A DNA stretch of 64,000 bases from an uncultured Selenomonadales bacterium. GTDB taxonomy: Bacteria > Bacillota > Negativicutes > Selenomonadales > Selenomonadaceae. The stretch covers positions 1-64,000 of the forward strand of contig CAMUZU010000007.1 of assembly GCA_947165295.1 (NCBI GenBank). Direction: 5' to 3'. The number at the start of each line of letters is the position of its first letter. Positions within the stretch are counted from its first letter, which is position 1. A model generated the notes under the pieces. The model did no database searches and had not been told where the DNA came from. It worked only from the letters and a program-made list of their open reading frames with translations. Shown in pieces: positions 1 through 64,000 of the stretch. The translations under genes were made by a program, and so were the position numbers.

Positions 1-839
1 ACACAATGGCGACCGAATGCGTTTACTGCGGCAACCCGACGATGATTCCGAAACGGTTTGACGGCATGTTGAAGCCCGACTTCGTTATCCCGTTCAAGAA
101 GACGAAAGCGGACGCCGTCAACGCGCTCAAAGAATTTTACAAGGGCAAGTACCTGTTGCCGAACGACTTCACCGCGAACAACCGCGTCGAGGCGATTCAA
201 GCAATGTACGTGCCGTTTTGGCTGTTCGACGCAAAAGTTTCCGCCAACGTCAATTTCCTTGCCGCCAAAATTCGCAGGAGCAACCGACGCGGTTTCTTCG
301 GCAAGTACGAGCTGATCGAGAAAAAATTTTTCAGCTGTCACCGCGTCGTTACAATGAGCTTTGCGAAAATTCCCGTCGACGGTTCACGCAAGATGGATGA
401 TGATTACATGGACAGCATCGAGCCGTTCGATTATTCGGAGCTTGTCGAATTCAGCGCGGCTTACTTCGCGGGTTATCTTGCCGACAAATTCGACGTGGAC
501 GCGGGCGAATGCAAGACTCGCGCCGTCGAACGCGTCGAGAACAGCACGATTGACAGCTTGAAGTCACAAACTCTCCGCGGCTACGAAGAAATTGACGTTG
601 AGACTTCCGCCATTGAAAAGAAATTCGACAACGTCAGCTATGCAATGGTGCCCGTGTGGATTTTGACGACGCGCTACAACGACAAGCCGTATACTTTCAT
701 GATGAACGGGCAAACGGGCAAAGTCGTCGGTGACTTGCCGTCGAGTTCGATTAAAAAAATTTTGTATCCCGTGCTTGCGACGGTTGCCGCGTTGCCGATT
801 TGGTATCTCGTCGCCCTGCTTGCCGAAGCCTTGAGTTGA
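1..839 (+). CDS. Zinc-ribbon membrane protein (5' end outside window)
   Basis: The frame is already open at base 3 and closes with TGA at 837-839, so 278 C-terminal residues are visible and the gene starts upstream of the window. It is a paralogue of the complete gene at 3092-4192. The first residues (NTMATECVYCGNPTMIPKRF) match that protein's second zinc ribbon, and both share the block VSYAMVPVWILTTRYNDKPY before a hydrophobic C-terminal tail (about the last 25 residues). Proteins of this type are usually annotated only as TFIIB-type zinc-ribbon proteins. The molecular role is unknown, and membrane anchoring by the tail is inferred. A small membrane-protein gene follows 22 bases downstream, probably in the same transcript. 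The middle of the protein (about visible residues 80-115) differs most from the paralogue. Confidence 0.85.
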   Translation, partial: TMATECVYCGNPTMIPKRFDGMLKPDFVIPFKKTKADAVNALKEFYKGKYLLPNDFTANNRVEAIQAMYVPFWLFDAKVSANVNFLAAKIRRSNRRGFFGKYELIEKKFFSCHRVVTMSFAKIPVDGSRKMDDDYMDSIEPFDYSELVEFSAAYFAGYLADKFDVDAGECKTRAVERVENSTIDSLKSQTLRGYEEIDVETSAIEKKFDNVSYAMVPVWILTTRYNDKPYTFMMNGQTGKVVGDLPSSSIKKILYPVLATVAALPIWYLVALLAEALS

Positions 840-861
840 CTGCGCGAAAGGAGTTTTGAAC

Positions 862-1272
862 ATGGGCTTATTCAATCGAAACCACATGCCCGAAATGTCC
901 GACCGACGAAAAGAGTTGCTCAACAAAAGCGACGCCGCCGAACGACAAGTGTGGTGGAAATATTTTATGCTCGTGGCGTTGATTCTTGCCGCCCTGTTCT
1001 TTTTCGCGGATATTGTGGCGCAGTGGTTCCCAAACCTTAACGCGCTTGCGTTGATATTGGCGGTGCCGTTGTCGATTGGCACGGGCTTTGTCTGTCATGT
1101 CGAGTTTGGCAAGTTGATGAAGAGTATCGGTCACGCGACGCAGGCCGTCGACTACCTGGAGAAAAATTCCGTCAACGTAACCGCGAGCCGCGACGAGTTT
1201 GTCATTTACAAAAGTTACGCGAACGGTTCGGTTAAAGAAACTTCCGACGACCCGAACAAAGGCAACTTTTGA
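862..1272 (+). CDS. Small two-helix membrane protein with TPM-type C-terminal block
   Basis: This encodes 136 residues. ATG at 862 is preferred over the in-frame TTG at 856 because GAAAGGAG (845-852) is correctly spaced only for the ATG. Two hydrophobic segments lie at about residues 35-57 and 59-80. The following segment (HATQAVDYLEKNSVNV then SRDEFVIYKS) is similar to the C-terminal block of the TPM-domain protein at 4205-4966 (HHALTATDYLQRNSVEI then SRDTFLFRN). So this looks like the membrane-proximal C-terminal half of a TPM protein standing alone, next to the zinc-ribbon gene upstream. The function is unknown. It ends just before a bidirectional terminator facing the convergent esterase gene. 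Confidence 0.8.
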   Translation: MGLFNRNHMPEMSDRRKELLNKSDAAERQVWWKYFMLVALILAALFFFADIVAQWFPNLNALALILAVPLSIGTGFVCHVEFGKLMKSIGHATQAVDYLEKNSVNVTASRDEFVIYKSYANGSVKETSDDPNKGNF

Positions 1273-1276
1273 CGCA

Positions 1277-1320
1277 CAAAAAAATCCCGCCGATTAATTT
1301 CGACGGGAAATTTTTTTTGC
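1277..1320. terminator. Bidirectional intrinsic terminator
   Basis: An inverted repeat (TCCCGCCGA at 1285-1293 against TCGACGGGA at 1300-1308, one mismatch) is flanked by an A-tract on the left and a T-tract on the right. It sits between two convergent genes ending at 1272 and 1331, so it can serve both strands. Confidence 0.85.
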
Positions 1321-1330
1321 GTATCGCGAA

Positions 1331-2899
1331 TCAATCTTCGTAAAGGTAACGCAAGGCTTCCAAGTTTTGTGTGTTCAAGTCTTTGTGACAGGCGCAAGTT
1401 TTTGAGTTCAGCTCCATGGTTTGACGATTGGCGGCGGAATATTTTTCCCAGTGCGGAATGGTTTCGTTGTCGGGATTTCCCGTCGTCGCAAAAGCCGTCC
1501 ACGTCGTTTGAACTTGCTTAACAAGATTCTGCGGCGGATTCGGGTGAAGTTCGTCGGGATTGTTGAACGTAAACGGCAAGTCAACCGCGTGACACGAACG
1601 CAATTTTTCATCGGGCGACGGCTCACTGAACAGATACAAATAAGCGTCGTCGAACGCCGATTGATATTCCGTCGCCAACTCTTGACCGACGCGCCAGTCA
1701 ACATTCTCCACGAAAACTTCAAAGTTTTCCAACGTGTCGAGGCGACCGTTGAGCCACGCGCCGTAAATTTCCTGCGGAGTTTTCGCCGTGTATTTCAGCA
1801 TGATGGGCGAAAGATTTTTCGGATTGTCGCGGAACACCTCGAACAAGTTGTCGAAGTAAAAGAACCAGTAACGCCACTCGTCGGCAGTCGTGCCCGTCAA
1901 CATTTTGATTCCGCGAGCGTCGCCGGTTTTGAGTGCCTTGAACGGGTCACGCGGCAAAAACTTTCCGTCGGCGGTCGGCAGATAATCTTTGACGGTTTGC
2001 TTAATGCGAGCGTGCATGACCGTTTCGTACAGCTGTTCGAGTTCGGCGGAAGATTTTTTCATCATGTCGCGCATGGTCTTCGCGCCCGCCGTGTCCATGT
2101 ACACTTGCGCAAGTTCGGCGGAATATTCGGGCGTGTTGTACATGTAAGAATTCGCGGACTGCGGAATTGCTTTGCCGAACAAACCTTTCGCGGCGGGAAT
2201 AACCATTTGCATCATGCAGGAAATTGCGCCCGCGCTTTCGCCGAAAATCGTCACGTTGTCGGGGTCGCCGCCGAACGCCGAAATATTTTCTTTGACCCAC
2301 GCCAACGCCGCGACTTGGTCTTTCAAGCCGAGATAAGCGCAGTCCTCGAACGAAGAATCAATCGCGCCGAAGTTCACGAAGCCGAAAACGTTCAGCCGAT
2401 AGTTAATCGTGACGATAACGACATCTTGCGTCGCCGCGAAGTTGCTGCCGTTGTAGAGCGGGTCACTGCTGCCGCCGGCTTGAAAGGCGCCGCCGTGAAT
2501 CCACACCATGACGGGCAAATTCTTTTTTTGACCGCGTGTCCAAATGTTGAGCGTTAAGCAGTCTTCGCTTTGCGGATTTTTGGACGCAAGTTCGTTTTCG
2601 TCAACCACTTGCATTGCCGCGAAGCCGATTTTTTTCGCGTCACGAGTTTTATTTGACGGCTTCAACGGTTGCGGTGCCTGCCAACGAAGTTTGCCGACGG
2701 GCGGTTGAGCAAACGGAATGCCCAGCCACGTGCGAACGCCTTGCTTGTCGACAAAGCCGTTAAACGTGCCGTAACGAGTTTTGACGCTTAAATCGTCCGC
2801 CGCGAAAACTTTGTTGCCGAACGGAAGTCCCGTCGCGAACGCAAGTGCCGCCATTGAGGTCGTCTTGAGGAATTCTCTGCGTGTCAAGTCTTGAAACAT
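1331..2899 (-). CDS. Tat-exported type-B carboxylesterase
   Basis: A 522-residue alpha/beta-hydrolase of the carboxylesterase type-B (para-nitrobenzyl esterase) family, expected to hydrolyse carboxyl esters outside the cytoplasm. The start at 2899 (MFQDLTRREFLK) is set by AAGGGAAG just upstream; longer in-frame starts lack a ribosome site. The N-terminus has a twin-arginine motif (TRREFLK) and a hydrophobic stretch ending FAADD. The nucleophile elbow GESAGA puts Ser at residue 222, and SCHAVDLPF puts a candidate catalytic His at 437. The oxyanion-loop motif WIHGGAFQAG is also present. Length is normal for the family. It is a single gene, convergent with the small membrane protein at 862-1272. 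The substrate cannot be told from the sequence. Confidence 0.93.
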   Translation of the reverse strand: MFQDLTRREFLKTTSMAALAFATGLPFGNKVFAADDLSVKTRYGTFNGFVDKQGVRTWLGIPFAQPPVGKLRWQAPQPLKPSNKTRDAKKIGFAAMQVVDENELASKNPQSEDCLTLNIWTRGQKKNLPVMVWIHGGAFQAGGSSDPLYNGSNFAATQDVVIVTINYRLNVFGFVNFGAIDSSFEDCAYLGLKDQVAALAWVKENISAFGGDPDNVTIFGESAGAISCMMQMVIPAAKGLFGKAIPQSANSYMYNTPEYSAELAQVYMDTAGAKTMRDMMKKSSAELEQLYETVMHARIKQTVKDYLPTADGKFLPRDPFKALKTGDARGIKMLTGTTADEWRYWFFYFDNLFEVFRDNPKNLSPIMLKYTAKTPQEIYGAWLNGRLDTLENFEVFVENVDWRVGQELATEYQSAFDDAYLYLFSEPSPDEKLRSCHAVDLPFTFNNPDELHPNPPQNLVKQVQTTWTAFATTGNPDNETIPHWEKYSAANRQTMELNSKTCACHKDLNTQNLEALRYLYED

Positions 2900-2981
2900 A
2901 AAATCACTTCCCTTCGGCGCGAAGTCTAACATAAAGGTTTGTTGCAATTCAAAAACCGTCGACGAAATTTTTTGCGCGACG

Positions 2982-2990
2982 TGTTATAAT
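2982..2990 (+). promoter_or_regulatory. Extended -10 promoter element
   Basis: TGTTATAAT (TGn plus a perfect -10) lies about 100 bases upstream of the zinc-ribbon gene at 3092. No good -35 is visible at 16-18 bases. The same TGnTATAAT form recurs upstream of several other genes in the window. Confidence 0.5.
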
Positions 2991-2998
2991 CGACGGAA

Positions 2999-3076
2999 AA
3001 GCTTTAAGTTGTCAGCTGTCAGCTTTCAGGAGCGTCAACCCTAAAAGCTATAAGCTAACAGCTAACAGCTAAAAAA
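2999..3076. repeat. AGCT-rich short-period repeat tract
   Basis: The 5' leader of the zinc-ribbon gene contains many near-copies of CAGCT/TAAGCT, for example CAGCTGTCAGCTTTC and TAAGCTAACAGCTAACAGCT. The units are 7-10 bases long and imperfect. It lies between the extended -10 and the ribosome site, so it would be transcribed. No known repeat family is recognised. Confidence 0.6.
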
Positions 3077-3091
3077 ACTGGAGGTGTCAAC

Positions 3092-4192
3092 GTGGCAAAC
3101 TCATCTGTAAGTTATAAATGTCCGAACTGCGGTGCGCCGCTAAGTTTTCTGCCGGGCAAGAAAACTGTCACCTGCGAATACTGCGGCACGGAGTTTGAAG
3201 TCAGCGCGATTGAAGAACTTTTCCGCGACAAACAGGAACTTGCCGTGCAAGCCGCGCAGGCTCAGGAGGCTCGTTGGGCGACCGAAGACGCGGGTTCCGA
3301 ATTCACCGACGACGAAGCGAAAACTCTGCACGCGTTCACCTGTTCGAGTTGCGGAGCCGAACTTGTCTGCGACGAAAACACAATGGCGACCGAATGCGTT
3401 TACTGCGGCAACCCGACGATGATTCCCAAACGTTTTGACGGAATGTTGAAGCCCGACTTTGTGATTCCGTTCAAGAAGACGAAAGCGGACGCCGTCGCCG
3501 CGCTGAAAAAGTTTTACGAAGGTCGTTTGCTTTTGCCGAGCAACTTCACGGCGAACAACCGCGTCGAAGCGATTCAACCGATGTACGTTCCGTTTTGGCT
3601 GTTCGATTCGGAGATTGACGCTCAAGCGGAATTCCGAGGCGCGAAGATTCGCACGTACAATTCGGGCAATGACGTCGTCACCGAAACGCAGGTTTACAAC
3701 TGCCGACGCGCAGGCAAGATGAAGTTCGCCCGAATTCCCGTCGACGGTTCCAAAAAGATGGACGATGCGTACATGGAGAGCATTGAGCCGTTCAATTACG
3801 ACGAGCTTGTCGACTTCAGCGCGGCTTACTTGACGGGTTATCTTGCCGACAAATACGACGTGGACGCCGAAGCTTGCGTGCCCCGCGCCGACAAACGCGT
3901 CGAGTCAAGTGCCGTCGAAGTTTTGCGCAACACCGTTCAAAATTACGACGAAGTCAACTTAGAGAACGCCGCAGTCGTTAAGGAAGTCGGCAAGGTCAGC
4001 TACGCAATGGTGCCCGTGTGGATTTTGACGACGCGCTACAACGACAAGCCGTATACTTTCATGATGAACGGGCAAACCGGCAAAGTCGTCGGTAGCTTGC
4101 CTTACGACGCGTTCAAGTCGTTCCTGTATCCCGCGCTGTTGTCGCTGGTGTTGTTGCCCGTGGCTTATATCGTGCTGAACATGTTGGTGTAA
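3092..4192 (+). CDS. Zinc-ribbon membrane protein
   Basis: A 366-residue protein starting at GTG 3092 with GGAGG at 3080-3084. Two zinc ribbons are visible: CPNCG with CEYCG (residues 10-33) and CSSCG with CVYCG (about 85-112). A long soluble region follows, then one hydrophobic C-terminal segment (about 343-366) that probably anchors it in the membrane. It is a paralogue of the truncated gene at 1-839 and directly precedes a TPM-domain protein (12-base gap). A zinc-ribbon gene therefore precedes a TPM-type membrane partner in both copies here. No enzymatic motif is present; a structural or envelope quality-control role would be a guess. Confidence 0.88.
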   Translation: MANSSVSYKCPNCGAPLSFLPGKKTVTCEYCGTEFEVSAIEELFRDKQELAVQAAQAQEARWATEDAGSEFTDDEAKTLHAFTCSSCGAELVCDENTMATECVYCGNPTMIPKRFDGMLKPDFVIPFKKTKADAVAALKKFYEGRLLLPSNFTANNRVEAIQPMYVPFWLFDSEIDAQAEFRGAKIRTYNSGNDVVTETQVYNCRRAGKMKFARIPVDGSKKMDDAYMESIEPFNYDELVDFSAAYLTGYLADKYDVDAEACVPRADKRVESSAVEVLRNTVQNYDEVNLENAAVVKEVGKVSYAMVPVWILTTRYNDKPYTFMMNGQTGKVVGSLPYDAFKSFLYPALLSLVLLPVAYIVLNMLV

Positions 4193-4204
4193 TGAGGTGA
4201 CGTC

Positions 4205-4966
4205 ATGAAAAAATTTTTCGCATTGCTCGCGTTGATTGTCGCGGTGAACTTTTCCGTGACGAGTGCCGCGCAGGTTCCCGCCGTCACCGACCAAACCGGT
4301 TCGCTCAACGCCGCGCAGATTAAATCGCTCGACGAAAAGATTCACACCGTGCAGAGCGCGCACAAAATCAAAATCGGTATCGCCTTCGTCAAGTCGACGG
4401 GCAACAACGACATTGCTCAAGTCACGCGGGAACTTTTGCGTCAAGGGTTCGCCAACAGCTCGAACGGCTCGATTGTCCTGCTTGTCGACATGAAGGCGCA
4501 CAAGTACGAAATTGCCACCGATGCGCGCATGAGCGAACGAATCACCGACATTGACGGAATTCCGTTCCTTAAGCAGAAGTTTCAGCCAGCGTTGAAAGCG
4601 GGCGACTGGGCGGGCGCGTGCAACAGTTTCGTCGACGGCGTCAATGAGCTTGTGACTTTCTACGAGACAAACGGTGCGGCTTATTCGTCGGACAGCGACG
4701 GCTTTGACCCGACGCTTGCAATTTGTGCGATTGTCATTGCGTTGGGCGGCGGCATGTTCTTCCGATCCGTGTTGATAAGTTCGATGAGCAACGTTCACCA
4801 CGCGTTGACCGCGACCGATTACCTTCAACGCAATTCCGTCGAGATAAACGAGTCACGCGACACGTTCCTGTTCCGAAACATTAAACGTCGTCCACGCGGC
4901 GGAGGCGGAAGTTCTCGCGGAGGCGGCGGTTCGTCTTCGGGCGGCGGCGGCGGCGGCAGTTTCTGA
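4205..4966 (+). CDS. TPM-domain exported protein with glycine-rich tail
   Basis: A 253-residue protein of the TPM (YgcG-like, formerly TPM phosphatase) family. It has an N-terminal signal peptide (MKKFFALLALIVAV, cleavage near residue 22). The TPM domain spans about residues 25-155 with the usual 'VTDQTGSL' opening. A transmembrane segment follows at about 175-195, then a conserved ATDYLQRNSVEINESRDTF block and a Gly/Ser tail (GGGGSSSGGGGGGSF). The domain faces the outside. Family members are linked to envelope stress or quality control, but no substrate is established. The 3' end of this gene is duplicated twice in tandem downstream (188-bp period). Confidence 0.9.
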   Translation: MKKFFALLALIVAVNFSVTSAAQVPAVTDQTGSLNAAQIKSLDEKIHTVQSAHKIKIGIAFVKSTGNNDIAQVTRELLRQGFANSSNGSIVLLVDMKAHKYEIATDARMSERITDIDGIPFLKQKFQPALKAGDWAGACNSFVDGVNELVTFYETNGAAYSSDSDGFDPTLAICAIVIALGGGMFFRSVLISSMSNVHHALTATDYLQRNSVEINESRDTFLFRNIKRRPRGGGGSSRGGGGSSSGGGGGGSF

Positions 4967-5291
4967 CGGCGCGTCAATCAATATGCCACGCGTTGACCGC
5001 GACCGATTATCTTCAACGCAATTCCGTCGAGATAAACGAGTCCCGCGACACGTTCTTGTTCCGAAACATTAAACGTCGTCCACGCGGCGGCGGCGGAAGT
5101 TCTCGCGGCGGCGGCGGTTCGTCTTCGGGCGGCGGAGGCGGCGGAAGTTTCTGACGGCGCGTCAATCAATATGTCACGCGTTGACCGCGACCGATTATCT
5201 TCAGCGCAATTCCGTCGAGATAAACGAGTCACGCGACACGTTCCTGTTCCGAAACATTAAACGTCGTCCACGCGGCGGCGGCAGTTTCTGA
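4799..5291 (+). repeat. Tandem duplication of the TPM gene 3' end (188-bp period)
   Basis: The segment beginning CACGCGTTGACCGCGACCGA occurs at 4799 (inside the TPM gene), 4987 and 5175, exactly 188 bases apart. Each copy includes the Gly-rich tail and its stop. The third copy is shortened within the Gly-rich part and ends at about 5291. Since 188 is not a multiple of three and every copy carries a stop, the extra copies add no coding sequence. They are near-identical, which points to recent duplication. A three-hairpin element follows at 5341. Confidence 0.92.
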
Positions 5292-5340
5292 CACGCGACA
5301 GAAATTTTTTGTCGTTGCGCACGACGGGCGTTGTAGCATC

Positions 5341-5498
5341 TACTTTCTTTGACCGAGCAAAGAAAGTAGCAAAGAAACTCGCCACTGCGTGGAGCACAGT
5401 GTCGCTGACTCTTGTGTTGTCGACGTCCGCGACTCGCGTGGCCGACGGAGTTTGCATCACGCAAACACGTCGGCTGAGGCCGTCATCCGTGACGGCCT
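5341..5498 (+). repeat. Three-hairpin element, copy A (variant stem 2)
   Basis: Stem 1 (TACTTTCTTTG at 5341 pairing to 5368) and stem 3 (GGCCGTCATCCGTGACGGCC, 5478-5497) match the family. The middle is replaced by unrelated sequence that still folds: GCCGACG (5441-5447) pairs with CGTCGGC, enclosing GTTTGC/GCAAAC with loop ATCAC. An extra small stem (CACTG/CAGTG) lies near 5382-5400. This is the longest spacing between stems 1 and 3 of any copy. It sits between the TPM duplications and the end of the mtlD transcript. Confidence 0.8.
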
Positions 5499-5516
5499 CT
5501 TTTGTTGCGGTTGTGC

Positions 5517-5572
5517 ACAAAAAAATTCCCCGGCAGTCTTCGTGACCGTCGGGTAAATTTTTTTTCGGGGTC
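5517..5572. terminator. Intrinsic terminator of the mannitol operon (bidirectional)
   Basis: The inverted repeat CCCCGGCAGTC / GACCGTCGGG lies between an A-run (5519-5525) and a T-run (about 5558-5565). It follows the mtlD stop (5585) on the minus strand and would also stop plus-strand transcripts from the TPM gene. Confidence 0.75.
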
Positions 5573-5584
5573 TGCGGTGAGGTA

Positions 5585-6718
5585 TCAGAGGTTTTCTTTA
5601 ACGAGCGCAAACAGCTTTGAATCGGCGGTTGCGCCCGTGAAATGCGTTATCGCGGCGTCAATGCCGTTTGCCTTGATGAAGTCTTGAACTTCGACGGCCT
5701 CTTTATCTTCGGCGTAATCGAACTTGAGCGCGGCGGCAATGACTTTCGCCAAAGCGACTGGAGTTTTTCCGCGTTCAAGAAGTTGCGTCGCGGGGCTGAC
5801 CAATCTGTCTGCGGCGGAAAGTTTGCGCTTGGGGCCGCGGGCAACGCGTGTGACTTCGTCGGAGAGATTCGGGTTCTTGAAGCGCGTTTCGGTCGTGGCG
5901 ACGTATTTGCCGTGAACTTCGGGATCGAAGCCGTATTTGTCGATGAGCAACGCGGAAGTTTCAGCCCACACGTTGCGAGCCGCCTCGACAATTTCGTCGT
6001 CGCGCATTGCGGTGCTCATGTCGGTGTAACCTTTTTGATACGCAAGATAAGCAATCGACGCGTGGCCGGTGTTGACGGTGAAAAGTTTGCGTTCGATGTA
6101 CGCGCCGAGATTGTCGACAAGCGTCATGCCTTTAATCGCGGGAATTTCGCCGACGACGCCTTTCGAGTCAACGTCCCATTCGGCGTAAGGTTCGACCTTA
6201 ACCAAAAGTTTTTCGTCGTTCTTCTGGAGCGGAACAATCCTGTCAACCGCCGCGTCGGGGAAGCCGATAAGCTTTTGGACTTCGGGCTTGACTTCGTCGG
6301 GCAAATTTTCGTAAACGAAATTTTTCAGCACGGTTGAGCCGCCGACCATGTTTTCGCAAGCGATGATGTTGAGCGGAGTTTTGTTGACCGCCACGCGCTT
6401 GACGAGACCTTTTGCAATGTTCGGCGCGATGAACTTCAAGATGTTCGGGCCGATAGCGGTTGTGACGATGTCCGCGTCGACAATGGCGTCAAGCAGTGCG
6501 TCGAGATTTTCGTTGCTGTTGATTGCGCTGACGTTGGTGACGAGCGTTTTGTCCGCCTCGCCGAAAATCTGAACGTTGTACTTGCCGAGCGTGTTGATGT
6601 CGTCGACGAGCGGAGCCGCAACGTCCACGAACGTCACGTGATAGCCCGCCTGCGACAACAGCAAGCCGATAAAGCCGCGTCCGATGTTGCCCGCGCCGAA
6701 GTGTACAGCTTTTTTCAT
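5585..6718 (-). CDS. mtlD: Mannitol-1-phosphate 5-dehydrogenase
   Basis: A 377-residue NAD-dependent enzyme that oxidises mannitol-1-phosphate to fructose-6-phosphate in the cytoplasm. The N-terminal Rossmann motif is HFGAGNIGRGFIG (residues 5-17). Family blocks NTGHASIAYLAY, the conserved 'ENMVGGST' and the C-terminal helical domain are present, and the length is normal. The start at 6718 is preceded by GGGAGGTCACACC. It is the last gene of the minus-strand mannitol operon, downstream of mtlA and an exported cupin. A three-hairpin element (copy B) lies between it and the cupin, so part of the message could be processed or regulated there. Confidence 0.96.
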   Translation of the reverse strand: MKKAVHFGAGNIGRGFIGLLLSQAGYHVTFVDVAAPLVDDINTLGKYNVQIFGEADKTLVTNVSAINSNENLDALLDAIVDADIVTTAIGPNILKFIAPNIAKGLVKRVAVNKTPLNIIACENMVGGSTVLKNFVYENLPDEVKPEVQKLIGFPDAAVDRIVPLQKNDEKLLVKVEPYAEWDVDSKGVVGEIPAIKGMTLVDNLGAYIERKLFTVNTGHASIAYLAYQKGYTDMSTAMRDDEIVEAARNVWAETSALLIDKYGFDPEVHGKYVATTETRFKNPNLSDEVTRVARGPKRKLSAADRLVSPATQLLERGKTPVALAKVIAAALKFDYAEDKEAVEVQDFIKANGIDAAITHFTGATADSKLFALVKENL

Positions 6719-6765
6719 GGTGTGACCTCCCGTCGTGTTTTCAAAGTTTATTTGTGTGTGTCGTC

Positions 6766-6867
6766 TACTTTCTTTCGGCGGCGAAAGAAAGTAGCAAAGA
6801 AAGCCGCGCCTGCTGTGATACATCCTGTATCACGCGCAGGCGGGACGGCCGTCATCCATGACGGCCT
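6766..6867 (+). repeat. Three-hairpin element, copy B
   Basis: Stem 1 is 6766-6793 (TACTTTCTTTCG pairing with CGAAAGAAAGTA). Stem 2 is about 6806-6842: outer CGCCTGC/GCAGGCG, inner GTGATACA/TGTATCAC, loop TCC. Stem 3 is GGCCGTCATCCATGACGGCC (6847-6866). The linker GCAAAGAAAGC joins stems 1 and 2. There is no T-tract after any stem. It lies inside the mannitol operon, so mtl mRNA carries it in reverse order (stem 3 first). Confidence 0.92.
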
Positions 6868-6879
6868 CAAAGTTCGCCG

Positions 6880-7389
6880 TTACTTGCGAAGTGATTCAAA
6901 AAACTTTTCGTCGACGGGTTCAAGCCAATCCGTCGAAACTTCTTTGCTTGACTGCATGATTGACAGGTGTTGCATCATTTTGCCGGGAGCCGCGCCGTGC
7001 CAATGTTTGACGCCTTCGGGAACGGTGAACACCACGCCGGGTTTCAACTCGACGGGGTCTTGTCCCCAAATTTGAACGTAACCCGCGCCCGACTCCGCGA
7101 CGAGAATTTGACAGGTGCTACGGTGAATGTGCCAGTAAGTGTGCGCGCCGTCAATGAAAGTAACGTTGGCGACATTGATTGAGTCTTTCGTCGACAGCGG
7201 ACAAAGGTACGTGCGTCCCGTGAAGTATTTTTCGTAGTTGACGTTCGGTTGACCGACGGGGAAGACTGTTCCGCCCGAATTGGCGACTTTCACCGCGACT
7301 TCGTCCGCCGAGGGATAATCGGCCGCCTGAGTTTGTGCGCCGAATGTCAAACACGTTGCCGCGATTAATGCTGCGAAGAATTTTTTCAT
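6880..7389 (-). CDS. Exported cupin-domain protein in the mannitol operon
   Basis: A 169-residue protein with a clear signal peptide (MKKFFAALIAATCLTFGAQTQA, cleavage about residue 22) and a single cupin fold at about 60-150. The first cupin motif supplies HIH (YWHIHRST) and the second supplies PEGVKHWHG, together a plausible metal site. Enzymatic activity cannot be assigned; small exported cupins range from binding proteins to isomerases and oxidases. It lies 3 bases after the mtlA stop and before mtlD, so it is co-transcribed with mannitol uptake, which is unusual for an extracytoplasmic cupin. Confidence 0.85.
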   Translation of the reverse strand: MKKFFAALIAATCLTFGAQTQAADYPSADEVAVKVANSGGTVFPVGQPNVNYEKYFTGRTYLCPLSTKDSINVANVTFIDGAHTYWHIHRSTCQILVAESGAGYVQIWGQDPVELKPGVVFTVPEGVKHWHGAAPGKMMQHLSIMQSSKEVSTDWLEPVDEKFFESLRK

Positions 7390-7392
7390 GGC

Positions 7393-9276
7393 TCAGCCTT
7401 TCGTGAACATGTCGAAGAGAACTTGCGGGTCTTTGGTCGTGTAAGCTTTCTGCAGATCTTCTTCGGAATATTCCATTGTGATTGTCGCCAAGTTTGCGAT
7501 AATCGCGAGATGGTCGTCGCCCTTGCCCGCGATACCAACGATTAAGTGTGCGGTGTTTTCGTCGGAGAACTTGACGCCTTGCGGATATTGCATGACGACG
7601 AGACCGGTTTTGATGACGTGTTGCTTAACAGCGTTTTCGCCGTGCGGAATTGCGATACCTTGACCGATGTAAGTTGAGATGTCGCGTTCGCGAGCCAACA
7701 TGCCTTCGATATACGGTTTCTCGACGTAGCCGCTCTTGAACAGGAGTTCGCCCGCCGCTTTGATGGCTTCTTCTTTGGAAACGGACTTCAAGCCGACTTT
7801 GACGTTTTCTTTAAGCAGGACGCCTTCTTTAAGCGCGGTGCCGCCCGCGTCGTCTGCCGAGCCGTCGTCTGCGGGAGCTTCAACGCCGCCGCCTTTGAGA
7901 CGTTCGCTGATGATGTCGTAAACGTTGTTGTTGGTGAAGTCTTTAACCCAAATGTGTTCGGCTTGCGGAGAGTCCGCCGCCGCACGTTCGGCAAGTTTTT
8001 CGTGCGAAACAACAATCTGCGCGTCCTTGGGGATGTTGCCGATTGCGAAGTTCTTGACGGTGATGTTTTTGTAACCGTCTTTCTGGAGTTTTTTGCGGAG
8101 AGCCGCCGCGCCGAGTGCCGAGGAGCCCATGCCCGCATCGCAAGCGTAAGCAATGAACTTGATGTCTTTGCCGGCAACTTGTTTTTCGCCCGACTGACCT
8201 TTGGAGGCAGCTTTCATTGCCTTCATGTTCGCCTGTGCCGCTTCGAGTGCGTCTTCTTTTTCAGCGTCCGCCGCCGCCGTAGCTTTGATGAAAATTGAGC
8301 TGACCGCGAAACTCACGCCTGCCGCAGCAGCGACCGCCGCGACGTTCGCGAAGTATGCGCCGGGTGCCGTCATTGCCATAATCGCGATAAACGAGCCGGG
8401 AGCCGCAGGAGCCACGAGACCGCCGTTAAGCAAAGTCAACGTGAACACGCCCGTAATGCCGCCCGCCATAACCGCGAGAATCAGCGCAGGTTTCATGAGG
8501 ACATACGGGAAATAAATTTCGTGAATGCCGCCGAAGAAGTGAATGATAACCGCGCCGGGTGCCGAGCCGCGAGCGTTGCCGACGCCGAACAGCGAATACG
8601 CAAGCAACACGCCGAGACCGGGGCCGGGGTTCGATTCAATCATGAAGAAAACCGACTTGCCGACTTCCTGCGCCTGTTGCATGCCGAGCGGTGTGAAGAC
8701 GCCGTGGTTAATCGCGTTGTTCAGGAACAGAATCTTCGCGGGTTCAACCAAAATCGACACGAGCGGAAGAAGTCCCGCGCTGACGATTGCGCCGACAGCC
8801 GAGGCAAGCCCGTCCGTGATACTCGACACAATCGGTCCGACGAAGCTGTACGCCGCGCAGGCAAGCACGCCGCCGAGGATACCGGCCGAAAAGTTGTTGA
8901 CGAGCATCTCGAAGCCGCCGGGGATTGAGTCTTGCGCCGCCTCGTCGAATTTTTTAATCGCGACGCCGCCAATCGGACCCATAATCATTGCGCCCATAAA
9001 CATCGGAATATCCGTGCCGACGATTATGCCCGCCGTTGCGATTGCGCCGACGACGCCGCCGCGGTGACCGTAGACGACTTCGCCGCCCGTGAAGCCGATT
9101 AACAGCGGGAGCAACCACTTCGCCATCGGCCCGACAAGTTCCGCAAGTCCTTCGTTGGGTATCCAACCTGCGGGAATGAACAAGGCCGTGATGAAGCCCC
9201 ACGCAATGAACGCGCCGATGTTCGGCATGACCATTGCGCTCAAGAAGCGACCGAATTTTTGCATGGCCTCTTGCAT
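7393..9276 (-). CDS. mtlA: Mannitol PTS permease, EIICBA fusion
   Basis: A 627-residue three-domain transporter that imports mannitol and phosphorylates it to mannitol-1-phosphate. The EIIC membrane domain spans about residues 1-340 (MVMPNIGAFIAWG opening, many hydrophobic helices, GGIHEIYFPYVL block). EIIB carries the phosphocysteine in YACDAGMGSSALG (Cys379). EIIA at the C-terminus carries the phosphohistidine in GIAIPHGENAV (His545). The start at 9276 has TGGAGGTGTT upstream; longer starts run into the 5' leader. It is first in the operon mtlA - cupin - mtlD with a good promoter at 9351-9379. No mannitol regulator gene is in the window. Confidence 0.96.
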   Translation of the reverse strand: MQEAMQKFGRFLSAMVMPNIGAFIAWGFITALFIPAGWIPNEGLAELVGPMAKWLLPLLIGFTGGEVVYGHRGGVVGAIATAGIIVGTDIPMFMGAMIMGPIGGVAIKKFDEAAQDSIPGGFEMLVNNFSAGILGGVLACAAYSFVGPIVSSITDGLASAVGAIVSAGLLPLVSILVEPAKILFLNNAINHGVFTPLGMQQAQEVGKSVFFMIESNPGPGLGVLLAYSLFGVGNARGSAPGAVIIHFFGGIHEIYFPYVLMKPALILAVMAGGITGVFTLTLLNGGLVAPAAPGSFIAIMAMTAPGAYFANVAAVAAAAGVSFAVSSIFIKATAAADAEKEDALEAAQANMKAMKAASKGQSGEKQVAGKDIKFIAYACDAGMGSSALGAAALRKKLQKDGYKNITVKNFAIGNIPKDAQIVVSHEKLAERAAADSPQAEHIWVKDFTNNNVYDIISERLKGGGVEAPADDGSADDAGGTALKEGVLLKENVKVGLKSVSKEEAIKAAGELLFKSGYVEKPYIEGMLARERDISTYIGQGIAIPHGENAVKQHVIKTGLVVMQYPQGVKFSDENTAHLIVGIAGKGDDHLAIIANLATITMEYSEEDLQKAYTTKDPQVLFDMFTKG

Positions 9277-9296
9277 GAGTAACACCTCCAAAAAGC

Positions 9297-9330
9297 AATT
9301 AGGAATGTGGAATGTGGAATTAGGAATGAT
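9297..9330. repeat. GGAATGTGGAAT short repeat in the mtlA leader
   Basis: The mtlA 5' leader contains AATTAGGAATGTGGAAT followed by GTGGAATTAGGAATG, an imperfect repeat of GGAATTAGGAAT units. A reverse-complement relative (ATTCCAAATTCCTAATTAC) is found at 36413-36441, where it ends a leucine-rich-repeat gene. Confidence 0.55.
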
Positions 9331-9350
9331 TACGCTAAATCCTGCGTCGA

Positions 9351-9379
9351 ATTGTAGACGACAAGTCACCGCGTGGCAA
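9351..9379 (-). promoter_or_regulatory. mtlA promoter
   Basis: On the minus strand TTGCCA (9379-9374), a 17-base spacer and TACAAT (9356-9351) form a good sigma-70-type promoter about 75 bases upstream of the mtlA start. The leader contains the GGAAT repeat. Confidence 0.75.
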
Positions 9380-9460
9380 GCAAAACAACTTTTGCGGCGT
9401 CCGTGTCCACTGCGGACAAAATTTCACTGCGACCGCTTTAACATGTCCGCAACGAAAAAA

Positions 9461-9475
9461 GCAACGTGACGTTGC
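9461..9475. promoter_or_regulatory. Palindrome upstream of the mtlA promoter
   Basis: GCAACGTGACGTTGC is a perfect 7-1-7 inverted repeat about 80 bases upstream of the mtlA -35. It could be an operator or activator site. No regulator gene is adjacent, so this is only a candidate. Confidence 0.35.
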
Positions 9476-9554
9476 ATCCAATTGGTGTCACCCGCGACGT
9501 TATCACAAATCCGGCGGTGTCGCCGCACTTGAGCGTTGAAATATTTCGCAACAA

Positions 9555-9592
9555 AAAAATTCCCTGCCGTCGTGTTTGACATGCAGGGGTTT
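9555..9592 (-). terminator. Terminator of the TPR-protein gene
   Basis: On the minus strand CCCTGC .. GCAGGG is followed by AATTTTTTT, starting about 15 bases after the stop at 9608. It separates the TPR gene from the downstream mtlA promoter region. Confidence 0.75.
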
Positions 9593-9607
9593 TCGTTTGT
9601 CGACGGT

Positions 9608-10780
9608 TCAGCCTTTCCAACCGAGCTGTCGGGCACGTGCGAAGTCTGCGCGGGCTTTGGCTTCGTCGCCGAGCCGTTGCCAACACACGCCGCGTCCGAC
9701 ATACACTCCGGCATCATCGGGCTTAAGTTCAATCGCCGCGTCAAGGTCGGCAAGCGCACGGTCATATTGCTCCAACAGGAAGTAAGCGGCACTGCGATTA
9801 ATGTACGTCGTCGCGTTGTTCGGGTTGAGTTCAATCGCCGTCGTGTAATCTTGAATTGCCCGTTCGCATTGTTGTTGACTGAAGTAAGCGAAACCGCGAT
9901 TGTTGTATGCGTCCGCGAAATCGGGCTTGAGTTCAATCGCCGTCGAGTAATCGGCAATTGCCCGCTCGTTTTGATTCAAGTGATTGTAAGCGAAACCGCG
10001 GTTGTTGTACGCCTCCGCGAAATCGGGCTTGAGTTCAATCGCCGCGTCAAGGTCGGCAAGCGCACGGTCGTATTGACTGAGATTGTTGTAAGCCGTGCCG
10101 CGATTGTTGTACGCCATAACAAAATTCGGCTTGAGTTGCAAAGCTTCGTTGTACAGCCGAATCGCGCCGTTGTAATCTTTGGCGTAAGCAAGTTTGTTGC
10201 CCTCGTCGACTTTCCTGTTCGCCAAAAAATCGCGGTCGGCCTGATTCATCTGTTGACGAATTTGATCGCGTTCGGCCTGCGTCGCGGCGCGTGTATACTG
10301 CTCCTTCAACGCGTCGACTTGCTCGTCGTTCTTGTCGATGGCGTCCTGCAACTGCGCGTTCCGCCGAATGACATTGACTTTGTCGGTGTCGTCGCGCTTT
10401 AGCCAATCGTAAATGCCGTCGGTGTCGATTGAGGCCTTGAGCGTCGCACGGTACATTAAACCTGCTTCGCCGTCAGCCTCAAAGGGCACGGGAACAATCT
10501 TCACGTCGAAAACGCTGATGATGTCGTTCATGACGGCTGAAACTTCGTCGTCGGCAAGTTCGCTGTCAATCGTGCGCGAAAAAGTTTTTATCGCGACGCC
10601 GGCTCGCTTTTGAGCGTCACGTTCGGCACGCTGTTGAGCGCGTTGTTTGGCGATGTCGTGGTTTTCAAAGTCGCTCATGATGTATTGACCCGTGCCGTCG
10701 AAAACCTGAATCGCCGCGTAAACAAAAGTTGCCGTCAACAAGCACACTGCCGCGACAATCAACGCAAGAAATTTCTTCAT
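9608..10780 (-). CDS. Exported TPR-repeat protein
   Basis: A 390-residue protein with a signal peptide (MKKFLALIVAAVCLLTATFVYA). A domain at about 23-130 has a QRAQQRAERDAQKRAGVAI helix resembling LPP20-type domains. A charged, probably coiled segment lies at about 135-195. Then five to six tetratricopeptide repeats fill 195-385, each recognisable by AYNNRGxAY .. YDRALADLDAAIELKPD. It most likely acts as a periplasmic or cell-surface scaffold; the partner is unknown. Two of the repeats are nearly identical at the DNA level, pointing to recent internal duplication. It is transcribed alone on the minus strand, with a terminator right after the stop. Confidence 0.88.
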   Translation of the reverse strand: MKKFLALIVAAVCLLTATFVYAAIQVFDGTGQYIMSDFENHDIAKQRAQQRAERDAQKRAGVAIKTFSRTIDSELADDEVSAVMNDIISVFDVKIVPVPFEADGEAGLMYRATLKASIDTDGIYDWLKRDDTDKVNVIRRNAQLQDAIDKNDEQVDALKEQYTRAATQAERDQIRQQMNQADRDFLANRKVDEGNKLAYAKDYNGAIRLYNEALQLKPNFVMAYNNRGTAYNNLSQYDRALADLDAAIELKPDFAEAYNNRGFAYNHLNQNERAIADYSTAIELKPDFADAYNNRGFAYFSQQQCERAIQDYTTAIELNPNNATTYINRSAAYFLLEQYDRALADLDAAIELKPDDAGVYVGRGVCWQRLGDEAKARADFARARQLGWKG

Positions 10781-10833
10781 GTCGTCACCTCCGTTGAAAA
10801 ATTTTTCGCGGCGGCGGAAAATCTTCCTGCTTG

Positions 10834-10842
10834 TGCTATAAT
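10834..10842 (+). promoter_or_regulatory. Extended -10 promoter of the ThrE-type gene
   Basis: TGCTATAAT lies 31 bases upstream of the ATG at 10873, with ACGGAGG at 10860-10866 as ribosome site. No good -35 is seen. Confidence 0.55.
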
Positions 10843-10872
10843 CGGCGCAAGAATTTTTTACGGAGGCTTCAC

Positions 10873-12222
10873 ATGCAAGACGAAAAAACTTATTACGCCG
10901 AACAACGCGAACTCCTGCGCGACGCCTTTGCCGAAATCGGGCGCAAAGCCGAACTGATTTTGACGGTCGGGCAACTGCTCATGGAAAACGGCGCGGACAC
11001 AACGCAAATCGTGCGCGACATGAAACGAGTTGCCGCGTTCATGGGCATCGACGAGGCAAAAGTTCACCTGCACATCATGTTCACGACGATAATGCTGAAT
11101 ATCAGCGACGAACATCATTCGCACACGTCGTTTCGCAAATGTCCCAAGCACGGCGTCAACATGAAGACAATTTCCGCAGTCAGTCGTTTGACGTGGCGGG
11201 CAATGCGCGAACATTACACGCTTGACGAATTCAAAAGCGAACTCGAAGCCGTTGCCAAACGTCCGCGCTATCCACACTGGTTGACGATTTTGGCGGCGGG
11301 CACGGGTTGCGGCTCATTCTGCACGCTGCTCGGTTGCGACTTCCCTGCGGCAATTTATACGGCGATAAGCGCAATGGTCGGCAAGTTCGTCCAAATGCAA
11401 TGCGCGGAACGTTTCGGAATTAATCCGTACGTGTCGATGATGATTGCGGCATTTTCGGCGTTGACCGTCGCGGACTTGATGCACCTGTTGCCGACGGCGA
11501 CACCATGGCACCCGATGATTGCGGCGTCGTTGTTTTTGGTTCCGGGCGTGCCGATAATCAACGCGTTCAGCGACATGCTCAACACGTACTTAATCAGCGG
11601 CACGGCGCGAATCTTGCACACGTTGATAATTATCGGCGCGTCGGCTTTCGGAATTGTTTTCGCCATCGGCATGTCGACTTTCAATCCGTTCGAGGATATT
11701 CCGCTTGTGCCGGAGAGCAACTACTTGCTGTTTGCGTTGGCGGCGGCTACGGGCGCGGCAAGTTTCGCGATATTCTTCAACGTGCCGAAACGTCTTTTGA
11801 TTGCGGCGGCGATTGGCGGGGCGATTTGCGTTTGCACAAGAAATTTCTTCACGTTTGAACTTGGCATGGGCTCGGCCGTCGGGACGCTCGCGGGCGCAAC
11901 TTTGGTCAGCGTCCTTGCCGTCAAAGCGATACATTGGCTTCATGCACCGTCGCTGGTTTTGGTCGTGCCGGCAGTCATTCCGCTTGTGCCGGGCGTGCCG
12001 ATTTACTATTCGCTGTACGCGACAATCAACGTTCACTTGCTTTCGCCCGAAGACTTGTTGGAGGCAATTCAATTCGGCGTCAACGCGGCGTTGATAATCT
12101 TGGCGATTGCCATTGGCGCGGCGGCTCCGGCAATTTTCGCGAATCGGTCGTTGTCGCGCATGAGCAAGGACAAGCAAGAAAAGTTGCTCAACGAAATTTA
12201 CGAAACCGACTTGAAGGACTAA
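10873..12222 (+). CDS. Threonine/serine exporter family protein (ThrE and ThrE_2 halves)
   Basis: A 449-residue membrane protein. The N-terminal soluble part (about 1-130) carries the family block LLMENGADTTQIVRDMKRVA and MFTTIMLN. It is followed by about ten hydrophobic helices, including the repeated LVPGVPIINAFSDML and LVPGVPIYYSLYA motifs that mark the two half-domains. Family members export threonine and serine from the cytoplasm; the exact substrate here is not proven. The start at 10873 is set by CGGAGG. A three-hairpin element (copy C) begins directly after the stop. Many relatives are split into two genes, whereas here both halves are fused. Confidence 0.88.
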   Translation: MQDEKTYYAEQRELLRDAFAEIGRKAELILTVGQLLMENGADTTQIVRDMKRVAAFMGIDEAKVHLHIMFTTIMLNISDEHHSHTSFRKCPKHGVNMKTISAVSRLTWRAMREHYTLDEFKSELEAVAKRPRYPHWLTILAAGTGCGSFCTLLGCDFPAAIYTAISAMVGKFVQMQCAERFGINPYVSMMIAAFSALTVADLMHLLPTATPWHPMIAASLFLVPGVPIINAFSDMLNTYLISGTARILHTLIIIGASAFGIVFAIGMSTFNPFEDIPLVPESNYLLFALAAATGAASFAIFFNVPKRLLIAAAIGGAICVCTRNFFTFELGMGSAVGTLAGATLVSVLAVKAIHWLHAPSLVLVVPAVIPLVPGVPIYYSLYATINVHLLSPEDLLEAIQFGVNAALIILAIAIGAAAPAIFANRSLSRMSKDKQEKLLNEIYETDLKD

Positions 12223-12224
12223 GC

Positions 12225-12352
12225 GTTACTTTCTTTCGGCGGATTGTGTTACTTTCTTTCGGCGGCGAAAGAAAGTAACCAAAGAAAGCCGCGCTTGCTG
12301 TGATACATCCTGTATCACGCGCAAGCGGAGCGGCCGTCATCCGTGACGGCCG
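12225..12352 (+). repeat. Three-hairpin element, copy C, with a duplicated half-stem
   Basis: Stem 1 is 12250-12277, stem 2 about 12290-12327 (outer CGCTTGC/GCAAGCG, inner GTGATACA/TGTATCAC) and stem 3 GGCCGTCATCCGTGACGGCC at 12332-12351. Compared with copy B, the outer stem-2 pair C-G is replaced by T-A on both sides, a compensatory change. Just before it, GTTACTTTCTTTCGGCGG (12225-12242) repeats the left half of stem 1. The next gene starts 36 bases after the element. Confidence 0.92.
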
Positions 12353-12387
12353 GTTACCGTTGCGATTACGATTGGAGGATTATTTAT

Positions 12388-12942
12388 ATGCACGAAATTG
12401 TTAAACATCTGCGGCTCAAGGAATACAACCCTTGCGGCGAACTGACGGGCTTTGAACGCAAGCTTTGTGACGAGGCGGCGACGAATTATTTCAACCTGCC
12501 GTTCGTCGAAGTCATGCGCGCCGTTGCCTTAAAAGCCGTCGCCGAACTTGATCACGAAAAAGTTTTCCCGAACGAAGCCGCGCTGGTCGATTGGGCTTTG
12601 CACGAATTGAACGAGGCCGAGTGGCGCGTCGTCGTTAAGTTTGACGAATCGTCGCCGTTGCAAGTCGGGCTGTCGAAATATTTGGCGCACGTGCTGTACG
12701 AAAACCGTTACAACATTCATTACAACGCGCTGGTCAACCACTGCCGCACGCTCGACGAAAAAGTTTTCGGCATCGATTTGACGGCGGAGCAACTCGAACA
12801 CAAAATCGACACCCTTGCACAGGAGGCGGACACTTCCACGACGGTCAACGCGCTGATTGACAAGCTTTTGAACTTCGTCAAAGGCTTGCAGTCGAATTCA
12901 ATCATTGACGGCGTCGTCGCACTGCTTCACTCGTTCAAGTAA
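12388..12942 (+). CDS. Conserved-looking protein of unknown function
   Basis: A 184-residue protein starting at ATG 12388 with TTGGAGGAT upstream. It has no signal peptide, membrane segment or recognisable catalytic motif. The sequence is rich in charged and hydrophobic residues in a helical pattern (for example LDEKVFGIDLTAEQLEHKID), with a helix-prone C-terminus (about 145-184). I do not recognise the family. It lies between element copy C and the tRNA-Pro promoter, so it is either read through the element from the exporter gene or uses a promoter that I cannot see. Confidence 0.75.
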   Translation: MHEIVKHLRLKEYNPCGELTGFERKLCDEAATNYFNLPFVEVMRAVALKAVAELDHEKVFPNEAALVDWALHELNEAEWRVVVKFDESSPLQVGLSKYLAHVLYENRYNIHYNALVNHCRTLDEKVFGIDLTAEQLEHKIDTLAQEADTSTTVNALIDKLLNFVKGLQSNSIIDGVVALLHSFK

Positions 12943-12962
12943 AAAATTTTCGCGGCGCGGGC

Positions 12963-12991
12963 TTGCAATTTGAAAATCAATCTGCTACAAT
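12963..12991 (+). promoter_or_regulatory. tRNA-Pro promoter
   Basis: TTGCAA (12963-12968), a 17-base spacer and TACAAT (12986-12991) end 12 bases before the tRNA, as expected for a strong stable-RNA promoter. Confidence 0.85.
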
Positions 12992-13003
12992 CACAAACGT
13001 TTT

Positions 13004-13080
13004 CGGGTTGTGGCTCAGTTTGGTAGAGCACCGTGTTCGGGACGCGGGGGTCGCAGGTTCAAATCCTGTCAACCCGACCA
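13004..13080 (+). tRNA. tRNA-Pro (anticodon CGG)
   Basis: A 77-base cloverleaf. The acceptor stem CGGGTTG pairs with CAACCCG. The D arm is GCTC/GAGC and the anticodon stem CCGTG pairs with CGCGG. The anticodon loop TTCGGGA gives CGG, reading CCG proline codons. The T arm is GCAGG/CCTGT with loop TTCAAAT. The terminal CCA (13078-13080) is genome-encoded. It is a single tRNA with its own promoter and terminator. Confidence 0.95.
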
Positions 13081-13095
13081 ACATTGTAAATTACA

Positions 13096-13122
13096 GGCGG
13101 GAGTTGCAAACTTCCGCCTTTT
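13096..13122 (+). terminator. tRNA-Pro terminator
   Basis: GGCGGGAGTT (13096-13105) pairs with AACTTCCGCC (13109-13118) through one G-T wobble and is followed by TTTT. Confidence 0.85.
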
Positions 13123-13143
13123 GCGTTGTGAGGAGTTTTGGTT

Positions 13144-14046
13144 ATGCGAAAAGTTTTGGTTTTGATTGTTTGGCTCTGCTGTGTCGGTTACGCGGCGGGC
13201 GATTACTTCGTCAAATTTGCGCTTGAACGCGGGGAAGACTTGTCGCCGCCCAAAGCCTGCGCGAACATTGCAGACCCGAATTTGAAAGCTCCGCCCGCGC
13301 CGAACTTCCCTCACGAAGATTGGACGCTTGACAGCTTCGACGGGCTTGAACTTCACGCGGAAAAATTTTCGCCCGCAACTGCTTCGACGAACTGGGCGAT
13401 TTTGATTCACGGTTACGGGCGCGACGGGACGTTTGCTTATGATTACGCCGACGAATATCTCAAACGCGGTTGGAACGTTTTGATTCCCGACCTGCGCGCC
13501 GCGGGCAAAAGTTCCGGCAAGTTCATAACCATGGGCGCACTTGAAAGCCGCGACGTTTGCGCTTGGGCGAAGAAGATTGTCGACGCGAATCCCGACGCGA
13601 AGATTGTTCTGCACGGCGTGTCGATGGGTGCCGCGACCGCTTTGATGACTGCCGCGCAGGAGCCGTCGAATCTTGTCGCCGTCGTCGAGGATTGCGGTTA
13701 CACTTCGGCTTACGAAATGTTCGCCGCGCAGTTGGAAAAGATTTTCGGACTGCCCGAATATCCCGTGATGCCTTGCGCGAACTGGGTTTGCCGCTTTCGG
13801 ACGGGCGTGAAAATTTCCGACGCCGCGCCGCTTGATGTCGTCGACAAAATCAAAGTGCCCGTGCTTTTCATTCACGGCGACGCGGACAAGCTCGTCCCGT
13901 TCGAGATGTGCGATAGACTTTTCGACGCGTGCACGTCGCCCAAAGATAAATTCATCGTCGCGGGCGCGGGTCACGCCGATTGCAAGAGCACGAATCCGAC
14001 AGCTTACTTCGACAAAGTCTTTAAGTTCCTGGAGGTTGCGCAATGA
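13144..14046 (+). CDS. Alpha/beta hydrolase with N-terminal membrane anchor
   Basis: A 300-residue serine hydrolase. ATG 13144 is correctly spaced from AGGAG (13131-13135), while the in-frame TTG at 13138 is too close. The N-terminal hydrophobic segment (KVLVLIVWLCCVGYAAG, about 4-21) is a signal or anchor. HGYGRDG, the nucleophile elbow GVSMGAATA, FIHGDADKLVP (acid) and GAGHAD (His) complete a Ser-Asp-His set in the family order of the serine-aminopeptidase/acyl-hydrolase (Hydrolase_4) group. The substrate is unknown. It overlaps the pth start by 4 bases (ATGA), so the two genes are translationally coupled. Confidence 0.88.
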   Translation: MRKVLVLIVWLCCVGYAAGDYFVKFALERGEDLSPPKACANIADPNLKAPPAPNFPHEDWTLDSFDGLELHAEKFSPATASTNWAILIHGYGRDGTFAYDYADEYLKRGWNVLIPDLRAAGKSSGKFITMGALESRDVCAWAKKIVDANPDAKIVLHGVSMGAATALMTAAQEPSNLVAVVEDCGYTSAYEMFAAQLEKIFGLPEYPVMPCANWVCRFRTGVKISDAAPLDVVDKIKVPVLFIHGDADKLVPFEMCDRLFDACTSPKDKFIVAGAGHADCKSTNPTAYFDKVFKFLEVAQ

Positions 14047-14699
14047 AAATTTTTGTCGGGCTGGGAAATCCGACGCCCGAATACGCCGCGACGAAACACA
14101 ACGTCGGTTTCATGCTCGCGGACAGGCTTGCCGACGAACTTTCCGTTCACGATTGGCGAAACAAATTCAACGCGCTGGTCGCTGAAACTTTCCTTGACGG
14201 CGAAAAAATTTTACTAGTCAAGCCGCAGACGTTCATGAACTTGAGCGGTGAGGCCGTCGCGCCGCTGATGAATTTTTACAAACTCGACGCGTCCGATTTA
14301 ACCGTTGCGCATGACGACATGGACTTGCCGCTCGGAACAATCCGCTTGCGTCCGAAAGGTTCGGGCGGCGGTCACCATGGCGTTGAGTCGATTATCCAAC
14401 ACCTCGGCGGCGAACAAAATTTCCCGCGTGTGCGAATCGGTGTCGGTCGTCCGCCACGGAATTGGTCGGTCAATAGCCACGTCCTAAGCCCGTTCACACA
14501 AGACGACGCCGACAAAATTTCCGCCGCGCTTGATGAACTCGTGCCCGCCGTGCTGTGCATTTTCCGCGAAGGCATTGACATTGCAATGAACAAGTTCAAC
14601 CCGCGCAAGGCAAAAGTTGTGAAGCCCGACGTCGAAGAAAATCCGGCCGACATGGATGTCGGCCGCTCCGCCCGTCGCACGATACAGGATGTATCGTAG
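14043..14699 (+). CDS. pth: Peptidyl-tRNA hydrolase with element-derived C-terminus
   Basis: A 218-residue cytoplasmic enzyme that releases peptides from prematurely dropped peptidyl-tRNA. Catalytic His19 (KHNVGF) and Asp92 (HDDMDLP) are present, as are FVGLGNP and the KPQTFMNLSG block. The usual fold ends near residue 195 (NKFNPRK). The last residues (ADMDVGRSARRTIQDVS) are encoded by three-hairpin element copy D, whose stem 2 supplies the TAG stop. Typical relatives are about 185-195 residues, so roughly 20-25 residues are extra. The start overlaps the upstream hydrolase stop. Confidence 0.95.
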   Translation: MKIFVGLGNPTPEYAATKHNVGFMLADRLADELSVHDWRNKFNALVAETFLDGEKILLVKPQTFMNLSGEAVAPLMNFYKLDASDLTVAHDDMDLPLGTIRLRPKGSGGGHHGVESIIQHLGGEQNFPRVRIGVGRPPRNWSVNSHVLSPFTQDDADKISAALDELVPAVLCIFREGIDIAMNKFNPRKAKVVKPDVEENPADMDVGRSARRTIQDVS

Positions 14700-14747
14700 C
14701 GGGCGCGGTTTTCTTTGGTTACTTTCTTTGTCCGCACAAAGAAAGTA
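14645..14747 (-). repeat. Three-hairpin element, copy D (inside the pth 3' end)
   Basis: In reverse orientation: stem 3 GGCCGACATGGATGTCGGCC (14645-14664), stem 2 about 14670-14706 (inner ACGATACA/TGTATCGT) and stem 1 14720-14747 (TTTGTCCGCACAAAG core). Stem 3 has A-T where most copies have T-A, with both sides changed together. The pth stop codon (14697-14699) lies in stem 2. Confidence 0.92.
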
Positions 14748-14793
14748 ATATTAATCGCGAACGAACGTTTCGAGAAAGCTTTGGTGACCGCTC

Positions 14794-14970
14794 ATGACGA
14801 ATCCGATAACAGCGTTGATTGCTGACGAACACGGAAATATTTTCGACGTGCCGAATGCGCAGGCGGTCGGTCGTGTCGGCGGTCGCTTTAGAAGCGACGG
14901 AACAGTTGGTGTGACCCGCGACGTTTCGACAACTCTAACGTTTCAAGAAAGTTTTGGTGACCGCTCATGA
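14794..14970 (+). pseudogene. Duplicated 58-codon start fragment of the radical-SAM gene, copy 1
   Basis: ATG to TGA gives 58 residues starting MTNPITALIADEHGNIFDVP. The first 29 residues mirror the N-terminus of the gene at 15140; the rest (from GRFRSDGTVGV on) is unrelated to it. Its TGA overlaps the ATG of the next copy (ATGA). It is probably non-functional on its own, but the overlapping stop-start makes coupled translation into the next copy possible. Confidence 0.6.
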
Positions 14971-15143
14971 CGAATCCGATAACAGCGTTGATTGCTGACG
15001 AACACGGAAATATTTTCGACGTGCCGAATGCGCAGGCGGTCGGTCGTGTCGGCGGTCGCTTTAGAAGCGACGGAACAGTTGGTGTAACCCGCGACGTTTC
15101 GACAACTCCGTCGTTTCGAGAAAGTTTTGGTGACCGCTCATGA
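14967..15143 (+). pseudogene. Duplicated 58-codon start fragment of the radical-SAM gene, copy 2
   Basis: The second 58-residue fragment is nearly identical to copy 1 and differs only near its end. Its TGA overlaps the ATG of the full-length gene at 15140 by ATGA, so ribosomes finishing it would sit on the real start codon. Confidence 0.6.
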
Positions 15144-16372
15144 CGAATCCGATAACGGCGTTGATTGCTGACGACGCGGGCAATATTTTCGACGTGCCGG
15201 GCGCGCAGGCCGTCGGTCGTGTCGGCGAAAAATTTTTCAAGCTCAAGCCCGAAGATTTAATCAAGTTGCCCGACAGCGCAGATTTAATGTTCTTGCCGCA
15301 ACGGAGAGCCGTCGGCTTCAAGCGCGGTGAATTCGTCGAACTCAACGGACGGGCGGTCTCGGCGATATTGCCGCAAGGTTTCACGCGAACTCACCTGCCC
15401 GCGTTCCGAAAGTCCAAACACGCGCAAATTTTGCCGCTGTACGGTTACACGGCCGTTGCGCTGTACAAGGACGAACTTTATGCCGCCGCGCTTTACACCG
15501 ACGAAAATCACAAGTGGGATCCCGTCAATTACAACACGCACGACTTGCCGAAGTTGATTCGCCGCGTGAAGAAGTCTTTGCCCGACAACCGAATCGTCGC
15601 GCAGGTGGCGAACTGTTCGCTCAAGTGGCACTGCTTGACCGCGCAGAATTTGTTTTACCGTCGCTGGGAATGCGGCGTGCCGACTTCGCCGACGTGCAAC
15701 GCGAACTGTTTGGGCTGTATTTCACTGCAAGCCGCCGAATGTTGTCCGAGCCCGCAGAGTCGAATCACTTTCAAGCCGACGGTCGACGAAATTGCCGACG
15801 TCGGGATTTTTCACCTGTCGCACGCGGTCGACGGAATTGTCAGCTTCGGGCAAGGTTGCGAAGGCGAACCAAGTTTGCAGGCGGAAAACATCAGCGCGGC
15901 GATTAAAAAAATTCGTGCGTCAACTTCACGCGGGCAAATTAACATCAACACGAACGCGGGCTTCACGGCGGGCATAAAAAAAATCGTCGACGCCGGGCTT
16001 GACTCGATGCGCGTTTCGATTATCAGCGCACGCGACGAAAGTTATCAACGTTATTATCGCGCAGGTTACACGCTTGCCGCCGTGAAAGCTTCGATTGCTT
16101 ATGCGTTGGCGAACAATGTTCACGTGTCGCTGAACTTGCTGTACATGCCCGGCTTTAACGACCGCGACGAAGAGTTTGCCGCGTGGAAAGATTTTTTGAC
16201 TGAATTGCCCGTGCAGATGATTCAGGTGCGCAACCTCAATTACGACCCCGACGCGTTCTTTGCGGCAATGGAGCGCGACGAAAACTTTTCGGGCACGAAG
16301 AAATTTCTTCACGAACTTAAAGCGACGTTCCCGAATTTGACCGTCGGCAACTTCAGTCATTACGTCAAATAA
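15140..16372 (+). CDS. Radical SAM protein
   Basis: A 410-residue protein. CNANCLGC (CxxxCxxC, about residues 190-197) is the radical SAM cluster motif. It is followed by a GQGCEGEPSL block resembling the SAM-binding GGE region and a C-terminal TIM-barrel-like half (DSMRVSIISARDESYQRYY). An N-terminal domain of about 180 residues precedes the cluster. The reaction is unknown; a peptide or RNA modification is possible but not shown. No standard Shine-Dalgarno is seen, only GGTGA nine bases upstream. Initiation may therefore depend on coupling to the duplicated mini-ORF that overlaps the start, or on the third of three tandem ATGs. An intrinsic terminator follows. Confidence 0.9.
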   Translation: MTNPITALIADDAGNIFDVPGAQAVGRVGEKFFKLKPEDLIKLPDSADLMFLPQRRAVGFKRGEFVELNGRAVSAILPQGFTRTHLPAFRKSKHAQILPLYGYTAVALYKDELYAAALYTDENHKWDPVNYNTHDLPKLIRRVKKSLPDNRIVAQVANCSLKWHCLTAQNLFYRRWECGVPTSPTCNANCLGCISLQAAECCPSPQSRITFKPTVDEIADVGIFHLSHAVDGIVSFGQGCEGEPSLQAENISAAIKKIRASTSRGQININTNAGFTAGIKKIVDAGLDSMRVSIISARDESYQRYYRAGYTLAAVKASIAYALANNVHVSLNLLYMPGFNDRDEEFAAWKDFLTELPVQMIQVRNLNYDPDAFFAAMERDENFSGTKKFLHELKATFPNLTVGNFSHYVK

Positions 16373-16413
16373 AAAAATCCCGTCACTCGTCGGAGCGGCG
16401 GGAAATTTTTTTG
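16373..16413. terminator. Bidirectional terminator between the radical-SAM gene and pgeF
   Basis: TCCCGTC .. CGGCGGGA (16378-16403) lies between A7 and T8 tracts, directly after the radical-SAM stop. On the minus strand it would also have been the original terminator of pgeF before the insertion at 16456-16610. Confidence 0.8.
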
Positions 16414-16422
16414 TGTCAAGCT

Positions 16423-16643
16423 TTAAGCGCGATAAGTGCGGCGATTCGTCCCGTGTTGCGTTAAATGTTACTTTCTTTGGCAGCAAAGAAAGTAACCAAA
16501 GAAACTGCGCTTGCTGTGATACATCGTGTATCACGCGCAAGCGGCGCGGCCGACATCCATGTCGGCCGGATTTACGTTCGCGGTTGTTGTCGTCGGTTCA
16601 AACGTCGGGCTTAAGCGCGATAAGTGCGGCGATTCGTCCCGTG
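16423..16643 (-). repeat. 33-bp direct repeat of the pgeF 3' end flanking an insertion
   Basis: The 33 bases starting TTAAGCGCGATAAGTGCGGC occur at 16423-16455 and again at 16611-16643. The right copy is inside pgeF and encodes TGRIAALIAL. Read in the same frame, the left copy gives the same residues and then KA and a stop at 16418-16420, right next to the terminator. The left copy is therefore the old gene end, and the 155 bases between the copies were inserted. Confidence 0.88.
16468..16568 (+). repeat. Three-hairpin element, copy F
   Basis: Stem 1 is 16468-16495 (core TTTGGCAGCAAAG), stem 2 about 16506-16543 (CGCTTGC/GCAAGCG, loop TCG) and stem 3 GGCCGACATCCATGTCGGCC (16548-16567). It lies within the 155-base segment bounded by the 33-bp direct repeats, which makes it the copy with the clearest insertion boundaries. 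Confidence 0.92.
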
Positions 16644-17434
16644 CGGTCAAGATTTTTTTTGTGCGCCGAACGGTACGAAAAATACCAGCCGTCATTGCAA
16701 CAGGTGCATTCGCCCGCAACGTCGATGTTTTCGGCAAGCGCGCCGACTTCAAGCAGCTGAACGACGTTCGCACGCCACAGGTCGAGAAAAATTTTCCCGT
16801 CGCGTTCGGTCAACAGTTCGCCGAAATTCGCGGGGAAACTTTTTTTGCATTCGTCGACAACTTCGCTGCCGACTTCGTAGCAACACGCGCCGATTGACGG
16901 GGCGACACCAATCAGGCAAGTTTCGGGTCGCGTGCCGAATTCTGCGTTCATCTTGAGCAAAGTCTTCGCCGCGATTTTTTTGAACGTGCCGCGACGTCCG
17001 CCGTGAGCCAGACCGATTGCGCGATTATCGACGTCGACAAAAAAAATCGGCACGCAGTCCGCAAAACAAAGCATCAACGGCAATTCGGGCACGTCGGTTA
17101 TCAGCGCGTCGGTTTCGGGAATTGTTTCGGCGTAATTGGTCGAGCCGCGCCCGCGACAAGTTTCGTCGACGCGGAAAATATTTTCGCCGTGAACTTGATT
17201 CGGTTCGACGATGTCGCTGATGTCGAAGCCGAGCGAACGAGCGAATTTCTTTCGGTTGGCAAGGACGTTTGAATTTTCGTCGCCGACGTGAAGCGCAAGA
17301 TTCAAGCTGTCGAACGGCGCGGGACTCACTCCGCCTTGACGAGTCGACACGGCGTGCGTGACCAAGTCATCGGGGAAAGTCGAAAACTTCCCGTGCCAAA
17401 GATTGTTTTCCGTGCGTTTGATAAAGTAGCTCAT
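16598..17434 (-). CDS. pgeF: Laccase-domain protein (purine nucleoside phosphorylase / peptidoglycan editing factor type)
   Basis: A 278-residue YfiH/PgeF-family protein. Members handle purine nucleosides and/or remove mis-incorporated residues from peptidoglycan precursors. The zinc ligands are recognisable as NQVHG (His), FADCVPI (Cys) and AHGGRRGT (His). The last replaces the usual HAGWRG, so the conserved Trp is missing. The CTCCNDGWYFSYRSAHK block near the C-terminus is typical. The start at 17434 is set by AGGAGGAACC. It is the last gene of the minus-strand run ftsY - surE - membrane protein - pgeF. The final residues KPDV and the stop come from DNA inserted between 33-bp repeats. Confidence 0.9.
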   Translation of the reverse strand: MSYFIKRTENNLWHGKFSTFPDDLVTHAVSTRQGGVSPAPFDSLNLALHVGDENSNVLANRKKFARSLGFDISDIVEPNQVHGENIFRVDETCRGRGSTNYAETIPETDALITDVPELPLMLCFADCVPIFFVDVDNRAIGLAHGGRRGTFKKIAAKTLLKMNAEFGTRPETCLIGVAPSIGACCYEVGSEVVDECKKSFPANFGELLTERDGKIFLDLWRANVVQLLEVGALAENIDVAGECTCCNDGWYFSYRSAHKKNLDRTGRIAALIALKPDV

Positions 17435-17454
17435 GGTTCCTCCTGTGTTGCGCG

Positions 17455-18630
17455 TCACGGCAATGACGGAATATTTTTCGCGACGGCAGAATTGTGGATG
17501 ATTTCTTCGATTCGTTGGTCAAGGACGAGTTCTTGTTTGTGCAAGCTTGCCGCTTCGTCGAGCGCGATTGACGAATTCACCGAGATGCCGCGGTCGTAAG
17601 CCTGCCACGCCATGATTGTTACGCGGGTTGCCTCTTGCCGAAGTTGAGCAAGAAACTGCGCGCCCTGCGGCACGGGCACGGCGTCCAATTCCGCCTGACG
17701 ATTTTCAAGCGACGGAATGATTACGTCGTTGATGTAAGCCGAAACGTTGACGCGTTGGCTGTCGGTCATGATTCCCGACGGCGTGCGTTGCAGTGAAATA
17801 AATTCGCTTTGCTCGGCCTCGAACGTCCCGTTGTAGCGATAGACAATTTCGGCGGTGTCGTCGATGTAAGTTGCCAAATTCGTGCGCAACAGCGGGCTCA
17901 CCGCGTCAAGATATTCTTTGTAATTGTCAACCTTGACGACTTTCCAATCGGAGCCGCCCAGATTGAAGCTGAAGCCGGGGAACTTGAACTTGTGCCCGAA
18001 GATGTCAACTTCCTGCCCGCCGACGTTGTAGCTTTCATTCGCCAAATCTTTGAGCGTGACTTTCAGCGTGAACGGAGCCTGGGAATAATCTTCGACGACG
18101 GTGAAACTTGCGGTCGCCTCTTCGCCGTGATGGTCGACGTCGTCAAAGCCGATAAGCGACGTGTGACGAATCAAACTGCGGTCAAGCAAAATGTCGTAGT
18201 CAATGCCCAGTTGACGGCCTTTGAGAATTTCGCCCGGCAAAGTCCACTGCCCCGTGTCAAGGTAAGTGTTGATGACTTTGACCGCGCCTTGACACATTTG
18301 CCGACGAATCAGCACGTAAAAATTCTCGAACAAACTTCGTTCGCGGTCGGAAAGTTGCGTGTCGTACTTGAACAAGTCGCCCGTCAAGTCGTCGTAACCG
18401 GCAAGCGTTATCGAATTCAAGTCGACGTGTCGGCGGAAAGTTTTCATGTCGCCCGCCTTGTACGCCTCGAACATTTCGCGCACAGCGTATTCGGGCGTTT
18501 TGGTGTACACGGAAAAGTAGCCGAAGATGCCCAAAAGTATCAGCCCGAAAATTCCCAGCGCGATTAATCGTTCGCGTTGACGGCGGCGGCGGCGTGCCTC
18601 AAGTCGTTTTCGCCAAGTGTAATCGTCCAT
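17455..18630 (-). CDS. Single-pass membrane protein of unknown function
   Basis: A 391-residue protein with a very basic cytoplasmic N-terminus (KRLEARRRRRQRER), one transmembrane segment (about 22-42, LIALGIFGLILLGIFGYF) and a large extracytoplasmic part. The region around PEYAVREMFEAYKAGDMKTF resembles DUF2939-type domains. No catalytic motif is seen. The gene lies 2 bases after surE and 20 bases before pgeF, so it belongs to the ftsY operon. A role in the envelope is inferred only from topology. Confidence 0.8.
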   Translation of the reverse strand: MDDYTWRKRLEARRRRRQRERLIALGIFGLILLGIFGYFSVYTKTPEYAVREMFEAYKAGDMKTFRRHVDLNSITLAGYDDLTGDLFKYDTQLSDRERSLFENFYVLIRRQMCQGAVKVINTYLDTGQWTLPGEILKGRQLGIDYDILLDRSLIRHTSLIGFDDVDHHGEEATASFTVVEDYSQAPFTLKVTLKDLANESYNVGGQEVDIFGHKFKFPGFSFNLGGSDWKVVKVDNYKEYLDAVSPLLRTNLATYIDDTAEIVYRYNGTFEAEQSEFISLQRTPSGIMTDSQRVNVSAYINDVIIPSLENRQAELDAVPVPQGAQFLAQLRQEATRVTIMAWQAYDRGISVNSSIALDEAASLHKQELVLDQRIEEIIHNSAVAKNIPSLP

Positions 18631-18632
18631 GT

Positions 18633-19388
18633 TCAGCCTCGGAAGATGTGGCGCAACTCAACCAGCGCGTCGTAGTCGGCTGTGTCGCATGTCAGCGGCG
18701 TGACGGAGACGAAACCGCAGTTGACGGCGTGAATGTCGGTGCCTTCGCCCGCGTCCACGTCGTAAATCGTCCCGCCGATTCGGAAGTAAGCGCGCCCGTC
18801 GGAGTCCGTGCGGCTCGTGAACGCGTTGATGTAATCGCGCTGTCCAAGTCGCGTGCTCATGAATTCGGCTTTGCCCGTGCGGAAATTTTTCGGGAAGTTC
18901 AAGTTGTGCAGAAACGGTTCGTGCTTTACGGTCAAAATCTTTTCCAGATAATCGACGGTCGCGCCCGCCGCCGTGTCGAAGGGTATTTCGGATTCTCTGT
19001 CACGTGACACGGCAAGCGACGGAATTGCGTGCAGGAAACCTTCCAACGCCGCGCCGACGGTGCCCGAATACAAAACGTCCGTGGCAAGGTTCGCGCCGTC
19101 GTTGATGCCCGAAACCAGCGCGTCGAAGTGACGGCCGTCGCTCATGCCTTCGAGATAAATTTTTACGCAGTCGGTCGGCGTCCCGTCGAAAGCCCACGCC
19201 TCGCAGTCAATGTCGTCGACGCGTTTGTATTCGACTTCGCGCAGGACACTTAACGCGTGAGCCATGCCGCTTTGTTGGCGGAGCGGAGCCGCAACCGTCA
19301 CGCAATGCCCGCGGTCTTTGAACGCACGAACGAGAGCCAAAAGTCCCGCGCCTTGAATTCCGTCGTCGTTGGTCAACAAAATGTTCAA
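18633..19388 (-). CDS. surE: 5'/3'-nucleotidase SurE
   Basis: A 251-residue cytoplasmic phosphatase acting on nucleoside monophosphates. The metal site is the N-terminal ILLTNDDGIQGAGL, with SGINDGANLATDVLYSGTVGAALEG as the second conserved block (in the fold's active-site groove) and AFDGTPTDCVK. Length and start are canonical. It sits between ftsY (26-base gap) and the membrane protein (2-base gap), all on the minus strand. Confidence 0.95.
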   Translation of the reverse strand: MNILLTNDDGIQGAGLLALVRAFKDRGHCVTVAAPLRQQSGMAHALSVLREVEYKRVDDIDCEAWAFDGTPTDCVKIYLEGMSDGRHFDALVSGINDGANLATDVLYSGTVGAALEGFLHAIPSLAVSRDRESEIPFDTAAGATVDYLEKILTVKHEPFLHNLNFPKNFRTGKAEFMSTRLGQRDYINAFTSRTDSDGRAYFRIGGTIYDVDAGEGTDIHAVNCGFVSVTPLTCDTADYDALVELRHIFRG

Positions 19389-19414
19389 ACTGTATCACCT
19401 CAAAAAAGTTTCCG

Positions 19415-20326
19415 TCATAAGCCGAACAGCGCGTCGGCGAATTCTTTCGCGTTGAACGGTCGCAAGTCGTCGAGCCGTTCGCCGACACCAATCCACTTGA
19501 CGGGGATGTTGAGCTGTTCTTTGATGCCGATAATCATGCCGCCTTTCGCCGTGCCGTCAAGCTTGGTCAAGACAATGCCCGTGATGTTTGCCGTCTGCGA
19601 AAAGAGTTCGGCTTGTCGAAGAGCGTTTTGTCCCGTCGTCGCGTCAAGCACAAGCAAAACTTCATGCGGCGCGCCGTGAATGCCTTTGCCGAGAATGCGG
19701 TTGATTTTCTTGAGTTCTTCCATCAAGTTGAATTTGTTCTGCAGTCGGCCGGCGGTGTCGACAATCAACACGTCGATGTTTTTGGCGACGGCGGAGCGTG
19801 CGGCGTCCAAAGCGACACTTGACGGGTTGGAGCCTTCGGAGTGTTTGACGAAAGCCGCACCCGTTCGCTGTGCCCAAATTTCGAGTTGGTCAATCGCGCC
19901 CGCACGGAAGGTATCCGCCGCTGCCATCATGACGGATTTGCCTTGCGCGGAGTAATACGAAGCAAGTTTGCCGATTGTGGTCGTCTTGCCCGCGCCGTTT
20001 ACGCCAATCATCAAAATGACGTGCGGCGGGTTGACGTCGACTTGAGTGCCCTGCTCTTCGGTTAAGATGTCGCGAATCTGGTTGGACAGGAAAGCCTTCA
20101 CGTCGGCGGGCGAATTTATTTCGGCGCGACGAACGCCCTTGCGAAGCCCGGCGATAAGTTTTTCGGTCGTCGCCATGCCAACATCAGAAGTTATCAAAGT
20201 TTCTTCCAGCTCGTCGAGAAGTTCGTCGTCAATCTTGGTGGAGCCGTGAAGAATTTCGTCAATCTTGTCAATGAATTTTTCGCGAGTCTTGGTCAAGCCC
20301 GCTTTGAGTCGGTCAAAGAATCCCAT
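19415..20326 (-). CDS. ftsY: Signal recognition particle receptor FtsY
   Basis: A 303-residue GTPase that docks SRP-ribosome complexes at the membrane. The helical N domain spans about 1-95. The G domain has the P-loop GVNGAGKTTTIGKLA (Ala instead of the common Val), DTFRAGAIDQLE, VDTAGRLQNK and TKLDGTAKGG. The acidic A domain is essentially absent, as in many Gram-positives. The start at 20326 has AAGGAGGTGT upstream. It is first in the run ftsY - surE - membrane protein - pgeF. Confidence 0.96.
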   Translation of the reverse strand: MGFFDRLKAGLTKTREKFIDKIDEILHGSTKIDDELLDELEETLITSDVGMATTEKLIAGLRKGVRRAEINSPADVKAFLSNQIRDILTEEQGTQVDVNPPHVILMIGVNGAGKTTTIGKLASYYSAQGKSVMMAAADTFRAGAIDQLEIWAQRTGAAFVKHSEGSNPSSVALDAARSAVAKNIDVLIVDTAGRLQNKFNLMEELKKINRILGKGIHGAPHEVLLVLDATTGQNALRQAELFSQTANITGIVLTKLDGTAKGGMIIGIKEQLNIPVKWIGVGERLDDLRPFNAKEFADALFGL

Positions 20327-20420
20327 GCCGACACCTCCTTTAAAAATATTGTAGCAGATTGTAAATCGTTCCCGCAACCAAAAAAACGCAGCGACGGTAA
20401 GCGGCCGACACGCAAGTCAC

Positions 20421-20524
20421 CGGCCGTCATGGATGACGGCCGCCGTCGCCCGTCGCACGATACAGGATGTATCGTAGCGGGCGCAGCTTTCTTTGCTACT
20501 TTCTTTCGCTGCCGAAAGAAAGTA
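20421..20524 (-). repeat. Three-hairpin element, copy G
   Basis: In reverse orientation: stem 3 GGCCGTCATGGATGACGGCC (20422-20441), stem 2 20448-20482 (outer GCCCG/CGGGC, inner ACGATACA/TGTATCGT) and stem 1 20497-20524 (core TTTCGCTGCCGAAAG). It lies between the LPP20 gene terminator and the ftsY start. The right flank (GTAGATC .. AATCGAAGCGACGC, 20522-20554) is shared with copy J. Confidence 0.92.
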
Positions 20525-20591
20525 GATCACAAACGCGTTCAATCGAAGCGACGCCGCCGCAAAGTCACCCGTCAATCGACAGCCGCCGTGA

Positions 20592-20624
20592 CAAAAAAAA
20601 TCCCCGCCGCGTGTGTGACGGGGT
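20592..20624 (-). terminator. Terminator of the LPP20-domain gene
   Basis: On the minus strand CCCCG .. CGGGG (20602-20623) is followed by ATTTTTTTT, about 20 bases after the stop at 20646. Confidence 0.75.
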
Positions 20625-20645
20625 TGTCGAGTCTTCGGGCAAGTT

Positions 20646-21767
20646 TTATTTGTCGAACAAGAAGACGACCTTCAAGTCCGCCAGGAACTTCGTCGCGTGA
20701 TTTTCAATCAAGACGCGATTCGAGTCGGGCACCTGCAAGACCGGGTTGCTGTTGAAATTCTCAACGGCGGCGGCTTTTATGACAAGCGGATTGTCGCCCG
20801 CACGTTGAACGCTGTCAATGTCGCTGGTGTAATCGGCCATGCCCATTTCGATAATCTTGTCGATGTCAAGGTTCTTGTGACCGTAAATCTTCGTGCCGTT
20901 GACGTTCTTGACGACGGGGCTCATGACGGGTTGCAAGTCCATGCCGCGGCAGTCGACGACAAGACCGGTGTAATTGCCCTTCGCCAAAGACGCGTATTCG
21001 GAAACCGTCCTGCGAACTCTCTGACCGATTTGCTCTTCGTAAGGCGTCGGCGCGGAGGCACTTGACCACGCTTCACCGACGGTAAACGTTTGCAGGTCGT
21101 CAAAGTTCGTCGACAGGCGCGAAAGAGGCGGCTTCGACGGATCTATTCTTTGCGTCGGAAAGTTCGGCTTCGTCACGTTCGGGACGTTCGGCACGTAAGT
21201 TTCTTCGACGGTCACGCCGCGAGCAGTGATTTCGATTCGACGCTTGACGGGCGTGTTCGGGTCGTATTGCTGAACGGACGGGTCAATTTCATAATCCGGT
21301 TCGGGGAACGGCTCAATCGTCTCGTTCGGCTCAAACACGGCACCGGCAAGCGAATCCTTCACGCCGAAAATCGGAACTTGCATGACGACGCGGCAGGAGC
21401 CGTCGCTTGTGAATTGTTCATCGATAATCTTTGCGCCTTTAATCGTCGCCGAAACGCGAGTTTTAATCACGTCGCGGGTCGTCAACATTTTTTCGACGGT
21501 CGTCTCGGAGTCGACGCGCACACCGTTGACAACCTCTGCCATCTTGCGAAGTGCGTCGGCTTTGGCGGCTTGCAAGGCAAGACCTTTCGCCTGCGTCATG
21601 TTGACGGCGTCACGCGGAGCAATGCCTTCGCCCGTGACAGTGATGACTTTTTGCGACCAGTTCACGCCGTCGACGTAACTCGTCGCTTGAGGCGCGGCAG
21701 AAACGTTGACACCGGCAAACAAAATCGCCGCCGCCGCAAACGCTCCAAGAATCTTCGACAGTTTCAT
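20646..21767 (-). CDS. LPP20-domain exported protein
   Basis: A 373-residue protein with a signal peptide (MKLSKILGAFAAAAILFAGVNVSA). There is no lipobox Cys, so it is probably soluble in the periplasm. Residues about 45-140 form an LPP20-type domain (AVNMTQAKGLALQAAKADALRKMAEVV; split here for reading: the helix from AVNM to MAEVV). A proline-rich linker and a C-terminal region (GLVVDCRGMDLQPVMSPVV, about 270-360) follow; the latter resembles the second half of LPP20/FlgP-like proteins. It is related in layout to the N-terminal domain of the TPR protein at 9608-10780. The start at 21767 has AAAGGAGAG. The function is unknown. Confidence 0.82.
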   Translation of the reverse strand: MKLSKILGAFAAAAILFAGVNVSAAPQATSYVDGVNWSQKVITVTGEGIAPRDAVNMTQAKGLALQAAKADALRKMAEVVNGVRVDSETTVEKMLTTRDVIKTRVSATIKGAKIIDEQFTSDGSCRVVMQVPIFGVKDSLAGAVFEPNETIEPFPEPDYEIDPSVQQYDPNTPVKRRIEITARGVTVEETYVPNVPNVTKPNFPTQRIDPSKPPLSRLSTNFDDLQTFTVGEAWSSASAPTPYEEQIGQRVRRTVSEYASLAKGNYTGLVVDCRGMDLQPVMSPVVKNVNGTKIYGHKNLDIDKIIEMGMADYTSDIDSVQRAGDNPLVIKAAAVENFNSNPVLQVPDSNRVLIENHATKFLADLKVVFLFDK

Positions 21768-21835
21768 CTCAATCACTCTCCTTTGAAAAAAATTTATCAT
21801 TGACACATTAAATCCGGCTTAGCCGCCGAAAGTTT

Positions 21836-23059
21836 TTATCGTGAGTTAAGCAGCGTTTCAATCGCCGTCAAGATGTCGTCGGGCACAAGCTCCAAAATTT
21901 TTTTGATGAAGTCGTTGTTGTGATCTGCCAAACTCAAGAAGCAGTCCGTGAACCGAATTAAGTATTTGTTGTCGGTGAAACCCTGCTGTTCCGCCGCGAA
22001 GACAAGCAACTCGAAGAACTTGTACTGCGCAACGAAGATGCCGTAATTCTTCGCGATGCTTGTCGCGTGCCGCCACGGGTAACAATTCAAAAACAGTTCG
22101 TTGACGAGATAATTTTCTAAAACCGTCGACCGTTGCGCCAAAAAAGCTTTGCGTGCGTCGGCAAGGCGTTCGTAGTTGCCGATGACTTTGGCGGCGGGAA
22201 TTTCGTTGGCGTCGGTGACAATGTCGAACGTTTTGGCAAAAGCGTCGAACAACTTTCGGTCGTCGTCGGAAGTGATGTTGGCGTAAAAACTTTCGAGCAC
22301 CTTCAACATTACGCGGAAAAATTTTTTCACGTCGAAGCTCACGCTTGCCAACATGAGCGGCACTTGCTCCGACAGAAAACTTTTCGACTCGTACGCGGCG
22401 ATTAATTGCGTCAGAGCGTCGCGACCAAGCTTGTCGGAAATTATTTCGTCGAACCTGTCGAGGAAGAAGCCCAGCACGATTAAGCGTTGGTCAATCGTCA
22501 GCGTGCGTTCCTGCAAAATTGAAATCATTGCGATTTGAATTTCGAGCATGTGTTCGGCGAAACCCGCAACGGTGTTGACGGGCGCAATGCCAATCTTGCC
22601 GCCGTTGGAGTGAATTTTTTCGGGCACTTCGACGAACTCAAATTCCATCGGCTTTTCGTTGAACAAAATCATTTGAGCCGCCACGGGGCACGTTAAAACC
22701 AGCGAGCGTTCAAAAAAGTTTCCGAAGTTCAACGTGCGTCGCGGGTACGATGAACACGTCACCGACAGAAACTTTTCGCCGTAGGTGCGTTGCAGTCGGC
22801 AAAGATTGTTTTCGGTCAGGAACGGGCAAAACTTGCGCTCGTCCATGGTCACGAGATATTCTTTGCGTTCGTCGTTGAAGGTCATGTGCGACAGAATTTC
22901 TTCGGCGGCGGCCTTGGGCTTGATGCGCGAATACTGCTTGTAAGTCTTCTCGTCGATAAAAATATTCCAGCCTTTGCAACAGCGGGCGTCGCATTTGGAA
23001 CCGTCGCATTTGAATTTGTCGACGTAACACGGCTGAAAGTACAGAAACTTTTTCTTCAT
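21836..23059 (-). CDS. fliB: FliB-family protein (flagellin lysine N-methylase type)
   Basis: A 407-residue cytoplasmic protein with the FliB cysteine signature: CYVDKFKCDGSKC, ARCCKGW, FCPFLTENNLCRLQ and SVTCSSYPRR in the first 130 residues, followed by a helical C-terminal part. In Salmonella FliB methylates flagellin lysines, and the cysteines are thought to bind an iron-sulphur cluster. No flagellar gene is in this window, so the substrate here may be another surface protein. The start at 23059 has CGGAGGCAC. It is divergent from dprA. Confidence 0.88.
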   Translation of the reverse strand: MKKKFLYFQPCYVDKFKCDGSKCDARCCKGWNIFIDEKTYKQYSRIKPKAAAEEILSHMTFNDERKEYLVTMDERKFCPFLTENNLCRLQRTYGEKFLSVTCSSYPRRTLNFGNFFERSLVLTCPVAAQMILFNEKPMEFEFVEVPEKIHSNGGKIGIAPVNTVAGFAEHMLEIQIAMISILQERTLTIDQRLIVLGFFLDRFDEIISDKLGRDALTQLIAAYESKSFLSEQVPLMLASVSFDVKKFFRVMLKVLESFYANITSDDDRKLFDAFAKTFDIVTDANEIPAAKVIGNYERLADARKAFLAQRSTVLENYLVNELFLNCYPWRHATSIAKNYGIFVAQYKFFELLVFAAEQQGFTDNKYLIRFTDCFLSLADHNNDFIKKILELVPDDILTAIETLLNSR

Positions 23060-23131
23060 GAAGTGCCTCCGCGAGAATTTTTTAGTAAGTTTAGCACGCG
23101 CAAAAAAGTTTGTCACTTGACGGCGAAAAAT

Positions 23132-23159
23132 TTGCACGAAAAATTTTTTGTGGTATTAT
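23132..23159 (+). promoter_or_regulatory. dprA promoter
   Basis: TTGCAC (23132-23137), a 16-base spacer and TATTAT (23154-23159) lie 22 bases upstream of the dprA ATG, in the divergent gap with fliB. Confidence 0.6.
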
Positions 23160-23181
23160 ACGGCGCGGGAGGCGGCGGGTC

Positions 23182-24267
23182 ATGGATAAATACTTTGTCG
23201 CATCAATTGCCGCAGCGAAAGAATTGGGCAACAGACGAATTCAACATCTGCTTGAAATCTTCGGCAGCGGGCAGGCAATTTGGACTGCGACAAATGCCGA
23301 ACTCAACCGGGCGGGCTTGCCGAGAAACGCGTTTGAGTCTTTGATTGAATTTCGGCAAACTCATCCCGACGCGCCCGCTCAACTTGCCGATTATTGTCAA
23401 CGAAACGGCTTCGGCTTGTGCAGTTTCGTCGACGAAGATTATCCGCCGATACTCAAAGAAATTTCCGTGCCGCCGGTGATTTTTTATTATCGCGGAAAAC
23501 TTCAGCCCGACGTCGAACGAGTCGGCATTGTCGGCACGCGTGACAATACGCCTTACGGTCAAAGCGTCGCCCGCGAACTCGGCAGGGAACTTGCGTCCGC
23601 CGGCTTGACGGTCGTAAGCGGAGCGGCACGCGGCATTGACAGTTTCGCTCACCGCGGCGCACTTGAAACGGGTCGCACGGTCGCCGTTTTGGGTCAGGGA
23701 CTTGCGGCTCGTTGTTCGCGTGAAAAGAAAAAGTTGCTCGATCAAATTGCCGAGGGCGGACTTGTCATGAGCGAATTTTCTTTGAAGACCGAACCGAACG
23801 AAGGCACCTTCATTCCGCGCAACAGAATCATTGCCGGGCTTTGTCGCGGTGTCATCGTCGTCGAAGCGGGCGAAAAAAGCGGCGCGCTCAACACCGGCAC
23901 TTGGGCAGTTGAAAACGGTCGCGAAGTTTTTGTTGTGCCCGGCAGCGTCTATTGGAAAAAAAGTGCAGGTTGCAACAAACTTATTTACGAGGGCGCAAAA
24001 TTAATTCGTGACGCACGTGACGTTTTGGAGTTTTACAACCTTGACGCCGTGCCGAAGAAAAATTCCGCGCCGACGGTCGAGCTGAGCGACAAGGCGGCGA
24101 AAATTCTTGAACACATCCCGCAAGGCGACTTCGTCACCGACGACGAGCTTTTGGACATGGTCGACGACGTCGAGCCTTATGAATTGCCGGAGATTATGAT
24201 TGAACTTGATATAAAAGGTTGCATTGTCGAGGACGCGGGACGCTACGCCCGCAAGTTTGGAGGTTGA
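23182..24267 (+). CDS. dprA: DNA-processing protein DprA
   Basis: A 361-residue protein that protects incoming single-stranded DNA and loads RecA during natural transformation. It has an N-terminal helical domain (1-100) and a Rossmann-like core (about 110-290) with VGIVGTRDNTPYG, VVSGAARGIDSFAHRGAL, FIPRNRIIAGL and SGALNTGTWAVENGR. A C-terminal winged-helix region (from about 300) completes it. The start at 23182 is preceded by GGGAGGCGGCGGGTC. It is the first gene of the dprA-topA-trmFO-hslVU series; the topA GTG lies 4 bases after the dprA stop. Confidence 0.95.
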   Translation: MDKYFVASIAAAKELGNRRIQHLLEIFGSGQAIWTATNAELNRAGLPRNAFESLIEFRQTHPDAPAQLADYCQRNGFGLCSFVDEDYPPILKEISVPPVIFYYRGKLQPDVERVGIVGTRDNTPYGQSVARELGRELASAGLTVVSGAARGIDSFAHRGALETGRTVAVLGQGLAARCSREKKKLLDQIAEGGLVMSEFSLKTEPNEGTFIPRNRIIAGLCRGVIVVEAGEKSGALNTGTWAVENGREVFVVPGSVYWKKSAGCNKLIYEGAKLIRDARDVLEFYNLDAVPKKNSAPTVELSDKAAKILEHIPQGDFVTDDELLDMVDDVEPYELPEIMIELDIKGCIVEDAGRYARKFGG

Positions 24268-24271
24268 ACGC

Positions 24272-25969
24272 GTGGCAAAGAAAACTTTGTTGAAGTCGGT
24301 GATACTGGTCGAGTCTGCGGCCAAAGCACGAACGTTGCGCAAATTCGTCAGCCGCAGTTTCGCCGTCTTGTCCACTGAAGGCTTTCTGAAAGACTTGCCC
24401 AAAAGCCGAATCGGTGTCGACGCCGAAAACAATTACGCCCCCGATTACATCACCGTCCGCGGGCAAGGGACGCTTCTTTCGCAACTCAAAAAAGAGACGC
24501 TCAACGCACGCCGAATCTTTTTGGCGACGAATCCCGACGGGCGCGGTGAATTTTTGGCGCGGCAGTGTTGCGAAATTTTCGGCGTCAACCCGAAGTCTTT
24601 CTGTCGCTTGTGGTTGACCGAATTGACGCGAGAGGCCTTCAATCAAGCTTTGGAGAACGCACGCCCGATTGACGCCGGGCTTGCCGACGCGTTCGAGGCA
24701 AAACAAATTATCGACAAGTTCGTCAGCCACCGCATCGGCGAATATTTCGAGCGCAAGATTTATCGCGGCACGAAGGTCGGTCGTTTCCGCGCAATGTTGC
24801 TCAAGTTAATCGCTCAATCGCCGACGGAAAAACTTTTGTCGACGTATGACAAGTTGACGCCCGAAACTCTGCAGGAGCTTGCTTTCAACGAGCTGAAGTT
24901 TTCGGCGGGACGCACGCGCCTTGTCGCCGGGCAACTGTACGAAGGCATGAAGCTTGACGACGAAACCTGCGCGGGACTTGTGACTTACCCCGACGGCGAC
25001 GAAATTTCTTTGTCGAGCGAACGACGCGAGCCCGAAGCCGTCAAAGAATTTTTGACCGATTACCAGTTCAAGTTGTACGAGTTGATTTACGCGCACGCCG
25101 ACGGCAAAAAGTTCACCGGTTCAAACGACGGCGACGACGCGAAGTTGATGGCGGCTTTGGACTCTCTCGGTGTCGATTGGGCACGGTTTTACGCGGGCGG
25201 CATCTCAAGCTTGATTAAGCGCAAGTACATTGTCGCCGAAAATTCCCGCTACAAAGTCACCGAACTTGGCCGTCGCGTGTTGGACGCGTTGAACGGTTTC
25301 TTCGACGAAGTTTTTTCGGTCGAAACTTACAATGCAGTCAACACGTTGGTTAAATCCGTCGCGGCAGGTGAAGTCACCAAACTCTCCGTGATTGAAAGTT
25401 ACTGCGGCAAGTTCAATGTTGCCTTCGCCGAGGCGATGAATTCTTTGGGCGAAGACTCCGCGCCGATTGATGAGCCTGCCGTCGAATCGGACGTCGTTTG
25501 CGAAAAGTGCGGGCGAAAGATGATGATTCGGCACGGGCGTTACGGCGTCTTTTTGGCGTGCCCGGGTTACCCCGAATGCAAAAACACAAAGCCGTTCTTC
25601 GAGCCGCTGGAACAACCTTGCCCGAAATGCGGCGCGAAACTTTTGCTCAGGTCGTTGCCTCGCGGGCGGAAGTTTTATTGCTGTTCGCGTTCGCCCGAAT
25701 GCGACTTCATGACGTGGGACGAGCCGCAGTCGATTAAGTGTCAATTTTGCGGCGCGACAATGTTCGTGCACAGGTTCCGCGGACGTGCGCCGATGTTTTA
25801 TTGCGGCAACGAAAACTGTTCGACGCGCAAAGACCACCCCGTCAACAAAATTTTGTCGGACACGCGGGAACGAGCCCGGCTCCGTCGCGAACACAAAGAA
25901 CAACTCGCCGCCAAAGCCGTCGAAAAAGCGTCGGTCAAACCCGTCAATGAGTCGAGGGAAACGACTTGA
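24272..25969 (+). CDS. topA: Degenerate DNA topoisomerase I homologue
   Basis: A 565-residue homologue of bacterial type IA topoisomerase at the normal locus after dprA. The GTG start at 24272 has TTTGGAGG. The TOPRIM opening VILVESAAKA keeps Glu14, and VENNYAPDYITVRGQG-like spacing is normal (here AENNYAPDY). However, the metal motif that should read DxDREGE reads N87-P-D89-G-R91-G-E. The tyrosine motif keeps Tyr239 (GLVTYPDGDE) but has lost the following Arg-Thr. The usual 100-residue segment before it and the AHEAIRPT block after it are missing. Three zinc ribbons remain at the C-terminus (CEKCG, CPKCG, CQFCG). Normal length is about 690. Relaxation activity is doubtful; a DNA-binding role is possible. 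Confidence 0.85.
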   Translation: MAKKTLLKSVILVESAAKARTLRKFVSRSFAVLSTEGFLKDLPKSRIGVDAENNYAPDYITVRGQGTLLSQLKKETLNARRIFLATNPDGRGEFLARQCCEIFGVNPKSFCRLWLTELTREAFNQALENARPIDAGLADAFEAKQIIDKFVSHRIGEYFERKIYRGTKVGRFRAMLLKLIAQSPTEKLLSTYDKLTPETLQELAFNELKFSAGRTRLVAGQLYEGMKLDDETCAGLVTYPDGDEISLSSERREPEAVKEFLTDYQFKLYELIYAHADGKKFTGSNDGDDAKLMAALDSLGVDWARFYAGGISSLIKRKYIVAENSRYKVTELGRRVLDALNGFFDEVFSVETYNAVNTLVKSVAAGEVTKLSVIESYCGKFNVAFAEAMNSLGEDSAPIDEPAVESDVVCEKCGRKMMIRHGRYGVFLACPGYPECKNTKPFFEPLEQPCPKCGAKLLLRSLPRGRKFYCCSRSPECDFMTWDEPQSIKCQFCGATMFVHRFRGRAPMFYCGNENCSTRKDHPVNKILSDTRERARLRREHKEQLAAKAVEKASVKPVNESRETT

Positions 25970-25990
25970 AAGTTCACGCGTGTGTTGTGT

Positions 25991-26092
25991 TACTTTCTTT
26001 GACCGAGCAAAGAAAGTAACCAAAGAAACTCGCGCCTGCTGTGATACATCCTGTATCACGCGCAGGCGGACGGCCGTCATCCATGACGGCCT
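25991..26092 (+). repeat. Three-hairpin element, copy H
   Basis: Stem 1 is 25991-26018 (core TTTGACCGAGCAAAG), stem 2 about 26031-26069 (CGCCTGC/GCAGGCG, inner GTGATACA/TGTATCAC) and stem 3 GGCCGTCATCCATGACGGCC (26072-26091). It lies between topA and trmFO, 31 bases before the trmFO start. Confidence 0.93.
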
Positions 26093-26122
26093 GTGATTTC
26101 GTCAAGCTTTGGAGGCGACAAC

Positions 26123-27439
26123 TTGAAAGTTCACATTGTCGGCGCGGGATTGGCAGGCTCCGAGGCGGCGTGGCAAGTCGCAAAACGCGGCGTCGAAGTC
26201 GTCTTGCACGAGATGCGTCCCAAAAAATTTTCACCTGCACACAAAACCGCAAACTTCGCCGAACTTGTCTGCAGTAATTCGCTCCGTGCGGCGGGCTTGA
26301 CAAACGCAGTCGGCGTCCTCAAAGAAGAAATGCGGCGGCTTGATTCGGCGATTATGTCTGCGGCGGACGCGGCGAAAATTCCTGCGGGCGGTGCTTTGGC
26401 AGTTGACCGTGCCGAATTCGGTCGCCTTGTCACCGAAAAAGTTTCGAGCGTCGCCGAAATTGTCACCGAAGAAGTCACCCGCCTTGACGACTTTGCCGAC
26501 GACGTTTTGATTGTCGCGAGCGGTCCGTTGACCGAAGGCGCGCTTGCCGACGAAATTAAGCGGCTCACGGGCGGCGACGATTTTTATTTCTACGACGCGG
26601 CGGCTCCGATTGTCACCGTCGATTCGATTGACTTCAGCAAGGCGTTCAAGGCGTCACGCTACGGCAAGGGCGACGACGATTCTTACGTCAACTGCCCCAT
26701 GACCCGCGACGAATATTTGACTTTCCGCGCTGAATTGATTGCCGCCGAAAAGACTAAGCCGCACGATTTCGAGCGCGAAATTTTCTTCGAGGGTTGCCTG
26801 CCCGTCGAAGTGCTTGCGTCACGCGGCGAAGACACGATGCGTTTCGGGAACTTGAAACCAATCGGTCTGCGTGACCCGCGCACGGGCGAACGTCCTTATG
26901 CCGTCGTTCAGTTGAGGCAGGACAACCGTGCCGCGACGCTTTATAATTTGGTCGGCTTCCAAACGCATTTGACGTGGCCTGAACAACGCCGCGTCTTCCG
27001 CATGATACCGGGGCTTGAGTCGGCCGAATTCGTGCGTTACGGTGTTATGCACAGAAACACGTTCATCAATTCGCCGAAACTGTTATTGCCGACGTTTCAA
27101 CTTAAAGCGTCGCCGAAAATTTTATTCGCGGGACAAATCACGGGCGTTGAAGGTTACGTCGAATCTGCGGCTTCGGGACTTGTCGCGGGCGTCAATGCGG
27201 CACGGCTTGCCAAAGGTTTGGACGCGCTTGTCTTCCCGCCGACAACCTGTCACGGAGCTTTGGCGAATTACATCACCACGGCGGACGCGAAAACTTTCCA
27301 GCCCATGAACGTAACGTTCGGATTGTTGCCGCCGTTGGACGAACGCACACGCAAAAAGTTCCGCAAAGAAAAATTGTTAACGCGTGCACTTGAAGACTTG
27401 AAAACTTTCTGCGAAACGCTAATCGGCCGTCATGGATGA
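26123..27439 (+). CDS. trmFO: Methylenetetrahydrofolate-tRNA-(uracil-5-)-methyltransferase TrmFO
   Basis: A 438-residue flavoenzyme that methylates U54 of tRNA using methylenetetrahydrofolate. The FAD-binding N-terminus is [22 protein letters not shown] (the conserved Cys region), [20 protein letters not shown] and [19 protein letters not shown] are all present. TTG at 26123 is the likely start (TTTGGAGGCGACAAC upstream); earlier in-frame ATGs lie in element copy H. The C-terminus ends ETLIGRHG, where GRHG and the TGA stop are encoded by stem 3 of element copy I. Confidence 0.95.
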
Positions 27440-27528
27440 CGGCCGCAACCGCTTGTCGCACGATACAGGATGTATCGTAGCAAGCGCGTCTTTCTTTGGT
27501 TACTTTCTTTCCACGCGGAAAGAAAGTA
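27425..27528 (-). repeat. Three-hairpin element, copy I (supplies the trmFO stop)
   Basis: In reverse orientation: stem 3 GGCCGTCATGGATGACGGCC (27425-27444), stem 2 27451-27485 (outer GCTTG/CAAGC, inner ACGATACA/TGTATCGT) and stem 1 27501-27528 (core TTTCCACGCGGAAAG). In the trmFO frame stem 3 reads Gly-Arg-His-Gly-stop. Stem 2 differs from copies D and G by CC to TT on one side and GG to AA on the other. Confidence 0.93.
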
Positions 27529-27563
27529 ACGTAAAAAACACGACTTTGAACGGAGAATCACGC

Positions 27564-28097
27564 ATGGAATTTCATTCGACAACAATCGTGGCAGTCAAGC
27601 GCGACGGCAAAGTTGCAATCGCGGGCGACGGGCAAGTCACCTTCGGCAACTCAACCGTCATGAAGTCAACCGCCAAAAAAGTTCGCCGACTTTACCACGA
27701 CAAAATTATCGCGGGCTTCGCGGGTTCCGTCGCCGACGCCTTCACGCTGTTTGAAAAGTTCGAGGAGAAACTTGAATCCACGCACGGACACTTGATGCGC
27801 GCCGCAGTTGCTCTTGCCAAAGATTGGCGCACGGACAAAATCTTACGCAGACTTGAGGCCTTGCTTCTCGTCGCGGACAAAGACACGATACTTTTGCTTT
27901 CGGGCAACGGTGAAGTCATTGAGCCCGACGGCGACGTTGCGGCTATCGGTTCGGGCGGCTTTTACGCTTTGGCGGCGGCACGTGCTTTGACGGCTCACAC
28001 CGACATGACCGCTGCCGAAATTGCCAAAGAGTCGCTGTCAATCGCGGCGGACATTTGCGTCTTCACGAATCAAAATATCATCGTCGAAGAACTTTAA
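27564..28097 (+). CDS. hslV: ATP-dependent protease subunit HslV
   Basis: A 177-residue threonine peptidase forming the proteolytic core of HslVU. The mature catalytic Thr follows a five-residue leader (MEFHS then [20 protein letters not shown]). The [14 protein letters not shown] and [14 protein letters not shown] blocks are typical. ATG 27564 has ACGGAG upstream; longer in-frame starts lie in element copy I. It is followed 15 bases later by hslU. Confidence 0.96.
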
Positions 28098-28112
28098 CGG
28101 AGGAACACTTTC

Positions 28113-29540
28113 ATGGCGACAAAGAAAAAAGTTGTTACCCAAGAACTCGGCATCAACGACCAGACGCCCCGCGAAATCGTCGAGGAACTGAACAAATTTA
28201 TCGTCGGGCAGGACGACGCCAAAAAGTCCGTGGCAATCGCCCTTCGCAACCGTTGGCGCAGTCACAAACTCCCCGACGACATGCGCGACGACGTCATTCC
28301 GAAAAATATTTTGATGATCGGTTCGACGGGTGTCGGCAAGACCGAAATTGCCCGCCGCTTGGCAAAACTCGTCAAGGCACCGTTTATCAAAGTCGAAGCG
28401 ACGAAGTTCACCGAAGTCGGCTACGTCGGGCGCGACGTCGAATCAATCATCCGCGACTTGGCTCAAACCGCCGTGCGCATGGTTCGCAAGCAACGCACCG
28501 AAGAAGTCAAGGAGAAAGCCGCCGCCAACGCGATTGAACGTTTGCTTGACGTGCTTGTTCCGGAGCCGAAACGTTCGCAAAATCCGCTCGGCAAACTCTT
28601 CGGCAACGCAGAGCCCGAAACTCAGCCCGAAGAAACCGAAGACACGTCGAAGAAGCCCGGCCGCGAATTCGTCCGCAAACGTTTGATGTCCGGCAAACTC
28701 GAAGAACAAGTTATCGAACTCGAAGTTGCAGACCGCGGTAAACCAATGGTCGGCATGTTCAGCGGCTCCAGTCTCGAAGGCATGGGCGACAACCTTCAAG
28801 ACATGGTCAGCAGTCTCATTCCCAAACGCATGCGCAAACGCAAAGTCACCGTCGCCACCGCCCGCAAGATTCTTGAGCAGGAAGAAGCCGAAAAGCTTAT
28901 CGACATGGAAGAAGTTTCCGAAACCGCCGTTGAACTTGCCGAACGCAGCGGAATTGTTTTCCTCGACGAGATTGATAAGGTTGCCGTCAAAGGTTCAAGT
29001 TCCGGCCCCGACGTCAGTCGCGAAGGTGTTCAGCGCGACATTTTGCCGATTGTCGAAGGCTCCACCGTCATGACGAAGTACGGCCCCGTCAAGACGGATC
29101 ACATCTTGTTCATTGCGGCGGGCGCGTTCCACACAGCCAAGCCGTCGGACTTGATTCCCGAACTGCAGGGACGTTTCCCGATTCGCGTCGAGTTGAAGTC
29201 ACTGCTCAAGGCGGACTTTGAAAAGATTTTGACCGAGCCGCAGAACGCGCTTTTGAAACAGTACAAGGCACTTCTGCAGACTGAAGGCCTTGCGTTGGAC
29301 TTCCAGGCGAGCGCGATTGAACGCATTGCCGACCTTGCCGAACACGTCAACGAACAATCCGAAGACATCGGCGCACGCAGACTTCACACGCTGCTTGAGA
29401 AACTGCTTGAGCAAATTTCCTTCGAGGCGCCCGACATGGTCAAGGACGGCAAGACTGAAGTCACAATCGACGCGGCTTATGTCGACGAACGCTTGAAGGA
29501 CATCGCCAAGAACCGCGACTTGTCGCAGTTCATCCTGTAA
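28113..29540 (+). CDS. hslU: ATP-dependent protease ATPase subunit HslU
   Basis: A 475-residue AAA+ unfoldase feeding HslV. It has [16 protein letters not shown], Walker [16 protein letters not shown] (Ser in place of the usual Pro), the pore motif GYVGRDVES, an I-domain of about 110 residues (about 140-255), Walker [10 protein letters not shown] and the sensor/arginine region [10 protein letters not shown]. The C-terminus RDLSQFIL is the type that docks into HslV. An intrinsic terminator follows. Confidence 0.97.
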
Positions 29541-29548
29541 GAAAAAAT

Positions 29549-29582
29549 TTTCGTCGCTCACCAACGGGCGGCGATTTTTTTG
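29549..29582 (+). terminator. hslU terminator
   Basis: TCGTCGCTC pairs with GGGCGGCGA (two wobbles) and is followed by TTTTTTT, beginning about 10 bases after the hslU stop. Confidence 0.8.
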
Positions 29583-29592
29583 TGCGACGACG

Positions 29593-29601
29593 TGTTATAA
29601 T
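29593..29601 (+). promoter_or_regulatory. Extended -10 promoter of the first LRR gene
   Basis: TGTTATAAT lies 38 bases upstream of the ATG at 29640. No convincing -35 is seen, since the region overlaps the hslU terminator T-tract. Confidence 0.55.
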
Positions 29602-29639
29602 CTGCGCGGCGAACTTTTCTGCGAAGGAGGCGAACAAAC

Positions 29640-30935
29640 ATGGAATTCGGCATGTGCGGCAAAAATTTGATGTGGCGGCTTGAAGACAACGGCACTTTGA
29701 CAATCAGAGGCACGGGCAACATGGAAAATTACTCTGGCAAACAAAAAGCTCCATATTACGATGAGCGATACATATCGCAACCTTCAATCAAAAAAGTTAT
29801 CATCGAGTACGGTGCGACTTCTATCGGCGGCTGTGCTTTCGAGGGTTGCGAAAGTTTAACTAGCGTGACAATTCCAAACTCCGTCACGACCATTGGCAGT
29901 TGGGCTTTCGGCTTGTGTGAGAACTTGAAGGAAATAAGGCTACCCGACAGCATCACGTTCATTGGCGAAGGAACTTTTCTTAATTGCAAAAGCCTGACAG
30001 CAATAAAAATTCCCAATGGTGTTACGAAGATTAGTGTTTATTCTTTCGGCTTGTGTGAGAGCTTGAAGGAAATAATGCTACCCGACAGCATCACGTTCAT
30101 TGGCGAAAAGGCTTTCAGCTTTTGCAAGAGCTTAAAGGAAATAATGCTATCCGACAGCATCACGTTCATTGGTGATTATGCTTTCTGCGGTTGCAGTAGC
30201 TTTAAGACAATAACAATCCCCAACAGCGTCACGTCAATTGGAAAAGGGATTTTCCTCGGTTGCGATAGTCTTGAAAGAATTTACTGTAAACGAGGAACTA
30301 GCTTTAAAAGCAAATTACGTGATGGCAACAACGCCAAACTGATTCCGTACAACGTCACGCCGCCCGTCACGAAACCGACAGTTCAAACCGTCACACGACC
30401 GAAACCGACAGCTCAACCCGTCACGCAACCGAAACCGACAGCTCAACCCGTCGCCGAAAAGTTGACGTGGAGTTTCGCGGGCAAGACCTTGACCGTCGGC
30501 GGTGTGCGCGAGATAAAATTTTTCCCGTACGGGCAGATTCCGTGGCTCAAACATCTGCATGACATTCAGCGGATTGTTGTCGGTGACGGCGTCGAAAAAA
30601 TTGCCGCGCAAGCCTTCGAGGAGTGCAAACGCCTTGAGCTTGTGACGTTGCCCGCAAGCGTGAAGACAATCGGCGACATGTTTGCAAGCGTTTCGTTCTG
30701 CGGCGACAGATTCGTCAACGGCGGGCGAAATGTTTTTTGGTGCCTTGAAGACGGTGTGCTTGTCCTGAAGAAAAATCCCGCCGCAGTCGGTGACGATTTT
30801 TCGACGGGCTTTGCGTCGTGGATATTCGCGGACAAAAACATTCGCGGCGTCAAACTTGAGCCGGGTATCAAGCCGACGGAAAATTTCTTCGCGTGGCTCT
30901 CAAGTCACGACGGCGCGGCAATTTCTTTCGGATAA
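29640..30935 (+). CDS. BspA-type leucine-rich repeat protein 1, no signal peptide
   Basis: A 431-residue protein. It opens with the usual LRR_5 cap (CGKNLMWRLEDNGTLTIRG). It then has about seven repeats of the form LPDSITFIGExAFxxCxSLxxI (residues about 55-225), a Thr/Pro linker with three near-identical KPTAQPVTQP units (about 240-270), and a second cap and repeat block. The C-terminal domain (FWCLEDGVLVLKKNP to ISFG) is shared with the paralogues at 30958 and 35395. Despite the family's usual surface location, no signal peptide or anchor is seen. GGAGGCGAAC precedes the ATG. Adjacent LRR repeats are nearly identical in DNA. Such repeats usually mediate protein binding. Confidence 0.88.
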   Translation: MEFGMCGKNLMWRLEDNGTLTIRGTGNMENYSGKQKAPYYDERYISQPSIKKVIIEYGATSIGGCAFEGCESLTSVTIPNSVTTIGSWAFGLCENLKEIRLPDSITFIGEGTFLNCKSLTAIKIPNGVTKISVYSFGLCESLKEIMLPDSITFIGEKAFSFCKSLKEIMLSDSITFIGDYAFCGCSSFKTITIPNSVTSIGKGIFLGCDSLERIYCKRGTSFKSKLRDGNNAKLIPYNVTPPVTKPTVQTVTRPKPTAQPVTQPKPTAQPVAEKLTWSFAGKTLTVGGVREIKFFPYGQIPWLKHLHDIQRIVVGDGVEKIAAQAFEECKRLELVTLPASVKTIGDMFASVSFCGDRFVNGGRNVFWCLEDGVLVLKKNPAAVGDDFSTGFASWIFADKNIRGVKLEPGIKPTENFFAWLSSHDGAAISFG

Positions 30936-30957
30936 AATTTTTCGGGAGGCGAACGAC

Positions 30958-31875
30958 ATGCAAAGCGGTTCATGCGGCGAAAATCTGCGCTGGAAACTCG
31001 ACGACGAAGTACTCACAATCAGCGGCACGGGCGACATGGAAAATTACTTCTACAAGCACAATCCACCGTGGCGCGCTTGCATGAGGTCAATTCAAAGAGT
31101 GGTCATCGGCAAGAATGTCGCGACGATTGGCACGGAAGCTTTTCAATGTTGCAGTAAGTTGACGTGGGTCACGATTCCCAATGCCGTTACGCTGATTGGC
31201 GAAAGTGCCTTCAACACGTGCAAAAATTTGCGACGCTTGGACATCGGCAAAGGTGTCGAGACGATTGGCTCAAAAGCGTTCATCCTTTGCAACAATTTGT
31301 CGAACATCATAATCGGCGACAACGTCAAGGTAATTGGCGACGGTGCCTTCAACGGCTGCGAAAACGCGCACGACTTGACGATTTCCGACTCCGTCGAGAC
31401 AATCGGTGAAGCTGCTTTTGCCAATTGCAAAAGTTTGACGGAGGTAACAATTCCCGATTCCGTCAAAACAATCGGCGAGTGTGCTTTTGCCGACTGTGAA
31501 AATCTCAAGAGCGTGACAATCGGCCACGGCGTCGAAACAATCGGCAGGTTTGCTTTCTTCGGTTGCACGCAGTTAAAAAATTTGACAATCGGCGACGGCA
31601 TAAAGAACATCGACAATTGGGCGTTCCCGTTTTGCGATTGCGGCAACCCGACAATCTTCGACGGCGGAAATGTTATCTGGTGCCTTGAAGACGGCGTGCT
31701 TGTCCTGAAGAAAAATCCTTACGCGAAGAGTGACGCGGACTTTTCGACAGGCGAAGTGACGTGGCGATTCATCGAGAAAAACATTCGCGGCGTCAAAGTC
31801 GAACGCGGCATCAAACCGACGGAAAAATTTTTCGAGTGGCTTGCGGCAAGCGGCAAACAAATTTCTTTCGAGTGA
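30958..31875 (+). CDS. BspA-type leucine-rich repeat protein 2, no signal peptide
   Basis: A 305-residue paralogue starting MQSGSCGENLRWKLDDEVL. It has about eight LRR_5 repeats (IGESAFNTCKNLRRLDIG type) and the shared C-terminal domain ending KQISFE. The ATG at 30958 has GGGAGGCGAACGAC, the same leader (GGAGGCGAACGACATGCAAA) as the third paralogue at 35395. It lies 22 bases after LRR protein 1, in one transcript. No signal peptide, membrane segment or linker is seen. Several Cys residues per repeat fit a reducing, cytoplasmic setting better than an exported one. Confidence 0.87.
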   Translation: MQSGSCGENLRWKLDDEVLTISGTGDMENYFYKHNPPWRACMRSIQRVVIGKNVATIGTEAFQCCSKLTWVTIPNAVTLIGESAFNTCKNLRRLDIGKGVETIGSKAFILCNNLSNIIIGDNVKVIGDGAFNGCENAHDLTISDSVETIGEAAFANCKSLTEVTIPDSVKTIGECAFADCENLKSVTIGHGVETIGRFAFFGCTQLKNLTIGDGIKNIDNWAFPFCDCGNPTIFDGGNVIWCLEDGVLVLKKNPYAKSDADFSTGEVTWRFIEKNIRGVKVERGIKPTEKFFEWLAASGKQISFE

Positions 31876-31887
31876 CGAAACTTCGGG

Positions 31888-31914
31888 CGGGCGACGGCGG
31901 CCGTCTTTTTTTGT
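31888..31914 (+). terminator. Terminator after LRR gene 2
   Basis: GACGG-CGG-CCGTC (31893-31905) is followed by T7. Confidence 0.8.
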
Positions 31915-31957
31915 GCGACGAAGCGGACGTGTGTGCCGGCAGTTCACCAAAAAAAAA

Positions 31958-31996
31958 TCCGCGCAGGTAAAATCTGCTTAACGATTTTACACGCGG
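31958..31996 (+). promoter_or_regulatory. Hairpin overlapping the ribosome site of the next gene
   Basis: TCCGCG .. GTAAAATC pairs with GATTTTAC .. CGCGGA. The right arm ends in the first bases of GCGGAGGG, the ribosome-binding site for the ATG at 32008. It is preceded by A9. The hairpin could limit translation, or be an inverted terminator remnant. Confidence 0.45.
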
Positions 31997-32007
31997 AGGG
32001 ATTCGAC

Positions 32008-32220
32008 ATGGAACTTATCGGCATAATCTTGACTCTCGCGTACATTTACGCGGGCGACAAGGCAAATTACTACTTGAAGTATCATCTGTTGGGCGTGCGC
32101 GCCGAAGTTTACGGCGACACGGGCAATTACATCATGTCGCGGTTCATTTGGAGCGCAATTCTCGGCTGGGCGACAATTCCAATCGCCGTGATTCACTACC
32201 TGCTGACGAACAAGCAGTGA
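32008..32220 (+). CDS. Small two-helix membrane protein
   Basis: A 70-residue protein. ATG 32008 is chosen for GCGGAGGGATTCGAC; the longer in-frame start at 31933 lacks a site and passes through the hairpin. Hydrophobic segments lie at about 1-18 (MELIGIILTLAYIYAG) and 46-65 (FIWSAILGWATIPIAVIHYL). The family and function are not recognised. It is followed 21 bases later by another small membrane protein. Confidence 0.75.
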   Translation: MELIGIILTLAYIYAGDKANYYLKYHLLGVRAEVYGDTGNYIMSRFIWSAILGWATIPIAVIHYLLTNKQ

Positions 32221-32241
32221 CTGCGGAGGTGTCGGCTTAAA

Positions 32242-32625
32242 ATGACCGTGCTTAAAGCTGTCGGAGCGTATATTTTGACGTTTGGTTTATTCTTCGCGTT
32301 TTTAGTGTGGTTTTTTGACAAACCGCAAGAACACGACATTTTGATACCCGTTTTGACGGCATTTTTCGCGTCGGCGTCGGCGTGCAAAAACATCGAAGAC
32401 AACTCCCTCGACGAACAGGAACGACTTGTAAACGCCGTGATAACCGCCGTCGTGACTGCGGGCTTTTGGGTATGGTTGTTTTACGACGGATACAACGACC
32501 TTGCCGAACTGTTTCCGAACGATAAAGTTTTTGTGGCTGTCGGCACCGTTATGGACTCTTGGGAATATCTGCTTATCGCGGTGATTAGTTTCATCACGAT
32601 AATTTCGTCGGCCAAAAAGTCTTGA
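32242..32625 (+). CDS. Small multi-helix membrane protein
   Basis: A 127-residue protein with about four hydrophobic segments (about 5-25, 33-48, 63-82 and 103-123) and a short acidic loop (NIEDNSLDEQER). ATG 32242 has TGCGGAGGTGTCGG upstream. The function is unknown. It lies in a run of three membrane-protein genes between the second LRR gene and the HTH/kinase pair. Confidence 0.75.
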   Translation: MTVLKAVGAYILTFGLFFAFLVWFFDKPQEHDILIPVLTAFFASASACKNIEDNSLDEQERLVNAVITAVVTAGFWVWLFYDGYNDLAELFPNDKVFVAVGTVMDSWEYLLIAVISFITIISSAKKS

Positions 32626-32656
32626 ATTTGTTGCACGCTGAAAGGAGTTGTCGACA

Positions 32657-33385
32657 ATGTCGTCAATCGGGCGAATGTTCGACCAGTTAAATTTCTTCGC
32701 CGCCGCAAGCGTGATAGGCACGACGGCTTTGACGGTGGTTTTCTTCGAGAAATACGCGAAAAAAAAATTGCCGCCCGCCGACGGCTTCGACAAACAAGAG
32801 CCTCCAAAAGAAATTCACGGCGGCTGGTATGCGGGACTGTTCTGCGCGGAACTTTATGGGCAATTCGCGGCGGCAAAAACTTTGGACGCAACCGACGCCG
32901 TAATTTCCACCGTCGTCAACGTCGCAATGAATATCTTGGTGTTTTTCGTCTGCTACGGAGTTTTGGGCGCGGCGGGCGTCGACAAAGAAGATCTTTACGC
33001 ACGTTGCAAGAAAGCGTTCATGGGTCTTGTGATTTTGTCGTGGGCGTTGATGATTTTTGCGGATTACGCGCTCGACATGCAAGCCGACTCAACTCGAAAC
33101 GTTCCCGCCGTCAATCAACAGGTTCAAGCCGAATACGTCACGACTTTGAACAGCGAAAACATTTTCATTGACCTCAACACTTTGGTTCGGACGAACAACA
33201 CTAACGAAGACGTTGCACCCGAATTTAAATGCGTTTTGGTCGGTGAGGACGGCACTCGGCAAAGTTGCGAATTCAGAGCTCGCGGCATTGTCGTCATGTA
33301 CATTGACGGCGTCGAAGTCGGCGATTCAATCAACAATCCCGACGTCGAAGAACTTTACAGTGCCATCGTCAAGAAATTTCTGTGA
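32657..33385 (+). CDS. Membrane protein with extracytoplasmic C-terminal domain
   Basis: A 242-residue protein starting at ATG 32657 (AAAGGAG at 32641-32647; the TTG at 32648 is too close). Hydrophobic segments lie at about 11-28, 79-104 and 117-137, followed by about 100 soluble residues containing LVRTNNTNEDVAPEFKC and EFRARGIVVMYIDGVEVGD. No family is recognised. It ends 5 bases before the convergent HTH gene stop, leaving no room for a terminator. Confidence 0.75.
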   Translation: MSSIGRMFDQLNFFAAASVIGTTALTVVFFEKYAKKKLPPADGFDKQEPPKEIHGGWYAGLFCAELYGQFAAAKTLDATDAVISTVVNVAMNILVFFVCYGVLGAAGVDKEDLYARCKKAFMGLVILSWALMIFADYALDMQADSTRNVPAVNQQVQAEYVTTLNSENIFIDLNTLVRTNNTNEDVAPEFKCVLVGEDGTRQSCEFRARGIVVMYIDGVEVGDSINNPDVEELYSAIVKKFL

Positions 33386-33390
33386 GCCGC

Positions 33391-33825
33391 TCAAGTCAGC
33401 AGCTCCGTTTCGCCCAGTTGATGCAAAAGTTCGTTCGTCTCCATGACCGACAACTTATGTTCGACGGCGAAAATTATTGTCGAGTCCCACGGGTTGCGCG
33501 GATAAAGCGGGCTTTGTTTTGCGTACCTGAGCAAGTATTGTATCTCATCCAAATTCAAACCCATTGCGATTGCCAAAGCCAACAGCTTCGGACGCGACGG
33601 GTTTTTTCTTGTGCCCGAAAAGATGTGGTAAGCGTATTCGCGGTTGAGTTGTGACGCGGCGATAACTTCGGGCTTCGACAAATTTTTTTCGGCAAGCAAG
33701 CTCGTCAAGTACTCGTGGAGCGGCACGACGAATTCATCTTGATTGCGTTGGCGAAAATTTTGCGGGTCGCGTTCGGTTTTTAATTCCGCAAATAAATCGC
33801 AGGTGTTTTTTGCGAAAGTCGGCAA
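33391..33825 (-). CDS. HTH (XRE-like) regulator divergent from a Ser/Thr kinase
   Basis: A 144-residue protein starting at TTG 33825, which is preceded on the minus strand by AAAGGAGTGATTAAC; longer upstream frames run antisense through the kinase gene. A helix-turn-helix domain lies at about 45-100 (LLAEKNLSKPEVIAASQLN, then EYAYHIFSGTRKNPSRPKLL). The C-terminal part (LSVMETNELLHQLGETELL) is helical. It resembles short regulators found next to bacterial protein kinases. It shares the 63-base divergent gap with the kinase gene, so it may control that promoter or be a kinase substrate. The binding site is not identified. Confidence 0.82.
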   Translation of the reverse strand: MPTFAKNTCDLFAELKTERDPQNFRQRNQDEFVVPLHEYLTSLLAEKNLSKPEVIAASQLNREYAYHIFSGTRKNPSRPKLLALAIAMGLNLDEIQYLLRYAKQSPLYPRNPWDSTIIFAVEHKLSVMETNELLHQLGETELLT

Positions 33826-33843
33826 GTTAATCACTCCTTTTTG

Positions 33844-33852
33844 TGTTATGAT
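33844..33852 (+). promoter_or_regulatory. Extended -10 promoter of the kinase gene
   Basis: TGTTATGAT lies 36 bases upstream of the GTG at 33889, within the divergent gap shared with the HTH regulator. Confidence 0.5.
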
Positions 33853-33888
33853 AGCCAAACAGAAATTTTTTGCAAGGGTGGCGGTCTC

Positions 33889-35376
33889 GTGACGGATTTC
33901 GATAAATTTTTCGGCGCGGCTTATGACATCGTCGACACCATCAAAGCTGACGATAAAAGTTTCGTCGCCGTCGTCTACGACAAGCAAGCCAAACGTCTCT
34001 GCGTCATGAAAGAGCGCGACGCTCGCTTGACGGAAGTTTATCGGATTCTGCGCGAATTGGACTTGCCGACCGTCCCGAAGATTTATCGCACGTTCGACCG
34101 CGACGGAAAACTTGTCGTCATCGAAGAACACATCGACGGGCAAACGCTCGACGAACTTTTGACGTACCGTCCCGACACGTTGACGGAAGAACTTGCGACG
34201 AACGTCCTGTTGCAGGTGTGCGGCACGCTGATTGAGTTGCACAAGGCGGACATAATTCACCGTGACTTGACGCCGTCGAACATCATGTTGACCGAAAGCC
34301 ACGCCGTCAAGCTGATTGACTTCGGCATTGCGCGGATTTTCAAGCCCGAAAGTTCAAGCGACACGGAATTTCTCGGCACACGCGGCTACGCGGCACCCGA
34401 ACAGTTCGGCGTCTTCGACTTGGGGCAGACAGACGCTCGTACGGATATTTTCGTCCTCGGCTCGACCGTCAAACGTTTGCTCGGCAAAGATTATCGCGGC
34501 AAACTCGTCGACGTGATGAACCGTTGCACCGATTTAAATCCGACGAACCGTTACCAAAGTGCCGACGAAGTGATTCGCGCCGTCAAACGCGCCCGCAAGT
34601 TGTATCTGCTTAAGCGCGTGACTTTGACCGTTGCAATGCTCGGCGTGATTTCTTTTGCGGCAAAGACGATTGACAGTTATAAGGGACAAGAGACAAGGGA
34701 CACGGGACAAGTTGTTACCGTTGCCGAAGTTGAATTGCCGACCGTCGACACCGTCACCGACGCGCCCGAAGTTGTCGAAGTTCAATCGCCCGCTGCATTG
34801 AGCGACGACACCGCCAAAAGTTTAATCGACTTCGCCAACACCTCGACCGCCGCGCAGATTGTCACCGTGCCCGACGTTCAAGTTGCGCCGTTGCCTACTC
34901 GCCCGCCGCTTAAAGTTGAGCCGGTTAAAGAACCCGAACCGAAACGAAGCCGATTAGCCGACCGCGTGAAGTTGTATTTGTACCTTAACGGCAAACTCAC
35001 CGAAAACCGCGGCGAACACACGACTGCGGGCGATGTGACATTAAACGCCGCCGAATGTCAAAATTGGCAACTCGACGCCCGCGGACGTTATTCATTGTTC
35101 CCGTCGAATTGGACGGCACGGCTGACGATTGACAACATCACGGCTGAAGATTTTGTCAACCCGCGAATCAGTGTATCTTTCGGCAGCGGCAAAGACAGAT
35201 TTTACATCGACATTCCGACCGTCAAAGCGGGGCAGACGGTTGACGTTGACATTCCGATTGCGGGCAAAACCGCGTTCAGTGAAAACTCTAAAGAGTGCAC
35301 AATCTGGATTTGGGCAGGAACTATCGGCGAAAAACGCGGTTATACTCTTATACGCGATCTGGAAATAAAATCGTGA
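33889..35376 (+). CDS. Membrane Ser/Thr protein kinase
   Basis: A 495-residue protein starting at GTG 33889 (AAGGGTGG upstream). The kinase domain spans about 1-225, with candidate ATP-binding Lys41 (CVMKERD), the catalytic loop HRDLTPSNIML (Asp126) and DFG (Asp144, LIDFGIAR). The activation segment is GTRGYAAPEQFG. The glycine-rich loop is poor: the segment before Lys41 has no GxGxxG. A transmembrane helix lies at about 240-260, then an acidic Thr/Val/Pro-rich linker, then an extracytoplasmic beta-rich domain (about 355-495). Layout fits a sensor kinase with an outside ligand domain, but no PASTA repeats are seen. It lies 18 bases before LRR gene 3. Confidence 0.92.
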   Translation: MTDFDKFFGAAYDIVDTIKADDKSFVAVVYDKQAKRLCVMKERDARLTEVYRILRELDLPTVPKIYRTFDRDGKLVVIEEHIDGQTLDELLTYRPDTLTEELATNVLLQVCGTLIELHKADIIHRDLTPSNIMLTESHAVKLIDFGIARIFKPESSSDTEFLGTRGYAAPEQFGVFDLGQTDARTDIFVLGSTVKRLLGKDYRGKLVDVMNRCTDLNPTNRYQSADEVIRAVKRARKLYLLKRVTLTVAMLGVISFAAKTIDSYKGQETRDTGQVVTVAEVELPTVDTVTDAPEVVEVQSPAALSDDTAKSLIDFANTSTAAQIVTVPDVQVAPLPTRPPLKVEPVKEPEPKRSRLADRVKLYLYLNGKLTENRGEHTTAGDVTLNAAECQNWQLDARGRYSLFPSNWTARLTIDNITAEDFVNPRISVSFGSGKDRFYIDIPTVKAGQTVDVDIPIAGKTAFSENSKECTIWIWAGTIGEKRGYTLIRDLEIKS

Positions 35377-35394
35377 ACTTTGGAGGCGAACGAC

Positions 35395-36423
35395 ATGCAA
35401 AGCGGCTCATGCGGCAACAATTTGCGCTGGACTCTCGACGACGACGGCACGCTTACAATCGGCGGCGAAGGCGACATGAACAATTACTGGTACGATTCGC
35501 CGTGGTACAAAAGCGCACGCGTCAAGAAAGTCATCGTCGAAAGCGGCGTGACTTCAATCGGTAAAATGGCTTTTGAAGATTGTCACGAAATTGTAAGCGT
35601 GGCACTCCCGAACAGTTTGAGGCACATCGGCAATTTCGCGTTCAACTTTTGCACAAGCTTGCGCGACGTGAATATTCCCGACGGCGTCACGAAGATTGGT
35701 CAAAGCGCGTTCAAATGTTGCGGCGGCTTGACGAGCATAATAATCCCCGAAAGCGTCACCGAGCTTGACGATTGGACGTTCGACACTTGCACGGGCTTAA
35801 CACGCGTCACAATCCCCGACACCGTAAAGACATTCGGGCGCGGCGTCTTCAGCTGTTGCACGAGTTTGACAAGCGTCACGATTCCCGCAGGCGTCGTTGA
35901 ATTCGGCGATTACGTCTTCGACCGTTGCACGAACCTTAAAACGATTTACTGCGCGGCGAACTTTCGCTTCACGGGGCTTTTGTCTTACGGCAACAGCGCG
36001 AAAATTATTCCGTGCAGTTTGACTTGGCAATTCGACGACGGCACGTTGACTGTCGGCGGTGTGCGCGAATTGAACTTTGTCGACGAAGAACCGCCGTGGC
36101 TTGACCGTTGCGAAAGAATTCAAAAGCTTGTCGTCGGTGACGGTGTCGAAAAAATTTCCGCGCACGCCTTCGACAACTGCCCGCGACTTGAAGTGGTGAC
36201 CTTGCCCGACAGCGTGAAGACAATCGGCGACATGGCGTTTCCGTTTTCGTTCTGCGGCGATTTCAACGTCAACGGTGGCAAAAATGTTTTCTGGTGCGTT
36301 GAAGACGGCGTGCTTGTCGTTAAGAAAAATCCCGCAGCGGTCGGAGACGACTTTTCAATCGGCACGGTGCGTTGTTGGCGTGATGTCGAAAAAAATATTC
36401 GCGGCGTCATTCCAAATTCCTAA
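35395..36423 (+). CDS. BspA-type leucine-rich repeat protein 3, C-terminally truncated
   Basis: A 342-residue paralogue starting MQSGSCGNNLRWTLDDDG at ATG 35395, with TTTGGAGGCGAACGAC. About six LRR_5 repeats (IGKMAFEDCHEIVSV type) are followed by a second cap and the shared C-terminal domain. The domain stops early: after KNIRGV, where the paralogues continue with about 25 more residues to ISFE/ISFG, this protein reads IPNS and stops. IPNS and the stop come from an AT-rich repeat (ATTCCAAATTCCTAATTAC). It is co-transcribed with the kinase. No signal peptide is seen. Confidence 0.87.
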   Translation: MQSGSCGNNLRWTLDDDGTLTIGGEGDMNNYWYDSPWYKSARVKKVIVESGVTSIGKMAFEDCHEIVSVALPNSLRHIGNFAFNFCTSLRDVNIPDGVTKIGQSAFKCCGGLTSIIIPESVTELDDWTFDTCTGLTRVTIPDTVKTFGRGVFSCCTSLTSVTIPAGVVEFGDYVFDRCTNLKTIYCAANFRFTGLLSYGNSAKIIPCSLTWQFDDGTLTVGGVRELNFVDEEPPWLDRCERIQKLVVGDGVEKISAHAFDNCPRLEVVTLPDSVKTIGDMAFPFSFCGDFNVNGGKNVFWCVEDGVLVVKKNPAAVGDDFSIGTVRCWRDVEKNIRGVIPNS

Positions 36424-36441
36424 TTACAAATTCCTAATTGC
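36413..36441. repeat. AATTCCTAATTA repeat ending LRR gene 3
   Basis: ATTCCAAATTCCTAATTAC followed by AAATTCCTAATTGCAG forms two imperfect direct copies. It is related in reverse complement to the GGAATTAGGAAT repeat in the mtlA leader (9297-9330). It supplies the last four codons and stop of LRR gene 3 and precedes tmcAL. Confidence 0.6.
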
Positions 36442-36459
36442 AGTTTTGAGGCGAACACG

Positions 36460-37680
36460 TTGGCAGTCGGAATAATCGCGGAGTACAACCCGTTCCACGC
36501 GGGACACGCATATCAAATCGCGCAGATTAAAAATTTTTCGGACGCGGAGATTGTCGCGGTAATGAGCGGCAACTTCACTCAGCGCGGCGAACCTGCAATT
36601 CTCGACAAGCACACACGCGCACGGCTCGCTGTTGCAAACGGCGTCGATCTGGTGTTTGAACTTCCGTTCGTGTCGGCGGTCAGGAGCGCGCAGGACTTCG
36701 CACGCGGCGGAATTCGTCTGCTCGAAAGTTTGGGCGTCGTCGATACGTTGGCATTCGGCGCGGAGGTGACGGACTTGCCGAAATTGAAACTTGCGGCTTC
36801 GACGTTCAACGAAAAATTTTTCGCAGACGAACTTCACGCGCTCATGTCGACGGGCACAAGTTACGCGGCAGCCGTCACGAAAATTTTGGCGACAGTCACC
36901 GACCTCGACGAAAAGTTTTTGCGTCAACCGAACACGATACTTGCCGTCGAATATTTGCGAACGTTGCCCGAAAAAATTTCGCCGCTGTTAATCGCTCGAC
37001 GCGGAGCCGCTTACGACGATTCGACGTTGCACGAAGAATTTTCGTCTGCGTCGGCAATTCGGACGGCAATTCGCGAACCGTCACCGCCGTGGCAAAAAAT
37101 TTCCGCGCAGGTGGACGCACAAACTTTGACGGCACTTCGCGACGAAAAACTTTCGGGGCTCGTCGACGAAGAATTTTTGTTTCGCCCGCTGTTGACCCAG
37201 TTGTTGACTGCGACCGCCGCCGACCTGCGAAAAATTTACGGCATGACGGAGGGACTCGAATTCAGATTGCTCGACGCCGCGACGCAAGCCGAAAGTTTGT
37301 CGGAGCTGGTGACGCTTGTCGTCGGACGAAGATTTACCGCAAGCCGCGTGCGACGATTAATCTTGCACACGTTGCTTGACGTGACGGGCGAATTGATTGC
37401 CGAAGTTGACGCGTCAACCTGCGCGAAAGTTTTGGCGTTCAGCGAACGAGGCCGCCGCTTGCTGAAAAAAATATCTGCGCCCGTGGTCACCAAACTCACA
37501 AAGCATTTGAATCGCCGCGACTTGACGGAGGGGACGCGCCCGCTTGAGCCGTGCCAAAAAATTTTGCGGACGGACGTGCTTGCAAGCGACCTGCGGGCAA
37601 CATTGTTTGACGTGCCGAAACCGCGACGAACTGACTTCACGACATCTCCGACAGCGAAGGTAACCGGCCGTCATGGATGA
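36460..37680 (+). CDS. tmcAL: tRNA(Met) cytidine acetate ligase TmcAL
   Basis: A 406-residue enzyme that activates acetate with ATP and makes N4-acetylcytidine at the wobble position of elongator tRNA-Met in Firmicutes. The N-terminus GIIAEYNPFHAGHAYQI is the nucleotidyltransferase HxGH-type signature. MSGNFTQRGEPAILDKHTRA and DLVFELPFVSAVRSAQDFA are also diagnostic. TTG at 36460 is the likely start (TTTTGAGGCGAACACG). The C-terminus TGRHG and the TGA stop are encoded by stem 3 of element copy J, exactly as in trmFO with copy I. Confidence 0.93.
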   Translation: MAVGIIAEYNPFHAGHAYQIAQIKNFSDAEIVAVMSGNFTQRGEPAILDKHTRARLAVANGVDLVFELPFVSAVRSAQDFARGGIRLLESLGVVDTLAFGAEVTDLPKLKLAASTFNEKFFADELHALMSTGTSYAAAVTKILATVTDLDEKFLRQPNTILAVEYLRTLPEKISPLLIARRGAAYDDSTLHEEFSSASAIRTAIREPSPPWQKISAQVDAQTLTALRDEKLSGLVDEEFLFRPLLTQLLTATAADLRKIYGMTEGLEFRLLDAATQAESLSELVTLVVGRRFTASRVRRLILHTLLDVTGELIAEVDASTCAKVLAFSERGRRLLKKISAPVVTKLTKHLNRRDLTEGTRPLEPCQKILRTDVLASDLRATLFDVPKPRRTDFTTSPTAKVTGRHG

Positions 37681-37830
37681 CGGCCGCCGCCCGCAGTTGA
37701 TACAGGATGTATCACCTGCGGGCACACACGGCACGAGGTACCGACAACATTTTGGCGACGAATGACCAACGCCCCCGCGAGGGGTCTTTTCTTTTTGCTA
37801 CTTTTTCTTTGGACAAGCAAAGAAAAAGTA
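37666..37830 (-). repeat. Three-hairpin element, copy J, with an internal terminator-like insert
   Basis: In reverse orientation: stem 3 GGCCGTCATGGATGACGGCC (37666-37685), stem 2 37689-37723 (outer GCCCGCAG/CTGCGGGC, inner TGATACA/TGTATCA) and stem 1 37799-37830 (longer, CTTTTTCTTTG). Between stems 2 and 1 an extra 75 bases include CCCC-GCGA-GGGG followed by TCTTTTCTTTTT, itself terminator-like (37771-37796). It supplies the tmcAL stop. Confidence 0.88.
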
Positions 37831-37876
37831 GATCCTGAAAATCAAACTTCACGAATCAGCCGAATCGAAGCGACGC

Positions 37877-37985
37877 GCCGCAACCGACAAGCCGCACCGT
37901 CAACGCAACCGACAACGTAACCCCGACAGCCGCAACCGACAAGCCGCGACCGTCAACGCAACCGATAAGCCGCAACGTCACAATC
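37877..37985. repeat. Imperfect 52-bp tandem repeat
   Basis: GCCGCAACCGACAAGCCGC occurs at 37877 and again at 37929, each followed by a CCGTCAACGCAACCGA segment. The unit is about 52 bases with two full copies and a partial third. It lies in the 458-base gap between tmcAL and the OadG-like gene, after element copy J. No gene is seen in this gap. Confidence 0.7.
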
Positions 37986-38092
37986 GTCAACGCCGATAAA
38001 AAAATTTCGCCGTTAAAGGATTTTGCGCCCGCAAGTTGAATAATCTTTACGGTAAAGCAACAAACGGTCTTTATTTTTTTTGACGCGGCAAT

Positions 38093-38098
38093 TATAAT
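38093..38098 (+). promoter_or_regulatory. Candidate -10 of the OadG-OadB genes
   Basis: TATAAT lies 41 bases upstream of the ATG at 38139. TTGACG at 38080 is too close (7 bases) to be its -35. Confidence 0.4.
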
Positions 38099-38138
38099 GC
38101 GCTAAGCTTTGCAAAACATATTCGAGGTGATTTTTTTT

Positions 38139-38519
38139 ATGGAACATGCACCGGTAACGACGAATCCGTTGATAATCATGGTAATCAACATGACCGTCGT
38201 GTTCATCGTGCTCGTGTCGCTGATTTATTTGATAAAGTTGATTCACTTTATCGACCCGACCAAAGAGCCTGACCAAAAGCCCGAAGACGGCGTTGCACCG
38301 GGAGAACCGCCGCTCGTTGCGGTGAAATCTTCAAGTCCGCCTGCCGTCGCAGAACCCGAACCCGTCGACGAAGGCATAAATCCCGAAGTAATCGCGGCAA
38401 TCTCTGCGGCAATTTCGGCTTACGGCTTTTCCGGTCAAGTCAAGGCCGTGCGAATCGTCAATCACGAAGGCACACCGTGGCGCGCTTCGGCTCGCTTTAA
38501 TAACTTGTCGCGCAAGTAG
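38139..38519 (+). CDS. OadG-type gamma subunit of a sodium-pump decarboxylase
   Basis: A 126-residue protein with one N-terminal membrane helix (about 10-38, MVINMTVVFIVLVSLIYLI), a Pro/Glu-rich linker and a C-terminal segment (VIAAISAAISAYG, VKAVRI). These are features of OadG/MmdD-like subunits that assemble sodium-translocating decarboxylases. ATG 38139 is preceded by CGAGGTGA. It lies 12 bases before the beta subunit gene. The catalytic alpha and biotin-carrier subunits are not in the window, so oxaloacetate, methylmalonyl-CoA and glutaconyl-CoA pumps all remain possible. Confidence 0.82.
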   Translation: MEHAPVTTNPLIIMVINMTVVFIVLVSLIYLIKLIHFIDPTKEPDQKPEDGVAPGEPPLVAVKSSSPPAVAEPEPVDEGINPEVIAAISAAISAYGFSGQVKAVRIVNHEGTPWRASARFNNLSRK

Positions 38520-38531
38520 AAAGGAGAGTGA

Positions 38532-39674
38532 TTGACTTTGGAATTTGTCAACGCATTTGTCGTGTCGCTTCAGGCGGTGTGGAACGACAGCGGCTTTTCG
38601 GCCTTCACACCGGGCAACGGCATCATGATTCTTGTCGGGCTTGTGCTGATTTACATGGCATTCGTCAAAGAGTTTGAACCGCTTCTGCTCGGTCCGATAG
38701 CTTTCGGATGTATCTTGGCGAACTTCCCGAACACGGGCTTTTTCGGCGAAGAAATGAACGTCATGAAGGCGATAAACTTCGGTATCACGAACGAAATTTT
38801 CCCGCCGTTAATCTTCTTGGGTATCGGAGCAATGACGGACTTCAGCCCGCTGCTTGCCCGCCCGTCGACGTTGCTTCTCGGCGCGGCGGCACAAATCGGC
38901 GTGTTCGTTGCACTCGGCGGCGCAATGGTCGTCGGCTTCAACGTGCATGAGGCGGCGGCAATCGGCATTATCGGCGGCGCGGACGGCCCGACGTCAATTT
39001 ACCTGTCGACAAAACTTGCCCCGCATTTGCTCGGCGCAATCGCTGTCGCGGCGTATTCGTATATGTCGCTGGTACCGATGATTCAACCGCCGATTATGAA
39101 ACTCATGACAACTCAGGCGGAACGCGAAATCGTTATGCAGGAACTGCGCCCCGTCACGAAGTTTGAGCGAATCGTCTTCCCGATTGTCGCGACGATTTTT
39201 ATCAGCTTGTTGTTGCCGCCGATAGCCGCACTGCTCGGCTGTTTGATGTTGGGCAACCTGTTCCGCGAATCGGGCGTTACCGACCGTTTGAGTGACACCG
39301 CGCAGAATTCGCTGATTAATATCGTGACAATCTTCCTGGGCACGGGCACGGGCATGACAATGAACGCGCATGACTTCCTGCGTGCCGACACGCTGTTGAT
39401 TATCGGACTCGGACTTGTCGCGTTTATCGGCGGCACGGCGGGCGGCGTCCTCTTCGGCAAGATCATGTGCAAATTCACTGGCGGCGCAATCAATCCGCTT
39501 ATCGGCTCGGCGGGCGTCTCGGCTGTCCCGATGGCGGCTCGCGTCAGCCAACTCGTCGGCATGAAGGCAAAACCCGGCAACTACCTTTTGATGCACGCAA
39601 TGGGTCCGAACGTCGCGGGCGTTATCGGCACGGCGGTCGCTGCGGGCACAATGCTTGCCATGCTAAAAGGCTGA
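38532..39674 (+). CDS. oadB: Beta subunit of a sodium-translocating decarboxylase (OadB/MmdB/GcdB type)
   Basis: A 380-residue integral membrane protein that couples decarboxylation of the biotin-bound carboxyl group to sodium export. It has about nine hydrophobic segments. The family signatures GIIGGADGPTSIYLSTKLAP and NPLIGSAGVSAVPMAARVSQ are present. TTG 38532 with AAGGAGAG is taken as the start; a second TTG at 38538 would remove two residues. The C-terminus is AMGPNVAGVIGTAVAAGTML. The alpha and biotin subunits must be encoded elsewhere. The gene symbol is by family; the partner enzyme is undetermined. Confidence 0.9.
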   Translation: MTLEFVNAFVVSLQAVWNDSGFSAFTPGNGIMILVGLVLIYMAFVKEFEPLLLGPIAFGCILANFPNTGFFGEEMNVMKAINFGITNEIFPPLIFLGIGAMTDFSPLLARPSTLLLGAAAQIGVFVALGGAMVVGFNVHEAAAIGIIGGADGPTSIYLSTKLAPHLLGAIAVAAYSYMSLVPMIQPPIMKLMTTQAEREIVMQELRPVTKFERIVFPIVATIFISLLLPPIAALLGCLMLGNLFRESGVTDRLSDTAQNSLINIVTIFLGTGTGMTMNAHDFLRADTLLIIGLGLVAFIGGTAGGVLFGKIMCKFTGGAINPLIGSAGVSAVPMAARVSQLVGMKAKPGNYLLMHAMGPNVAGVIGTAVAAGTMLAMLKG

Positions 39675-39689
39675 CTTTTCGGGAGTCGG

Positions 39690-39720
39690 GGACGCGCTGT
39701 CCTTGACCCCTGTTTTTTAA
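39690..39720 (+). terminator. Possible terminator after the decarboxylase beta gene
   Basis: GTCGGGGAC .. GACCCC is followed by TGTTTTTT, about 15 bases after the stop. The stem has mismatches. Confidence 0.5.
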
Positions 39721-39751
39721 CGAAAGCATAACAAAACTTCGACGCGGCGGT

Positions 39752-39760
39752 TGCTATAAT
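39752..39760 (+). promoter_or_regulatory. Extended -10 promoter of the giant-protein gene
   Basis: TGCTATAAT lies about 200 bases upstream of the giant gene and about 100 upstream of the leader ORF. No standard -35 is seen. The resulting long leader includes the 23-codon ORF. Confidence 0.55.
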
Positions 39761-39857
39761 CGCGTATAAGAATTAAGTATCGTCGACGTTCGTTCGATTT
39801 ATTTACGGAAGAACACGCGTTTAATTGCGCACTGAATTTTTTCGGGAGGTGGGGCTC

Positions 39858-39929
39858 ATGAGCGAACTTGCGGAATGCTTTTCATGCACGGAAACACGGC
39901 TCAGACAAATTCAACTCAGGAGGCCTTGA
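39858..39929 (+). CDS. 23-codon leader ORF upstream of the giant gene
   Basis: ATG 39858 to TGA 39929 encodes MSELAECFSCTETRLRQIQ and four more residues. It has a strong ribosome site (GGGAGGTGGGG at 39844-39854), which is why it is listed in spite of its size. Its 3' end contains a second perfect site (AGGAGG, 39918-39923). The giant gene starts 32 bases after the stop. It could be a regulatory leader peptide; there is no homology evidence. Confidence 0.45.
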   Translation: MSELAECFSCTETRLRQIQLRRP

Positions 39930-39961
39930 CCTCTACGCTCAAGGAAAGGAGACCGATACTT

Positions 39962-42900
39962 ATGGATGAATTCACCTTTGACTTGCAACGCTTCGCCGGC
40001 TGGTCAAAATCGTCGACGGACGGCAAGACCTGGAACTACAACACCGGTACCTTAAACTCTGTCACCGTGATTGCAAACTCGGAAAATGACATCACAAACA
40101 TTACGGGCACAGACAGCACCGCGACAGTCACGCTCGGCGAAAATGTCAACGTTTCGGGCATTACGGTTAAATTGTTCAGCGCAAACGTTGTCCAGTATTA
40201 CGACGTCATGCTTACGTTCATTGACTCAAACAACAAAGAACTCGGAACATACACGCCCGAAAGTCTTGTTACCGGCAACGCGGCGACCGGTTCCAAGCTC
40301 GTTCCCACGACGACTGCAGGCAGTGCCTTCACCGTCACTCCGTCGACCGACGGCACGACCTTCCGCGTCAAAGGCATCACTTCCGCGACGAACAACTACC
40401 TTGACTACACGCTCACGACGAGCGACGAAAGTTCTTCGACGGACGAAACGACCGACCTTAAAGCGACGGTCACGGTTGCAGCCGACGGTTCAGTTAACAT
40501 GGAAGTTCCCGCAGGACTCAACGTCAACGGACTCACCGCCAAAACTTCGAGCGGCAACTTCGACATCACTTCGCTCACCGTCAACCTCGAAAACGGTGCC
40601 TCGTACACTGCGGGCACAATCACGTACACCGGCGGCACATACACTTACAACAAAAGCAGCGACACGACAACCGTCACTGCCAATGACGTCACGCTCAGCG
40701 GCACGGGCGAAGTCACGCTTGCTCAAGGCAGCGAAGTTTCAATCGGCGAAAACGAATCGACTGCACTTGCAGTGACGACGGGCGACGCGGAAGTCACGCT
40801 TACGACCGACGGCTTTACCGTCAAGCTTGAAAAAGGTGACACGTTCACAATCGGCGACGTTGAATACACGGGCACGGCGGGTTCAGTCACGCTCAATTTC
40901 ACAGAGGACGGCATCTCCGTCGGCAGTATATCCAAAGACGCGGCATTTACCGTCAACGGCGACGAACTTAGCTTCGCCACGACGGACGGCGGATTGTCGG
41001 CTCTCGTCGGCGAAAACATGTTCGTTTTAAGCAAGACGTCAATCAGCCTCAGCGCCGACGGTCAGTTGAGTAACCCTGCCGAATGGAACAAAGTCGTTTA
41101 TGCCGACGTCGACAGTAACGAAAAAGTTGCTCTCGACCTCACCGCCGACAGCTTCAGCACGACCGCAGACACCAACGACGGCTTCAGCACGGCAGGCGAT
41201 TACGCGGGCATTGTCGTCATGGATTACGACGGCAAGACGAAATACGCCACGCTGTCGGGCTCAGAAGCAGCTTACACCGTCGCGGCAACTGCGACCATAC
41301 ACGAAGTCACGGTTACCAACGACATCGAAGGCACAGTTGCGTTCAGCGGCTTTTCGACAGACTCGTCCGTGTCAATCCTCGACTCGACGACGAAAGAAGC
41401 GCTTGCCGCGTTCACGCCGTCGACTGCGGCATTTACCGTCACCGTCGCCAATGAAGCAGCTAACTGCTACGTCAACCAAAACGTCACGCTCACCGAAGGC
41501 ACGCTCGGCTCTTACGGCACGAAGACAATCACGGCGGGCGGTTATGCTATCGGCGCGAAGGGCAGCAGTCCGCAAAACGGAGCTTTGACCGTCACCGTCG
41601 ACAGCAGCGGCAATGCCAAAATCGGCGGCCTTGCAACGGGCGAAAAATTCGAGGTCAACGACGCGACTTACCAGATGAAGACGCTCGGCAGTTCGACCGT
41701 AGTTTACAACAGCGGCGGCAGCAGAATAATCCTGTCGAACAGCGCGACAATCGCCGCCGACGACAGCGGCAACATCGACGCATCTGTTTTCGACGCCGCC
41801 GCCGAATACAAGCCGCTCACCGTCACAGACAACAAGCTCACACTCAGCTCGACTGCGGATAATTACGCTGTCATCAGTGGTACTAAAGTTGTCGCCACGC
41901 TGTCCAACGAATTCAAGTTGACGCCCGTCGGCAACGGTTCATTGAGCGGCGTCACAATCAGCGTCCCGAACGGCAAGACCGTCACCTTCGATAAGTCTTA
42001 CGGCGCGTCGACGACTGCTCCGATAATCACCGCAAAGAACGCGACTTTCACCGTCACCGCGACGGACGATTTCACCGTCGACGCTCCGACAGGCACAAGC
42101 ACAAAAGCTTCAATCACGGGCGCGACGGGCATTGCGCTCACTTCGGGCACGCTTGCGGCGACGGAGAACATTCCGATTACTGCGGGCACTTACACAATCA
42201 CTGCGGGCGAAGACACCGAGCTTACCGTCACGGGCGGCGAAACCGTCACTGTCGGCGGCATCGACACGAACGGCGAATCGTTCACCGTCAAATCGGGCGA
42301 AACCACGACGACTTATCAATACGTTGACGGGCTCGGACTTGTCACACTCAACGGCTCGAACATCAACGGCATTGTCAACGATACCGCCTTCAAGAACGGC
42401 ACGTTCACGCTCAGCGACAACGTCACTTCGACTGTCCTTGTGGCGACGGACGGCACGCTCGACTTGACAAACGTCGACACGGAAAGCTTTAAGTCGGCGA
42501 CCGTGCTCAGCAATTCCAACCCGTCAAGCGCGACCAAACTTGCCACGCTCACTTACTCTTCGGAAAACGGCTTTGCGCTCGACAACGAAGAGAACGGCGG
42601 CGTCACCACCGTCAACCTTCCCGCGTCGGACACAACTTTGACTTCGACGTTCGACACCAAAGTCACCACGGCTTCGGGCACGGGCACTTACACAATCAAC
42701 GGCAACAAGTTCGCGGCGTCAAGCTCTCCTCTCACCATTGCCGCGACGTATACATCCGACAGCGACAAGGGCGCAACGCTCACTTCGGGCAAGGTTACTT
42801 TGACTGCAACGGCTTCGGGCGGCACCGACCCCGCAACAAATTCCGTCACTGTCACGGACGGCGAAGAGATTACTGCGACGACGGGCACAATGACCGTTAA

Positions 42901-45900
42901 TGTTTCAAGCACGACGTCGGGCGGCACGACGACGACCACCGTCACGATTGCCGACCTTTCTTCGGAAACAAACGACGCATTCACCGTCGGCGAAACCGCT
43001 TACACAATGTCGGGCATCGGTTTGACGACGGGCACGGGCACTTCTCAAAAAGTTTGGACGAAGGCGGACGCGACATCTTTCACTCTTGCCGGACTCGAGG
43101 ACGAAGACACCGAAACCACCAACTGGAGCAACGTTATTACTCTTGCTTCAAGCAGCCCGACGCTCACAATCGACAAATCGACCGCAACGTCGGTTATCGT
43201 CAATTCGGACAGCACGGCGCGCATTGCCACAATCACGGACGACAGCAAATACGGTTACAAGACCTTGGCACCCGTCAGCGGCGCGACCGACACTTTGAAA
43301 GACGTCACAATCACAATCGACAATTACATTGTCACCTTCGATAAGTCTTACGGCGTGAAGGCGACGGCTCCGAAGATTAAGACGCCTGTCGCGACTTTCA
43401 AACTCGACGGCATAACGACCGCCAACTTCCAAGTCAACGGATCTTCTTCGCTTGCAACCACGAGCATTGGCGGCACGCCGACGATAACTCTGCTTGATGG
43501 CGACTTTACGCTTGCAAGCGGACAGACCGTCAAGTTCGGCGAAAGCGGCACCGACACCGTCAAAGCGGCGGGCGTCTTGAACGTGTCTTACAAAGAAGAA
43601 ACCGCGACAATCACTGCAACGGCGGGGCAACCGGCTTTCACCCTCGGCGGTCAAACGTACACGGCGGGCTCAAACAACGCCATCACCGTCGCGAAGAAGG
43701 ACGAAACGATCACCGTCACCGCGAAACTGGGCAACTCGTTCACTTACGACACGAAGAAAACGTTCACGCTCACAGCATCGACCGACGGCATCACCTTCGA
43801 CGGAGATAAACTCACCGACGTTGACGCGGGCGAAAAGTTCACAATCAAGACGGGCACCACGACCGTCGAATACACCGTTCAGCCTTCGGGCTACTTGACG
43901 GCGAGCGACAACAAGACGACCAAAGTTTACACGGGCGCGGCAATGACAAGCGGCGGCGAAGTTCCCGTTGCAGACCTCAACTTTGACGACGAGAGCAAAT
44001 TCGTCGAAGTGAAGACTTTCGCCGGCATTGTCACAATCGACACGAACACCGTCGCGACAACGGGCAAAGATGCCATTTTGGTCAGCAGTGATTACAGCGT
44101 TCAATACGGCGTGCTCACCCGCAAAAGCGCCGAAAATTACACGCTCACTCAGCCGACCGACAACGACAAGAAACTGCAGATGGATTACGCCGTGCCCACA
44201 AGAGTTGATATACCTCAAGCAATGGGCAACAGCGGCGTCTCCGTTACGTTCAACAAAGTCTTCACCATGCCGATAGTAGTCGGCGGCACGACGATAAGCT
44301 CACTCGGAGGTATCTCGAACGACACTTACGTTGTCGGCGGCGGCACGGACTCGATTGCTTCGGTCAGCGGCGCGAATGAAGTCACGATTAACGGCGGCAG
44401 CTTGAAGACAGCCGACGCAGACCAGACTATTGTCGCGAGCAGCAGTTTCACCGTTTCGGGTTACGAAAGTTCGGGCAGTGCTTCGGACGGCATCGTCATA
44501 AGCACAAGCGACATCGGCGACATCGAAGTCGGCGAAGGCTTCACCCTCAATGAAAACGAATACACGCGCAACTCGGTTGTCGGGCTCACGAACGGAGACA
44601 GCGTTTATACAGGTGCCTCCGTGGTGACGGGCGACGCCATTTCCGTCAACATTGGTCAACTTGCACTCGCCTCCAATTTCAAAGGCATGGTTGCAGCACC
44701 CACCAACGGCACTTTGCTCGCCGGTGAAACTTTGCCGGCAAGCGCGATTGTCGTTGACAACGCGTCCGATCCGAAAGCCGTTTACGCGGACTTGACGAAC
44801 AACGCCAGCTTGGTCACCATCTCGAAGAACGCCACTGCGGCGGGCGGCTTTGCAAACGCAAACAACCTTACAATCGCCACGGACAGCAAGACGGCTCTTC
44901 AAGTCAACAACTTCACCGACCTCAACGCAAGCGGCGTGACGATTTACGCGGACACCTCGAAGGCGACGTTCAAAGTCACCGCGACAAGCAGCGATTACTT
45001 CAAAGTCAGCGGCGCGGACACCGCTCCGAAAGTCGAAGGCGCGACGGAATTGACTTTGACCTCCGGCAAAATCACCGCGACGAAGGGACAGAAAATCACC
45101 CTCGGCGAAGGCGGTCAAGTTCTCGACGTCACGGGCAATGCCGTCACCGTCGCGAAGAGCGGCGATAGCAACTGGCTCGTCACGGGCACGGCGACCGACG
45201 CTTCCGAATTCAAACTCGGCAACAAGACTTACAAAGTCAACAGCGGCGACATCACCTTCACGATTAACAGTAGCGGCGCAGTCACAATCGGCAACGTGTT
45301 CGAGAACGAAGTCTTCACTTACGAAGGCACAACTTACTCGCTCAAGAGCGCGGGGCTCGTTGCGGCGGACGGCGACTCGTACAAACTCATGACGTTCACC
45401 GGCAGCTCCGTCGCGGCGTCAGCTCTCGACGGCGACGGCTGGACAGGACTTGTCACCGTCACCACCGATCAGGGCGTGTCGATTCCGCCGGCAAGCAGCT
45501 TGTCTCCCGTCACGCTGATTGACAGTTCGTTTGCCACGACTTACGGCGCGCTTGAATCCGTCGACGGCGGCGGTTATTCGCTCACGAAGGCGGCAACCGA
45601 CTACGGCAAGCTGAAGATTGTTTCAATCGGCTCCGCAGCGGGCAACGTCACACTCGGCAAGGACTTCGTCAACACGTCGCTCCACACGTCGCTTGACGCG
45701 GGCGTCTCGGACTTCCTCGTCACGGACGCGGATAATCAATTCGTCGTCACGCTTTCAGGCGGCGTCGCGGGTATCAGCGGTGCAACGGCGGCTTCACTGG
45801 TCAGCGGCTCTCTTGCGGCGGCAGGTGACCTTTCCGTCACCGTGAACGGCTCGGTCGTCTCCGCGCAGGATGAGGCGGGTGTTGTCGTCATTCGCAACGG

Positions 45901-48900
45901 CAACAACGTTTCTGTCGGCGGCCTCGGTCAAGACGAAGGCTTTATCGTCGGCAGCGGTCAATACACAATGACTGCGCTCGGCGTCACCAACGGCGACAAC
46001 AAACTTTTGGACGGCAGTAAACCTTCCGACAGCGTCGACGCGGTTGTTCCGCTCACAAGCTTGACGGGCGGCACGTGGCGCAACTTGCTCACCGCAGACA
46101 ACGGCTTGTCGATTCATGCGAATTCGCCTGAAGGTCTCGTTATCGACAGCGCGAAGACGAAGATTTACGCGACACTCGAAGGCGATTCGACCAAAGGATT
46201 CTCCTTCACGCAGGGCGACGGTCACGCCGATTGGTCAGGCAGCGCAACCGTTTCGATTGACAACACGACGCTCACATTGCCCGCGGCGTTCAATCAAATT
46301 CACGCGATTAAATCCACCGCAGAGTTCACCGCCGATTCAACGACGGGCGCAACTTACGCGGTCACCGACTCCGCAGACGGCGCGCAGGTCACGGGCGTCA
46401 CCAAACTCACGCAGACGACCGGCACGATTCTTATCACCGACACAATCCTTTCAGTCAGCGCGGACAACAAAGAAATTTCTTACGTCAACGGCGACGGCAC
46501 GATTAAGGTTGCGTTTGACAACGGCACGCTTTCGATTGGCGAACTCGACAAAGGCGACCAATTCAAACTCGGCACACATCAATACACCGTCACATCAAGT
46601 TCAATCACTCGCGACGACGGACGCGTTTACAAAGGTACCGACTTCACCAACGAAGCAGTCAACGCTTCGTCACTCGACAGCGACACGAACTGGATGGCGG
46701 TCATTCCTGCGGAGGACGGTGTGCTCACGCTCAGCTCCGGCAACGTTTCGATTCTGTCGACGGCGGGCAGTGCTTACGTCATGGACGGCGATGTCATTTA
46801 CGGCACGCTCGAAACCGTCGACGGCGGCTACTCCATGTCGTCGGCGGGCGCAAGCACCGACGCAAGCTTGAAGTCAATCGTCGTCGAACCGATTCTTGCG
46901 GGCGCGGTGGGCAACCAATCGGCTCAAGCCGTCACCTTCGGCGACGCAAGCGAATTCATCAGCATTCCCGTCACGGCGGGCAAGAATCAATTCACCGTCA
47001 CCGAAGCGGAAAGCGGTTACACAATCACTTACGACAGCAGGAAAGCTCCCGTCGTCGCGACCGCCACGAAACTCAGCTTGACTTCGGGCGCGTTGACTGC
47101 AAGCTCAAACGGTCAGACAATCACTGCGGGCGACCACACAGTCACCGCCGCGAATCTCACCGTCACCAAGACGGACGACGGCATTACAATCGACACCATT
47201 ACTGCGGACAGCAGCAACTTCACGCTCGACGGCGAAACTTACGGCATGATTAACAACGTCGGCTTGTTCAACTACAAAGACAAGGCGATTGTCAACGAAT
47301 CAAGCTTTGCGAACGGCAAGTTTACCGTCGACGCGAAGTTGACCGAAGACCCGGTTATCGCCGCGACGGGCGGAAAGCTTACATTGCCCTACGACTCCAA
47401 GACTTCAATCATCGTCGACAGCGACAGCAATCCGACCGTCAAGTACGCGACGCTCACCGTCGGCGAAAACGGCTGGACACTCAACAAGAACGGTGACATC
47501 GACGCGACGGCTGCAATATCCACCGTGTCCGTTGACGCGGCGGACACCACCTTGAAGACCGACTTCGCCACCACGATTCAGACGTCGTCGGCAAGCAATG
47601 GCTCGCCCGTTTACACGATTAACGACGTGGTTTATCAGCCCGACAAGAACAACGGAGAGGACGACACCGCCGTTGAACTCACCATTGCCGCACAAATCGG
47701 CACGGATTCGGCCAAAACGCCGACTTCCGCGTTGAAGGCGGGCAAAGTTGTCATCGATTCGACGAAGAACGCAAGCCTCGTCAGCGGCTCGGAAGAAAAG
47801 TTGACCGTTACCGCGACGAAGGGCGCAATCAACGTTTCGGCAACTTCGGGCGCGCTTACACTCACCGGCATTGACGAGAACGAAACTTTCACAATCGGCG
47901 ACAGCTCATATGCAATGAAGGGCATCGGCTTGACGACGACGACCGGCACGGGCGACGAGGCAGTCAACAAACTTTGGACGGAGGAAGTAACCTCGACGAC
48001 TTCTTTCACGGCGAACGACCTTGCCGCGACTACTTCAACCGACAACTGGAGCGATTATGCGACCGTCGACGGCGCGCTCAAGATTGACACCGAATCGAAG
48101 GCGGGCATCATCGTCGACAAAGGCGAAATCACGCGTCTTGCCAAACTTGAGGGCGACAAAGATAAGGGCTTCACCTTGACCAAGAGTAACAACGGCTTGA
48201 ACTCCGTTACCGTCACGGACGTCAAAGCGACCGTTGCTCAAGGTGCTTATTCTTCCATTACTGCAAACGGCGCAGTGCTCAACGTCACCGCAAACGGCAC
48301 GGATGATTTTATCGTCGACGGCACGAGCAAGAACGCTTCAGTCACGGGCGCTTCAAGTGTTGCGCTTACTTCGGGCACGCTTGCAACTTCGGGCATTCCG
48401 ATCGTCGCGGACAAATACACAATCACTGCGAAGGCGGGCATGACCGTCAACGTCGACGGCACGACCGTCAAAATCGGCGGCATTGACGCGGGCGAATCTT
48501 TCACCGTCAACGGCACGATTTACAAATACATCTCGGCGGACGTCGGACTCGTCACCACGGACAGTAGCGGCAAAATCACGGACATTGTCAAAGCGGCGGA
48601 CTTCGCGGAAAACACGTACACGCTCGGCAATGACCCCGACAAAGCTATCGCGGCGACGAAGGACGGCACGCTTGACTTGACGGAGCAAACCGAATCGGCG
48701 GTTGTCCTCAACGCATTGACGGGCACGGACATCAAGAAGTATGCAGATCTCACCGTCGACGATAACGGCGGCTTCACGCTCAAGAAGACGACCGACAACG
48801 CAATTTCGACCGTCAAGCTTCCCGCGACGGGCGCGACGTTGACGACGGACTTTGCAACCAAAGTCACCGCAGAAAGCGGCTCGGCGACGTTCACCGTCAA

Positions 48901-51900
48901 CGGCAAGTCTTTCAAGGCTTCGGACAGCGCGCTTGAAATTTCGGCGACTTACGCATCCGAAACCGACAAGGGCGCAACGCTCACAAGCGGCACCGTTGCT
49001 TTGACACCGGGCGGTGACACGGATTCGGTTACCGTCGACGGCAAAACAATCGAAGTCACGGCGGGCGATATGAAAGTCAAAGCCGACAACTCAGGCGTCA
49101 CGCTCAACGGCCTCAACAACGGCGACACCTTCACCGTCGGCGAAACCACATACTCGGTTATGACTTCTTCGACCGGTGCTGTATCGCTGATTAACACGAC
49201 CGACGAAACCAACGCAAAGATTTGGAAGGGCGAAAACTTCGCCTCAGGCGTCACGCTCGACGACCTCAACGACGCGAACAACTGGCTCAAGATTGTGACG
49301 ACCGACGGTAACCTTACAATCACCGACGATCTCTTCAAAGACGCGACCGACAAAAAGATTGACCTTTACAACATGAACGACGGTACCACTTACGGCAAGC
49401 TGTCGAAGGACGACACCGCCGGCACCTTCACGCTGACGAAGACTGCCAACGACGCGGATTTGACTTCAATCACCACGGGCAAGACGACATTCAGCGCGGA
49501 ACTCAAAGAAGGCACGCTTACAATCACGCCTTCGACGACCGACAACACAGTTTCACTTGACGGCGCGAAGGCTGTCACTTTGATGGCGGGCACCATCTCG
49601 GCAACGGCGACCGTTCCCGTCACCGCAGACGAAGGCGCGACAATCACTGCAGACGAAGGCGCGACAATCACCGTCAGCGTCGACGACAACAAAAAAGTCA
49701 CCGTCGGCGGCATCGATACGGCGGATGACAAGTTCAGCGTCGGCGAAACGAAATATCAATACGCCACGAATCTTAAGGGACTTGTCACGACGGACGGCAC
49801 GAACATCAGAGGCATTGTCGGCGAAGAAGGTTTCGATTCGACGACGGGCACTTTCACGCTCGGCGACGTCGAAGTTACGGGCGTTGTCCAAGCCACGGGC
49901 AATGCGCTTAACCTTTCGGGCACGAACGTTAAAGGCGGCACGGTTCTTGACAGCCTCGTCCCGTCGACCGCGAAGAAACTTGCGACGCTCACCGTCGACG
50001 GCTCGACCTTCACGCTTACGAAAGACACGGGCGACGCGGGCGTTACCTCCGTCACGCTCGGCGACAACAACGCTGTCTTGAATACCTTCGCGACCGAAGT
50101 CACCACGGGCACGGGCATTTACCAAGTCAACAACAATGTCTTCGACGCGGCAAGCGACACGCTCACGATTAAGGCGACGGACGAAGGCGCGACACTTACG
50201 ACGGGCACCGTCACGCTCAGCAACACTGCTTCGGCAAGCGGCGACCTCGCCAACTTCGATACAACCGAATTGACTGCGGGCAACTCCGTCACCAGCGACG
50301 ACGGCACCAAAGTTGACGCGGGCGCAGGCACGACAATCACCGTTGCTGTTGAAAACGGCGAACTGAAGACTGTCGGCGGACTTGATGAGCTGAACGAAAG
50401 CTTCACCGTCACACCGAAGGAAGGCACCGCGAAGACTTACAAATACATCTCGGAAGACGTCGGGCTTGTCGAAATCAAAAACGGCACGGTTGACGGCATT
50501 GTCACTTCGGCGAACTTCACGAACAACACGTTCACTTACACAACGACGATTGACACGACCGCGGTCACCGCACCGACGACGGACAATGCGCTGCTTGACT
50601 TGTCGGCGACGGACGTTAAATCGGCGACCGTACTCAGCAGCTTGACGGGCGACAACATCACCAAGCTCGGCACGCTCACCGTCGAAAACAACACTTTCAC
50701 GTTCACGCCGACCGATGCAGACGGAATTGCCGACGCGATTACATCAGTCACCGTCCCCAAAGACGCGACGCTTGCCACGGGCTTTGAAACCGACGTGACG
50801 ACCAACGGCAATGCCACCGTCAACGATAAAGTCTTCATTGCGGACGCCGGACTTGAGCTTCACGCGACGGCAAAAGACGCGACGCTCACGAAAGGCACCG
50901 TCACACTTCAGGCGGGCGGCGACGTCACAATCACCGACGCGCAGACAATCAAGGCGGACACCACGACCGACGGAATCACCGTCGACGTTGCCGAAGATAA
51001 AAAAGTCACCGTCGGCGGACTCGGCGCGGGCGAAAAGTTCACCGTCACCGAAAAAGACGCGACTTCCGGCACGACTTACCAATACATTAAAGACGTGGGG
51101 CTTGTCACCATTAACGGAAACACAATCGACAAAATTGTCACTTCGGGCTTTAACAAAGACGCGGGCACGTTCAATTTCGACGACGCTGAAACCGCGACGC
51201 CGCTGTACTTGACGGGCGACGGCACGCTCGACTTGACCGCCACGGCGGCAGGCAGCACTTACACCGTGCTCAGCAGTAACAATCCGTCGACAGCGAAAAA
51301 TCTTGCGACGCTCACCGTCACTGCGGGCGACTCGACAACTTACGCCTTCACCGTCAACGACAAAGACAACATCGACTCGATTAAAACCGTCACGCTTCCC
51401 GACACGGCGGCGGAAGTCACCACCGGCTTTGCGACCGCAATCACCACTGCCAGCGGCTCGAACACGTTCAAAGTCAACGGCGTGTCCTTCGCGGCGGCGG
51501 GCAGCGAACTCACCATTAACGCGACAGACAACAGCGCGACGCTCTCGAACGGCAAAGTCACCTTGTCGAAGGACAGCACGGACACCGCTTCAGTCACCGT
51601 CGGCGAAGACACAATCACTGCGACGGCGGGCGACATGACCGTTGCCGTTGCGACCGAAAACAACACTTCGACCGTCACCGTTGCCGACCTCGAATCAAGC
51701 GACGCCTTCACCGTCACCGACAGCGCAGGCAACACACAGACTTACGAGATGAACGGCATCGGCTTGACGACGGGCGACGACACTTCCAAAAAAGTTTGGA
51801 CGGACGACGCGACCACGCAAAAGACTTCTTTCACGCTTGACGAACTTGACACGGCTTCGACAACATACGCTTCAAACTGGAAATACTTCGAGATTTCCGA

Positions 51901-54900
51901 AGACGGCACGTTTACAATCGACAGCACGAATGTCGAAAAGAGCGTTATCGTTGTCGACAGCACGAAGGCGACTCGTCTTGCCAAACTCGAAGGCGGCGCA
52001 CTCAGCAAAGTTGACGGCGAATTGACTTCCGTCACCGTCGACGGCGTGCAAGCGACAATCGACCCGGCTTACAAAAACGTCACCGCGAACAGCGCAACGC
52101 TCGAAGTCACGCCGAAAGACACGAATACTTCGTTCACCGTCGACGGCACGAAACAGTACGCTTCAATCACGGGCGCGGCGGGCGTCAAGCTCAACAGCGG
52201 CACAATCACCATGACCGGCAAGACTTCGTCGGTTGATGAAGTTCCCGTGACTGCGGGCGATTACACCGTCAAAGACCTCGGCATAAGCGGCACGTCGGCA
52301 AGCACCGTCAACATCACCAACAACAACGGCACCGTCACCGTCGACGGCATCGACTCGACCGAATACTTCACCGTCGAAACGTCGACGACCAAAACGAAAT
52401 ATCAGATGACAAGCGCGGGGCTCGTCTCGTTCACGGGCGACAACCTCAACGAACTTTCGGGCGTGCAGACGACGACAGAAACGTCGACTTCGTATGAACT
52501 CGGCAAGAAACTCACTCGCGCCATTGCACCCGAAACCAGCGGCACCGACAAAGTCCTCGACTTGAGCACGGGCACGACCACCGCCAAAGTCCTCGACAGC
52601 AAGACGGCTCCGAAGGAAGTCCTCGGCAACCTCACCGCACCGACGACGACGGGCGGCGCGTTCATCTTGGCAGGCACAGACACAGGCACAGGCATCACGA
52701 CGACCAACATCAACAAAATAATTTTGGGCGAAAACGGTACGGGCGTCGACAACCTCACCGTCAACGTCGCGGAAATCACCGTCACCACACCGACCGACGG
52801 CGGCACGTACACCGTCAACGGCAAAGCTTACGCGGCAACGGACGCGCTTGAACTCAAGACGACCGAAAACGCTTCGACCTTGACGACGGGCACCGTCACG
52901 TTGACTGCGGGCGACACCTCCGCGACCAAAGAAGTCACGGGCACGACCGACGCAAAGACCGTCACCGTCACGAAAGGCAAGCTCACTGCCACGGCGACGG
53001 ACGGCGGCGCAGTCACCTTGACCGACATTGCCGCGACGGACGCTTTCACCATTGGCACGACCGCAGACGACACCAAGACTTACACGGCGGGCGAGTTGAC
53101 CTTGTCCGACGGCACGAACATCTGGACGAAGAGCAACCCGCTTGACACGACGGGCGTCAAAGTTGCCGACCTTACCACGCAAACCAACTGGACGAAAGCA
53201 ATCGAAGCGGCGGACAACACGCTCACAATCAACAGCAACACGACGGCGGGCGGAATCGTCGTCGACGACGCGACGGCTCCCGCGACGGCTTACGGCTTGT
53301 TGACTGTCGGCAATGACGGCGTCACCCTTGAGAAAGCTTTGGGCGACGACATCAAATTCCCGACGACGGCGGACGGCGAACTTGCAAGCATTGAACTCGA
53401 CGGCGTCACCGCGACAATCAATGCCGACCTTGTCAGCGAAAACACATCTGTCACCGCCGTCAAAGGCACGGGCGACAGCGCAGTTGAAACGACCTTCACC
53501 GTTACCGAGGCGGCAAGCGGATACACCGTCGACGCGCCGAACTCCACCGTCAAGAACGCGACTGCACTCACCTTGACGAAAGGCACGCTCAACGACATCA
53601 CAGGCACGACGGCTGTCACGGCGGGCGGCAAGACAATCACTGACGCAAGCGAGAAGATCAACATCACCGTCGACGACACCGGCGTCACAATCGGCGGCAT
53701 TGATTCGGCGAACGAGACCTTCACCGTCGACGGCACGAAGTACAAATACATTGAAAACGTCGGGCTTGCGAGGATGAAGACCGAAGGCGACACCGTCGAC
53801 GCGCTGTGCGACAACTTCGACGCGGACGACGGCACGTATTCGCTTGACGACGAAGCTTTCACCGAAATCACCGCGCCCGACGAAGACGGTAAGCTTGCTC
53901 TCGGCACGATGGAAAACAACGACGAAATCACAATTTATGACTCCGTCACCGCGCCGAGCAAAGTTTACGCGACGCTCAAGTTCACCGACGCGAAAGGCTA
54001 CGAACTCACCGCGGACAAAGACGCGACCGACGACGTCAGCGAAAAAATCAAGACCGTCACAATGCCTGCGGCGGGCACGACGTTGACAACCAACTTTGCA
54101 ACCAACGTCGAAACTGCAGCTGATGAAGGCACCTTCACCGTCAACGACAAGACTTACAACGCGACGGGAGCCGACGCGCTCACCATTGCCGCGACCGCAG
54201 ACGGCGACTCCACGTTGACGACGGGCACCGTCAAACTTAATGCGACGACGAATGAAACCGTCGACACCACGAACAGCGGCTCAATCACCGCGGGCACCGT
54301 CACCGGCTACACCAACGACGGCATAATCACCGTCACCGCCATTGCCGAAGATACCGCGACTTCAACCGCGGCCGACGCGAAGATTGGCGACTTTGAGGAG
54401 GGCGAAAAAGTCACCGTCGACGACACGACTTACACCAAGACGAAAGTCGGCTTTATCAGCAACGAAACCGACAGCAAGCTTTACAAGTTCGCGACAAAAA
54501 TCCTCGACGACGGCGACATCACCGTCAACGGACTTTCGGATGCCGATTGGAAACAAGCAATCGTCACGGACGACACCTTTGAACTCGACGACTCGACAAT
54601 TTCCGAAGCCGACGGCTACGACAAGATGAAAGAAACCGTCGTACTCGGCGGCACGGGCGAAGATCTCAAAGTCACCGACGCGGCTGTCACCGAAAATTAC
54701 GGCACGCTCACCGTCAACGGCGCGACGTTTAACTTCACGCTCAACGACACGGCTCCCGGCACAATCGACGTTGCCGCCACTTACACCGTCGCAGTCACTG
54801 CGGACATGACGAAGTTTGACGAAGGCATCAACTTCACCGCGCAGGAAGCGAACTTCACCGTCACCGCGAAGACAGCCGCACCTTCGGGCGACCTTGCCAA

Positions 54901-57900
54901 CTTCGACGGCGACAACCCGACCTTCACCGTCGACGCGACGGGCGACAACGCTCAAGTTTCGGGCGACAACATTGCCGTCACACTGAACGAAGGCACGCTT
55001 GCCGCAACCAAAGACCTTGAAATCACTGTGGCGGACAAAGTTGTCGTTGCCACAAACATCGTCGAAGCGGGCGAAACTGCGGACGGCACAATCACCGTCA
55101 CGGCGGGCGACACCTTGCAAGTCGGCAAACTCAATACAGGCGACAAATTCACAATTGGTGGTGATAAATACATCATGACCGACATTGGCTTAATCAAAAC
55201 GGACGATAAAGACAACCCGACGGCTCTCGTCGCGACTTTGGACGAAATGGGCACCGACCAAGACACTTACACTTACGCCGACGACGAAGAGAAGCAACGC
55301 GAACTTGTCGACGTGCAGGACGGCGTTGTCGACCTTTCGACGGACGTGACGGGCACTTACGGAAAAATCGTTATCGTCGACAAAGCGGAAGCCGGCGTTG
55401 AACCGACAGCCATTTACGCGACGCTCGAACTCAAAGACGACGTGTGGACGGCGACTGCGGGCGACGGCTGGGACGACGAAGACAATCCGCCGTTCACGTC
55501 AATCAAAATCGGCGGCGAAGTCACCAACATCAAGACTTCCGACTTCGGCACGACCATCACGACTTCGGGCACCGACGCGGTTACAGTCAACGGCACGATT
55601 TACCAACCTGCCAATTTGTCCGACGACAATCCGTTGACAATCGCGGCGACTGCGGACGGCACTTCCACGTTGACGACGGGCACCGTCACACTCTCGAAAG
55701 ATGACGGATACGCTACCGTCACACCGACGACGGGCACCGAAGACAAAGCAATCACCGCCACGACGGGCGACTTCAACGTTGCGGTCACTGCCGCTGCGGG
55801 CGAAACTGCCGCTTCCGTCACGTTCAGCGCACTTGACGCGGATGACGCCTTCACAATCGGCACCGACACCAACGCGTACACGATGGGCGACCTTACCCTG
55901 TCGCACGACGGCAAGCTTTGGATCCGCTCCAAACTTACGGAAGACGGTGCCACCGTCACTTACGCCGAATTGACGAGCACCGAAGACGCCGACACCAACT
56001 GGGCGACGGCTGTTCCTGCGACGGACGGCGAACTTAATATTAACGCAACGAGCACGGCAGGCATTGTTGTCAACGACGCTACTGCTCCGTCGACGGCTTA
56101 CGGCTTGTTGACTGTCGACGAAGAGAACGGCGGAATCAAACTTGCGAAGTCCAACTTCAGCGACACGCCTTTGACAACGCTCAACGTCAGCAACACGACC
56201 GTCACCGTCGACAGCGCGCTTGTCAGCGAGGCCGCACCCGACGGCTACGTTGCCAACGGCGCGACCTTCACCGTCGAAACGACCGACGGCAACGACATCG
56301 TTATCGACGCGACGGAAGACACCGCCACCGTCACGGGCGTTGAATCAATCGACCTCACGAGCGGCACGCTTGCGGCGACAGCGAATATCCCGATTAACGG
56401 CATCACTTTGACGAGCGGCGAGATGACCGTCACGACGAAAGACGAAGTCACGAAGATCGCTCCGACGGGCGGCACGATCTTTACGAAAGACGGAGTCGAC
56501 TATACTTTCGTCAACGACAACGTTCAAGGCTTCATCATCGACGACAACGGCACCAAGAAACTGTTCGTGCCCGACGACGAAGACTTCAGCATCGACACAA
56601 TCACCGACGGCACTTATCGCGAGATGGTTGAGGCGGAAGTCGACGGCACGAACGTCACGCTTCCCGCGCAGAAGGACACCGAAGGCGTCATCTTCGTCAA
56701 CAGCACGAGCGCACCGACTGCGACTTACGCCACGCAGGACGATAACGTCTTCGCGCTTACCAACGCCGACGACACGAACACTTACACAATCACGACGGGC
56801 AACCTTGACATCGAATCCGAGATTGAAGTTCAATTCGCGGCGACCGTCGAAATTGCGGGCGGCAAGACGCTCACCGTCAACGGCAACAACACCTTCGTGG
56901 CGACCGCAGGCAACGACAACACCGTCACCGTCGAAACGACTTACACCGACGAAAATACAATGAGCGCGACGCTCACGGGCGGCACGGTTAACTTGACACC
57001 CTACGAAACAGACACCGTCACCGTCGGCACCGACACAATCACTGCGGACACGGGCGACGGAATCACCGTCAAAGTCGACGGCACCACCGTCACAATCGGC
57101 GGCCTCAACAGCGCGAAAGAAGAAGGCGGCGAAAACGACAAGTTCATCGTCACCAAAGCCGACGACACCACACAGACTTACAAAGTCGTCGCGGGCGATG
57201 TGCTCCTGCGCACATACACCGACGGCAAACCTTCCGAACAGTTCAAGGGCACATTCACGGACGGCTCCGTCACTTTGGACGCGCTCAACAGCGATACCGA
57301 AGGCACGTGGCAGGCAGTCATTCCGTTGACGGCAGACAAAGTCCTTGACCTGAGCGAAGTCACTGCGGGCGGCATGATAACTTCCGCCGACTACGGCACG
57401 CATTACGCCACGCTTGAAATTGAAACCGCAACCGACGGCACCCCGAAGGCACTTAAACTCACGAAGTCCACCGAGACGGGCGACATCAAAGACATCGCGT
57501 CGATTAACTTGGGCAACGCGAGCAAGACTTTGACGACGAACTTTGCGGCGACCGTCACGACCGAAGGCACGGGCACTTTCACCGTCAACAGCAACAGATT
57601 CACGCCCGCGCAGACTACGGGCGAAACGCCGACGGCTTCCGTGCTCACAATTACAATCGACGATACCGCCGACCATAAAGCCACGCTCACCGAGGGCACA
57701 GTCACCGTCAGCACTTCACCGCTTGCACTTGCCGACACGAATGTCACCGTCAACGACGGCACGGTTGATGTCACCGTTACCGCCGCCGACACCGCCGCAG
57801 GCACCGAGGCATCGACGACTTTCACGCCTGCGGACGGCGCGGACTTCACCGTCGACAAAGCGACTTACACGCTCAACGCGACGGGCTTGACCAAAGGCAA

Positions 57901-60900
57901 CTCATTCACCGTCAACGGCAACACCTTCACCGCGAAGAGCGACGAACTTACAATCGATACAACTTACAATTCCGCCGACGCAATGACCGCCGTGTTGACT
58001 GCGGGCACCGTCACCGTCACCGACGCGGCAGAGCTTGCACTCGACGGCGAGACCGTCAGCGTAACGAGCGGCACGCTTGAAGTTGCCGTTACCACAGGCG
58101 AAAACGCCGCAACGACTTACAAGCCTGCGACGGGCACGAAGTTCACCGTTGTCACCGGCACGGGCACCGACGCAGTCACCGCCAAATACAACATGACGAC
58201 CGTCGGCTTGACCAAAGACAACAAACAAATTTGGCCGGACACGGCGACGCCCGAAGGCGGTTACAACCTGTCGAACGCCACCTGGTCAACGATGAAAGCC
58301 GTCGACGGCACGACGCTTGACTTGACCGACCCGACGACCGACGGCCTCAAAGCGACGAACGTCATTGTCGACAGCCTCGAAGATCCGACTGAACGCTTGG
58401 GCACGCTCACTTACACCGAGGCGACAACCGACGCAGCGGCAGTCTTCGACGTTCAATCGACGGGCATTGAAGCAGTTACCTTGGGCACCGCCGACGCGAC
58501 CTTGACGACCAACTTCAACGCCACCGTCACCACGACCCCAGGCGAAGTCACCGAAGTCACCGACACGGGCGAAACCGACACTTACACGATTCAAACGTAC
58601 AGCGTCAACGGCAAGACTTTCGCGGCGGCAAACAGCGAGCTCACCATTGATGCGACGTACACCTCTGAAACCGAAAGTGACGCCACGCTCACTGAGGGCA
58701 AAGTCAAGCTCAACAAAGACGACGCCGTCGAGACGACCGCGCCGATTACCACAGTCACCGAAGGCGAAACGACGACCACTTACAACAGCGTCACTGCCAC
58801 GGCGGGCGACGGCTTGACTGTCGAAGCCACCGTTGCCGAAGACGGAACGACGACCGTCACAATCGGTTCACTCAACGAAAATGACGCCTTCACCGTCGGC
58901 GAAGTCACTTACACCGTCAAGGACGGCAAGATAATTGAACGCGACAAAGATTACGGCTCCACCAACAGCAACAAGTACCAAGTCTCCGTTAAAGACGACG
59001 AAGACGACGGCAAAGCCAACACGTTTAAGGTTGTCCTCAACAGCGACTTCTTCAACGACAACAACTGGGGCGGCACCATCGAAGCCAAAAAATCCGACGG
59101 CGTTTTCAGCGTCGACTTGACGGATCCGAATAACGCGCTTGAGCCGGGTTCGTCGACCGTTGTCACCGAAGAAGGCGAAAAGGTTGCGCGTATTCAGACC
59201 GACGAAAACGGCAATTACACAATCACCGACAACGCCGGGCTTGACGCTGTCACAATCGGCGCGTACACCGACTCCGACGGCAAAGCGCAGAACATCAGCA
59301 CGCTCAACACCGACGAACGTCCCATGGAAGTCACAATCACTCCGTCGGAAGCTGAAGACGCAGAAAACGTTTACACCGTCAACGGCGAGAAGTTCGACGT
59401 CGGCACCGACGAGGACGGCAAACCCAGCACCTTGACCGTTGAAGCGACACCTGTACTTGACTCCGACGGTAATCCGACTTACAAAACTGTCACCGACGAG
59501 GACGGCAACACCGTCGAAAAACCCGTGACGACCGCGACGCTCACCAACGGCGTTGTCAACTTGACGGGCGACAACGACGACACCAAAGCTGTCACACCGA
59601 CGGGCGGCGACACAATCACTGCAAACGCGGGCACCAATCTCACCGTCACCGCAGAGAAGACTACCGACGACGTAACGGGCGAAGACACCACCAACGCGAT
59701 AATCGGCAACATTGCTAAGGGCGACGACTTCACCGTCGGCAATAACACTTACACTGCGGCTGATCTCACGTTGACTTCAAGCGACGGCGACACGCCCAAA
59801 CTTTACATCGGCGGCCCGACCTACGAAGGCGAAGAAGGCAGTCAAACAATGTCCGTCGCCACGAGCCTGCTTGACCCGACCAACCCCGACTCCGAAAACT
59901 GGGCGACGGCAATTCCCGCGACGACCGAAGGCGACAACAAGACCATTGTGCTTGACGACAGCACCGAAGCGGGTATCGTCGTCGACGACACGAGCAAGCC
60001 GACCGAAGCTTTCGGGCAAATCACCGGGGGCGAAGAAACCACCGACTCCGACACGGGCGACACCGTCAAAGAGTTTGAGCTGTCCGACACTTCGACGACC
60101 GCTTTCGACAGCACGCCGACCGACGTCACCGAAATTTCAATCGGCGACAACATCAAGGCGACAATCGGCAACATCTTCCGCGGCATTGCAATCGTCGCCA
60201 ATGCAGTTTATCAAGGCGCGACACGTGCGGCGAACTTCTTCGCACCCAAAATCAGCGGCAACGCGGACGAAGCCACCGATACCTTCGTCGTCACCACGGG
60301 CGGACAATACGTCAAAGTTAACACGGACATCACGCTCACCGACGGCACTGTCGGCGTCAACGAAAATCAGACAATCACTTTCGGCGAAGGCGAAAATGCC
60401 GACACCTTCACCGCCACTTCCGTCAACGGCAACTTGGCTGTCGAATACACGGCAAGCACCGCGACTGCAGACATCGTCAACGGCGAAGGCGACCTTGCCA
60501 ACTTCGAGGAGATCGTCGACAACGAAAACAAGAAAGTCACGGGTATCAGCGTTGGCGACGAGTTTGAAGTCAAGACGACTGTCGGCGAAACCGAAACGAC
60601 GACCAAGTACAAGATGACTTCGGTTGGCTTGTTCGTTTTGGACGGCTCCACAAATCTCAGCGCGTTCATTCCCGCAAGCGTCAACGACGGCAAACTCGCC
60701 ACCGAATTGACGTTCGCGCAACTTGAGACGACGTATCTGCCTATCACCGTCACGAATAACACCTTCGCGCTGGACGACAAGTTGACGGCGGGCAACACTT
60801 ACGCGCTTGTCGACAGCACGATTGCAACGGGCGAAGGCGCAATCAGCAAACTTTACGGCACGGCGATGAAGAATACCGACGGCACTTACACCGTCGAAAT

Positions 60901-63900
60901 CACTGACGGCACGACTTCGCTTTACGCGACGAGCACGGGCACCGTCACCGTCAACAACGACGAATACACTTCGACCGAGGCAATCACGCTCACCGTCAAG
61001 ACGGACGACTCTTCGCTCCACGGCGGCACCGTCACAATCGGCGAAGGCAAGCAAGTCACCGACGACAACGGCAAGACAATCTCCGTTGCCGACGACAAAG
61101 ACGACAGCACGACAATTTCAATCACCGCGAAGGCAGAGAACGGCGCGTTTACTTCGGTTGCGGACGTCGGCGTGGGCGAGTCCTTCACTTACAACAACAC
61201 AACTTACAAGCGAACTGCCGCAGGTATCACCAACGAGGCGGACAACAAACTCAACGAAAGCTTGAAGAGCGACAACTTCGACTTGAGCGCATTGGCATTG
61301 GGTCAAAACTGGGCGGACGTGCTCATTCCCGACGACAAAAAAGCCATCTCGATTGGCACTTTGACAAACGCGGTTGTTTACGACACGGCGGCTTTGGGAA
61401 CGAAACTTGCCACGCTCACCAAGACGGAAAGCGGTTACACGTTCGCGAAGGCTTCAGGCTTCACCGACGGAGCCATTGCGACCGTCAACGTCAACACCGA
61501 TACAACCATCACCACCGACTTTGCCACGAACGTTGCGACTAATTCGCCGGGACTTGTCACGGTCAACGGCACGGCTTACAACGGCACGAGTACCGACGGG
61601 CTCACCGTCAACGCCACAATCAGCGGCACGACCGCAGGCTCAAATCTGTATAAGGGCACCGTCACGCTCAACACGACTTATCCGACCGTCAAAGGCGCGT
61701 CGAATACCGTCACTTCGACAAGCGGCACGCTCACCGTCACGGCGAACGCGGGCGCATTGACAATCAACGGCATTGGCAAGGACGAAGCCGATCAATTCAC
61801 CGTCACGACTTCGGACGGTACCAAAACGACTTACAAGATGTCGAAGTCGGGTAACTTCGCGGACACGAGCGGCAAGCTTTGGAAGGGCAGCGACGTCACG
61901 GGCGGCGTTGCGGTCACCGAACTCGTCAAGTCCGAAAACTGGGCGACTGCGGTCACTTCACTCGACGCGGCGGCAACGGCTCTTAAAGGCGACGGCGTCA
62001 CTCCAGTTGCGCTTGTCGACGACCCCGCAAACCCGACGGCTTACTACGGCACGGTCACCGTCACCGATGGCGTTTACACCGTCAAGAAGACAAACGACGA
62101 ACTCACTTCCGCCGCGCTCACCGCAAACAACGCGAATAAGGTTGCCTTCGCGGGCTTTAAGAGCAATGTTTCCGTCACCGTTCCCGACGGCGACTTTGCA
62201 ATCAACGGCAACGCGTTCAAAGTCACGGAGGCGGCGGCAGTCTTCACGGCGGGCGGCAGCGGCACCACGGCAACGCTCGACAGCGGCACCGTCACTCTCG
62301 ACGCCACGAATTACACCACGGTCACCGACACTTCCACGGGCAAAACAATCACCTGCAAGGTGGGCGACGGCATAACCTTCACCGCAGGAACCGGCACGAT
62401 AAGCGACATTGCCACTGGCGACAAGTTCACCGTCACACCTTCGGGCGGCACCGCGACCGAATACGAATTGACCAAAATCGGTTTGCGCGACAACACCAAT
62501 GGCTTGCGCTGGACGGGCAACACTGACCATACCGTCACGCTTGACGGACTTGCGGGCAACACTTGGGGCGGCATTATCGAACTCGACGCCAAAGACACCA
62601 ACTTGACGCTTCCGCCGACGACACAGCTGTCAACCGACTCCGCCATTATCATCAACGCCGCCGCCGATACCAAGTACGGCACGTTGACCAAAGGCACCGA
62701 CGGTTACAGCTTGAGCAAGTCTTCGGACGACAAAGGCTCCTTCAACAAGGCGACCGTCACGGGCATAAGATTGACCGTTCCGGCCAACTTCGTCGGCGAC
62801 AAAGGCTTCACCGTCACCGCCGCGAAAGATTCGACCTCGACACCCGCGACCTTCACCGTCACACCGACGACCGATACAGCCTTTACCGTCGACGGCACGA
62901 CAGCCAACGCTTCTGTCACGAATGCGGCGGGCGTCAAGTTGACTGCGGGCACGCTCACCGCAACGACCGTCCCGATTACTGCGGGCACGAACAATTACGT
63001 CATCACGGCGGATTCGGCTTCGTCGCTCACCGTCAAGAACACGAACGGCACAGTCACCGTCGAAGGCATTGACAACACCGATTTGACCGACAAGTTCACC
63101 GTAACAAGCGGCACGACCTCGAAGACTTATCAATTCGTCCCGAACGTCGGACTCGTCACGCTCAACGACAGCGACAAAATTAACGGCGTTGTCGGCTCAA
63201 GCTTCACAACGGGCGTATTCAAGCTCGGCACGGACGACGTCACGGACGTTATCGCTCCCGACGGCACGACGCTTGACTTGACTGCTCAAACCGAACCCGC
63301 GACCGTGTTGACTTCGATCGACCCGACCGACGCGTCGAAAATCGGCACGCTCACGGCGGCGACAAGCACGACACCCGTCACTTACGCGCTCAACGGCACG
63401 GCTTCCGACGTTGCGACGAAGATTGATTCCGTCACGCTCGGTACCACCGACACGGCTTTGACGACGAACTTCAGCGCGACCGTCACCACGACCAACACGG
63501 ACGCGGCGACTTACACCGTCAACGGCAACAAGTACAACGCGACGGGAGCTGACGCGCTGACAATCGCGGCAACCTATGCCGACAGCAAAGCAAGCTCCAC
63601 GTTGACGACGGGCACCGTCAAGCTCGCGGTTAAAGACTCCGTCACGGGCACCAACGACAATCAAACCGTCACCGTCACGGCGGGCGACGGAATTACCGCC
63701 ACTGCTACCGACGGCAAAGTCACCTTGACGGGTCTCAATTCGGGCGACGCGTTCACTGCGGGCACCGGCACTTACCGCGTCACGGCACTGGGCTTGCTTG
63801 ACGCCAACGACAACTTGTGGACAAGCTCCACCAAATACACAGACGGCATCACCCTTGCAGAGAAGGGAGACAACGCTTTGGGCAACGAAACCAACTGGGG

Positions 63901-64000
63901 CACAACCGTGAAAGTTGACAGCAACGAAGTACTCACAATCGACGGCTCCACCGACAGCCCGTCACTCGCCAAGGATGATTCGGCAGTTGTCATCAATCAA
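39962..64000 (+). CDS. Giant beta-repeat surface-type protein, 3' end outside window
   Basis: The ATG at 39962 has AAAGGAGA ten bases upstream. From there the frame stays open for 8,013 codons to the last base and is clearly mid-domain there (SAVVINQ). The N-terminus MDEFTFDLQRFAGW has no Sec signal. In my recollection FDLQRFA openings are common on very large proteins of Selenomonas relatives, so a dedicated export route is possible. The rest is diverged beta-strand repeats rich in Thr, Val, Gly, Asp, Ala, Ser and Asn with almost no Cys (I saw two, near 53810 and 62350). Recurring phrases are TFTVNGxxY, TVGGID, LTSGTLTAT and a Trp module (NWATAVPATDG then AGIVVDDAT then AYGLLTV). Some modules are near-copies, others barely recognisable. 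No enzymatic domain is seen. Adhesion or a surface layer is the usual guess for such proteins. Confidence 0.9.
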   Translation, partial: MDEFTFDLQRFAGWSKSSTDGKTWNYNTGTLNSVTVIANSENDITNITGTDSTATVTLGENVNVSGITVKLFSANVVQYYDVMLTFIDSNNKELGTYTPESLVTGNAATGSKLVPTTTAGSAFTVTPSTDGTTFRVKGITSATNNYLDYTLTTSDESSSTDETTDLKATVTVAADGSVNMEVPAGLNVNGLTAKTSSGNFDITSLTVNLENGASYTAGTITYTGGTYTYNKSSDTTTVTANDVTLSGTGEVTLAQGSEVSIGENESTALAVTTGDAEVTLTTDGFTVKLEKGDTFTIGDVEYTGTAGSVTLNFTEDGISVGSISKDAAFTVNGDELSFATTDGGLSALVGENMFVLSKTSISLSADGQLSNPAEWNKVVYADVDSNEKVALDLTADSFSTTADTNDGFSTAGDYAGIVVMDYDGKTKYATLSGSEAAYTVAATATIHEVTVTNDIEGTVAFSGFSTDSSVSILDSTTKEALAAFTPSTAAFTVTVANEAANCYVNQNVTLTEGTLGSYGTKTITAGGYAIGAKGSSPQNGALTVTVDSSGNAKIGGLATGEKFEVNDATYQMKTLGSSTVVYNSGGSRIILSNSATIAADDSGNIDASVFDAAAEYKPLTVTDNKLTLSSTADNYAVISGTKVVATLSNEFKLTPVGNGSLSGVTISVPNGKTVTFDKSYGASTTAPIITAKNATFTVTATDDFTVDAPTGTSTKASITGATGIALTSGTLAATENIPITAGTYTITAGEDTELTVTGGETVTVGGIDTNGESFTVKSGETTTTYQYVDGLGLVTLNGSNINGIVNDTAFKNGTFTLSDNVTSTVLVATDGTLDLTNVDTESFKSATVLSNSNPSSATKLATLTYSSENGFALDNEENGGVTTVNLPASDTTLTSTFDTKVTTASGTGTYTINGNKFAASSSPLTIAATYTSDSDKGATLTSGKVTLTATASGGTDPATNSVTVTDGEEITATTGTMTVNVSSTTSGGTTTTTVTIADLSSETNDAFTVGETAYTMSGIGLTTGTGTSQKVWTKADATSFTLAGLEDEDTETTNWSNVITLASSSPTLTIDKSTATSVIVNSDSTARIATITDDSKYGYKTLAPVSGATDTLKDVTITIDNYIVTFDKSYGVKATAPKIKTPVATFKLDGITTANFQVNGSSSLATTSIGGTPTITLLDGDFTLASGQTVKFGESGTDTVKAAGVLNVSYKEETATITATAGQPAFTLGGQTYTAGSNNAITVAKKDETITVTAKLGNSFTYDTKKTFTLTASTDGITFDGDKLTDVDAGEKFTIKTGTTTVEYTVQPSGYLTASDNKTTKVYTGAAMTSGGEVPVADLNFDDESKFVEVKTFAGIVTIDTNTVATTGKDAILVSSDYSVQYGVLTRKSAENYTLTQPTDNDKKLQMDYAVPTRVDIPQAMGNSGVSVTFNKVFTMPIVVGGTTISSLGGISNDTYVVGGGTDSIASVSGANEVTINGGSLKTADADQTIVASSSFTVSGYESSGSASDGIVISTSDIGDIEVGEGFTLNENEYTRNSVVGLTNGDSVYTGASVVTGDAISVNIGQLALASNFKGMVAAPTNGTLLAGETLPASAIVVDNASDPKAVYADLTNNASLVTISKNATAAGGFANANNLTIATDSKTALQVNNFTDLNASGVTIYADTSKATFKVTATSSDYFKVSGADTAPKVEGATELTLTSGKITATKGQKITLGEGGQVLDVTGNAVTVAKSGDSNWLVTGTATDASEFKLGNKTYKVNSGDITFTINSSGAVTIGNVFENEVFTYEGTTYSLKSAGLVAADGDSYKLMTFTGSSVAASALDGDGWTGLVTVTTDQGVSIPPASSLSPVTLIDSSFATTYGALESVDGGGYSLTKAATDYGKLKIVSIGSAAGNVTLGKDFVNTSLHTSLDAGVSDFLVTDADNQFVVTLSGGVAGISGATAASLVSGSLAAAGDLSVTVNGSVVSAQDEAGVVVIRNGNNVSVGGLGQDEGFIVGSGQYTMTALGVTNGDNKLLDGSKPSDSVDAVVPLTSLTGGTWRNLLTADNGLSIHANSPEGLVIDSAKTKIYATLEGDSTKGFSFTQGDGHADWSGSATVSIDNTTLTLPAAFNQIHAIKSTAEFTADSTTGATYAVTDSADGAQVTGVTKLTQTTGTILITDTILSVSADNKEISYVNGDGTIKVAFDNGTLSIGELDKGDQFKLGTHQYTVTSSSITRDDGRVYKGTDFTNEAVNASSLDSDTNWMAVIPAEDGVLTLSSGNVSILSTAGSAYVMDGDVIYGTLETVDGGYSMSSAGASTDASLKSIVVEPILAGAVGNQSAQAVTFGDASEFISIPVTAGKNQFTVTEAESGYTITYDSRKAPVVATATKLSLTSGALTASSNGQTITAGDHTVTAANLTVTKTDDGITIDTITADSSNFTLDGETYGMINNVGLFNYKDKAIVNESSFANGKFTVDAKLTEDPVIAATGGKLTLPYDSKTSIIVDSDSNPTVKYATLTVGENGWTLNKNGDIDATAAISTVSVDAADTTLKTDFATTIQTSSASNGSPVYTINDVVYQPDKNNGEDDTAVELTIAAQIGTDSAKTPTSALKAGKVVIDSTKNASLVSGSEEKLTVTATKGAINVSATSGALTLTGIDENETFTIGDSSYAMKGIGLTTTTGTGDEAVNKLWTEEVTSTTSFTANDLAATTSTDNWSDYATVDGALKIDTESKAGIIVDKGEITRLAKLEGDKDKGFTLTKSNNGLNSVTVTDVKATVAQGAYSSITANGAVLNVTANGTDDFIVDGTSKNASVTGASSVALTSGTLATSGIPIVADKYTITAKAGMTVNVDGTTVKIGGIDAGESFTVNGTIYKYISADVGLVTTDSSGKITDIVKAADFAENTYTLGNDPDKAIAATKDGTLDLTEQTESAVVLNALTGTDIKKYADLTVDDNGGFTLKKTTDNAISTVKLPATGATLTTDFATKVTAESGSATFTVNGKSFKASDSALEISATYASETDKGATLTSGTVALTPGGDTDSVTVDGKTIEVTAGDMKVKADNSGVTLNGLNNGDTFTVGETTYSVMTSSTGAVSLINTTDETNAKIWKGENFASGVTLDDLNDANNWLKIVTTDGNLTITDDLFKDATDKKIDLYNMNDGTTYGKLSKDDTAGTFTLTKTANDADLTSITTGKTTFSAELKEGTLTITPSTTDNTVSLDGAKAVTLMAGTISATATVPVTADEGATITADEGATITVSVDDNKKVTVGGIDTADDKFSVGETKYQYATNLKGLVTTDGTNIRGIVGEEGFDSTTGTFTLGDVEVTGVVQATGNALNLSGTNVKGGTVLDSLVPSTAKKLATLTVDGSTFTLTKDTGDAGVTSVTLGDNNAVLNTFATEVTTGTGIYQVNNNVFDAASDTLTIKATDEGATLTTGTVTLSNTASASGDLANFDTTELTAGNSVTSDDGTKVDAGAGTTITVAVENGELKTVGGLDELNESFTVTPKEGTAKTYKYISEDVGLVEIKNGTVDGIVTSANFTNNTFTYTTTIDTTAVTAPTTDNALLDLSATDVKSATVLSSLTGDNITKLGTLTVENNTFTFTPTDADGIADAITSVTVPKDATLATGFETDVTTNGNATVNDKVFIADAGLELHATAKDATLTKGTVTLQAGGDVTITDAQTIKADTTTDGITVDVAEDKKVTVGGLGAGEKFTVTEKDATSGTTYQYIKDVGLVTINGNTIDKIVTSGFNKDAGTFNFDDAETATPLYLTGDGTLDLTATAAGSTYTVLSSNNPSTAKNLATLTVTAGDSTTYAFTVNDKDNIDSIKTVTLPDTAAEVTTGFATAITTASGSNTFKVNGVSFAAAGSELTINATDNSATLSNGKVTLSKDSTDTASVTVGEDTITATAGDMTVAVATENNTSTVTVADLESSDAFTVTDSAGNTQTYEMNGIGLTTGDDTSKKVWTDDATTQKTSFTLDELDTASTTYASNWKYFEISEDGTFTIDSTNVEKSVIVVDSTKATRLAKLEGGALSKVDGELTSVTVDGVQATIDPAYKNVTANSATLEVTPKDTNTSFTVDGTKQYASITGAAGVKLNSGTITMTGKTSSVDEVPVTAGDYTVKDLGISGTSASTVNITNNNGTVTVDGIDSTEYFTVETSTTKTKYQMTSAGLVSFTGDNLNELSGVQTTTETSTSYELGKKLTRAIAPETSGTDKVLDLSTGTTTAKVLDSKTAPKEVLGNLTAPTTTGGAFILAGTDTGTGITTTNINKIILGENGTGVDNLTVNVAEITVTTPTDGGTYTVNGKAYAATDALELKTTENASTLTTGTVTLTAGDTSATKEVTGTTDAKTVTVTKGKLTATATDGGAVTLTDIAATDAFTIGTTADDTKTYTAGELTLSDGTNIWTKSNPLDTTGVKVADLTTQTNWTKAIEAADNTLTINSNTTAGGIVVDDATAPATAYGLLTVGNDGVTLEKALGDDIKFPTTADGELASIELDGVTATINADLVSENTSVTAVKGTGDSAVETTFTVTEAASGYTVDAPNSTVKNATALTLTKGTLNDITGTTAVTAGGKTITDASEKINITVDDTGVTIGGIDSANETFTVDGTKYKYIENVGLARMKTEGDTVDALCDNFDADDGTYSLDDEAFTEITAPDEDGKLALGTMENNDEITIYDSVTAPSKVYATLKFTDAKGYELTADKDATDDVSEKIKTVTMPAAGTTLTTNFATNVETAADEGTFTVNDKTYNATGADALTIAATADGDSTLTTGTVKLNATTNETVDTTNSGSITAGTVTGYTNDGIITVTAIAEDTATSTAADAKIGDFEEGEKVTVDDTTYTKTKVGFISNETDSKLYKFATKILDDGDITVNGLSDADWKQAIVTDDTFELDDSTISEADGYDKMKETVVLGGTGEDLKVTDAAVTENYGTLTVNGATFNFTLNDTAPGTIDVAATYTVAVTADMTKFDEGINFTAQEANFTVTAKTAAPSGDLANFDGDNPTFTVDATGDNAQVSGDNIAVTLNEGTLAATKDLEITVADKVVVATNIVEAGETADGTITVTAGDTLQVGKLNTGDKFTIGGDKYIMTDIGLIKTDDKDNPTALVATLDEMGTDQDTYTYADDEEKQRELVDVQDGVVDLSTDVTGTYGKIVIVDKAEAGVEPTAIYATLELKDDVWTATAGDGWDDEDNPPFTSIKIGGEVTNIKTSDFGTTITTSGTDAVTVNGTIYQPANLSDDNPLTIAATADGTSTLTTGTVTLSKDDGYATVTPTTGTEDKAITATTGDFNVAVTAAAGETAASVTFSALDADDAFTIGTDTNAYTMGDLTLSHDGKLWIRSKLTEDGATVTYAELTSTEDADTNWATAVPATDGELNINATSTAGIVVNDATAPSTAYGLLTVDEENGGIKLAKSNFSDTPLTTLNVSNTTVTVDSALVSEAAPDGYVANGATFTVETTDGNDIVIDATEDTATVTGVESIDLTSGTLAATANIPINGITLTSGEMTVTTKDEVTKIAPTGGTIFTKDGVDYTFVNDNVQGFIIDDNGTKKLFVPDDEDFSIDTITDGTYREMVEAEVDGTNVTLPAQKDTEGVIFVNSTSAPTATYATQDDNVFALTNADDTNTYTITTGNLDIESEIEVQFAATVEIAGGKTLTVNGNNTFVATAGNDNTVTVETTYTDENTMSATLTGGTVNLTPYETDTVTVGTDTITADTGDGITVKVDGTTVTIGGLNSAKEEGGENDKFIVTKADDTTQTYKVVAGDVLLRTYTDGKPSEQFKGTFTDGSVTLDALNSDTEGTWQAVIPLTADKVLDLSEVTAGGMITSADYGTHYATLEIETATDGTPKALKLTKSTETGDIKDIASINLGNASKTLTTNFAATVTTEGTGTFTVNSNRFTPAQTTGETPTASVLTITIDDTADHKATLTEGTVTVSTSPLALADTNVTVNDGTVDVTVTAADTAAGTEASTTFTPADGADFTVDKATYTLNATGLTKGNSFTVNGNTFTAKSDELTIDTTYNSADAMTAVLTAGTVTVTDAAELALDGETVSVTSGTLEVAVTTGENAATTYKPATGTKFTVVTGTGTDAVTAKYNMTTVGLTKDNKQIWPDTATPEGGYNLSNATWSTMKAVDGTTLDLTDPTTDGLKATNVIVDSLEDPTERLGTLTYTEATTDAAAVFDVQSTGIEAVTLGTADATLTTNFNATVTTTPGEVTEVTDTGETDTYTIQTYSVNGKTFAAANSELTIDATYTSETESDATLTEGKVKLNKDDAVETTAPITTVTEGETTTTYNSVTATAGDGLTVEATVAEDGTTTVTIGSLNENDAFTVGEVTYTVKDGKIIERDKDYGSTNSNKYQVSVKDDEDDGKANTFKVVLNSDFFNDNNWGGTIEAKKSDGVFSVDLTDPNNALEPGSSTVVTEEGEKVARIQTDENGNYTITDNAGLDAVTIGAYTDSDGKAQNISTLNTDERPMEVTITPSEAEDAENVYTVNGEKFDVGTDEDGKPSTLTVEATPVLDSDGNPTYKTVTDEDGNTVEKPVTTATLTNGVVNLTGDNDDTKAVTPTGGDTITANAGTNLTVTAEKTTDDVTGEDTTNAIIGNIAKGDDFTVGNNTYTAADLTLTSSDGDTPKLYIGGPTYEGEEGSQTMSVATSLLDPTNPDSENWATAIPATTEGDNKTIVLDDSTEAGIVVDDTSKPTEAFGQITGGEETTDSDTGDTVKEFELSDTSTTAFDSTPTDVTEISIGDNIKATIGNIFRGIAIVANAVYQGATRAANFFAPKISGNADEATDTFVVTTGGQYVKVNTDITLTDGTVGVNENQTITFGEGENADTFTATSVNGNLAVEYTASTATADIVNGEGDLANFEEIVDNENKKVTGISVGDEFEVKTTVGETETTTKYKMTSVGLFVLDGSTNLSAFIPASVNDGKLATELTFAQLETTYLPITVTNNTFALDDKLTAGNTYALVDSTIATGEGAISKLYGTAMKNTDGTYTVEITDGTTSLYATSTGTVTVNNDEYTSTEAITLTVKTDDSSLHGGTVTIGEGKQVTDDNGKTISVADDKDDSTTISITAKAENGAFTSVADVGVGESFTYNNTTYKRTAAGITNEADNKLNESLKSDNFDLSALALGQNWADVLIPDDKKAISIGTLTNAVVYDTAALGTKLATLTKTESGYTFAKASGFTDGAIATVNVNTDTTITTDFATNVATNSPGLVTVNGTAYNGTSTDGLTVNATISGTTAGSNLYKGTVTLNTTYPTVKGASNTVTSTSGTLTVTANAGALTINGIGKDEADQFTVTTSDGTKTTYKMSKSGNFADTSGKLWKGSDVTGGVAVTELVKSENWATAVTSLDAAATALKGDGVTPVALVDDPANPTAYYGTVTVTDGVYTVKKTNDELTSAALTANNANKVAFAGFKSNVSVTVPDGDFAINGNAFKVTEAAAVFTAGGSGTTATLDSGTVTLDATNYTTVTDTSTGKTITCKVGDGITFTAGTGTISDIATGDKFTVTPSGGTATEYELTKIGLRDNTNGLRWTGNTDHTVTLDGLAGNTWGGIIELDAKDTNLTLPPTTQLSTDSAIIINAAADTKYGTLTKGTDGYSLSKSSDDKGSFNKATVTGIRLTVPANFVGDKGFTVTAAKDSTSTPATFTVTPTTDTAFTVDGTTANASVTNAAGVKLTAGTLTATTVPITAGTNNYVITADSASSLTVKNTNGTVTVEGIDNTDLTDKFTVTSGTTSKTYQFVPNVGLVTLNDSDKINGVVGSSFTTGVFKLGTDDVTDVIAPDGTTLDLTAQTEPATVLTSIDPTDASKIGTLTAATSTTPVTYALNGTASDVATKIDSVTLGTTDTALTTNFSATVTTTNTDAATYTVNGNKYNATGADALTIAATYADSKASSTLTTGTVKLAVKDSVTGTNDNQTVTVTAGDGITATATDGKVTLTGLNSGDAFTAGTGTYRVTALGLLDANDNLWTSSTKYTDGITLAEKGDNALGNETNWGTTVKVDSNEVLTIDGSTDSPSLAKDDSAVVINQ
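40020..64000 (+). repeat. Diverged module array in the giant gene
   Basis: Trp-containing modules occur near 43120, 45440, 46072, 46685, 48040, 49273, 51876, 53186, 54545, 55993, 57307, 58281, 59064, 59896, 61304, 61935, 62561 and 63892. Modules with the phrase 'LTSGTLTAT..ITAG..VGGID' occur near 42110, 45030, 47055, 48335, 49555, 52161, 53548, 56327 and 62912. A fixed order is visible in parts (GTLTAT block, then VGGID, then a Y-x-Y GLV block, then TLDLT, then KLATLTV, then a TTxFAT block). Spacing is irregular, so whole and partial modules have been added and lost. No intergenic hairpin element is inside. Confidence 0.8.
60151..60270 (+). other. Atypical segment within the giant protein
   Basis: The segment NIFRGIAIVANAVYQGATRA followed by ANFFAPKISG breaks the Thr/Asp/Gly-rich pattern with a hydrophobic, Arg- and Phe-containing stretch, helical in character. 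The nearby nucleotides keep the frame and normal codon use. It could be a spacer, an export or anchoring helix, or a remnant of another module. Confidence 0.5.

Follow-up and report, generated by a model that had tools for sequence, protein, structure and literature searches.

Covarying parts of a predicted fold point to an unusual mobile repeat in a gut bacterium and in distant bacteria

Background

REP sequences carry a GTAG-type signature, and telomerase RNA contains an H-type pseudoknot whose U-rich loop 1 occupies the major groove of stem 2. Intrastrand triplex DNA repeats such as the PIT elements and TMECO are described as a pyrimidine arm, a loop, a purine arm, a short linker and a mirror purine tract (PMC4666352, through which the PIT elements are cited here). 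They were published as intergenic and without strand bias, and the word pseudoknot is absent from the main text of that paper (PMC4666352). The candidate RNA TwoAYGGAY (RF01731) has been proposed as a CsrA ligand (PMC4333381).

The element described here links subjects that these sources treat separately: a candidate RNA of Rfam suspected as a CsrA ligand, bacterial DNA triplex repeats and REP-like mobile repeats. As a high-copy, palindromic, extragenic repeat that adjoins gene ends in both orientations it resembles REP/BIME sequences, but it is longer and has a proposed triplex, and a Y1/RAYT transposase was not found in its genome. With the published intrastrand triplex repeats it shares dispersed, intergenic placement and the same layout of pyrimidine arm, purine arm and mirror third tract with short loops, whereas TMECO is GC-rich and was studied as DNA; the element is rich in A and adds GGA hairpins and a predicted loop-tail helix. 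Like TwoAYGGAY it has two successive hairpins on one strand, with loops of or near the A-Y-GGA-Y type, and it scores as TwoAYGGAY above threshold in Gammaproteobacteria and below threshold in congeners; the window copies, however, are unmatched and their hairpin 2 loop is shorter and partly without GGA. CsrB/RsmX-type CsrA-binding RNAs also present GGA in hairpin loops, but the element is dispersed over about 100 sites and has no above-threshold Rfam match. Identity with rsmX was rejected, the alignment being weak and the best match in a permissive scan of copy 7 (E 0.43) lying at chance level. The telomerase RNA pseudoknot has the same H-type/triplex arrangement, predicted in the case of the element, with no common ancestry implied. 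Literature searches by the element sequence listed unrelated papers but none on it.

Copies in the window and their placement

The element is an interspersed, non-coding repeat of about 100-170 nt. In the window, that is, the whole 64,000-nucleotide stretch analysed, a preliminary description had reported nine copies sharing three hairpins. These copies are real: covariance model R1, built from 51 copies of which two lie in the window, returned exactly these nine, and the other 14 rows with E of 1 or less were all opposite-strand overlaps of them. A covariance-model search gave at least 97 matches in the genome, and the core pattern with up to two mismatches occurred 119 times against 0 for the reversed control, which excludes chance.

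Strands are given here for the strand carrying the GGA loops, opposite to the one read before; the orientation split of five (+) to four (-) stands as then counted. The covariance model found copy 2 (6765-6866, -, 114.5 bits), copy 4 (14645-14748, +, 119.6 bits), copy 6 (20422-20525, +, 108.9 bits), copy 8 (27425-27529, +, 114 bits) and copy 1 (5340-5497, -, 55.2 bits), a variant with a long middle part. Copy 5 (16468-16567, -), also found by the model, has a 33-bp direct repeat on either side (left 16423-16455, right 16611-16643, neither with a strand) that is single in the related genome G016. Copy 3 (12249-12351, -, 122.2 bits) differs from its G016 ortholog by compensated changes; it starts at 12249 and not at 12225, and the sequence upstream holds no more than an incomplete repeat of the stem-1 arm. 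Copy 9 (37666-37831, +, 45.8 bits) has a long middle part, and its stem and third strand are each two bases longer, a lengthening compensated three ways. The three hairpins occur in all nine copies; in copies 1 and 9 the middle is longer and of different sequence. The stem base changes listed earlier by lettered copy were correct, given that the lettering omits E and F, G and I therefore denote the fifth, sixth and eighth copies.

None of 101 copies examined lay inside a predicted gene. By gene context 31 were sense, 30 antisense, 25 convergent and 7 divergent, and copies were enriched between convergent gene pairs. In tandem contexts the median distance to the stop codon was 20 nt (sense) and 8.5 nt (antisense).

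The predicted fold

One strand, as RNA or single-stranded DNA, would fold into hairpin 1 with a GGA loop (A-N-GGA-Y), hairpin 2, usually also with GGA, and an H-type pseudoknot at the 3' end; this informative strand is opposite to that read in the preliminary description. In copy 7 (25990-26091, -, 113.9 bits), the model copy for the sub-parts, hairpin 1 (26072-26091, -) comes first on the folding strand and has the loop AUGGAU, and hairpin 2 (26041-26059, -) has GGA in its loop. CGAG (26029-26032, -) makes the predicted pseudoknot pairing with loop bases 26004-26007, UUUCUUU (26022-26028, -) is the proposed third strand of a triple helix, and the stem UUACUUUCUUUG/CAAAGAAAGUAA (25990-26019, -) has its loop at 26002-26007. 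The linker UUUCUUU is the mirror of the purine strand of the stem and therefore fits the requirement of a major-groove triple helix (U.A-U, C.G-C); it would lie in the major groove of the homopurine-homopyrimidine stem as U.A-U and C+.G-C triples. The earlier reading as three plain hairpins had overlooked that the stem-1 loop can pair with post-linker bases, giving the pseudoknot, and that stem and linker form a mirror repeat, the basis of the proposed triplex.

The proposed third strand gave uninterrupted runs of 7-10 triples in all 21 perfect-stem sequences, and 0 of 2000 shuffles scored as high; in asymmetric tracts the match between stem and linker was of the mirror type. The loop-tail helix was likewise equalled by 0 of 1000 shuffles, in the own genome and elsewhere. 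The pseudoknot does not occur everywhere: its helix was 83.3% paired over the set of 51 copies, and loop-tail pairing fell below 4 bp in 33 of 63 distinct foreign loops.

Covariation

Across the 51 copies, 19 of 33 pairs were changed on both sides, and the covariation score was 0.352 compared with 0.112 for shuffled and at most 0.097 for slid controls. Between 22 genomes, 21 of 27 stem pairs were compensated, with one-side-only changes in 2 cells, and the third strand changed together with the stem. Such three-way covariation speaks for a major-groove triple helix in nature, and covariation and third-strand tracking together support the selection on a single-strand fold that had been proposed. 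One of five covariation measures, the number of further pair types, was not above shuffles (174/500). G-U and A-C cells were equally rare in stems (5 vs 5; 3 vs 1), so the stem pairs give no sign of a bias towards RNA. Templated repair of palindromes could also produce compensation in plain hairpins, without any selection.

These covarying parts of the fold point to an unusual mobile repeat, also carried by distant bacteria. We lean, with some reserve, towards a mobile element that belongs functionally with REP/BIME sequences, is interspersed, non-coding and probably non-autonomous, and would spread only if one strand folds. Comparison of copies and genomes establishes, for the predicted fold, its covariation, third-strand tracking and a strand-specific invariant GGA loop, and, for the presumed mobility, siting by stop codons in both orientations, absence of copies from sister sites and some 12-47 bp duplications. 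The mobilising machinery would recognise the fold, the GGA hairpins may bind a CsrA-like protein, and the triplex may protect the 3' end. Against this reading, searches for Y1 transposase and reverse transcriptase revealed no mobilising gene.

GGA loops, TwoAYGGAY and CsrA

The GGA loops could instead mean that the element is mainly a host-useful CsrA-binding RNA of the TwoAYGGAY kind, carried in 3' UTRs or as a processed small RNA; it would titrate CsrA or tether transcripts to the protein, and the triplex would stabilise its 3' end. We regard this as rather unlikely. The GGA of hairpin 1 was invariant (51/51 copies, 22/22 genomes) despite changes in its stem, and hairpin 2, in which TwoAYGGAY has its second such loop, carried GGA in 41/51 copies and 13/22 genomes, mostly in shorter loops. 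Adjoining modules in other genomes, 71 loops were GGA and 7 TCC. The proposed triplex module lay directly 3' of TwoAYGGAY, on the same strand, at 29 of 39 distinct loci in relatives and Gammaproteobacteria, and at L120 the Rfam match to TwoAYGGAY stops where the triplex module starts.

In Gammaproteobacteria the element carries TwoAYGGAY above threshold. Of 60 genomes, 4, each from a congener, scored 34-40 bits for TwoAYGGAY, below threshold, and 8 of the 9 loci concerned had the module on the 3' side. An Rfam scan of the window at gathering score returned tRNA only, with no TwoAYGGAY match (gathering score 43 bits), and 0 TwoAYGGAY matches at E <= 0.001 were found in G000, the genome of the window, under stricter filters. 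The earlier view that no described family is involved therefore holds for the window copies at gathering score, but not for the relations to TwoAYGGAY and to intrastrand triplex repeats.

Like CsrA/RsmA-sequestering sRNAs, the element combines GGA hairpin loops with a csrA gene in G000. A(N)GGA loops occurred in 14 of 22 csrA-bearing hosts and 3 of 17 csrA-less hosts, raw counts uncorrected for phylogeny; G468 and G475, however, are rich in TwoAYGGAY and had no csrA match. A host RNA also sits poorly with the even numbers of sense and antisense copies, with pairing that lacks RNA bias, and with flanks in which no promoter-like stretch was conserved beyond weak conservation of about 13 nt.

The unbiased orientation and the equal rarity of G-U and A-C would suit a DNA-level intrastrand-triplex repeat, comparable to those published, whose role, if it has one, would lie in replication, recombination or DNA topology, and whose compensation would arise largely from hairpin-templated repair and exchange between copies. 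The copies do combine a small number of loop and stem types in varied ways. A mirror repeat is nevertheless beyond templated repair, which would not readily make a loop-tail helix either, and the strand-specific invariant GGA loop is left unexplained; we consider this explanation less probable still.

Spread and mobilising genes

For the mobile element that we prefer, comparison with G016 showed sister sites that were vacant or shorter. Direct repeats of 12-47 bp and varying length flanked 10 of 94 copies compared with 15 of 2000 cross pairs; 84 of 94 copies had no flanking repeat of at least 12 bp. Matches to the model ranged from 0 to at least 97 per genome among 41 genus genomes, with 0 in G003, G007, G009, G017, G051 and G052 and from 94 to at least 97 in G000, G006, G010, G044, G045 and G050, and the exact pattern was present in 3 of these 41 and in 1 of 398 sampled phylum genomes, the own genome. 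Amplification confined to the own species was rejected, as the model search finds copies in congeners, and the proposed triplex module recurs in about eight phyla.

The likeness to REP/BIME sequences noted in the preliminary description extends to both orientations, intergenic siting and signs of mobility, but not to the REP-associated transposase that it suggested looking for. Y1 transposase (PF01797) had 0 matches in G000 (80% complete), and a REP/RAYT-type mover was rejected on this ground; there were also 0 in G006 (99% complete, 94 element matches). Of 25 genus genomes tested, 3 gave partial matches only, one of them under the cut-off. Two hallmarks of MITEs of DDE transposons were also looked for and not found: terminal inverted repeats, since the longest inverted flank match was 10 nt (33 copies) and flanks were conserved only briefly and weakly, and a target duplication of constant size, since the 12-47 bp repeats varied in length. 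A gene-bearing larger master element was rejected, the longest stretch common to 11 Selenomonas loci being 301 nt.

In a search of 20 genomes, reverse transcriptase (PF00078) was absent from G000, from copy-rich G004, G006, G010, G015, G016, G019, G044, G045, G049, G050 and G055, and from copy-less G003, G009 and G052; it was present in G007, G013, G017 and G051 (0-1 element matches) and in G022 (43 element matches). A retro-element with a standard reverse transcriptase was rejected, since PF00078 was not found in most copy-rich genomes tested. We hold it doubtful that the element is a cross-phylum short interspersed element moving via an RNA copy, with a telomerase-like pseudoknot protecting the 3' end, GGA hairpins capturing CsrA, insertion leaving long variable duplications, and an enzyme that is neither a recognisable reverse transcriptase nor a Y1 transposase.

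A role in ending transcription from both directions, or as a 3'-end element, which the short distances to stop codons, the convergent enrichment and the terminator-like hairpin 1 on the strand first read (3 of 6 copies in the scanned stretch) might suggest, is very improbable given that there is no real U-tract, that the scan gave 32 sites compared with 36.3 in shuffles, that other terminator-like hairpins adjoin copies 5 and 6 (16386-16402, 20602-20623), that 6 of 41 genus genomes had no model match, and that triplex and pseudoknot would be unexplained. With between 0 and about 100 matches each, the roughly 40 genomes of congeners offer a setting in which to look for the mobilising factor and to ask what such repeats cost or bring their hosts. 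Possible phage carriage was noted on one viral contig.

Copies of the element in the window and host genome

The nine copies described in the window were confirmed: they were extracted by pattern, and a covariance model trained on 51 copies recovered exactly the same nine, its 14 other rows being opposite-strand overlaps of these. In the host genome, a draft assembly of 110 contigs and 2.49 Mb with 80% completeness, the core pattern occurred 119 times with up to two mismatches and its reversed form not once, while the covariance model gave at least 97 matches. Loci closely similar to the window element carried record titles of rumen Selenomonadaceae.

Several other repeats were observed in the window. 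Immediately before copy 3, at 12226-12248, the 5' arm of stem 1 is partially repeated, perhaps through slippage or an aborted insertion. A 173-bp unit is repeated three times in tandem (98% and 69% identity to the first) at 14764-15282, adjoining copy 4, and a 95-bp direct repeat (97% identical, spacing 188 bp) lies at 5000-5282, shortly before copy 1. Tandem repeats with a period of 102 nt within predicted coding sequence at 9716-10137 probably encode a repeat protein; 69-nt-period repeats lie in predicted coding sequences at 29797-31841 and 35382-36363, which we take to be, probably, leucine-rich-repeat surface proteins.

Predicted triplex and pseudoknot fold

The folding strand, as seen in copy 7 (25990-26091, minus strand), is opposite to that used in the preliminary description. 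On it, hairpin 1 is GGCCGUC AUGGAU GACGGCC, hairpin 2 is GUGAUACAGGAUGUAUCAC, and the 3' part that follows reads CGAG-UUUCUUUGG-UUACUUUCUUUG-CUCGGU-CAAAGAAAGUAA. The four bases immediately 5' of UUUCUUU complement the loop of the final hairpin, a pairing that would give an H-type pseudoknot. In pseudoknots with this order of parts, loop 1 passes through the deep groove of stem 2. UUUCUUU has the same polarity as the purine strand AAAGAAA, and PMC4666352 gives this parallel orientation as the rule for a pyrimidine-motif major-groove triple helix. Topology and sequence are thus consistent with each other on the folding strand. The predicted triplex and pseudoknot fold is strongly supported by the comparison of sequences. 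The element's single ingredients are of known kinds; a published description of their combination was not found in the open-access literature searched.

The purine tract of the stem was compared with the tract after the linker in a collected set of loci. A match was present in 208 hairpins: the mirror form was the longer one in 47 and the direct form in 69, and in 92 both were of equal length. Mirror-symmetric tracts with a tail starting in G accounted for 64 of the 69 direct-longer cases (60 AAAGAAA and 4 AAAAGAAAA), and the other five included chance matches by eye (loci L067 and L169). The mirror match won wherever the tract was clearly asymmetric: AAAAGAAGAAG with AAGAAGAAAA at locus L083, AAGAAAAG with AAAAGAA at L060, L068 and L078, and AAAGAAAAAG with AAAAAGAAA in copy 9 (37666-37831, plus strand) and L166. 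In the per-genome set the stem was perfect in 21 of 22 sequences, all 21 of which had 7-10 consecutive triples; triples totalled 169 in parallel vs 159 in antiparallel orientation (shuffled mean 158.8, maximum 164). A general triplex search also found GC-rich mirror-repeat hairpins at L065 and L067, similar to the published TMECO triplex motif.

Loop-tail complementarity exceeded 1000 of 1000 tail shuffles both in the host genome (mean 4.0 vs 3.52 bp, 31 combinations) and elsewhere (3.48 vs 2.52 bp, 63 distinct loops), with pairing of at least 4 bp in 30 of the 63 loops outside the host genome. The pseudoknot is not universal, and several Mucilaginibacter, Lentisphaeria and Selenomonadaceae variants were without loop-tail pairing.

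Covariation of the stems

The stem covariation claimed earlier held in 51 copies (41 from the host genome and 10 from other records), with changes on both sides at 19 of 33 pairs. The structure including the pseudoknot was 95.7% paired, and the covariation score was 0.352, compared with 0.112 for shuffles and at most 0.097 for slid partners; the measure of further pair types was no higher than in shuffles (174/500). Taken alone, the pseudoknot helix was 83.3% paired, partly because the aligner misplaces short loops. Because copies within one genome share ancestry and could swap modules, the cross-genome alignment weighs more. Each of its 22 sequences represents a different genome, so far as record identifiers show: 20, among them the window, came from the model search and two are loci L109 and L157. 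In this alignment 21 of 27 pairs were compensated, and one-sided change occurred in two cells. G-U and A-C cells in the stems were about equally rare (5 and 5; 3 and 1), and this near-equality does not favour RNA over DNA.

Genomic sites and probable mobility

Gene context was taken from our own simple gene caller. None of 101 copies lay inside a predicted gene; 31 were sense and 30 antisense to tandem neighbours, 25 separated convergent genes and 7 divergent ones, and 8 were at edges. Element-free intergenic regions comprised 71 tandem, 9 convergent and 16 divergent cases (convergent vs divergent, element-bearing against element-free, Fisher p 0.0024).

The regions of genome G016 syntenic with copies 6, 7 and 8 were shorter and lacked the element, the joints of 6 and 7 not being cleanly aligned. 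Copy 5 (16468-16567, minus strand) lies at a synteny break, downstream of which G016 carries no copy, and copy 3 (12249-12351, minus strand) has an orthologue there in which the closing pair and a hairpin are compensated. This comparison covered copies 3 to 8, with no clear reading for copy 4 beside its tandem repeat.

Direct repeats 12 bp or longer flanked 10 of 94 copies vs 15 of 2000 cross pairs. Four of the ten were 29-47 bp long, the longest cross match being 17, and in seven of ten the left repeat ended 5-15 nt before the element. The 33-bp repeat flanking copy 5 is single in G016. One of the four long repeats, at locus L184 and adjoining a second element copy, could be a tandem duplication. 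That the element is mobile is well supported. DDE transposases leave target duplications of fixed length, so the variable repeat length argues against such an enzyme.

Association with TwoAYGGAY and a possible link to CsrA

TwoAYGGAY was listed as probably RNA by Weinberg 2010 (PMC2864571), and PMC4333381 proposes that it binds CsrA. The Rfam TwoAYGGAY match at locus L120, the only one in 17 loci scanned, is contiguous with the module and has the same orientation. Of 40 TwoAYGGAY loci, 30 had a strict module no more than 130 nt away in the 3' direction, or 29 of 39 distinct places as L120 and L265 are one place, vs 19 of 400 random positions; eight of the remaining ten showed a decayed module on inspection by eye. 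The 39 comprised 9 from genomes chosen regardless of the module and 30 from genomes chosen for holding it, the latter being those with loci given out of 50 matches listed. Only 6 of 24 genomes picked for holding the module had a TwoAYGGAY match.

Loops of hairpins just 5' of 113 modules carried GGA in 71 of 221 cases and TCC in 7; a GGA loop preceded 46 modules and a TCC loop 7, so most modules of the exact-pattern scan were without a GGA hairpin. Across 40 genomes, with G471 dropped because its module is at a contig end, A(N)GGA loops occurred in 14 of 22 csrA-bearing hosts vs 3 of 17 csrA-less hosts, counts that ignore phylogeny. No csrA match was found in G468 and G475, both TwoAYGGAY-rich genomes.

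Distribution across bacteria

The exact stem-linker pattern was present in at least 107 stretches of sequence records. Titles among the matches listed included Proteobacteria, Bacteroidetes, Selenomonadaceae, Oscillospiraceae, Lentisphaeria, Nitrospirae, Hydrogenedentota, Ignavibacteriae, Campylobacteraceae and Desulfuromonadales, which we assign from the titles to about eight phyla; many of these records come from metagenome bins, where mis-binning is a risk. Isolates among the matches listed include Caballeronia, Lysobacter, Chitinophaga, Mucilaginibacter and Actinobacillus. One viral contig, the only one found with the exact module, carried it at 3334-3372 (L235).

Among 398 genomes sampled from the phylum of the window, one had the exact form. 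Within the genus, the covariance model detected the family in 35 of 41 genomes, with 0 to at least 97 matches per genome, some of which may be opposite-strand shadows, and each genome had its own sequence version. A separate, younger-looking version in uncultured Selenomonas CAMVGU (L061, L081, L092, L137 and L140) consists of stretches of about 160-250 nt with 93-97% identity between loci.
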